Below the pieces are notes generated by a model. The model searched no databases, was not told the DNA's origin, and was given only the letters and a program-made list of their open reading frames with translations. Positions 1-33,269 of a stretch of 33,269 nucleotides of DNA are shown here, piece by piece (position 1 is the stretch's first letter; each line of letters starts with the position of its first letter). The position numbers and the translations under genes were made by a program. The stretch is from positions 1-33,269 of the forward strand of contig CALLWB010000126.1 of NCBI GenBank assembly GCA_938016265.1, read 5' to 3'. The DNA comes from an uncultured Saprospiraceae bacterium. Its GTDB lineage: Bacteria > Bacteroidota > Bacteroidia > Chitinophagales > Saprospiraceae.

Positions 1-199
1 TAGGAATAAGCAGAAACGCATTCACATAAAAATAGATCGGAAAAATAAGTACAGACAACGGAGCCGGGATTCTCAGGCGAATACTACGGTCAAACCAATT
101 TGCTGTCCACTCCACATTGATCGAGGTGAAATAAAAAAGCAGGACCACAGCATGAATGGCCAATTCTATCTTACTAATATGCAGGTTTTTGGAGATCAA
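1..199 (-). CDS. Partial membrane protein, possibly the N-terminus of a LytS/YehU-type sensor histidine kinase (runs off the left edge)
   Basis: An open frame of 66 codons runs from a TTG at 199-197 to the window edge without a stop. It has no ATG, so the TTG start is an inference; an in-frame TAA lies just upstream. The translation is membrane-like. One hydrophobic segment (about residues 13-30, with AIHAVVLLFYFTSINVEW) and a second near residues 50-66 (SVLIFPIYFYVNAFLLIP) flank a short polar stretch. The 'FYVNAFLLIP' ending resembles the 'Y-N-x-x-L-I-P' pattern I know from N-terminal membrane domains of Bacteroidota LytS/YehU (His_kinase family) sensors. No kinase motif is inside the window, so the family call is only suggestive. 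It lies one base downstream of the stop of the small ORF at 201-421, so the two were probably co-transcribed. Confidence 0.4.
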   Translation of the reverse strand, partial: MISKNLHISKIELAIHAVVLLFYFTSINVEWTANWFDRSIRLRIPAPLSVLIFPIYFYVNAFLLIP

Positions 200-200
200 A

Positions 201-421
201 CTACTCGCTTATATGTTTGTCGTTCTTTGGTACACCTTCAATTTGCATGTGAATACCATTAATCGGCGTTATTTTTACAATATTATCTTCTTCCAAAAGG
301 TAAAAAATATAGGCACTGTTGTTTCCTAGTATCTTCACCTTCTCCACGGCCCCATCCATGAAGGTCAATTTGTCTATATGGTCAAACTCTGGGTGTCAGG
401 AATCGGAGTTTCGTCTTTCAT
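201..421 (-). pseudogene. Small ORF with a one-base frameshift, product unknown
   Basis: Reading from the ATG at 421-419 gives MKDETPIPDT and then stops early. After the C run at 391-393 the reading continues naturally in another frame as EFDHIDKLTFMDG and on to KHISE, with a stop at 203-201. The distance is one base short of 74 codons, so restoring one C in the run would give a 73-residue protein. The downstream frame alone can start at the ATG at 359-357 and give a 52-residue product, so a shorter intact gene is also possible. The second part reads like real protein (VEKVKILGNNSAYIFYLLEE). I do not recognise the family. A sequencing error in the C homopolymer would explain the shift equally well. 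Confidence 0.35.
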
Positions 422-553
422 AAGGTGTTTGGTACAATAAACTTAAAAGTAACCACAATTTGTGTTTTTTTGTTGCTCAAACAAGCAAATTTATACCAGC
501 CTTGATTTTTGATAGACGAATGTTACGTGGGTAGTTGAAAAAAATAGAAGGTA

Positions 554-833
554 TCAACGTGCTAAAACTAGCGAAGTAAATTCCTCCGTGATCTCCAGTA
601 CATCCATCCGATCCTTAAAAAAACTCTGCGTCTCTGGGTTGAATAAAGAACACCTGTCGATCCAATAAACTACTATACTTCCTAGTAACAAGTACTTTTA
701 CAACCTGTCCAACATCTGATTTAAGAGCGGAAGAATACAAACCTACAGCCAACCCAGAAGTCTCCACTTTCCATTGTCGCTCACCAGACCTATCATTTAC
801 CCAATAAGAAGCCACCCTATGACCTCCACAATG
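554..833 (-). pseudogene. Decayed ORF remnant, frameshifted and 5'-truncated
   Basis: On the minus strand, codons from about 833 downward read as plausible protein (VASYWVNDRSGERQW, then GQVVKVLVTRKYSSLLDRQ, FFIQPRDAEFF) and stop at 615. That stop follows a run of seven A (plus strand, 617-623). Skipping one base continues the protein as KDRMDVLEITEEFTSLVLAR with a stop at 556-554. No start codon precedes the good-looking part: upstream the frame enters the GC-rich island at 840-993, whose translation looks like non-coding sequence. It therefore appears to be a gene end cut off by the island and frameshifted. Function is unknown. I am unsure whether this was ever a gene, since the evidence is only the sense of the translation. 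Confidence 0.3.
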
Positions 834-839
834 TTGTGT

Positions 840-1010
840 TTTTTTGGGGCCACCACCACAGGCAAAGCCTGGGTGGCCGGGTGTTGCATGGGTTCGCTTC
901 TCGCTCCGCCCTGCGGGCACTCTCTTCGGTCGTCCATTCCACCCCCTTGTCCTGCTCCTCCGTCCGCCGCCTCGCCTGCCGTTGGCGGGCGAGGCCTTAT
1001 TGGGATTGTA
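840..1010. repeat. GC-rich intergenic island with two strong hairpins
   Basis: This stretch is much richer in G and C than everything around it. It contains a stem-loop at 848-878 (GGCCACC with GGTGGCC outside, CAGGC with GCCTG inside, AAA loop, four-base bulge) and another at 971-993 (ten pairs including one G-T, GTT loop). The text between them (for example CTCTTCGGTCG near 921) is low in the features of coding DNA in this genome. I recall similar GC-rich elements between genes of Bacteroidota, so a dispersed intergenic repeat is likely, but only one full copy is here. A small hairpin at 2329-2340 (CCCGC, TG, GCGGG) may be a fragment of the same kind. Confidence 0.5.
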
Positions 1011-1043
1011 AGAATGGGTTCAATTTCTTACTTTTAACGTCAA

Positions 1044-1592
1044 ATGAGCAATACCAAACTAAATAGTTTCTTCCATGCAGGGAATTCGCCCTTCACTTAC
1101 CTCAAAACCTATTCTGGTCTTCAAGGAGAAAAACTCGAGGAACTAAAACAAACCAATCAACAAAAAAATGCCAAACTTGAGCGCCAACTGAATTCTGCTA
1201 GATATATGGAGCGGCCAAAAATTCAAAATGAAATAAAAACGCTAGAAGCTCAAACCAATTTGCCAAATGCCTTAATTATCGATAATCAAGGCCAATTGCA
1301 CCCTACTACAACAGAAATCGCAACAATCAAAATCGGCGATTCATTATGGTCAGAACTCGAAGCAATACTTAGCGAAGCAGGCAAAACAGATCTCGCAGCA
1401 GCCTGCATTCCAGTATTCAGAGACGCGATTGCTTTCTATACAACTGCCAACCAACCGGATAGCATAATTTACATTTGTTTTCAATGCCTTTTCCTAAAAA
1501 ACGAACAAGGAGCATTTCTAGAGGCAGACTCCAAAACCTATCAAAAATTAAAACAGTTTTTGATTAAGTCAGGTCATACCATAGCATCCTAG
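1044..1592 (+). CDS. Hypothetical protein, 182 aa, cytoplasmic
   Basis: The protein has no signal peptide or membrane segment. Residues 25-75 are rich in E, K and Q and probably form a coiled helix (LKQTNQQKNAKLERQL). A more globular second half follows, with DSLWSELEAILSEAG and then IIYICFQCLFLKNEQG before a short helix and a GH ending. I have a weak memory of conserved Bacteroidota proteins with an 'ICFxC' strand followed by 'ADxKTYxxLKxFLxxxGH', but cannot name a family. The start at 1044 is the only ATG near the beginning of the frame. The ORF begins about 50 bases after the GC-rich island. The gene at 1709 lies 116 bases downstream on the same strand. Confidence 0.72.
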   Translation: MSNTKLNSFFHAGNSPFTYLKTYSGLQGEKLEELKQTNQQKNAKLERQLNSARYMERPKIQNEIKTLEAQTNLPNALIIDNQGQLHPTTTEIATIKIGDSLWSELEAILSEAGKTDLAAACIPVFRDAIAFYTTANQPDSIIYICFQCLFLKNEQGAFLEADSKTYQKLKQFLIKSGHTIAS

Positions 1593-1708
1593 CAACAGCT
1601 AAGAGTCAATATCGATCTAAAATTTTGTAACTTTTCACTTCTTAACAACTACCTAAAAAATGAAGCCCTTCATTACCCATCAACGAATCCACCATTAACC
1701 ATAAACAA

Positions 1709-2185
1709 ATGTCCGAAACCTTCCATAGAAAAACCCCATTAACAGAAATCCTCCGCCCAACCTCCACCATGGTACTCTTAGTCACCAAAAGTGACCCATT
1801 CTGGACCACCAAAACCATTTCCATTTCAACAGAAGATAAGACTTGCCCGGATTTCCTATACACCATCCATCACTACCAGATAAAACAAATCCTTCACAAC
1901 CAAAACGCCTGGGACCTCGAAGAAAACCAAACCATCCAAGTCTGTAGCGCCAACTTTGAATCCAAGCTCCAAAACCACAAACAATATTACCTCCAAGGCC
2001 TTAGCAAATCAAAAAATGTCCAAATTTATGAAAATGAATACCACCTCGAAAACACAACCGAAGCCATCATTTTCATCCGTCCCAATTGGAGTGCCAACGT
2101 ATTAGAATATTGTGTAACTGGAGCCTTCCACGACCCAAAAGACCTCAACCCCATCCAAAAAATATTGGAAACGAAACAACTGTAA
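1709..2185 (+). CDS. Hypothetical protein, 158 aa
   Basis: No family is recognised. The product has no signal peptide. It looks like a small alpha/beta protein: strand-like MVLLVTKSD at residues 21-29, then HHYQIKQILHNQNAW, and a closing strand AIIFIRPNW. The ATG at 1709 gives 158 residues. An internal Met at residue 21 (1769) would give 138 and begins directly with the first strand, so the true start is uncertain. Codons are C-rich at third positions (ACC, AAC, CTC), somewhat unlike the genes at 16660-20235, and resemble those of the gene at 31371. It could be co-transcribed with the gene at 1044. Nothing links it to the secreted proteins further on. Confidence 0.62.
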   Translation: MSETFHRKTPLTEILRPTSTMVLLVTKSDPFWTTKTISISTEDKTCPDFLYTIHHYQIKQILHNQNAWDLEENQTIQVCSANFESKLQNHKQYYLQGLSKSKNVQIYENEYHLENTTEAIIFIRPNWSANVLEYCVTGAFHDPKDLNPIQKILETKQL

Positions 2186-2564
2186 AGACGAATCCATCTT
2201 CGCCCGCTGCCTTTCGCCTTTTGTCCATTTACCGCGTGTCCATTCTCCCATTGTGCACATCATTTTGCAAAAAAATCTTGAAATTCATTCTCCATAAAAC
2301 AATCCCATAGATAAAAAGTGCGCTATCTCCCGCTGGCGGGCAAGGGCAAAATTTATAATCCCTTCGCTAACTTCCAATTCTGAAAATTTATTTTGAACAC
2401 ATGCAGCTTTAAATAGATGTTTTTAGTGATCCAGTAGACAGTGTTTGACAGGAAACAACTCGGAAGTGATCGAGCCTATTCCATAATAATGGTCAATTTA
2501 TTAACTCTAAGGCGTATTTTTACATGAAAAACAGTAAATTTACTAGTAATAAAACGATAAAGTA
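2186..2564. other. Intergenic region with one small hairpin
   Basis: No convincing gene is present. A short stem at 2329-2340 (CCCGC/GCGGG) sits in a small G+C-rich patch and may be a remnant of the intergenic element seen at 840-1010. A 59-codon frame starting at the ATG at 2524 overlaps the next gene out of frame and looks like a shadow. Confidence 0.4.
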
Positions 2565-3314
2565 TTGGAACAAGAAGAACTTTACAAACGCCCAGAAGAA
2601 GATTTGTTTGACCTCCCCGATCTTGAATTTGAGGATAAGTCATACACTAGAATTTGTTGCCCATCTTGTAACCATAAAGCTAAGGCGGATGATTTAAGTA
2701 TACAGGATAAAGTAGCAAAGTGTAGTAACTGTCATGTCGTATTTTCTTTTAAAAAAGCTCTCCAGTCTATAGACAGTGTTCCTCAGAAGATCAAACAAGA
2801 AATTCTTAATCCAGAGGGGATTGAGCTGTTTTCTTATAGAGATGACTTGGAAATTAGCTTTAAAGAACCATTTTCTGGAATGGAATGGTTGGTATCTAGC
2901 GTTGCTTTTTTTCCTGCATTTATCTTATTCTTGAATTCGATGAAATATGGATTTTCGTTCACTTCGATAGCTGTTTTGTCGGTGATAGGGGTTATTGGAG
3001 CAATATTTTCCTACTTTCGGTTTAAGCAACTCGTGTATTTGACGATCAATGACAACAACCTTGATATTCATCGCCGACCAAAACTCCTACACCATAGGAA
3101 ATCGTATGCTACTGGTGATATTGACCAAATTTATATCAAACATAAACCGGATATGGCATTGTGGAAAATCATGATGATCATCAATAAAGGCAAAGGTCAG
3201 GAACACTTAGAACTAACAGCAGTAAATTCGATTTCAAAAGCGAAGTACCTAGAGCAGGAAATTGAGCGGCATCTGAATATTCAGGACGTGCATGTACCGG
3301 AAGAAGATGGATGA
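2565..3314 (+). CDS. Zinc-ribbon protein with two membrane segments, 249 aa
   Basis: Residues 32-35 (CPSC) and 53-56 (CSNC) form the two CxxC knuckles of an N-terminal zinc ribbon, with an extra Cys at 31. Two hydrophobic segments follow (about 108-124 and 132-150). They lead into a C-terminal domain of about 90 residues of alternating strands (LVYLTINDNNLDIHRRP) and a last helix (SKAKYLEQEIERHL). This order (zinc ribbon, two membrane helices, PH-like tail) is common in uncharacterised bacterial membrane proteins. A role as a membrane-anchored sensor or scaffold is an inference. The start is TTG at 2565: an in-frame TAA lies at 2550-2552, there is no ATG before residue 106, and the ribbon needs the upstream residues. 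No function is known to me. Confidence 0.78.
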   Translation: MEQEELYKRPEEDLFDLPDLEFEDKSYTRICCPSCNHKAKADDLSIQDKVAKCSNCHVVFSFKKALQSIDSVPQKIKQEILNPEGIELFSYRDDLEISFKEPFSGMEWLVSSVAFFPAFILFLNSMKYGFSFTSIAVLSVIGVIGAIFSYFRFKQLVYLTINDNNLDIHRRPKLLHHRKSYATGDIDQIYIKHKPDMALWKIMMIINKGKGQEHLELTAVNSISKAKYLEQEIERHLNIQDVHVPEEDG

Positions 3315-3471
3315 TCTTGCAGACGAAGGAGTGGAGTATTTAAAAAAAAATCAAGGCAATCGCCCAATCAAAAAAATAAAAGATCAGATTCCTGTTTTTT
3401 GCTACAAACACAAAAAAGTCGCTCAGCTCCTACATAAGGGGGCTCTTTTCCTTCAGCGCAGCGGTCCCTAA
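3307..3471 (+). CDS. Possible small ORF overlapping the zinc-ribbon gene, 54 aa
   Basis: The ATG at 3307 overlaps the end of the preceding gene by 8 bases, an arrangement typical of translational coupling. The first 30 residues (MDDLADEGVEYLKKNQGNR) are hydrophilic and helix-like. The end (LHKGALFLQRSGP) looks less like protein. No ribosome binding site separates it from the gene before, no homologue is recognised, and its end faces the end of the gene at 3493. It may be a chance frame. Confidence 0.2.
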   Translation: MDDLADEGVEYLKKNQGNRPIKKIKDQIPVFCYKHKKVAQLLHKGALFLQRSGP

Positions 3472-3492
3472 GTTTCGAAGAAACGATCTCAC

Positions 3493-6400
3493 CTACCTCG
3501 GAATCCCTGAAGAAATGCCATTATTCAAATCCCACAACAATTTATCCGCCCCATTCACATCCCCATCCAAATTAAAATCCTCAATTTGGTAGATACTGAA
3601 ATTTCCGTTGCTGCTCTGCCACAATATTTTGTCGGCTCCTGTAATCTCATAGCCTGCAGGATTAAACTGATCTCCATTGGCTGAAAATAGCATCCAAACA
3701 TTGTTACTTTGCAGTTTCTGGCCAAAACCAGAAGGACCCAAATACCCCTCCGTCAATTTAAAATTATAACTGATCGAATTATTCAAAATAGTAACTGGCT
3801 GCGTCGACATCACTGGTAAATGATTACGATGCTCCACTACCACATATAGAGAATTGACCCCAACATCAAGCAACAACTCAACAGGCGCATACAAACTCCC
3901 ATCCTGCAAGAGCAATGCAGCCACTTTGCTGACTTCACTTTCTGCTTGAGTAGTAGTACGGAAAGACAGCAAAACCCAATCTACCGTTCCCGCAGGATAG
4001 TCCGAATTTATCCAGCCAGCACCCTCAGTTCCTAGATAATTCCAAGGAGAAACAGCATAAGGTTGGCCCTCTGGCAGCAGCCCGAATTGCTGAATAGTAT
4101 TATCCATAGTTCCAGTTGCCAAATTGTAAGGCCCTTCCAGATATATCTGCAAGTCGACAGTCACGGCTCTTTTGGCGCAAGGAGTCCCCGGAGTATTTAC
4201 TAGACGGACTTCATAAGGACTCAGCGTAAAAATCTGATCCTCAATCTGTGTAAACTGTTGAGCAATCGTCTTATTCACCAACAACATCTTACTGCAACTA
4301 GCAATCAACTCTACCGAAGAATTGGAACCATTCAAATCTATAAGTGGCGTACCATTGGAAAAATAGTCATGCAGGTCTTTTTGTGTTTGGTGGAAGGGCG
4401 TAGCAACTCCTCCTCCAGGAACTTGTGTATCAGAAAACAGCCCTAATGGATAAAATTCTCCATTGGTAGCTCCTTGTGGACCCCAAATCAAAGCAGTTGC
4501 GGCTCCTGACTTTATAGTATGAATCAAACCAGTTGCCATCAATGCATTTTTTTCTGCTTGAGTCGCATTCGGGTTGGAGGGCATAGCGTACCATTCTGCC
4601 CACCATATAGGAAGTGCGGCAGCATCGGCAGACAAGGTGTCTAACGTTCTAAACCATGCAGCAAAGTCGGCAAACATTTTGGTGTGTTCAAATTGGTCGA
4701 CTAATGTGATATTATCTCTGAAATTGATATTCCAACCATCAATGGTTAGGAAATCTGCACCCCGCTTATTGACCAACCAATAGCTGATGACATCCAGATC
4801 TCTTTTGTCAAATTTTCCCCAGTCGCCACCAATGTCAGAAGCGAAATAATTGGGACCTCCGTAGGTGCTCAAACTCACATATGGCCCTCCGATTTGTATA
4901 TCAGGCCGTACCATTTTTACAGAATCCCAAACATGATTGTACAAATCAGTATACCCTTCATAATCCCAGCGGTTTAAAGAGTCATTCCACATGCCTTTCA
5001 TCTCATTCCAAACCTGTATGTACTTTATATTTTCAAACTCGGGCTGTTGCACAATTTCTTTCACCAATTGAGCGTAATCAGCATAATGACTGGGAAATGG
5101 TGCTTTTACAAAAAACTCTGGCGTCCAATCGGTCTGCCCCGGGATACCACCTTTCATCCAATCAGGCGCACAACAGGCAGTCAGTACAATTGTTTCTGCA
5201 TCTTTACCTGCCCCATTTGTCTTCCCAATACGATTGGCAATAGAAGAAAAATCATAAACATCAGGTGAGATTTCTGGATTGCCTGCTCCAAATCCCATGA
5301 CGTGTTGATTGACGATTGCTGTTGAATTATCTAGTAAGGTTTTGCCATTTTGAATGGCCGTTGGATCACCCCAATTGTCTAGTGAATATTGGGTGAAAGT
5401 CACGCCAGTTCTAAAGGTAGAAGGAATACCAATTGTAGCGCCAGGACAATCATCGGACAATTCCATAGTGCCAAAAGTAGAGGCATCCAACCAGGAATTA
5501 TCAACAGTAGCATTCCAGGACAATTTTGCGTCTCTGCCTCCTGAGGTATCATCGTCATTTACATGAATATCGATCCCTAAAGATTGACCATCCGATAGGT
5601 TTACTCCAATAAATGACCAGGCGACACTGATCTCCATTTGATATCCGTCAGCAGTAACAACTTGCATCATTTCTACTCCGACGGGGTTATCCGCTGGTCC
5701 TGATGGGTAATAAATATAGGTTTCATTCACGCCAAAAACTAATTGATGATCATTGGCATCATAGGTACTCGATTTTTCATTTCCTCCATCCAAATACAAC
5801 TCCAAACCGTCATCCTGCCAAGCACTTGGCGAGTCATTGAGGAGTACTTCATCTGTTATTTTCCCAAAAATATAAAGGTAGTTATCATCATAAGTAACTT
5901 GAAATTCTGCTTTTAAATCTCCTGGAGAAACGATCCCGCCTTCCAGGAAATTTGATAGCTGATAAGTGGTATCTGTTTGCCAGTCGTCGTTTTGTCCGTC
6001 AAGTATTGGGGGAGCAAGTGTTTTGCAAATAGTGTTATTGGTATTTGAAATGGGCGTACCAACACAATTGCAATTTCCATCTTCCAAATCAGGAAAGGTA
6101 GTTGGATCATTATCATCACAAGGAGTCCCGACTATTGGGCAGGATAGGCCACGCTCATAAGCTCCAAAATCCCAGCCATTCCCCTGTGGTCTGGATGTGC
6201 TAAGAATGTCATCATTAAATGCCCCATAAGTCATGGCTCCATCAACAGCCGTAGTAGAGGCCTGTAGATTAAAGCCGCTTCCCTCTCCTGGTCCTGCATC
6301 TGCATTTCCGGTTAATGGCCCGACAAAGTGGGCTGTATTTGCTTGCAAATCTGTAGAGGAATTTGCAACGCCGCCACTTAAACTCGAAAGCAGATTGTTT

Positions 6401-7551
6401 CTGGAAATCACGTTTGGAATGATGACATTCGGATCGAGGTAATTGTTGATACAATCCTGAGAGCAGTCCCAAATCGTGTTATTGTAAATGTCTACTTGCC
6501 TAGCATTCGGATTTCCAAAACCATAAGCAGAGGGGGACGCACTATCGTCATTATGTACTTGTATGACATGTCTGAATGGCCAAGAAATGGATCTGGTTTC
6601 CACATTCCAGATTACATTGTTTCGCACGGTGGTTTGACCATGTCCGATAGCAATGGCTTGTGCATAATCCCTTCCAGAGGTGATGTTCCATATCCAATTT
6701 CGTTGTACGAGGTAGTTGCCATTTTGCCAGTTTTCTTTGTTAAGACCAAGGCATATGGCACCTCCGTACCAAGGCGTACTGTCATGTATTAGATTGTCTT
6801 CAATAGTGATGTTGTAGGTGAATTTTTTAACGTCAATTGGTTCATTGTTTATATTGTAAATGTTATTTCCGCGGATCAGAATGTCGTGGGTTCGGTCGGT
6901 CTTTGTGGAGCCACCTGAACCTATATAGATGCCTTCAGCAAATTCAGGGGAGTAGTTTCCGGTGTCGTATATCTCATTGCATTTGATTTCTACAAAAGAA
7001 GAATTTAGGTTGTCATCGTTCCAATATGCCTGAACGGCCAATGCTGCATCTCCTGTATTATGCACAATGTTATGTTCAATCTTTCCTCCGTTGACATTTT
7101 GAAAAACAATTCCGAATCCTATAAACGTAACCTCAAGTCCACGAACAATAATGTTGTTTCTTCTAGCTACATAGACGCCATTGTAGTCTGAATACGGATC
7201 ACCATTTAAGTTGTACCCACCTCCATTGATGACTGGCGATTGACCATTTCCTGCCTGAATGACAATAGGATTGGCTGTTGTTCCATTAGCATGCCCTAAG
7301 GAGAGGCGGTAGATGACTTTTTGATAGGTGCCAGTTGCCAAGTTGATCACATCTCCCGGCTGTGCTGCATTCAGGGCGGATTCCAGTTGACTTTGATTGG
7401 TTACATTTCTGGTTATACCTGATCCTGTTGGAGAATAAGCCTGGTAAGTCGGACAAACATTTACTGGATAGTTTGCAGGACTTTCAGCTTGAACTTTAAC
7501 GAGATTTAAAATTAAAAAAAAGGAAAACAAAGAGAAAAATGGAAGTTTCAT
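3493..7551 (-). CDS. Secreted beta-helix / CBM9 / clan GH-A-like glycoside hydrolase with dockerin-like tail, 1352 aa
   Basis: Domain order: signal peptide (1-22, cleavage after VQA); right-handed parallel beta-helix (about 36-470; 'PGDVINLATGTY' entry, many NNxIW/NxIxN turns), as in pectate lyase- and chondroitinase B-like proteins; Cys linker (about 472-500); CBM9-like domain (about 505-703; 'PPILDG', 'DDGLELYLDGGNEK', 'DANDHQL'); clan GH-A-like (beta/alpha)8 domain (about 710-1100); and the shared C-terminal module (about 1130-1352). In the hydrolase, WNE places a probable acid/base at Glu850, and WWAEW places a probable nucleophile at Glu986. These, with 'DVYDFSSI' and 'APDWMKGG', resemble GH39-like enzymes. 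The substrate cannot be read from sequence. The last segment holds one intact calcium loop (DFNLDGDVNGAD, about 1325-1336). It shares its tail with the next two minus-strand genes. Confidence 0.9.
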   Translation of the reverse strand: MKLPFFSLFSFFLILNLVKVQAESPANYPVNVCPTYQAYSPTGSGITRNVTNQSQLESALNAAQPGDVINLATGTYQKVIYRLSLGHANGTTANPIVIQAGNGQSPVINGGGYNLNGDPYSDYNGVYVARRNNIIVRGLEVTFIGFGIVFQNVNGGKIEHNIVHNTGDAALAVQAYWNDDNLNSSFVEIKCNEIYDTGNYSPEFAEGIYIGSGGSTKTDRTHDILIRGNNIYNINNEPIDVKKFTYNITIEDNLIHDSTPWYGGAICLGLNKENWQNGNYLVQRNWIWNITSGRDYAQAIAIGHGQTTVRNNVIWNVETRSISWPFRHVIQVHNDDSASPSAYGFGNPNARQVDIYNNTIWDCSQDCINNYLDPNVIIPNVISRNNLLSSLSGGVANSSTDLQANTAHFVGPLTGNADAGPGEGSGFNLQASTTAVDGAMTYGAFNDDILSTSRPQGNGWDFGAYERGLSCPIVGTPCDDNDPTTFPDLEDGNCNCVGTPISNTNNTICKTLAPPILDGQNDDWQTDTTYQLSNFLEGGIVSPGDLKAEFQVTYDDNYLYIFGKITDEVLLNDSPSAWQDDGLELYLDGGNEKSSTYDANDHQLVFGVNETYIYYPSGPADNPVGVEMMQVVTADGYQMEISVAWSFIGVNLSDGQSLGIDIHVNDDDTSGGRDAKLSWNATVDNSWLDASTFGTMELSDDCPGATIGIPSTFRTGVTFTQYSLDNWGDPTAIQNGKTLLDNSTAIVNQHVMGFGAGNPEISPDVYDFSSIANRIGKTNGAGKDAETIVLTACCAPDWMKGGIPGQTDWTPEFFVKAPFPSHYADYAQLVKEIVQQPEFENIKYIQVWNEMKGMWNDSLNRWDYEGYTDLYNHVWDSVKMVRPDIQIGGPYVSLSTYGGPNYFASDIGGDWGKFDKRDLDVISYWLVNKRGADFLTIDGWNINFRDNITLVDQFEHTKMFADFAAWFRTLDTLSADAAALPIWWAEWYAMPSNPNATQAEKNALMATGLIHTIKSGAATALIWGPQGATNGEFYPLGLFSDTQVPGGGVATPFHQTQKDLHDYFSNGTPLIDLNGSNSSVELIASCSKMLLVNKTIAQQFTQIEDQIFTLSPYEVRLVNTPGTPCAKRAVTVDLQIYLEGPYNLATGTMDNTIQQFGLLPEGQPYAVSPWNYLGTEGAGWINSDYPAGTVDWVLLSFRTTTQAESEVSKVAALLLQDGSLYAPVELLLDVGVNSLYVVVEHRNHLPVMSTQPVTILNNSISYNFKLTEGYLGPSGFGQKLQSNNVWMLFSANGDQFNPAGYEITGADKILWQSSNGNFSIYQIEDFNLDGDVNGADKLLWDLNNGISSGIPR

Positions 7552-7615
7552 AGGACCATAGGTTAATTAATGAAGCAATAAAATTGGACATTCAAAAATT
7601 AGGCTATGAGAAAAG

Positions 7616-7637
7616 ATTGAACCGAGTTAAGTTCAAT
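7616..7637. promoter_or_regulatory. Perfect 7-bp inverted repeat, candidate operator
   Basis: ATTGAAC (7616-7622) and its exact complement GTTCAAT (7631-7637) are separated by 8 bases, about 65 bases upstream of the start of the large minus-strand gene at 7551. A ten-base direct repeat AAGTAAAAAT lies just beyond (about 7641-7660). The symmetry and place fit a dimeric regulator's site, but short inverted repeats arise by chance in AT-rich DNA. Confidence 0.28.
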
Positions 7638-7781
7638 TCTAAGTAAAAATAAGTAAAAATTATTAAATATAAAGATGTATTTACTTAAAGGTTAATGATT
7701 TAATGAAACACTGAAGTTGGTGATTTAGGATTTGTTTAGGAGCAAGCCCCTTAAGTCAAACCTAACAACATCGCTATATGG

Positions 7782-10700
7782 CTATTTAGGAACAGAAGAA
7801 GAAATACCATTGTTGTAATTCCACAATAATTTATCTACCCCATTGACATCACTATCCAGGTTAAAGTCCGTTGGTTCATACACACTGAAATTTCCATTCA
7901 TAGATTCCCAAATTCCTTTGTCGGAACCAGTGATCTCATATCCGGAAGGATTTGTTTGATCTACGTTTCCTGCATATAGCATCCAGCTCCCACTGACCTG
8001 TTTTTGGCCAAACCCGTTCGTTCCAAGATAAGAATTTGCCGCTCTAAAATCATAAATAATGGTGTTGTTCAGAATGTCAACCGGGCCAGCACTCATCGCT
8101 GGCAAATGATTCCGATGTTCCACCACAACATACACCGAGTTAATCGCTTGACTAATAGCAATCGGAGCCGCCGCTTGAATTGTACCATCCTCCAACAATA
8201 CCGCCGAAAATCGAGCAATCTGATCTTCTGCCAAAGGAGACGTCCGCAAAGAAACCAACACCCAGTCTACAGAACCAGCAGGGTAGTCCGTATCCGTCCA
8301 GCCAGCTCCCTCTTGACCAGTGTAAAACCAAGGCGCATCGGTATACGGTTGTCCTTGAGGTAATTTGTTGTATTGTTGCAAATAAGTCGTCATCAAACTC
8401 GTTGCAGGATCAAAGGTTCCTTCGAGGAGCACAGTAGGAATGCAATCCACCATCCGGTTCAAATTGCAATGGTTTGATAAGGTGACGGTATTAAATAAGC
8501 TTGGATTATTCCAGGATTGATCGGTATTGGTATACCAGGCTAGTTTTTTATCGCTGTCTCCACCATCATCATCGTCGATGACATGAATATCCAAACCTAA
8601 ATCCATTGCTGGTGAAGGAGTTATTCCAATAAAAATCCAGGCGATTCGGATTTCAATTTCATAGCCTCCCGAAACAACATTCCTGGTGAAATCGACACCT
8701 GCAGGATTTAAAGATTGATCCGACCAATAATTAACATCGGGGTCATTTACCCGAAACATCAGCTGATGGTCATTTGCATCATAGGTCGTTGTCTTTTCGT
8801 TGCCGCCGTCTATGTACACTTCAAAGGCATCGTCTTTGTAGGCGGCGGTGCCTGAATCGTTGACTAATACATCGTCCTTGATGTCGCCAAAAATATATAA
8901 GTAGTTACCGTCCCAACTCACTTGAAAGTCGCCACTCAAATCTGCCGAAGAACCGACTATTCCATTTAATGGATTGGTCAAGGTAAAGTTGGTTTGATTC
9001 CATTCATTACCTGAGCCATCTAATATTGGAGGAGTGGATGTTTCGCAAACAATGGTACCTGTGATGATTGGTGTGCCAATACAATTGCAGTTGCCATCTT
9101 CCGTATCCATTGTGGTATTTGGGTCGTTGTCGTCGCAAGGAGTTCCTTGAGGCTGGCAGGAGGTATTACAATTTGCGTCAAGCGAATAGGTCCCAAAAAG
9201 GGTAGGGTTAGACCATGCCTGATCAATGGTAGAGCTCCATGCTATTTTTTTATCCCGGGCTGCCCCATCATCGTCGTCATTAACATGAATGTCAAGGCCT
9301 AGCAGATTGTTATTACTAGGAGTCGCTCCCAGGAATACCCAGGAAAGTTGGATTTCGATGACATAGCCAAGGTTGGTTGGCGTCATTCCAAAACTTACCC
9401 CAACTGGATCATTCCCCGCTCCTGAATGGTAATAAACAGTAGGATCATTATATAAAAAGAGCAATTGATGGTCGTTGGCATCATAACTTGTCGCTTTTTC
9501 ATTTCCAGCATCAATGTATACTTCAAATCCGTCATTTTCCCAGGAGTTTCCGCCATCATTGATCAATGCATCATCCGTCACTATTCCAGCAAGATATAGA
9601 TTGGTGTTATCCCATCGGACCCCAAATTCCGCAGAAAGATCCCCATTGGAACCAATCGTCCCGGAAAGAATGTTGGTAATTGAATAGGTTGGAAAGGTGC
9701 CCCAATCAGTGAGGTCGCCATCTATTGTCGGAGCGGTTATAAACTGACAAATTTTGTAGTAAGGAGAGTTATCGTCGTTATCACAAATCCCATCTTCATC
9801 ACTATCCAGAAAGGTTCCTGCACAATTGCAATTGGCAGTATAGAAGTCGTTTGTTGTACAGCTATCATTATCATTGCAAGTAGTTCCAATCAAGCTGTTA
9901 TCAAAACCAGGGCAAGTATCTAGCCCATCAGGAATCCCATCATTGTCTGTATCACAAGCATTCACAGTATTGGAAGGGATGCATGGATTGTTGTCGTCGG
10001 GATCCTGGTCGTCTGGAGTCCCATCATTGTCCGCATCTGGAGCCGTATTGCATACTCCATCTCTGCCTGCTGCCTGCCATTGTGCATAAGTCTGCTGGAT
10101 ACCGTTGATCCAATGAAAGGTCATGTTGTTTGGATTGTCATACGTATTGCAAAGAAACTGAAGGTTTGAAGCGTTAGAAAGCTGTCCATTTCCAGAGGCG
10201 GCTGCTCCAACTCCGGTTTCTACTGCTCCATTTATGGTGTTGTGCTGGATGGTCACATTTTCTGAAACAAGTGTCAGGTCGCTAATCCCACCGAAAAAAT
10301 CCACTTCATGTTGGTTGGATGGGCGGTAAGTTTGTTGGATGACAATACCACCTCTAGAACCAGTGACCGTATTGTATTCAATCAAAACATCCTTTGATTC
10401 CGCACTAGTGATACCGCCTGCTGACCAATCGGTGGTGATGTTGGACCAGGCATAGGTGTTGTTTACACAGTTGTTGTAAGCGATGTAGGCATTGTCTGAA
10501 ATTTCATAGAGAATACCATGGCTAAAATGGTCGTAAACATAGTTGTTGATGATCTCAAAACCATGGCAAGCAACATCTCCCCATATCCCAACTTTGTTGT
10601 TGTTGTAAACTTCATTATCTCTGATTACTACGGGGTCTGCGGCAGACCCTGCTTGTGTTAGTTTGATTCCGCCTCCATTGACATAGGATCCAGGAGCAGC

Positions 10701-11315
10701 GTTCGCCCCATTGCCATGAATAACATTGTCTTTTATTAATCCGCCAACCATTTCATCCCCACCAATTCCGGTGATCGCATTGTCACGGAAAATAGAATTG
10801 GTAACTGTAAAGTGATCACCCAAGAAGAGTCCAGCTGCTATATTGTTATGCGATTCGATATTGTCAATAACCCAGTTAGTAGCCATTTGGCCAGCATTAC
10901 TGACCCAGATTGCAGGTGTGCCTCTGATAGGAGATTGTTCTTGTGGTCCGCCGCCAGCTCCGCCCATATCGTCAAAGTGGTGGAATGTCATATTTTTGAT
11001 TTCTACGGCGTCAGCCGTACCATGGAAGGCATTCTCATTGCCATAGCCACTCACCTGAACGCCTCCTCTCGACTGGCCAATAAATCTCATGTTGTCTTTG
11101 GGAATAACATTCGCGAAAGCATAATTGCCATTAGGCAAATAGAAGCAAGTTCCTGGGACTGCATTTGCTACGATAGATGCTAGATTGTTTGCTGGTGCCT
11201 GGACGTTGATGGTCGTCCCAGAACATTGTCCCACAGCATTCAGACTATAAAACGTGAGAACTATTACTAGTAAAAATAATTTTTGAATTTCTTGATAGAA
11301 TACTGAATGTTTCAT
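7782..11315 (-). CDS. Secreted beta-helix protein with two CBM9 domains and dockerin-like tail, 1177 aa
   Basis: Domain order: signal peptide (about 1-30); parallel beta-helix (about 35-425; 'PGTCFYLPNGNYAF' entry, then turns such as NYVYDHFSHGILYE and NEVYNNNKVGIW), the only possible catalytic part; Asp-rich thrombospondin type 3-like calcium repeats (about 428-510; DADNDGTPDDQD, DTDNDGIPDGLD, DSDEDGICDNDD); CBM9 number 1 (about 515-715); Cys linker; CBM9 number 2 (about 755-952); and the shared C-terminal module (about 955-1177, last loop DFNLDSDVNGVD). The first calcium loop of the tail is degenerate (GYEITGSD). There is no recognisable glycosidase (beta/alpha)8 domain, so the protein may be a beta-helix lyase or only a binding protein. 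Its last half is strikingly similar to that of the upstream neighbour at 11434. The gap between the two is 118 bases, so co-transcription is possible. Confidence 0.9.
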   Translation of the reverse strand: MKHSVFYQEIQKLFLLVIVLTFYSLNAVGQCSGTTINVQAPANNLASIVANAVPGTCFYLPNGNYAFANVIPKDNMRFIGQSRGGVQVSGYGNENAFHGTADAVEIKNMTFHHFDDMGGAGGGPQEQSPIRGTPAIWVSNAGQMATNWVIDNIESHNNIAAGLFLGDHFTVTNSIFRDNAITGIGGDEMVGGLIKDNVIHGNGANAAPGSYVNGGGIKLTQAGSAADPVVIRDNEVYNNNKVGIWGDVACHGFEIINNYVYDHFSHGILYEISDNAYIAYNNCVNNTYAWSNITTDWSAGGITSAESKDVLIEYNTVTGSRGGIVIQQTYRPSNQHEVDFFGGISDLTLVSENVTIQHNTINGAVETGVGAAASGNGQLSNASNLQFLCNTYDNPNNMTFHWINGIQQTYAQWQAAGRDGVCNTAPDADNDGTPDDQDPDDNNPCIPSNTVNACDTDNDGIPDGLDTCPGFDNSLIGTTCNDNDSCTTNDFYTANCNCAGTFLDSDEDGICDNDDNSPYYKICQFITAPTIDGDLTDWGTFPTYSITNILSGTIGSNGDLSAEFGVRWDNTNLYLAGIVTDDALINDGGNSWENDGFEVYIDAGNEKATSYDANDHQLLFLYNDPTVYYHSGAGNDPVGVSFGMTPTNLGYVIEIQLSWVFLGATPSNNNLLGLDIHVNDDDDGAARDKKIAWSSTIDQAWSNPTLFGTYSLDANCNTSCQPQGTPCDDNDPNTTMDTEDGNCNCIGTPIITGTIVCETSTPPILDGSGNEWNQTNFTLTNPLNGIVGSSADLSGDFQVSWDGNYLYIFGDIKDDVLVNDSGTAAYKDDAFEVYIDGGNEKTTTYDANDHQLMFRVNDPDVNYWSDQSLNPAGVDFTRNVVSGGYEIEIRIAWIFIGITPSPAMDLGLDIHVIDDDDGGDSDKKLAWYTNTDQSWNNPSLFNTVTLSNHCNLNRMVDCIPTVLLEGTFDPATSLMTTYLQQYNKLPQGQPYTDAPWFYTGQEGAGWTDTDYPAGSVDWVLVSLRTSPLAEDQIARFSAVLLEDGTIQAAAPIAISQAINSVYVVVEHRNHLPAMSAGPVDILNNTIIYDFRAANSYLGTNGFGQKQVSGSWMLYAGNVDQTNPSGYEITGSDKGIWESMNGNFSVYEPTDFNLDSDVNGVDKLLWNYNNGISSSVPK

Positions 11316-11433
11316 GATTTATTGATTTTGTAGAGGGACAAATTAATTTTTATGTTATTAAGTAACCTACAACAAGAGACGGTTTAACATGCCTACCCTT
11401 TCCTAGTAACTTAATAGCCCAGTCACTCAATAA

Positions 11434-14400
11434 CTACTTAGGTACACTTGATGAAATTCCATTATTATAATTCCAAAGCACTTTATCGACTCCATTGACA
11501 TCACTATCCAAATTGAAATCAGTTGGTTCATACACACTGAAGTTACCGTTCATGTCTTCCCAGAATGCTTTGTCCGAACCGGTGACTTCATATCCAGACG
11601 GATTGGTTTGGTCTACATTCCCAGCATATAAAAACCAACTGCCATTAATTTCCTTTTGGCCAAAACCGTTGGTACCTGTGTAGGAATTTCCATTCCTAAA
11701 ATCATAGGTGATGGTGTTGTTCAATATGTCGACTGGGCTAGGACTCATCGCTGGCAAATGATTTCGATGCTCGACGACTATATATACAGAATTAATGGCG
11801 GTACTTATTTGGACAGGCGCAGCTGGTTGTATCGTTCCATCTTCCAACAATACTGCAGAGAATCGAGCGATCTGATCCTCCGCCATCGGTGAAGTTCGAA
11901 GAGAAACCAACACCCAATCTACCGTTCCTGCAGGATAATCAGCTGCCGTCCAACCATCGCCTTCCTGTCCTTGATAATTCCACGGAGCTCCGGTATATGG
12001 CTGACCCGTTGGCAAGAGATTCGTTTGCTGTAGTTTGTTATTCATCAAACCAGAATTACCGCTGTAGGGACCTTCCAGCAATAGTGCAGGTGTGCAGTCG
12101 ACAAGCCTTTCCATGGCGCACTGATTGGAGAGGGTAACTGTATTAAACAAACTTGGATTATTCCAAGCTTGATCAGTGGTGCTGTACCAGGAAAGTTTTT
12201 TGTCGCTGCCTGCTCCATCGTCATCGTCGACAACATGTACGTCAAGACCAATTTCCATGGCTGGAGAAGGAGTTACTCCAATAAATGTCCAGGAAACCCT
12301 TACTTCAATCTCGTATCCACCAGGGACAATCGTTCTGGAAAAATCTACTCCAGCAGGGTTGGTTTGCTGGGCAGACCAATAAGCAATATCAGGGTCATTT
12401 ACACGAAACATTAATTGGTGATCATTTGCATCATAAGTGGTGGCTTTTTCATTTCCTCCGTCTATGTAGACTTCAAACGTATCATCATCGTAAGGTGCAC
12501 CAGGAGAATCATTCATAAGTACATCGTCGGTTATACTGCCATAAACATAGAGATAGTTATTGTCCCAGCTTACCTGGAAATCTCCACTTAAGTCGATAGC
12601 GGAATTTGTTACTCCATTGAGGTTGTTTGTCAGTGGGTAGGAGGTTTGACTCCATTCGGTGCCCATACCGTCGAGGGTTGGAGGAGTGGTCACTTCGCAA
12701 ACAACAGTGCCGGTTATGATAGGTGTACCTATGCAATTACAATTACCGTCTTCCTGGTCGCTTTGCGTGTTTGGATCTCCATCGTCGCAAGTGGTTCCTG
12801 CTGTCGGGCATACTGCGCATGTTGCCTGTAGTTGATAAGATCCAAAAAGGGAAGGGTTATTCCATGCCTCATCTACTGTAGCGTAGGTGGCTAGCTTTTG
12901 ATCTCGTGCACCGCCATCATCGTCATCATTTACATGAACATCCAACCCGATTTGGGTGCCATTTGCAGGAGTTACTCCAAGGAATGCCCATGGAATAGCC
13001 ATCTCCTTGGAATATCCTCCGGGTATTGAACCCTGGGAAGCTGTAATTCCTGTTGGATTGGTCGCACCAGCACTTAGGTGATGAATGGTGGCGTCATTGT
13101 ACCGAAACAGTAAGTGATGATCATTCCCATCATAAGCAGTTCCTTTTTCATTTCCTCCATCCAGATAGACCTCTATACCGTCATCTTCCCAGACATCCGT
13201 GTCGGAGTTGTTTACTAGTGAGCTATCTGTAACTGCTGCATAAATATAAAGGTTTGTGTTGTCCCAAGTCAATTGGAATTCGACGCTCAGATCTACAGGC
13301 GTTGGTACAATTGGGTTGCAATTGGTCGCCCCACCACCTAGATAATTGAACATTGCATTTTCTCCTGGAGCATTGAAGGAAGATTGCACGGAAGTGAACC
13401 CTAGGCCAGTAGATCCAACATCCCCATTACCCCATTGAAAACGTTCAACATGTCCATAGAGCATCGCGTCTACATTTGCAGCTACAGCTGCTTGGACATC
13501 TTCTAGGACGGCAGCAGCATTTGTAGCGGCACTTCCACAACTTCCTCCCCATGCGCTAGGATCAATGTCTTCATACCTTAATTCTCCCGCCCACACCTCA
13601 TTGGTAGTGGCGTTGTTTACTTCTGTTAAGTGGATTTCTGTTAAGTAAGCTTCCTGGCAATGGCCGGTTTGGGCAAGCTGGATTTCGTTCCAGGATTCAT
13701 TGATGCAGTGTAGTCTGCCTGTTGGCGTTGCTGCAGTGTGATAGGCGATCTTTGGAGCAGTAGAACCTGCTGCTTTGATGCCATTTACCATGTTGCCCCA
13801 AACGGCACAAGGTTCTGCTGGAACATCAAAGTTATCTCCACCCATTACCCACATTTCTAAGGCTGGATGGTTGCCAAATCTGGTTCCTAGTTGGTACCCC
13901 CAGTTGTAGGCATTACTGGTGTTGACATATATTGGGGTGTATTTGTCAGAGGCATAATAAACGCCCCAAGCTGCTACGACGCCTACCTTCAGCCCTCGTG
14001 CCTGTGCAGCATCTAAATAGTCTTCAAACAAATTGGCGTGCGCCGCATTTAGATTGAGGTTGGTACCGTCATAAGAAGCTCCGAGATTGCCATTGAAGTC
14101 TGTTTCGTTGATTCCACCTTGCCAGTGATTTAGATAGGATAGGACGACTCCGTAATATCCTTTGGATTGTAGGTGGTCAAAGTAGGTGTTTACCTCGTTC
14201 ATTGACGCTACTCGAAGGGGCATTTCCCAGGCAGTATCCCAGACGTCGAGACTAGATCCAGTGCCTGTGCAGACTTCTTTTTGAATAAGTAGGTTATTGG
14301 CGTTTGTTGTGGCCAAGGTGCTCCAGACTGGTGCTTCTGGGTTGCCGTCAATTGTAGGAGTGGTGGCGGTATTACAGATAGGTGCTGCAGGACCACAATT

Positions 14401-16047
14401 CGAAACATTTACGGTTACGATAGCTGTTTTGGTGCATAATACATCAATGATTAAGTAGGTGAAGTTGTAGGAGCCGATAAGTCCTGAGGGATCAAAACTA
14501 GCTCCGGTAAGTCCTCCACTACTGTTGTCATCTGTCCATGCACCTCCTGGAGTTGGGTTACCACCAAGGTTGGTGAATAGATCAATTGTTCCTGCGTTGG
14601 AGCAGATAGCAATGGTGGCATTAGTTCCTGCAGAAATTGGGCATGAAGGTGTGGTGCTGCCAGATTCGATGGCACCGGCATCTACATTATTGCCATTGAT
14701 TCTGTTGTTTCCTCCGAAGTCGGTGTTGGCTATTGGGTAGTTGTTGTTGCCATGATCAATTGCGGGGCTTGTCGTTTGGAGTTGGAAGTCGGAGGACGAT
14801 ACATTTTGGTAGAGGGGATCTTGTTGTAAATTATTCCCACTGGAAATCGCTACTCCGTTGGTATTAATATAGTTGGAGTGGACATTATTGTAGACCTGTA
14901 CATTGTTTGAAATGTAAAAGTGCATGGAGGGAAGACTACCAGACGTTTTTGCGGTGTTGTTGTATATCTTTATATTGTCAGAATCATAGGTTGAAATATC
15001 GCAGGCTCCCCATTGATTTGGGCGGGTGGCATTGTTGTATAGGGTGTTGTTGATAATGTCTACTCTGTCAGTATGGAAAGCGTGGATTCCCTTACCTCCA
15101 TTGTTGAATACCACATTGTTTTCTATGAGTACCTTTCCCTGGTGTTGATAGCCACCACCGGAAGGATTGTTTAGATCCAAAATTATCCCATTTCCGTCTG
15201 TAATCGAGTTGTAGTTGTCGCATTTACATTCGTATAAATTATCATTATCATAGATGAAATTTCCTCTAAAAATTAAGTTGTAGGCGTCGTCTGCCGGAGT
15301 GTCAAAGCTGGAGCAAGGGGTGAGCGGATTGTTTGACTCACAATCGCGGGTATAGATGGAGGACAAACCGCTGCCTCCCCATACTGTATATTTGCCACAG
15401 TTGTAGATGGTATTGTTCTCAATTATAGTTTTTGCCGCTTCATAAAGAGCGATACCGCCTCCTGTAGTTTGACTGATATCACAATTACGGACGATCACAT
15501 TGACTGCTGGGTCTTTTGGGTTAGAACCGTATTGTGCCTGAATGGTAAATCCAGTACCTGAATTTCGAGAGGTATGTGGAATTCCTGTGTTTCGAATGTT
15601 GTAGTATTCATTTTCGAGGTCGGTGTGAGCATAAAATGCTGCTTGGCCAACAATCTTGAATCCATCGAAGATGAGATGATCCGCTCCATCTACGTGGATC
15701 GCTGACCAACCTCCATAGTTTTGAAGAATCACCTGACCTTCATCACCAGGATTTACTTGATAGGTGATCGGGTTGCCAGGGGCGCCTGAATTTTGTGGGT
15801 ATATCCAGATAATGCTGCTACTTAAGCCTAGCCCTTGGTTCATATAGTTGTAAGTGCCTGCCATGATGTTGATGACATCGCCTGGTGCTGATTTATTCAT
15901 AGCGGCGTTGAAGGTTTTGAGGGGAGCGGCGGCGGTGGTGCCGGGATTGTTGTCGTTGCCTGTATTTACGGAGACGTAATAGGTGGTAGCAAAGGAATTC
16001 AGGCATAACAATAACAAGGTAATAGGAAGCAGGAGGAAACCTTTCAT
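11434..16047 (-). CDS. Secreted beta-helix protein with a DUF4038/GH140-like domain inserted in a CBM9 domain, 1537 aa
   Basis: Domain order: signal peptide (1-20); DUF1565-like beta-helix (about 22-465; 'TTYYVSVNTGNDNNPGT' entry); a PKD-like 'GGxWTDDNSSGG' domain (about 470-556); the first strands of a CBM9 (about 557-592; TTPTIDGNPEAPVW); a DUF4038/GH140-like (beta/alpha)8 domain (about 597-912); the rest of that CBM9 (about 913-1090; 'VDLSVEFQLTWDNTNLYIY', 'DDGIEVYLDGGNEK'); Cys linker; a second CBM9 (about 1113-1315); and the shared tail (about 1320-1537). The glycosidase assignment rests on 'DTAWEMPLR' near 603 and 'WVMGGDN' with Asp738 as probable acid/base. Glu822 or Glu826 in 'GELRYED' is a candidate nucleophile. 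GH140 members known to me release apiose from pectin; activity here is not established. The start is supported by the signal peptide. Confidence 0.9.
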   Translation of the reverse strand: MKGFLLLPITLLLLCLNSFATTYYVSVNTGNDNNPGTTAAAPLKTFNAAMNKSAPGDVINIMAGTYNYMNQGLGLSSSIIWIYPQNSGAPGNPITYQVNPGDEGQVILQNYGGWSAIHVDGADHLIFDGFKIVGQAAFYAHTDLENEYYNIRNTGIPHTSRNSGTGFTIQAQYGSNPKDPAVNVIVRNCDISQTTGGGIALYEAAKTIIENNTIYNCGKYTVWGGSGLSSIYTRDCESNNPLTPCSSFDTPADDAYNLIFRGNFIYDNDNLYECKCDNYNSITDGNGIILDLNNPSGGGYQHQGKVLIENNVVFNNGGKGIHAFHTDRVDIINNTLYNNATRPNQWGACDISTYDSDNIKIYNNTAKTSGSLPSMHFYISNNVQVYNNVHSNYINTNGVAISSGNNLQQDPLYQNVSSSDFQLQTTSPAIDHGNNNYPIANTDFGGNNRINGNNVDAGAIESGSTTPSCPISAGTNATIAICSNAGTIDLFTNLGGNPTPGGAWTDDNSSGGLTGASFDPSGLIGSYNFTYLIIDVLCTKTAIVTVNVSNCGPAAPICNTATTPTIDGNPEAPVWSTLATTNANNLLIQKEVCTGTGSSLDVWDTAWEMPLRVASMNEVNTYFDHLQSKGYYGVVLSYLNHWQGGINETDFNGNLGASYDGTNLNLNAAHANLFEDYLDAAQARGLKVGVVAAWGVYYASDKYTPIYVNTSNAYNWGYQLGTRFGNHPALEMWVMGGDNFDVPAEPCAVWGNMVNGIKAAGSTAPKIAYHTAATPTGRLHCINESWNEIQLAQTGHCQEAYLTEIHLTEVNNATTNEVWAGELRYEDIDPSAWGGSCGSAATNAAAVLEDVQAAVAANVDAMLYGHVERFQWGNGDVGSTGLGFTSVQSSFNAPGENAMFNYLGGGATNCNPIVPTPVDLSVEFQLTWDNTNLYIYAAVTDSSLVNNSDTDVWEDDGIEVYLDGGNEKGTAYDGNDHHLLFRYNDATIHHLSAGATNPTGITASQGSIPGGYSKEMAIPWAFLGVTPANGTQIGLDVHVNDDDDGGARDQKLATYATVDEAWNNPSLFGSYQLQATCAVCPTAGTTCDDGDPNTQSDQEDGNCNCIGTPIITGTVVCEVTTPPTLDGMGTEWSQTSYPLTNNLNGVTNSAIDLSGDFQVSWDNNYLYVYGSITDDVLMNDSPGAPYDDDTFEVYIDGGNEKATTYDANDHQLMFRVNDPDIAYWSAQQTNPAGVDFSRTIVPGGYEIEVRVSWTFIGVTPSPAMEIGLDVHVVDDDDGAGSDKKLSWYSTTDQAWNNPSLFNTVTLSNQCAMERLVDCTPALLLEGPYSGNSGLMNNKLQQTNLLPTGQPYTGAPWNYQGQEGDGWTAADYPAGTVDWVLVSLRTSPMAEDQIARFSAVLLEDGTIQPAAPVQISTAINSVYIVVEHRNHLPAMSPSPVDILNNTITYDFRNGNSYTGTNGFGQKEINGSWFLYAGNVDQTNPSGYEVTGSDKAFWEDMNGNFSVYEPTDFNLDSDVNGVDKVLWNYNNGISSSVPK

Positions 16048-16659
16048 TAGTTGAGTTTAATGGATTCTGGAAATTGGGATATTTGGTTTTAAGGCAAATT
16101 GTGATGATCACCCAAATATGGAGTAGATTTATAATTGCCTTAATGACAGATAATTATAACCATTTTTTTGTGTTAAAACTAATTTTGAGATCCTTTTTTG
16201 GAGATTCTTTTTCGAGGATGTCAATTTTTAAAGCATAATTATTTGATGTTTGTTTTATGTATTTTCAAGGATCAATCAGATCAATGAATCCGTTAGTTTT
16301 ACTTATCAAGTTTTTAACATTGATAAATTATTTTCATTAGCAATTTAAGCTACGGATTGCTTGTTGCTTGATTTGTTTTATAGGAGGAGTTGGAGTGAGG
16401 TTAAGTTTTGTTTAGCAAACTGTTAATATCCTTGCCCTGCTTTGAAAGGAATGCCTATAAGGGGATAAGGTACTAATGTTGTAATACTACAAACTACTTT
16501 TCTAGGTCTGTAAATTCAATTTTGAGGATAAATGACCATTGATTATCAGTAGTTAATGTTTTTTTATTCAGAAATAATTTGTAAAATTACATAACAAGCA
16601 AATGTACTACAGCAGCAGTTTGACCTTAAAGGGTTTTTACCTTAATTGAAATTAAAATT
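16048..16659. other. Divergent intergenic region, AT-rich
   Basis: This 612-base stretch separates two divergently transcribed secreted-protein genes and should hold both promoters. I see no gene and no strong inverted repeat. TATCCTTG at about 16429 is one base off the Bacteroidota -7 consensus TAnnTTTG, but it lies far from the start at 16660 and its spacing to an upstream TTG is short, so I do not call it. Confidence 0.4.
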
Positions 16660-17304
16660 ATGTATTACATTGAACGCATTTATCCTGGTATTTATCAATT
16701 TTTATTACTTTTTTTTGTACTCCCAAATCTAATTTTTGCTTCTGAATCTATTGATTTTTTGGAGGTGGAAAAATGTTTGGAAGAAAGGAGTGTAGTTTGC
16801 AATGGAACAACCTATTACGTTTCTCCAAATGGTTCTGACAGTAATCCAGGAACATTGACCCAACCTTTTGCATCAATGTGGAAAGTGGGTCAGGTTGTAC
16901 AAGCAGGTGATGTTGCTATCTTTGAAGACGGCAATTACATTGAGCCAAATCGGGTGGATTTTAAGACAAACTCAGGAACAATGGATTGTCCAATTATTGT
17001 AAAAGCCAGAAACCAACATCAGGCAAAAATTGTCTTTACTACCGCCTCGCAGGGCGCGCAAAGTATTTGGATCATCAGGCCATACATCGTCATAGAGGGG
17101 TTTGACCTTTCAAAGGAAGTAAAAGGGACTACTACTTCCAATCAGATCATTCGAATATATGGACGAGATGCAATGAATGAATATGGTAATCATGTTACTA
17201 TTAGAGGAAATCAGATCCACAATGCTTTTGAAGAAGGAGTTAAGTCTTATGAAACAACAGGTTTAATTGTTGAGGATAATATTATTTTTGACTTTATACA
17301 TTAA
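16660..17304 (+). CDS. N-terminal fragment of the interrupted beta-helix protein, 214 aa
   Basis: This part carries the signal peptide (about 1-28, hydrophobic run FLLLFFVLPNLIFAS) and roughly the first half of beta-helix 1. It starts with 'GTTYYVSPNGSDSNPGTL' at residue 49, the DUF1565-like entry, and continues through 'VVQAGDVAIFEDGNY' to a truncated coil at FDFIH. On its own it would be an unfinished beta-helix without the C-terminal tail, so a stable function is unlikely. The start at 16660 is chosen because the signal peptide follows directly. Confidence 0.7.
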   Translation: MYYIERIYPGIYQFLLLFFVLPNLIFASESIDFLEVEKCLEERSVVCNGTTYYVSPNGSDSNPGTLTQPFASMWKVGQVVQAGDVAIFEDGNYIEPNRVDFKTNSGTMDCPIIVKARNQHQAKIVFTTASQGAQSIWIIRPYIVIEGFDLSKEVKGTTTSNQIIRIYGRDAMNEYGNHVTIRGNQIHNAFEEGVKSYETTGLIVEDNIIFDFIH

Positions 17305-19533
17305 GGTATTGACTTTGTTCGAGTAGAAAATGCGACTATTCGTGGCAACGAGATTTATGATGTTCAACGAATGGGGATTCTATCTGGAAAAAGGCAATCG
17401 AGAAACATTCAGATTTACAACAACTATATTCATATTAGTAAGCCTATGCTAAGTTGTTGTGGCTATGGAATATCTATTGGGGGCACTGGGACAGAAACCA
17501 ATGTCACAGGCTGTTACAATTGTATTGGATACAACAACGTAATTGTTTCTGAAGTGCCAGGAGAAATGCTACGCGGTCTGGTGCTGTTCAATTCGGAAAA
17601 TAGTGGCTACTATAACAATATTGTCATAGGGGCACGGGAGGGTTTTTATACTAGAAAATTTACGAATTATCCTCCTAATATTAACCCTAGTTTTAAGAAT
17701 AATATTGTAATAAATTCTACAGCAGTAGCGCATAACCTACTTGCAAATTCGAATACAGGGACCATTGATTTTGACTATAATTTATATTATAATAATCCAA
17801 CGCAACCTACTGAGCCTAATAGTATCTATGCTGATCCTCAGTTTGTCAATCCGACATCAGATTGGCATCTGAAAAGTACTAGTCCTGCAATAGATGCAGG
17901 AATCGCTTATACCTTTTTAGATAATAATGGTGGAAATATTGACGTAACTCATGATAAAGATGGAAATGTACGATCCATCCCCTGGGATATGGGCGTTTAT
18001 GAGTTTTATACTTGTGCCGTCTTATCGGTTTCCACTGTTGTAACAAATGAATCAGGCTCCAATGCTAATGATGGTACTATTAGTTTGACCGCTAACGGAG
18101 GAAGTCCGCCCTACCTATATGTTTGGTCGAATGGAGGAAATACACCAGTTGTTAGCAACCTAAGCGGAGGAACTTACTCGGTTACAATAACTGATGCAAT
18201 CGGCTGTCAAACTGTCGAGTCCGCTACCGTAGGAACAGTTACTCCAAACACGTGTGCAAGCGGGACAACTTATTATGTTGCCCCTAATGGTTCTGACAAT
18301 AATCCAGGCACATTGGCACAACCTTTTGCGACCATGTGGAAAGTCGGTCAGGTCGTTCAAGCAGGCGATGTTGCCATTTTTGAGGATGGAAATTACATAG
18401 AGCCTCATCGGGTAGATTTTAAAACCAATTCAGGAACAAAGGATTGCCCGATTATTGTCAAAGCCAGAAACCAGCATCAGGCCAAAATTGTCTTTACGAC
18501 TGCTTCACAGGGCGCACAAAGTATATGGATTGTCCGGCCCTGGATCACCATTGAAGGTTTTGATTTATCTAAAGAGGTAAAAGGTACATCAACCTCAAAT
18601 CAAATCATCAGGATATATGCGGATACAACATACTCAAATGGAGTTGTGACGGATATACGAAGAGGGAATTACTGCACTGTGCGAGGAAATCGTATCCATA
18701 ATGCCTATGAGGAAGGAGTGAAATCGTATAAGTCCAAAGGGCTCCTAGTAGAAGACAATATTATTTTCGATTTTATACATGAAGGAATTGATTTTGTTGC
18801 TGTAGATAGTTCGATCATTCGAGGAAATGAAGTTTACAATGTGACCCGAATGGGGATTTTGGCAGGTAAGGGAGGATCCCGAAGTATTCAGGTTTATAAT
18901 AATTATGTGCACATCAATAATGTGATGCCGGTTTCTGGTTATGGTATTTCTATTGGAGGAACCTCCACCTTGCCAATCGGGCCTGCTGCACCTACAAAAC
19001 AATTAGGGGTTGCCTGTTATAATTGCATTGTTTACAATAACCTTGTTGTTTCAGAAACTCCAGGGCTGATACAAGAAGGACTGGCAGCTTTTGGAACGAG
19101 AGATTGTGGATTTTTTAACAATGTGGTGATTGGAGCAGACAATGCCTTTTATAGCAGGCACTTCCATGCGTATACCGGGGATACGATTTCTCCGGTCAAT
19201 CGAAATGATAACCTTTCCATTAAAAATAATATCATTATCAATTCGCAGACAAGCACGTACGATTTTTGGGCGGGATCCCTTGGAGGGATAGTCGATTTTG
19301 ACTACAATCTGTTCTTTAACAATCCTAATCAACCAACAGAACCGAATAGTGTTTATGCTGATCCACAATTTGTAGATCCAGCTTCAGATTGGCATCTTCA
19401 AGGCACTAGTCCTGCGATTGAGGCAGGTATTGGATATACTTTTACCGGATATTATGGAGAAGATATAGAGGTAACTAAGGATTGGGATGGCTCGATAAGA
19501 ACAGTCCCTTGGGATATGGGTATTTATGAATTT
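16804..19533 (+). repeat. Internal tandem duplication of a roughly 400-residue beta-helix unit
   Basis: Copy 1 spans about 16804-18006 and copy 2 about 18262-19533. Both begin with GTTYYV and end with PWDMGxYEF. The first 90 residues are almost identical in protein while many third codon positions differ, which points to an old duplication kept by selection rather than a fresh copy. Copy 2 has extra residues around 18622-18672 and 18961-19010. The copies are separated by an SprB-like repeat (about 18010-18240). Confidence 0.85.
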
Positions 19534-20235
19534 AGCGGCGGCCCACCGACCTACATCCAACCAGATATCTGCTTATGGATGGAGGGGCCATATGATCAAA
19601 ATACTGGGAAGATGCGCACTACTTTAAAGCAAAAAAACATCCTGCCGGATAATGGACAACCCTACTCTGTATCACCTTGGAATCAAACGGGGAACAATGG
19701 GAGTGGCTGGTCTACCTTGTATCCTTCTACTATGGTGGATTGGGTGAAAGTTGGTTTCCGATCTGATGTTAGTGCTGCAAGTACGGTGGTCAGCACAACT
19801 GCTTGGCTGATGGAGGATGGTTGTCTGGTTTTTCTGGAGGAGGAACTACTGGAATCCTATGTTGGCAATACCTATTATATTATCGTTGAACATAGAAACC
19901 ATTTGGCCGTCATGACACCCACAGCAATTACTTTAAATGGAGATGTGCTTAGTTATGATTTTCGGAATGGAAATAGCTATACTGGAGGTGGCGTAGGTGC
20001 CGGCCAAAAGGAGATTTTACAGGGAGTATGGGGGATGTTTAGTGGTGATGGTGAGCAGCTTCTTGATATAACAGGATATGACATAAATGGAGCCGACCAA
20101 TCTAGTTGGGAACCACAAAATGGACTGTTTAATATGTATTTGTCAGGAGATTATGATCTTAATGGGGATGTCAATGCGGGAGACAAAGTATTATGGAATA
20201 GCAATAATGGAGTATTCTCTTTGATAGAAAGGTAG
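17371..20235 (+). CDS. C-terminal part of the interrupted beta-helix protein, 954 aa from an internal ATG
   Basis: Translation could restart at the ATG at 17371, but the product would lack a signal peptide and half of beta-helix 1, so it would not be exported by Sec. Contents, in this frame's numbering: end of beta-helix 1 (to about 212), SprB-like repeat (about 215-290; NDGTISLTANGGSPPYLYVW), complete beta-helix 2 (about 298-722), and the shared module (about 730-954). The module has EHRNHLAVMT and a last loop DYDLNGDVNAGD that keeps D, D, N, D and D at the calcium positions. The first loop (GYDINGAD) is degenerate. No glycosidase catalytic domain is visible; the beta-helices could be lyases or binding folds. 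Confidence 0.75.
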   Translation: MGILSGKRQSRNIQIYNNYIHISKPMLSCCGYGISIGGTGTETNVTGCYNCIGYNNVIVSEVPGEMLRGLVLFNSENSGYYNNIVIGAREGFYTRKFTNYPPNINPSFKNNIVINSTAVAHNLLANSNTGTIDFDYNLYYNNPTQPTEPNSIYADPQFVNPTSDWHLKSTSPAIDAGIAYTFLDNNGGNIDVTHDKDGNVRSIPWDMGVYEFYTCAVLSVSTVVTNESGSNANDGTISLTANGGSPPYLYVWSNGGNTPVVSNLSGGTYSVTITDAIGCQTVESATVGTVTPNTCASGTTYYVAPNGSDNNPGTLAQPFATMWKVGQVVQAGDVAIFEDGNYIEPHRVDFKTNSGTKDCPIIVKARNQHQAKIVFTTASQGAQSIWIVRPWITIEGFDLSKEVKGTSTSNQIIRIYADTTYSNGVVTDIRRGNYCTVRGNRIHNAYEEGVKSYKSKGLLVEDNIIFDFIHEGIDFVAVDSSIIRGNEVYNVTRMGILAGKGGSRSIQVYNNYVHINNVMPVSGYGISIGGTSTLPIGPAAPTKQLGVACYNCIVYNNLVVSETPGLIQEGLAAFGTRDCGFFNNVVIGADNAFYSRHFHAYTGDTISPVNRNDNLSIKNNIIINSQTSTYDFWAGSLGGIVDFDYNLFFNNPNQPTEPNSVYADPQFVDPASDWHLQGTSPAIEAGIGYTFTGYYGEDIEVTKDWDGSIRTVPWDMGIYEFSGGPPTYIQPDICLWMEGPYDQNTGKMRTTLKQKNILPDNGQPYSVSPWNQTGNNGSGWSTLYPSTMVDWVKVGFRSDVSAASTVVSTTAWLMEDGCLVFLEEELLESYVGNTYYIIVEHRNHLAVMTPTAITLNGDVLSYDFRNGNSYTGGGVGAGQKEILQGVWGMFSGDGEQLLDITGYDINGADQSSWEPQNGLFNMYLSGDYDLNGDVNAGDKVLWNSNNGVFSLIER

Positions 20236-20701
20236 ATGGATTATAGTTGTCCTTGAGGGAGGCATCTCTTGTTTTTACTTAGCATTATTCAGTTTACTTA
20301 GGAAGGCCTATGCTAGGAGATAGTGAACAAGTGTAGTAATAATCAAACCTAGAATAATAGATTCTCTTGTTAAGAGAAAGCACTACGCTGCTATTTTTTA
20401 AAAGCTGGAAACCATTGATTTTCAAATAAAAACGTTGTTTTACTAGGAAAAAATAAAAAAACATCCGATTTTGTAACTTACTCCATATTCATAAGAATAA
20501 TAATTGTCCCCTTCTTTCGGAATTGTTGCAGTCGATAGACTATAACAGGCTTTTCTATATTCCCTATTCGTCATTTGATATGTTTTTTGAACTTTAAATT
20601 CACGTTATTTTTACCATCTGAATTGCTTTCATTGAATTGGAACTATTCCTCGAAAGAGGTCTACTAGTTCTACAAAAGATCGTTTACCCAAAATTAACAA
20701 C
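20236..20701. other. Intergenic region, AT-rich
   Basis: This 466-base stretch lies between two plus-strand genes. I found no gene, no clear Bacteroidota promoter (TTG then TAnnTTTG) and no strong terminator stem after the stop at 20235. It presumably carries the promoter of the fibre gene at 20702. Confidence 0.35.
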
Positions 20702-23700
20702 ATGAAATTATCTAAATCTATCCTTTTTCTGACTTTATTAATCTCCAGCCTATCCATTTTTGCCCAAAATCAAAATGTGGGAATTGGAACCAACAGTCCG
20801 CTCCCTAGTGCTGCACTAGAAGTCGCTTCTACAGATAAGGGAATGTTAGTCCCACGAATGACTTCCACACAAAGAGCAGCCATCGCAAATCCAGCTACTG
20901 GACTGCTTGTATTTGACAACAGCACCACTACCTTTTGGTATTTTGACGGTACACAATGGGTCAATCTATCCGCTGGTTCTGCAACTGGTGGTCTAACAGA
21001 CAATGACGGCGATACCAAAGTAGAAGTAGAAAAAACCGCAGACGAAGACATCATCCGTTTCACCAACCAAGGAATAGAAATGGGATCCATGGACGGACAA
21101 ACGTTTCATCTCGAATCTCCTGGGGCAAGTGTTTATATAGGGAATGATGCTGGAAGCCAGGATGATGGTAGCTTCCGGTATAATGTTGGAGTGGGTAAAG
21201 AATCAATGTCGACCAATATAACAGGTGCTCGTAATACTGCAATGGGATATCGATCACTCTATTCTAATACCTCTGGGCTGAACAATACTGCTAACGGATA
21301 TCGAGCATTGAACGATAATACAACTGGTGATCATAATACTGCAATTGGATATAGCACGCTAAACAAAAATACTACGGGAGAATACAACACAGCAACAGGA
21401 TCCCAAGCCCTCAATAGAACTACAACAGGAGATAGAAATACATCAAGTGGTCATAATTCTATGTTTTATAATACAATAGGTATTCGAAATACTGCATACG
21501 GTGCATCTGCCTTACACCGAAATTCAAGCGGTGAATACAATGCTGCAATAGGTTATGCCACTATGTACAACAATACAACGGGAGCTAACAATGTAGCTGC
21601 AGGACGCAGTGCATTACAAGGGAATACCACTGGAAATATGAATGTGGCCCTAGGTGTGAACGCTCTTTATCGAAACACCACCATCGACAATTTGGTGGCT
21701 ATTGGAAATAATGCCCTTTACAATAATGGACTAGGTGCAACTTCAAGCGTCCACGCTACAGAAAATGTAGCAGTAGGCTCGAATGCGATGTTCTCCAATA
21801 CGACAGGCTACGGCAATTCGGCTTTAGGGTTTGAGTCCTTAAATGCGAACACTACTGGAGTGTACAATACTGCTGTAGGGACAAGTGTTCTGCATTCCAA
21901 TGTATCTGGTGGAAAAAATACAGGAGCAGGAACGAATGCCTTGTTAAATAATACTACTGGATTTGAAAATGTAGCGACTGGATTTTCTTCTTTACGAAAT
22001 AATACGACTGGCTCTAAAAATACGGCAATAGGTACCGAATCTCAAGTTTTTAATAGCACAGGAACAGGCAACTCTTCTCTAGGATATAGGTCCTTGTTTT
22101 CTAATACAACGGGTAGCGAGAATACGGCTATTGGAAAAGCGGCTTTACACAAAAACACATTTGGCAGTATACTGGTAGCAATTGGAGATTCTGCCCTCTA
22201 TAATAATGGAACTGGAGTACCCAATTCAGGCTATAATGCAAGTAGAAATGTAGCAATAGGAACGAAATCCATGTATTCTAATACAAGAGGTTTTTTGAAT
22301 GTGGCTGTTGGCACAAGCTCCATGTATTCTAATACAATAGGAATAAGTAATGTGGCAGTTGGGCGTGAGGCATTATATAATAATGTAAGTGGAGGGTACA
22401 ATGTCGCCGTTGGGTCGAATGCGATGTTTAGGAATACTACTGGAAGTCGCAATACGAGCTATGGTTTTTGGTCCTTATTAGATAATACTACTGGTGAATA
22501 TAATGTCGCTAATGGGTATCACGCGCTCCTAAGTAATGTATCTGGTAATAATAATAGTGCATTAGGAACAAGTGCGCTGGCGAGTAATGTAACTGGTAAT
22601 AATAATAGTGCATTAGGAACAAGCGCAATGTTGAGGAATACTACTGGAAGCGCCAATGTTGCTATAGGCTGTCATGCATTGTTCAATAGTACGGAGATTG
22701 ATCATTTGGTTGCTGTAGGAGATTCTGCGCTGTTTAATAATGGTTTAGGATTACTAGGTGCCAATGCAATAGGAAATACCGGGGTCGGTTCAAAGGCTTT
22801 ATTGTCCAATCAATCAGGTCATGACAATACAGCGGTAGGCTATCAGACCCTAAATCGTAATGATGCAGGAAACTCAAATACTGCAGTTGGAAGTCAGGCA
22901 TTGTTGCACAATTACTCTTCTGGTAATACTGGAATTGGTGCCAAAGCACTGCTAAACAATCTATCCGGCTTCAACAATACTGCTGTAGGGAATAATGCAC
23001 TTTTAAAGAATACGACTGGAAGCGGAAATACGGCAAATGGATATTATGCGCTGGCTGCAAACACATCAGGAGGATCAAATGTAGCTACAGGTTTTAATTC
23101 TCTTACTTCGAATATTGATGGAGATCATAATGTCGCAAATGGAGTTAATGCGCTTCGTTCTAACATCTCAGGAAATAATAATATCGCAAATGGAGGTAAT
23201 GCGCTTCGTTCTAATGTCTCAGGAAATAATAATGTAACCATTGGTCACAATTCGATGTATTCAACCACATCAGGTGACGATAATGTGGCCACAGGCTATT
23301 ATGCACTTTACCAAAACACTACAGGAAGTGGAAATGTTGCCTATGGGAATAGGGCGCTATATGGAAATACAAATGGGTTTAACAACATTGCTATTGGTAA
23401 TGCCGCTCTACACAACAGTGGTCCTTCAAGACATTTGATTGCGATTGGAGATTCTGCGTTATTTAGCGTTGGTCAAGGTGTTTGTTGTGCTATAGGAAAC
23501 ATTGCAATTGGCTCAAGCGCATTAAGATCAAACAATGCGAGTTCAAACACGGCAGTTGGTTATTATAGCTTGAGGTATAATACAAGTGGATCCTCAAATA
23601 CTGCTTTAGGAGGAGAATCATTGACAAGGAATACCACAGGGTTTAACAATGCTGCATTTGGTGTTCGGTCCCTTTTTAAAAATATTACTGGAAATTCGAA

Positions 23701-24433
23701 TGTCGCAGTCGGATATAACACACTTTGGGCTAATACTGCGGGGGTTTTGAATACTGCCACTGGGAGTGGTGCTCTATTTTCAAATACCTCAGGTGATAGA
23801 AATACAGCTTTGGGGTCTCTAGCACTTCAAAACAATACCACTGGCTCCAACAATACCGCTATTGGAAATCAAGCGATGCTATTAGCAAGTGGGATTAATA
23901 ATGCCGTAGCTATTGGCTTTAACACTCAAGCAACTTCAAGTAACTCCGTCCGCATTGGAAATATAGCAGTGTCTTCAATCGGAGGACAAGTAGGCTGGTC
24001 AACACTCTCCGACGGCAGATTCAAAACCACAGTTCAGGAAAATGTTCAAGGACTGGAGTTTATCAACCTGCTTCGGCCGGTGACTTATCAGTTGGACATG
24101 GATGCGCTAGCTAGTTTTTACAAAACGCCAGAAGATTCACGCCTTAGAGATTCCGAAGCACTAGCTGCCAAGGAGATTTACAGTGGATTCATTGCCCAGG
24201 AAGTGGAGGCGGCGGCTAGTAGCCTGGGGTATTCTTTTCATGGAGTAGATGAACCTAAGAATGCCGAGTCGCATTATGGTTTACGGTATTCGGAGTTCGT
24301 CGTGCCATTAGTGAAAGCTGTCCAGGAACAACAGGAGATTATTGAATTGCAAAATGACCGATTGGAATCGCAGGACAAAAAACTTTCTCTATTGATAGAG
24401 CGCATTGCTAAGCTAGAGACCGCTCAGGAATAG
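20702..24433 (+). CDS. Secreted fibre-like repeat protein with S74-type intramolecular chaperone domain, 1243 aa
   Basis: The signal peptide (about 1-21, ending SIFAQ) is followed by a head found at the start of many Bacteroidota fibre-like proteins (about 24-95; NVGIGTNSPLPSAALEV, GMLVPRMTSTQRAAI, FWYFDGTQWVNL). A connecting region leads to 52 repeats of about 17 residues (161-1066; pattern NTAxGxxALxxNTTGxx), expected to form a YadA-head-like beta-roll. The C-terminus (about 1085-1230) matches the S74 chaperone found on phage tail spikes: Ser1103-Asp1104 with Lys1108 (SDGRFK) as candidate self-cleavage residues, then GFIAQEVE and the closing coiled coil (VQEQQEIIELQNDRLESQ). S74 domains trimerise fibres and may cut themselves off before the Ser. 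A trimeric surface fibre or adhesin is therefore likely. It has no dockerin-like tail, unlike its neighbours. Confidence 0.9.
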   Translation: MKLSKSILFLTLLISSLSIFAQNQNVGIGTNSPLPSAALEVASTDKGMLVPRMTSTQRAAIANPATGLLVFDNSTTTFWYFDGTQWVNLSAGSATGGLTDNDGDTKVEVEKTADEDIIRFTNQGIEMGSMDGQTFHLESPGASVYIGNDAGSQDDGSFRYNVGVGKESMSTNITGARNTAMGYRSLYSNTSGLNNTANGYRALNDNTTGDHNTAIGYSTLNKNTTGEYNTATGSQALNRTTTGDRNTSSGHNSMFYNTIGIRNTAYGASALHRNSSGEYNAAIGYATMYNNTTGANNVAAGRSALQGNTTGNMNVALGVNALYRNTTIDNLVAIGNNALYNNGLGATSSVHATENVAVGSNAMFSNTTGYGNSALGFESLNANTTGVYNTAVGTSVLHSNVSGGKNTGAGTNALLNNTTGFENVATGFSSLRNNTTGSKNTAIGTESQVFNSTGTGNSSLGYRSLFSNTTGSENTAIGKAALHKNTFGSILVAIGDSALYNNGTGVPNSGYNASRNVAIGTKSMYSNTRGFLNVAVGTSSMYSNTIGISNVAVGREALYNNVSGGYNVAVGSNAMFRNTTGSRNTSYGFWSLLDNTTGEYNVANGYHALLSNVSGNNNSALGTSALASNVTGNNNSALGTSAMLRNTTGSANVAIGCHALFNSTEIDHLVAVGDSALFNNGLGLLGANAIGNTGVGSKALLSNQSGHDNTAVGYQTLNRNDAGNSNTAVGSQALLHNYSSGNTGIGAKALLNNLSGFNNTAVGNNALLKNTTGSGNTANGYYALAANTSGGSNVATGFNSLTSNIDGDHNVANGVNALRSNISGNNNIANGGNALRSNVSGNNNVTIGHNSMYSTTSGDDNVATGYYALYQNTTGSGNVAYGNRALYGNTNGFNNIAIGNAALHNSGPSRHLIAIGDSALFSVGQGVCCAIGNIAIGSSALRSNNASSNTAVGYYSLRYNTSGSSNTALGGESLTRNTTGFNNAAFGVRSLFKNITGNSNVAVGYNTLWANTAGVLNTATGSGALFSNTSGDRNTALGSLALQNNTTGSNNTAIGNQAMLLASGINNAVAIGFNTQATSSNSVRIGNIAVSSIGGQVGWSTLSDGRFKTTVQENVQGLEFINLLRPVTYQLDMDALASFYKTPEDSRLRDSEALAAKEIYSGFIAQEVEAAASSLGYSFHGVDEPKNAESHYGLRYSEFVVPLVKAVQEQQEIIELQNDRLESQDKKLSLLIERIAKLETAQE
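21182..23899 (+). repeat. 52 tandem coding repeats of 17 codons (51 bp)
   Basis: I aligned 52 units covering residues 161-1066 of the fibre protein. Most are exactly 17 residues, three are 16, and four are longer (24, 25, 23 and 21 residues, starting at 331, 491, 669 and 912). DNA identity between units is low except for a few neighbours, such as those at about 22544-22648 and 23139-23232, which look like recent local duplications. Confidence 0.9.
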
Positions 24434-24440
24434 CTGGATA

Positions 24441-24497
24441 GTGGAATAGGATTTCAAATATCAGATGAAGGGCCTTTATTCCACTGGGCTGGCCCTT
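24441..24497. terminator. Convergent-gene inverted repeats, candidate bidirectional terminator
   Basis: Between the converging ends at 24433 and 24496 there are two interleaved inverted repeats: GTGGAATA (24441-24448) with TATTCCAC (24477-24484), and AAGGGCC (24468-24474) with GGCCCTT (24491-24497). They overlap, so only one can form at a time. T-rich tails are short, so this is a moderate call. Confidence 0.35.
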
Positions 24498-27400
24498 ATT
24501 CGGTGGGCTTGGGTAGACTAGAAAATATTCCATTATTCCTGTTCCATAATATTCTGTCGACACCGTTTACTTCGCCATCTAAATTTAAATCAGTCTTTAG
24601 ATACTGGTCAAAGTTGCCATTTTTGAGTGACCAGTTTTGCTTGTCAACTCCGTCAATAGTATGGTCAGAATTAATGTCTCCTGAGTATAAAACCCAGCGG
24701 CCAGGAAGTACTTTTTTCTGGCTAACTCCGTTGTAAAAGGAGATCCCATTTTGAGTCGTCAAATCGATAGTAGCTTCGCCGGGAGCTATCGGACCAAACA
24801 TAACAGGCAAGTGGTTTCGATGTTTAAAAACGACATAAACCGAATCACTGCTGAAAGTAGCCAGGTCAATGGAAGAATAGCCATCGGCAGACACGACTTC
24901 TCCATTTCTGCGTAGCAGCGCCAAGCTTCGATTTATTGTTTGGGTGGGATCAGTTGCGGGGCGCAACTCAATTTCTATACCGTCTACTATGCTATAAGCT
25001 CCTGTGTTTTGAAAAATAAATGGAGCTGTCGAATCAGTTGCAGTTGCTAAATCGATTAATTGATTTGGTAATAGAGACTTCATACGTAGTTGGTCACTCA
25101 TCAATAAGGTGGACGGATCCAATGGACCTTCTAACCAAATTTTTGGTGATAGTTTTACAGCATTCAAACATCCCTGAGGAGCGGTTAACTCGAAGCTGAT
25201 GACTGCTGGGAGTTTTGTAGGACTTGGACTGCTCACTGTTAGTGAATAGTGGCCAGGAGGCAGATTAGAAATGGAAGAGGTGGTTTTTCCGTTGCTCCAA
25301 AGGTAGGAATGTAGGCCAGGTTCAATTACATACGCACTGGCCTTTCCGAAATTCATGCAGTCGGGCTCGTTGGTCGTCACTCTTGCTTGTACGGTGCTTG
25401 TATTCGCAAAACTTGCGGGGGCATTGTTCAGCGGGAAAACTACCGTCTGTCCACTTGCTATTTCCAGCGAATCGACTTTTAAAATATGGGCATCACCCGT
25501 TATTTTGCTTTCGAATACATCAATTCCTACTAGCAATTCTTCTATGATAATATTGGCTACCGGGCCATTCAACGGTTTGTCGGGGGAGGAAGTAAACAGA
25601 CCGATGTCAAGCCTTCCAGTTGCTGAGTCATATTGTTCCACCATCTTCAATTCAGCAGGATTTCCTAAAGAAGAATTTGTAATATCCGTATACATGTTGA
25701 TGCTATTACTGTTAGAGATGGAAAAGGAAACTCCCTTTGCAGAAACAGGAAGGGCACTGCTAGTTTTGTGCTTTAGATAAATATCAAAACTACGTCGTAA
25801 ATAGTTGTTTCCTCCAGCGTTGATAATAGAATCGGATAAAGGTATTACATCAATGTAATACGCTGCTTCTGGTGAGGTCGGTTTTGGGAGAAGTGCAGGC
25901 GAGATATTATTAAAATTATTCTCAATAATAATCAAATCTAAACTATCGATTATACCGTTGCCATCGCAGTCCTGATGCTTGTTGTTAATTCCTAGAACTG
26001 TGGAGGGCCAGTTGTTGCTAGATTGTGGCGTCCAGGTTCCGTTTGCGTTTGGTCTTGTTGTTCCCGAATTTTGGTAGGCGATGCCGCAATACAGGACATC
26101 CGATGCTTCTACCAAGCCGTTTCTATTTGCATCTCCAGGATAAACGATAGCGTCGGACAGTAGGAAAATGGTAGTACTGAATAAGGTTAAGTTTGGGAGT
26201 TGGGAATTTGTGACTTCGCAATGATACCAGCCAGAAACTAAGGGTATGAAATGATTGTTTCCTGGAATTGTGCTTACCAACGAATTGTCAAAATACCAAT
26301 GATAAGTATTGTTTGTAGTTGGTTCATTCTCCAGCACGAAATACTGATTTTCAGAGCTATAGATTGGTATCGAATGTTGTTCAGCATACTGGTAAGTTCC
26401 CCCGTTCGAATTGGTCAGCGAATCCAGAAACGAAACGGAGCTTAATAAAGAAACAAATGTAAATTGATTGTCCTTTACATCTAATTCAACAATTTTAGGG
26501 AGATTAGAAAATTCTGGAACTACACCAGTTAGTTGATTGTGTTCAAAATATGCCCATTCTAAGTTTGGAAGATTTGAAAAATTTGGAAGATCACCGGTCA
26601 ATAAATTGTGGGTAACACTCAGATAATAAATACTAGGAATACTTGTGAAATTCGGGATCGAACCTGTCAATTGGTTGCTAGAAAAATTCGTGTATTTTAA
26701 AAGTGGAAGATTCAAAAAATTAGGAATAACACCTGTTAAGTTATTGCTTGATAAATCTAGGTATCTTAAAGAAGGGAGACTGGTGAAATCCGGGATGGAA
26801 CCGGTTAATTGATTACTGGATAAATCCAATTTGTCTAAGTTAGCAATATTTGAAAAATCTGGAATTGAACCTGTTAACTGATTGCTTTTAAGAACAACGC
26901 TCTCTAGATCGGGTAGGCTATAAAAGTAGGGTACGGGTCCAGTGAGTTGATTGCTATGAAAGTTGATGTTTCTTAGGCTCGGAAGGTTTGATAAGTCAGG
27001 AATAGCACCAGTGAGCAGATTTTCTCCTAGAAACAAATACTTTAGAGCAGGTAGCTGAAGATTTGGGATGGGGCCCGTCAATTGATTTTCAGATAAGTTC
27101 AGTTCAAGTATTGACGGAAGACTTGAAAAGTTGGGAATGGAACCTGTCAATTGATTTCCATACAAGTTTATTTTTATGACGTTTTGGAAGTTTGGGAAGT
27201 CTGGAATGGAGCCATTAAGCTGGTTTTCATTTATAACCAATTGTTCTAAGTTAGTTAGATTTGAAAATTCAGGGATAGCGCCTGTCAATTGGTTGCTAGA
27301 AAAGTCAATTTCCAGCAAGTTGGGAAGGCTGGAAAGGCTCGGTATGGTCCCTGTCAATTGATTGGCATACAGAAACAGATAACTTAGTTGGGGGATATTA

Positions 27401-27996
27401 GAAAAGTCAGGGATGGAGGTGGAAAGCAGGTTGTCAGAAAGGGACAAATATTCTAGTTGATGCAATTCAGAAAAGTCAGGGATAGCTCCAGATAACTGGT
27501 TGTTGGACAACGCTAAAAAACGCAAGCTATCCAAGTTGGAAAAGTCAGGAATGGAGTCTGTCAATTGGTTGTAACATAAGGACAAATAGGTTAAATCAGG
27601 TAGGGCAGAGAAGTCAGGAATTGAACCAGTTAACTGGTTGTTTTCAAGAGACAAAAACTTTAAGGCCGTCAATGGAAGGTCTGTTAAATTGCCTACTAAG
27701 TTGTTCCCTGTTGCTGTTTCAAATAAGCAGTCTGTGTTTCCGTCCAAGTCCAGACAAAAAACCCGATTATTTTCAAGGGAGACGCCGTACCAGGTATCTA
27801 TTGGTTGACTTAAATCCCAGGTATTTATCCAGTTGGCACCATTGGTGGTCGTATAAAAATTTACCAGTGCAATCGAGTCTTCCAGACGTGTTTGTCCATA
27901 CGAATCAAAGCAAACTATTAATAACAAGAAACTACAGACAGAAATGGACAAAAAGCGGTGGATCCTATTCCAAATATAAAAAAGTACTTGCTTCAT
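24496..27996 (-). CDS. Secreted LRR protein with internal and C-terminal dockerin-like pairs, 1166 aa
   Basis: The signal peptide (about 1-34) is followed by an LRR N-cap typical of Bacteroidota (about 39-105; LVNFYTTTNGANW, DTWYGVSLE). Eighteen plant-type leucine-rich repeats of 23 residues follow (109-520; LxxLxLxxNQLTGSIPDFSN), forming a protein-binding solenoid. Next come an Ig-like stretch, then a first EF-hand/dockerin-like pair (about 622-690; loops DANRNGLVEASD and DCDGNGIIDSLD), an SprB-like segment (SYLWSNGKTTSSIS), and the C-terminal shared module (about 949-1166). In this protein both tail loops are intact (DINSDHTIDGVD and DLNLDGEVNGVD), unlike in the other four carriers. The EHRNHL signature is KHRNHL here. 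No enzyme domain is visible, so a binding or scaffolding role is inferred. Confidence 0.9.
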   Translation of the reverse strand: MKQVLFYIWNRIHRFLSISVCSFLLLIVCFDSYGQTRLEDSIALVNFYTTTNGANWINTWDLSQPIDTWYGVSLENNRVFCLDLDGNTDCLFETATGNNLVGNLTDLPLTALKFLSLENNQLTGSIPDFSALPDLTYLSLCYNQLTDSIPDFSNLDSLRFLALSNNQLSGAIPDFSELHQLEYLSLSDNLLSTSIPDFSNIPQLSYLFLYANQLTGTIPSLSSLPNLLEIDFSSNQLTGAIPEFSNLTNLEQLVINENQLNGSIPDFPNFQNVIKINLYGNQLTGSIPNFSSLPSILELNLSENQLTGPIPNLQLPALKYLFLGENLLTGAIPDLSNLPSLRNINFHSNQLTGPVPYFYSLPDLESVVLKSNQLTGSIPDFSNIANLDKLDLSSNQLTGSIPDFTSLPSLRYLDLSSNNLTGVIPNFLNLPLLKYTNFSSNQLTGSIPNFTSIPSIYYLSVTHNLLTGDLPNFSNLPNLEWAYFEHNQLTGVVPEFSNLPKIVELDVKDNQFTFVSLLSSVSFLDSLTNSNGGTYQYAEQHSIPIYSSENQYFVLENEPTTNNTYHWYFDNSLVSTIPGNNHFIPLVSGWYHCEVTNSQLPNLTLFSTTIFLLSDAIVYPGDANRNGLVEASDVLYCGIAYQNSGTTRPNANGTWTPQSSNNWPSTVLGINNKHQDCDGNGIIDSLDLIIIENNFNNISPALLPKPTSPEAAYYIDVIPLSDSIINAGGNNYLRRSFDIYLKHKTSSALPVSAKGVSFSISNSNSINMYTDITNSSLGNPAELKMVEQYDSATGRLDIGLFTSSPDKPLNGPVANIIIEELLVGIDVFESKITGDAHILKVDSLEIASGQTVVFPLNNAPASFANTSTVQARVTTNEPDCMNFGKASAYVIEPGLHSYLWSNGKTTSSISNLPPGHYSLTVSSPSPTKLPAVISFELTAPQGCLNAVKLSPKIWLEGPLDPSTLLMSDQLRMKSLLPNQLIDLATATDSTAPFIFQNTGAYSIVDGIEIELRPATDPTQTINRSLALLRRNGEVVSADGYSSIDLATFSSDSVYVVFKHRNHLPVMFGPIAPGEATIDLTTQNGISFYNGVSQKKVLPGRWVLYSGDINSDHTIDGVDKQNWSLKNGNFDQYLKTDLNLDGEVNGVDRILWNRNNGIFSSLPKPTE
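26437..27672 (-). repeat. Eighteen leucine-rich repeats of 23 residues
   Basis: Units run without a gap from residue 109 to 520. Sixteen are 23 residues and two (the 9th and 18th) are 22. The consensus matches the plant-specific LRR class except that the usual second half is shortened to IPDFSNLP. Confidence 0.88.
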
Positions 27997-28337
27997 TAGT
28001 TATGAGTTACATGGTACAATTAAGTATCTAAATTTAGGGAATTTATAGGATAATTCAGGAGATGATTTTTAAGTAAAATAGTCAGCCTTAAGTGTTTTGT
28101 TTTGTTTAATCGCCTGTTAATTATGGTTTTAGGTTGTTGTTTTTGTATTTTAAATAACTGTGTTTTGGTGTTTAGGTAAAACAAATAAAATCAAGTGGCG
28201 TTCCTAATTACAATGGCAGCCACTTGATATTATTAACTCAACATTTCTTAAATCTATCTTTATAGTTTCTTGAAATGCGCCTAATTTTATAGCATACTTA
28301 CATGGTTAAAATACTGTTTTTACAGAATTGATAGCCA
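27997..28337. other. Intergenic region upstream of the LRR gene
   Basis: It contains the terminator-like hairpin at 28190-28228 and otherwise AT-rich DNA. The promoter of the LRR gene should lie at about 28000-28100; TAAATTTA there is close to the -7 consensus but no upstream TTG fits, so it is not called. Confidence 0.35.
28190..28228 (-). terminator. Rho-independent-like terminator after the lipoprotein cluster
   Basis: ATCAAGTGGC (28190-28199) and GCCACTTGAT (28219-28228) are perfect 10-base complements with a 19-base loop. On the minus strand the stem is followed directly by TTTTATTTGT. It lies about 110 bases beyond the stop of the last lipoprotein gene, which fits the end of that transcript. 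The long loop is unusual. Confidence 0.55.
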
Positions 28338-29144
28338 TTAATAACAATGTTGACAGTCGGCTGTACGAAAAACATATACATGTTCAACAACATCCTGGGT
28401 TACAACCCAAGAGCTATATCTTCTCCTTGTAGAGCTATTCCAAGGCCACTTGCAGCTTCTGAATACATAAGAGTGGTAGAATCCCGTTCTTGTTTGCCAT
28501 CGATGGAAATACCCGCTGCAACTGTAATCATACCACGCTTCCAACTTTGTCCGAAGCCCGTCTGCACTTCCATCTCCATGTGCAATAAATGCATTATTAA
28601 CAATGGGACCGGAAGTATCATGCCTTTTTGTTTTTTCGGTATCCAATTGTATATACATTTGTGCTTTGTATTTTTCTAGGACTTTGCGGAGTTCGTTTCC
28701 AAAAGTGTACTTAACAGCTTCCTCCTCGTTGGTAAATTCTTCCAAAATTTTGAAGGTGAGAAAATGGTCTGGTGTATTCCCTAAGGACGTATCCGAATCT
28801 CCATTCTCTCCATCTATGTTTTCTGCCACGTCATTATCCAATTTATCGACCGCACTTACTGCAACCACCTCCATTTTGAAGTTTTCATTGGTTAGCTGAG
28901 CATAGATGTCAGGATTGTTGGTGGATACTGCTATCTGAGCCCCTTTTCTTGGATTGTTCCTGTCTATTAGCACTAGGTTCGAAGATAAGTGACCTTGAGG
29001 TGTTTCTTGAGGTGCCCATTGTTCCTCGAGATCCTCTTCTGGTAAGTAGTCGATATGTTCATACCCGCAAGAGGTCATGAAAAAAGTAACCGCAAGCACA
29101 AACAGTGTGCAGATATAACCTGAATTTAATTTTAATGTTTTCAT
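28338..29144 (-). CDS. Lipoprotein of an unrecognised paralogous family, 268 aa (copy 3 in transcription order)
   Basis: The N-terminus is a lipoprotein signal with FFMTSC and lipidated Cys26. An acidic stretch (YLPEEDLEEQW) follows, then a domain of mixed strands and helices (about 50-170). The C-terminal region (about 190-268) shares with the two neighbouring proteins AHGDG, YxC, RTGFYHSYVFRSCKWPW, QDV and a final CQHC. Four Cys in the mature C-terminal region are conserved in all three, so disulfides or a metal site are possible. I know no family with this pattern. It differs from its paralogues by extra residues before LRTKL and is the last gene of the cluster, 53 bases after the previous one. 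Confidence 0.8.
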   Translation of the reverse strand: MKTLKLNSGYICTLFVLAVTFFMTSCGYEHIDYLPEEDLEEQWAPQETPQGHLSSNLVLIDRNNPRKGAQIAVSTNNPDIYAQLTNENFKMEVVAVSAVDKLDNDVAENIDGENGDSDTSLGNTPDHFLTFKILEEFTNEEEAVKYTFGNELRKVLEKYKAQMYIQLDTEKTKRHDTSGPIVNNAFIAHGDGSADGLRTKLEAWYDYSCSGYFHRWQTRTGFYHSYVFRSCKWPWNSSTRRRYSSWVVTQDVVEHVYVFRTADCQHCY

Positions 29145-29197
29145 AATTTTAACTTTAAAAGATAATTGTAGTTTTTAATACACGAAAGCGCTAGTTT

Positions 29198-29995
29198 TTA
29201 ACACTTATTGCACCAACTCGTATTGTAGCGAGTGAATCTTTTTAATACATCCTGAATTAACGTAAAACCAGTGTATCGTTTTCTTGAACTGGCAGTCCAG
29301 GGCCAATGGCAACTTCTGAAGGTATAACTGTACAAAAATCCTCCATTTGTGTCTCTTCCATAAATTGTGTTGTTGCAATTATAGGTATAGCGAACATGGA
29401 GTTTTGTTACAATAGAACCACCGTCGCCGTATGCTGTAAAGGCGTTTCTATCGACTGGGCCCCGACTATTCAGCGCGGAGTTGCTTACCTCGTAAAATTG
29501 AATATGCGTTCGGGCTTTGTATTTTTTCAATGTCTTTAATAGTTCATCACTGAACGTATATTGAAGAAACTCGCCTTCTTTGGTAAACTCATTCAATATT
29601 TCTAAGGTGAAAAAGTGTTCTTCACTATTTAGCAACGTTGGATCGGAGTTGATAGCTTCCTCCTCAATGTTTTCTACCATTTCTTCCTTTGCTGAATTTT
29701 CAATATCAGCTAAGGTGACTTTTTCCACGCTGATATTGGCTGCAGTAAACTGTGCCCGGATGTCAGAATTGTTGGTGGAGATAGAGATGACAGCACCGGT
29801 CATGGGGTCATTTTTGTCTGTCAAGATTAACTCCGTAGACAACCGACCACGAAGGTTTTCCTCCTCGGGAATTAGTTCTTCTTCGAAATCAAATTCTTTT
29901 GAGTATTCCATTTTTTCATACCCGCAAGAAGAAACAAAAAACATAGCTGCAAGTATTAATAATAGGCCAACTGCATTAAGTTTTAGCATTTTCAT
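29198..29995 (-). CDS. Lipoprotein of the same unrecognised family, 265 aa (copy 2)
   Basis: Lipobox FFVSSC with Cys24; acidic linker EFDFEEELIPEEE; N-terminal domain with 'ELILTDKNDPMTGAVISIS', a motif shared by all three (xLxLTDxNxxxxGAxIxxSTN); then 'YTFSDELLKTLKKYKA'. The C-terminal Cys domain has YNC, GGFLYSYTFRSCHWPW, SSRKRY, LIQDVL and ends CNKC. It is closer to the copy at 30084 (both have AYGDGGSI) than to the one at 28338. The start is fixed by the signal peptide. The mature protein is expected on a membrane surface in the envelope; which face cannot be told. Confidence 0.82.
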   Translation of the reverse strand: MKMLKLNAVGLLLILAAMFFVSSCGYEKMEYSKEFDFEEELIPEEENLRGRLSTELILTDKNDPMTGAVISISTNNSDIRAQFTAANISVEKVTLADIENSAKEEMVENIEEEAINSDPTLLNSEEHFFTLEILNEFTKEGEFLQYTFSDELLKTLKKYKARTHIQFYEVSNSALNSRGPVDRNAFTAYGDGGSIVTKLHVRYTYNCNNTIYGRDTNGGFLYSYTFRSCHWPWTASSRKRYTGFTLIQDVLKRFTRYNTSWCNKC

Positions 29996-30083
29996 AAGTA
30001 AGATTTTTGTTGATGATTGAGCCCACTTCGGAAAGTCGATTCATAATTTGGATTTTAAAAGCAATCAATTTTATTAAATCGGG

Positions 30084-30899
30084 TTAAAAAGGGTTGGCGC
30101 ATTTGCCACATTCATTGGTATTGAAAATTGTGAAATTTCTTAACACATCCTGTATTACCGAAAAACCGCTGTACCATTTTCTTTGGCTGGAATTCCATGG
30201 CCATTTGCAACTTCTGAATTTGTAACTGTAAAGGAATCCTGAATTGGTGTCCCTGCTATAGTATGGACCTGTACATCCATAACTATAATGTACCTTCAAT
30301 TTTGTTCGAATCGAACCTCCATCTCCATATGCCCAAAAACCGTTTTTCCAAACTTGTTCTGCCCGACTATCTTGTGGATTACTGGCCTTGGTTGGAAATT
30401 GAACGTGTGTACTCGCTTTGTGTTTTTTCAAAACGGCTAATAGCTCATCACTGAACGTGTATTGGATGGCTTCACCGTCACTCGTGCGTTCTTCCAATAT
30501 GGTCAATGTGAAAAAATGAATTTCTGAGTTCAGCAAAGATTCATCAGATGCTTCGTTGGTGAGGTCTACCTCTTCAGGAAGATGATCATTCTCTAATTGT
30601 GCTAAATCATTTGGAGTGATCAATTTTGCTTCCATATTCGCATCTGTTAGCAGGTGAAGAATTTCTGAAGTATTCGTAGAAACTGAAATTACTGCTCCCT
30701 TGGAATCATCGTTTTTGTCTGTCAGAACCATTCTTTTGGCGAGACGGCCTTCCGGGTATTTATTACTTACTAAAACCTCTTCTACTTCAGGAACTGGGAG
30801 CTCATCTACAATTTTGTGCTCACAGGAAGTGGTCATAGTTAAAGCAACAAGGACAAATAGCAGACTCAGCAGGCGGGAGTTAATTTTTAAAGCATTCAT
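30084..30899 (-). CDS. Lipoprotein of the same unrecognised family, 271 aa (copy 1)
   Basis: The frame is open further upstream to an ATG at 31073, but I choose the ATG at 30899 because the signal peptide with lipobox MTTSC (Cys26) begins there and the upstream 58 residues look non-coding. The rest follows the family: MVLTDKNDDSKGAVISVS, YTFSDELLAVLKKHKA, AYGDGGSIRTKL, then YGC, SGFLYSYKFRSCKWPW, SQRKWY, VIQDVL and CGKCANPF. Just before the start, AAATCTTCACTT resembles AAATCTTACTT before the next copy, so the leader region was duplicated too. It is the first gene of the cluster, so the promoter should lie in 30900-31080. Confidence 0.82.
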   Translation of the reverse strand: MNALKINSRLLSLLFVLVALTMTTSCEHKIVDELPVPEVEEVLVSNKYPEGRLAKRMVLTDKNDDSKGAVISVSTNTSEILHLLTDANMEAKLITPNDLAQLENDHLPEEVDLTNEASDESLLNSEIHFFTLTILEERTSDGEAIQYTFSDELLAVLKKHKASTHVQFPTKASNPQDSRAEQVWKNGFWAYGDGGSIRTKLKVHYSYGCTGPYYSRDTNSGFLYSYKFRSCKWPWNSSQRKWYSGFSVIQDVLRNFTIFNTNECGKCANPF

Positions 30900-31370
30900 A
30901 AGTGAAGATTTTAAATGATTGAATATAAATGTTGAATTTGTTTTGTTGAATTTTCTACTATAATTACAGTTGTCTACAATGATTTGCAATGAAATCAAAT
31001 AGTCAAATTGTATAGCAGTCAGAAGGTATTTGGTAGTACGTTTGGGGGAATACGTAGTTTTGTTTTTCCTCACATTTTTAGCAGTCAGGAAAGACAGGGA
31101 ATTGTTTTTTGTTGTTCATAATTAATATGAATCTAATTTACATCTAATATCCAACTGGTTTTGAGATTATTCTTAAAGAAAATATTCTGCGAGGAAAGGA
31201 AATAGTATTCGAATAATGCAAAACTAACTAGTTAACAGTACCTTGCACGCGGTCTTGATTCGACTAAAATAGTGAAAATTGTATGTTTTTTCCTTCAAAA
31301 AATGTAACTTTAGGCTCCTTTTATTTGAACGATTCTCCAGCAGTTAAAAGGCAATTAGCCCATTACAAAA
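30900..31370. other. Divergent intergenic region
   Basis: This lies between the lipoprotein cluster (minus) and the gene at 31371 (plus). A promoter is proposed at 31279-31312 for the plus side. For the minus side several TATTTG- and ATTTG-like stretches occur near 30985-31010 but none matches spacing and consensus well. No gene is seen. Confidence 0.35.
31279..31312 (+). promoter_or_regulatory. Candidate Bacteroidota-type promoter for the gene at 31371
   Basis: TTG at 31279-31281 and TAACTTTA at 31305-31312 (one base off TAnnTTTG) are 23 bases apart, near the spacing known for the Bacteroidota primary sigma factor. The start codon is about 58 bases further on. Confidence 0.33.
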
Positions 31371-32927
31371 ATGCCAAGCAAACCAAATAGCAAACGCAAA
31401 ATAACCGTTCTTCTAAGCGCTCTTTCTACTACTGAAAGAAGTAAGTTTATACAATTTGTCAATAGCCCCTACTTCAATACCGATCAAACCCTCGTTGCGC
31501 TTGTCACCTATCTGAATAAAGCCGTCCTTCGAAAAGTAGAGAATAAACTGACCGCCAAAAACGAAATAGAAGCCTATTCTGCAATGTTCGGAAATCCGAA
31601 ATCCGAAGCCCAACTAACCAATGGAGAACGCGCAAAACTAAACGACAAATTCAGCAGACTAAGTGCACTCGGCCTCAAGTTTCTAACCCACACCGCACTA
31701 GACAATGAAGCACCAGAAAAGACAAATCTTCTCCTACGCCAACTGCATCAAAAAAAACTAACCAGCTTTTTCGAAACCTATCGCCGCAAAGAACAAAACC
31801 AGTTAACACAAAAGTCAAAAGATAAAACGTATTACCTCCAAAACTATCAACTAGAAAGAAGTCTCTTCGAATTTCAATTCCAGTACGACATCAACAAACT
31901 ATTGAAGACAGACAATCTGGAAAAAGTGATAGAAGCGCTCGACACGTATTATCTTATTGATAGAATCCTGTTGCATTTAGCAAGCATGGCTTTGCTTACG
32001 AATGTCGGTACAAAATCCTATGACTCCAAACCGATGGAATGGATCCTCGGGCTATCCGAAATGCCTCAATACTGCGACATTCCGTCAGTCAAACTTTGCC
32101 GCACCGCCTGCTACATGGAAAGCTACAAACTGCAATCAAAAGAAACGCCAGAAAAGGACCGCGAAGCACAGGAGCATTATGAAGAACTGGTCAACCTCCT
32201 TTATCAATACGATCAGGAATTTACTCGAGCACTAAAAGAGACTTTCTACACCTTGGCCATCAACTTTTGTGCTCACCAAACGAAACTTCAAAAAAATGAC
32301 AATTTCCAGCAAAAGGGATTCGAGTTGTACGTTCAATTGGAAAATAGGGGGTTGATGTCCAGAAACAACAAAGTGAGCGCTGGAAGATTGATCAACGGAA
32401 TATCTTTCGCTTGCCATTCGGGCAATTACGACTGGGCAGAAACCCTATTTGAAAAGTACATCCCTCAAATCGATAAGCAAATTCGTAGGGGCGTTTCGTC
32501 CTTTATCCCTGGGCAAATTGCCTTTTATCGCAGCGAGTTCGAGCTAGCGGACCAACTGTTTAAAGAAACAGAACTACAACCATTCCATAGAGCCTATTCT
32601 ATAAGTTGCAAGATATTCCGATTGAAGTGCCTCTATGAAATAAACAAATACTCCTTCGGAGCAGCAAAGGTTAGATTCAAATCTGAAATCACCGCTCGAA
32701 GGAAAAGCAAAGTCTTATCAAAATCCGACAAAGAAAGCCAGATCAACTATATCCGAATCTTATCTGAGGTCTACAAAACAAGGGACGTACTAAAAATCGA
32801 AACTAAACCAAAGTTACGCAAACGCCTCGACCAAATAGAGGCCAAACTCTATAGTTTTGGACAGGTTTCGGATATACTTTGGCTGGAAAAAAAGATTCAG
32901 GACCTAGCAAGATTTATAACTCCGTAA
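31371..32927 (+). CDS. Conserved-looking helical protein of unknown function, 518 aa
   Basis: No signal peptide or membrane span is present, so it should be cytoplasmic. The N-terminus (LLSALSTTERSKFIQFVNSP, then YFNTDQTLVALVTYL) resembles a pattern I remember from long uncharacterised proteins in Saprospiraceae ('E...F..FL.SPYFN....L..L'). The remainder is almost all amphipathic helices with regular spacing (LEKVIEALDTYYLIDRILLH, AQEHYEELVNLLYQYDQEF, WAETLFEKYIPQIDKQI, RSEFELADQLFKETELQPF), suggesting a TPR-like helical array and so protein binding. Codon choice is C-rich, as in the genes at 1044 and 1709. The start at 31371 follows a plausible promoter. The function is unknown. Confidence 0.82.
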   Translation: MPSKPNSKRKITVLLSALSTTERSKFIQFVNSPYFNTDQTLVALVTYLNKAVLRKVENKLTAKNEIEAYSAMFGNPKSEAQLTNGERAKLNDKFSRLSALGLKFLTHTALDNEAPEKTNLLLRQLHQKKLTSFFETYRRKEQNQLTQKSKDKTYYLQNYQLERSLFEFQFQYDINKLLKTDNLEKVIEALDTYYLIDRILLHLASMALLTNVGTKSYDSKPMEWILGLSEMPQYCDIPSVKLCRTACYMESYKLQSKETPEKDREAQEHYEELVNLLYQYDQEFTRALKETFYTLAINFCAHQTKLQKNDNFQQKGFELYVQLENRGLMSRNNKVSAGRLINGISFACHSGNYDWAETLFEKYIPQIDKQIRRGVSSFIPGQIAFYRSEFELADQLFKETELQPFHRAYSISCKIFRLKCLYEINKYSFGAAKVRFKSEITARRKSKVLSKSDKESQINYIRILSEVYKTRDVLKIETKPKLRKRLDQIEAKLYSFGQVSDILWLEKKIQDLARFITP

Positions 32928-33269
32928 ACTAATCCCTGCGTTGGGTTAAGTTTACACTGTTTGTTAAATACTCCGTAAATTTCTTGTCTTTATTACAAGG
33001 AGATAGAATCCAATATTTCAGGAAGCTATATCAACTAAGAATAGATCCACATCTGCAATGCTACTCAATAGGTCTACTTCTTGGATTTGAATTCCTAGCG
33101 TATCGCTAGATGTTTTAAACCTTAAACTCAATTCATGCAATAGAAAATTCATTTTATGCTGAAACCTCTGCAAAACTGCGCACGTCCGTCAATTTTGATT
33201 CTCCCCGTAATCTTACTACGTCTGCGAGTCAAAATCATCGTAGAGTGCACATTTTTATTGAGTTTTCAA
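32928..33269. other. Right-edge intergenic region with a doubtful small minus-strand ORF and an inverted repeat
   Basis: A 44-codon minus-strand frame (33152 down to 33018; MNFLLHELSLRFK, ending LFLVDIAS) has protein-like composition but no known relative. Further right, AATTTTGATTC (33191-33201) and GAGTCAAAATC (33226-33236) form an imperfect inverted repeat with 9 of 11 pairs, of unknown role. No complete gene is supported. Confidence 0.3.

Follow-up and report, generated by a model that had tools for sequence, protein, structure and literature searches.

A probable T9SS-anchored cohesin–dockerin-like docking system in Saprospiraceae, predicted from a C-terminal module shared by secreted proteins

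Clostridial cellulosomes are anchored to the cell surface by SLH or sortase. The nearest precedent for the system described here is a cellulosome-like assembly proposed, from genomes only, for Ca. Stygibacter (Cloacimonadota); in the part of that report available to us, the assembly was recognised from InterPro matches to dockerin and cohesin domains, a few dockerin proteins are named, and a T9SS review is cited for the attachment domain of the scaffold (PMC8542988). In the available parts of three further papers, the authors state that they detected no cellulosome components in the Bacteroidetes, or the Melioribacter (Bacteroidetes/Chlorobi group), under study (PMC5831590, PMC6247017, PMC3534657), and a T9SS-anchored cohesin–dockerin-like system is not reported for Bacteroidetes in this literature, as far as these excerpts extend. 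The literature search found no paper on the HRNH/dockerin-like tail described below, and the HRNHL motif returned unrelated hits only.

The window analysed here is a stretch of 33,269 nucleotides from an uncultured Saprospiraceae bacterium (GCA_938016265.1, contig CALLWB010000126.1). A sequence-only reading had attributed one shared C-terminal module to five neighbouring genes, and the alignments confirmed that the five tails, of 218-225 residues, are homologous (pairwise BLASTP E 1.5e-27 to 1.4e-134), with 29-80% identity across about 220 residues and with EG, HRNHL, QK, G-x-D, two W and NNG invariant. Each tail is composed of a beta module of about 150 residues, here called the HRNH module, followed by a dockerin-like end. 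In the gene at 3493-7551 (minus strand; a CBM9, beta-helix protein), the tail alignment placed the dockerin-like part at 3496..3684 and the HRNH module, in the position of an X-module, at 3685..4143. On the same strand, the corresponding two parts are located at 7785..7973 and 7974..8429 in the gene at 7782-11315 (beta-helix and two CBM9), at 11437..11625 and 11626..12081 in the gene at 11434-16047 (beta-helix, apiosidase-like, two CBM9), the latter module forming the first row of the predicted model, and at 24499..24684 and 24685..25137 in the gene at 24496-27996 (LRR protein). On the plus strand, the gene at 17371-20235 (beta-helix) carries the HRNH module at 19576..20040 and the dockerin-like part at 20041..20232. 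This gene and the one at 16660 form one reading frame that breaks off at an in-frame TAA (about 17305), where the upstream beta-helix cargo ends (16660..17304, plus strand), and the tail is found only on the 17371 part. The motifs PYxxxPW and VDWV, ascribed to four of the tails, were indeed present in four of the five, the exception being 24496, which has VDG in their stead. The calcium-loop pattern ascribed to the last segment was confirmed for the second loop, which matches D.[DN].[DNS]......[DE] in 5/5 tails; the first loop fits the strict pattern only in 24496 (thus strict in both loops) and contains an insertion in the other four. None of the Pfam or NCBIfam models covers the tail in these five proteins, and Dockerin PF00404 gave no tail match on the full-length proteins, its single hit (24496) being internal. 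No receptor gene of the kind described below adjoins a tail gene in the window.

Profile searches revealed that the C-terminal 65 residues or so are the part of the tail that matches solved dockerins. At E<=1, a profile of 65 tails from the window's genome had 21 hits in the PDB: 10 carry a dockerin or cellulosomal name, 8 more are, we assume, dockerins of cellulosomal enzymes, and the rest consist of two 'serine protease' chains and one cyanovirin; the best match was the ScaA X-dockerin 2b59 (E 8.8e-5), with 3kcp (E 5e-4) and 5lxv (E 7.3e-4) as further matches. The profile of tails from other genomes gave a similar result, matching the solved dockerin 2vn5 at E 2.3e-5. At E<=1, PF00404 matched 36/65 other-genome tails (best 1.6e-10) and 18/65 own-genome tails (best 5.2e-4), and an internal two-fold repeat was detected in 23/24 own and 21/24 other-genome tails sampled. 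At least one strict loop was present in 137/142 own C-terminal tails, within the last 75 residues, as compared to 1/212 non-tail ORFs of the same loci, and in 54/65 other-genome tails; two strict loops occurred in 36/142 and 34/65, respectively. Class I tails have a canonical second loop and a usually non-canonical first one, with one strict loop only in 60/65 own tails of this class. A classing of the first repeat by dialect was discarded as unsound, since it used a fixed split point in the tail, and the second-repeat count alone was used. By its tandem loop-helix arrangement and its similarity to solved dockerins, the tail end is dockerin-like at the sequence level, which supports the earlier suggestion of a docking or sorting tail. 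The five window tails used alone as a profile found no relative in the PDB (the top hit, a phage tail protein, had E 0.82), and the HRNH module, the first 150 residues or so, had no match to anything known and no significant match among solved structures. In the tail model, pLDDT is about 30-38 in the dockerin part (residue 141 onward), with low-confidence helices at 172-182, 190-194 and 201-207, and a fold search with this model, its dockerin part being of low confidence, returned nothing significant (best E 0.26).

The extent given to the module, five neighbouring proteins, proved too small, as the tail is genome-wide and far more frequent than chance would give: at least 150 matches were found in the window's genome (150/150 scored, out of 215 first-look candidates), and 158 tails were recovered. 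The tail is C-terminal in 142/151 cases with a complete 3' end and its conservation reaches the last residues, while at least four tails lie inside longer ORFs. The cargo includes peptidases, adhesin-like proteins with Ig and cadherin repeats, LRR and beta-helix proteins, and several tailed proteins carry carbohydrate-related domains. By a crude rule, 133/134 complete C-terminally tailed proteins have a hydrophobic N-terminal run and only two a lipobox-like site. C-terminally tailed proteins lack the usual T9SS domain at their end; therefore, another route across the outer membrane is needed for these proteins. The earlier statement that such HRNHLGVM modules occur elsewhere in Bacteroidota was borne out by the presence of the tail in 51/395 genomes sampled. 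In viral contigs, 27 pattern matches were obtained, none of which was confirmed as a relative by tblastn.

A candidate for the cohesin-like partner was found in the same genome as a cohesin-fold, T9SS-sorted protein, with 26 receptor domains in 21 distinct proteins. The first domain of the receptor in its Saprospiraceae form (family A5) was modelled with a pLDDT of 94.1, and Foldseek placed cohesin entries at ranks 1-5: 2vo8 (E 4.7e-4), 4fl4_K (5.8e-4; presumably also a cohesin), 2jh2 twice and 3l8q (4e-3). These matches are moderate (query TM 0.51-0.58, E<=0.001 for two only), and CBM3 structures come after the cohesins in the list. The predicted model thus indicates a cohesin fold, for the Saprospiraceae family only. 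By sequence, no relative of this family was found among solved structures. PF00963 did not match the receptor domain itself, and the receptor is therefore termed cohesin-fold rather than a PF00963 member; sub-threshold matches sit in a second domain of two proteins, and the one sub-threshold hit of the genome scan, which pointed to the C48 gene pair, likewise falls in a second domain and not in the receptor domain. The receptors include a four-domain protein of 799 aa with a T9SS tail, a three-domain protein of 974 aa, and five proteins that combine a receptor domain with a dockerin-like tail. PF18962 exceeded its cut-off in 11/11 receptor proteins tested; these had been picked from the 21 for their sorting-domain-like ends, the remainder being five tailed and five other proteins. 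With multi-domain receptors and 158 tails in one genome, the layout is scaffold-like, with the domains as putative binding domains. Since 26 receptor places face at least 150 tails, a receptor gene cannot adjoin the majority of own tails. Across 20 relatives, tail and receptor counts were correlated (Spearman 0.81, two tail counts being lower bounds).

In other Bacteroidota, the tail gene is frequently followed by a gene for a secreted protein that carries a type IX (T9SS) sorting domain: PF18962 was detected (E<=0.01) in 28/56 next genes versus 4/42 one gene further, a count made without L057, which has no following gene within the locus, the other omitted loci being covered by longer stretches. 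The next gene was on the opposite strand in 6/56 tail runs. Of the 44 receptor domains found in other genomes, 36 had a tail on the same strand no more than 1500 bases upstream, as did 19/27 outside the genomes used for the second receptor family, A3, whose profile was made without one L100 protein and a second L099 protein (dropped from the FAM0 cluster). Co-occurrence of tail and receptor was 15/18 versus 19/360 for held-out A3 and 4/4 versus 46/390 for A5 without its own genome, with P values that overstate the association, the sampled genomes being related. Neither receptor profile matched in 15/51 tail genomes, and 3/35 A3 genomes had no tail at E<=1e-6. A3 had no PDB match below E 0.46, and a profile comparison by hhalign did not join it to the cohesin-fold family (probability 1.7%); its cohesin-like fold is assumed from its place and build.

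Taken with the computed tail homology and dockerin similarity, the cohesin fold of one receptor family, the T9SS domains of the receptors, their adjacency and co-occurrence, the likely reading is a T9SS-anchored cohesin–dockerin-like system in which the tail serves as an X-module-plus-dockerin docking tag. The tag would be borne by well over 100 proteins with Sec-type N-termini, among them enzymes, adhesin-like and LRR proteins, and its receptors would be the cohesin-fold domains on a smaller second group of secreted proteins; the majority of these bear an ordinary type IX sorting domain that should place them at the cell surface. We infer that cohesin and dockerin bind specifically, through the duplicated loop-helix face and probably with calcium, and that tailed cargo would thereby be retained at the surface. 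Several cohesin-fold domains with a T9SS tail would make a scaffold, and one such domain with a dockerin tail an adaptor. The cell would thus probably fasten many of its enzymes and adhesins to its exterior, in a manner reminiscent of cellulosomes in unrelated bacteria. Against this reading count the low-confidence model of the dockerin part and the lack of a significant fold match for the tail, the single strict loop of most class I tails, the moderate cohesin matches, the lack of profile similarity between A3 and the cohesin-fold family, the tail genomes that match neither receptor profile and the A3 genomes without a tail, the next genes on the opposite strand, and the excess of tails over receptor places.

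A further proposal, possible but doubtful, concerns export: tailed proteins might dock already in the periplasm on a cohesin-fold carrier bearing a T9SS domain, and the folded complex would pass the T9SS pore, so that one sorting domain serves many cargoes and the conserved gene pair is carrier and passenger. A less probable alternative to the docking-tag reading makes the tail a type IX sorting signal of a new class, which the T9SS translocon would read and might cleave off after export, the neighbouring T9SS protein being another substrate or a chaperone. The C-terminal position conserved to the last residues, the N-termini and the missing T9SS ends of the tailed proteins agree with this, as does the presence of SprA in 51/51 tail genomes versus 252/344 others, which supports the docking-tag reading as well; against it stand the dockerin-like sequence, the calcium-loop motifs and the two-fold repeat, the internal tails, and the partner, with a cohesin fold or of similar build, that many genomes encode close by. 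To our knowledge, the type A and B sorting domains have neither calcium-loop motifs nor a two-fold repeat.

There is little chance that the tail is a calcium-loop stabiliser or surface-polysaccharide binder next to CBM-like domains that bind glycans instead of dockerins. The CBM3 structures in the Foldseek list, the carbohydrate-related domains of several tailed proteins and an HRNH module without an assigned function would fit, but cohesins ranked first with the best E-values, the tail matches dockerins and not CBMs, and the tail and receptor families co-occur and adjoin. The least credible reading confines the interaction of tail and receptor to the two products of each gene pair, which would form a small surface complex of their own, repurposed for another role in the >100-tail expansion of the genus: a single tail match in 33/51 tail genomes (at most seven candidates scored each), many of them with one adjacent receptor gene, speaks for it, whereas the 26 receptor domains, with four- and three-domain and receptor-plus-tail proteins, suit a many-to-many system.

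Under the docking-tag reading, a large set of unnamed C-termini now has a candidate partner and family, the route by which Sec-secreted proteins lacking a T9SS domain reach the surface of these bacteria is raised as a question, and the divergent cohesin–dockerin pairs could be used as orthogonal protein glue.

Compared with the clostridial cellulosome, the shared traits are a C-terminal, duplicated calcium-loop dockerin-like end, a module directly before it as in the ScaA X-dockerin dyads, cohesin-fold receptors both single and in tandem, and adaptor- and scaffold-like architectures. The differences are the phylum and cell envelope, the anchoring by T9SS sorting domains, a preceding module that has no significant solved-structure match, and a broad, mixed cargo for which cellulolysis is not claimed. 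The T9SS type A sorting domain (TIGR04183 / PF18962) is likewise C-terminal, about 75 residues long and found at least 150 times in the window's genome (520 candidates, 150 of them scored), but it differs in sequence and sits on the receptors, whereas the tailed proteins end in the tail. With Ca. Stygibacter, as described in the available part of that report, the system shares C-terminal dockerins on enzymes and a scaffold of tandem cohesins that a C-terminal domain would attach to the cell's own surface (PMC8542988); here, in addition, there are the HRNH module and at least 150 tails, and the receptor domain as well as many tails go unrecognised by Pfam, so that surface assembly of this kind may be widespread in T9SS-bearing lineages and have escaped notice.

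The sequence-only reading had proposed a common C-terminal module in the products of the five genes at 3493, 7782, 11434, 16660/17371 and 24496, and this was borne out: the five tails are homologous, measure 218-225 residues and match each other with pairwise E values of 1.5e-27 to 1.4e-134. The landmarks it listed are present in the alignment of the five tails (A1); four of these tails have both PYxxxPW and VDWV, and no Pfam or NCBIfam model covered the module at E<=1. The Dockerin_1 match in 24496 is internal (residues 675-703), i.e., outside the C-terminal module. In this gene (24496-27996, minus strand), residues ~620-860 comprise that Dockerin_1-like stretch followed by a second domain that is cohesin-like by eye; the same order was seen in a 700-aa protein of C48, another locus of the genome, with a sub-threshold PF00963 match. 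The features 16660-17304 and 17371-20235 (plus strand) belong to a single reading frame that holds two copies of the beta-helix and is broken after ...FIH by an in-frame TAA, and a second tail with one in-frame TAA was found at G000:C5:8649-9290 of the same genome. Between the tail genes, 20702-24433 (plus strand) encodes 1243 residues with many short GNTAxG-type repeats and a C-terminal Peptidase_S74 chaperone domain. At 28338-31073 (minus strand), three similar proteins of 265-329 aa begin with a lipoprotein-like N-terminus and share, close to the end, a conserved YxFRSCxWPW stretch; a Pfam scan of them gave no family over cut-off.

The tail has two parts, a first of ~150 residues and a last of ~65. 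The first was modelled as a beta domain (pLDDT 64-90 in the model blocks to residue 130), for which neither the fold search against solved structures nor the PDB sequence search with the five-tail profile gave a significant match. The last ~65 residues are dockerin-like, on the evidence of their two-fold repeat, their calcium loops and profile matches to Dockerin_1 and solved dockerins. The internal repeat scored above all 30 shuffles in 23 of 24 tails sampled from the window's genome and 21 of 24 from other genomes, where tail ends mostly show two similar repeats. One or more strict calcium loops were present within the last 75 residues of 137 of 142 own tails and within the last 90 of 54 of 65 other tails, against 1 of 212 background ORFs. 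Dockerin_1 matched 36 of 65 other tails (best 1.6e-10) and 18 of 65 own tails (best 5.2e-4) at E<=1. When the five window tails and 60 randomly drawn ones were combined into a profile (65 own tails), its top PDB match was the X-dockerin of ScaA (E 8.8e-5). Of the 21 matches, 10 bear a dockerin or cellulosomal name, 8 further ones are presumably dockerins and three are other proteins. Two of those three are the "serine protease" chains 8x39 and 8x3a, and the displayed alignment, that of 8x39, spans both loops. Against the dockerin reading count the poor model of this part (pLDDT ~30-38) and the presence of only a single strict loop in 60 of 65 class I tails of the window's genome. At least three dialects of the second repeat occur there (n=147; I 84, II 58, III 4, one unclear), which may point to several specificities.

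In the window's genome, A1 matched all 150 candidates scored out of 215 at first look, giving at least 150 tails; tails of the usual type IX sorting (T9SS) kind also number at least 150 (150 of 520 candidates scored). The fetched loci yielded 158 distinct tails, with 15 residues or fewer before the stop in 142 of the 151 having a complete 3' end, and at least four tails lie inside longer ORFs. Among 395 Bacteroidota genomes drawn, the tail was detected at E<=1e-6 in 51 (42 of 171 genera), as a single match in 33 of them (up to 7 candidates scored per genome). In a draw of 20 relatives, the two other genomes of the same genus carry 72 and at least 150 tails and one other genus 65, and the tail is absent from 12.

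In 17 of 20 neighbourhoods, mostly from single- or low-copy genomes, the tail gene is immediately followed on its own strand by a member of one gene family (A3), the gap being -26 to +42 bases in 16 cases and 305 in one. Its members have a hydrophobic N-terminus and a first domain that is beta-rich by eye, and a T9SS sorting domain was over cut-off in three of five scanned. A3 was found in 35 of the 395 genomes, 32 of them tail-positive; after removal of the 17 A3-source genomes, the tail was present in 15 of 18 A3-positive versus 19 of 360 A3-negative genomes. A second candidate receptor family, A5 (42 sequences from Saprospiraceae MAGs), occurred in 5 of the 395 genomes, all tail-positive, and is independent only for genomes other than the window's, because its seed was first met adjoining a tail gene there. 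Of the 44 A3 and A5 domains outside the window's genome, 36 follow a tail at a distance of no more than 1500 bases (held out, 19 of 27).

The A3 and A5 profiles had no match in 15 of the 51 tail-positive genomes, where the gene after the tail is often of the same build. Over 56 tail runs from 43 of the 51 genomes (the window's and seven others being outside the set), the next gene was on the same strand in 50; PF18962, the T9SS domain, matched at E<=0.01 in 28 of 56 next genes versus 4 of 42 one gene further, where the stretch reached. Fifteen of the 56 are A3-type, and of the PF18962 results, tabulated as totals, loci L084 and L097 are individually known to fall outside the 28. The list of genomes positive for SprA, when read off by eye, included 51 of 51 tail genomes versus 252 of 344 others. 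In the L084-L098 neighbourhoods, long paralogous proteins adjoin the single tail gene; at several of these loci an OmpA-type protein, common to different families, is encoded 3' of the receptor gene (6 of 42 next-but-one genes). The tailed protein L102:7737-10241 (plus strand; genome G124), directly before a receptor gene, contains three similar domains, cohesin-like by eye and interleaved with ASH/HYDIN Ig domains, for which a Pfam scan gave no cohesin call.

The A5 domain model (mean pLDDT 94.1) was compared with the PDB by Foldseek, and the top matches were 2vo8 (E 4.7e-4), 4fl4 chain K (5.8e-4), which we take to be a cohesin, 2jh2 (two chains) and 3l8q. Cohesin entries in this list include 2vo8, 2jh2, 3l8q and, at rank 7, 6kge; only two matches reached E<=0.001, and CBM3 structures appear from rank 6 on. 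The best structural matches of the predicted A5 domain are cohesin entries. By sequence alone, A5 gave nothing convincing against the PDB (best E 0.057). Profile comparison gave no similarity between A3 and A5, so that a cohesin fold for A3 is assumed.

The A5 search of the window's genome gave 26 domain places, which in the fetched loci belong to 21 distinct proteins. Some of these combine a single A5 domain with a T9SS domain, the latter being over cut-off in 10 of 10 tested; one 799-aa protein has four A5 domains and a T9SS domain, one of 974 aa has three A5 domains, and five proteins end in a dockerin-like tail after an A5 domain. At C48, a gap of 33 bases separates a receptor-plus-tail gene from the next gene, which encodes a receptor with a T9SS domain. 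Cargo was surveyed in a random, size-limited sample of 51 of the 134 complete tailed proteins, and the first 25 of 76 families include Ig and cadherin repeats, subtilases, M36 peptidases, CBM4_9, beta-helices and LRRs. This mixture therefore points to broad surface display; a cellulase machine was dropped as a reading since the cargo spans peptidases, adhesin-type repeats, beta-helices and LRRs. By a crude rule, 133 of the 134 proteins have a hydrophobic N-terminal run, a number that falls to 125 under a stricter rule; 2 have a lipobox-like site.

We propose that tailed proteins would pass through Sec, that receptor proteins would pass through Sec and the T9SS and become anchored, and that the dockerin half of the tail would bind the cohesin-fold domain, keeping the cargo on the cell surface. 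The computed support consists of the parts, the fold of one receptor family, and the pairing via gene order and co-occurrence. For the cargo route over the outer membrane, the tail may double as an export signal, or the receptor protein may carry the cargo out with itself.

Cellulosomes comprise an anchoring scaffold, a multi-cohesin scaffold, an adaptor and docked cargo, and the receptor and tailed proteins of the window's genome are alike in layout. A search of the open-access literature, with most subscription papers outside its scope, found no description of this tail. According to excerpts of three papers, the Bacteroidetes or Bacteroidetes/Chlorobi genomes that they examined yielded no cellulosome parts (PMC5831590, PMC6247017, PMC3534657), and the word Bacteroidetes is absent from the main text of a survey, published in 2024, of the genomes of bacteria that display cellulosomes. 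Pfam dockerin domains have been noted in some Bacteroidales single-cell genomes, a cohesin there only in a Christensenellales one. For Cloacimonadota, a proposal with the same logic as the tail-receptor system has already been published, according to excerpts of that paper (PMC8542988).
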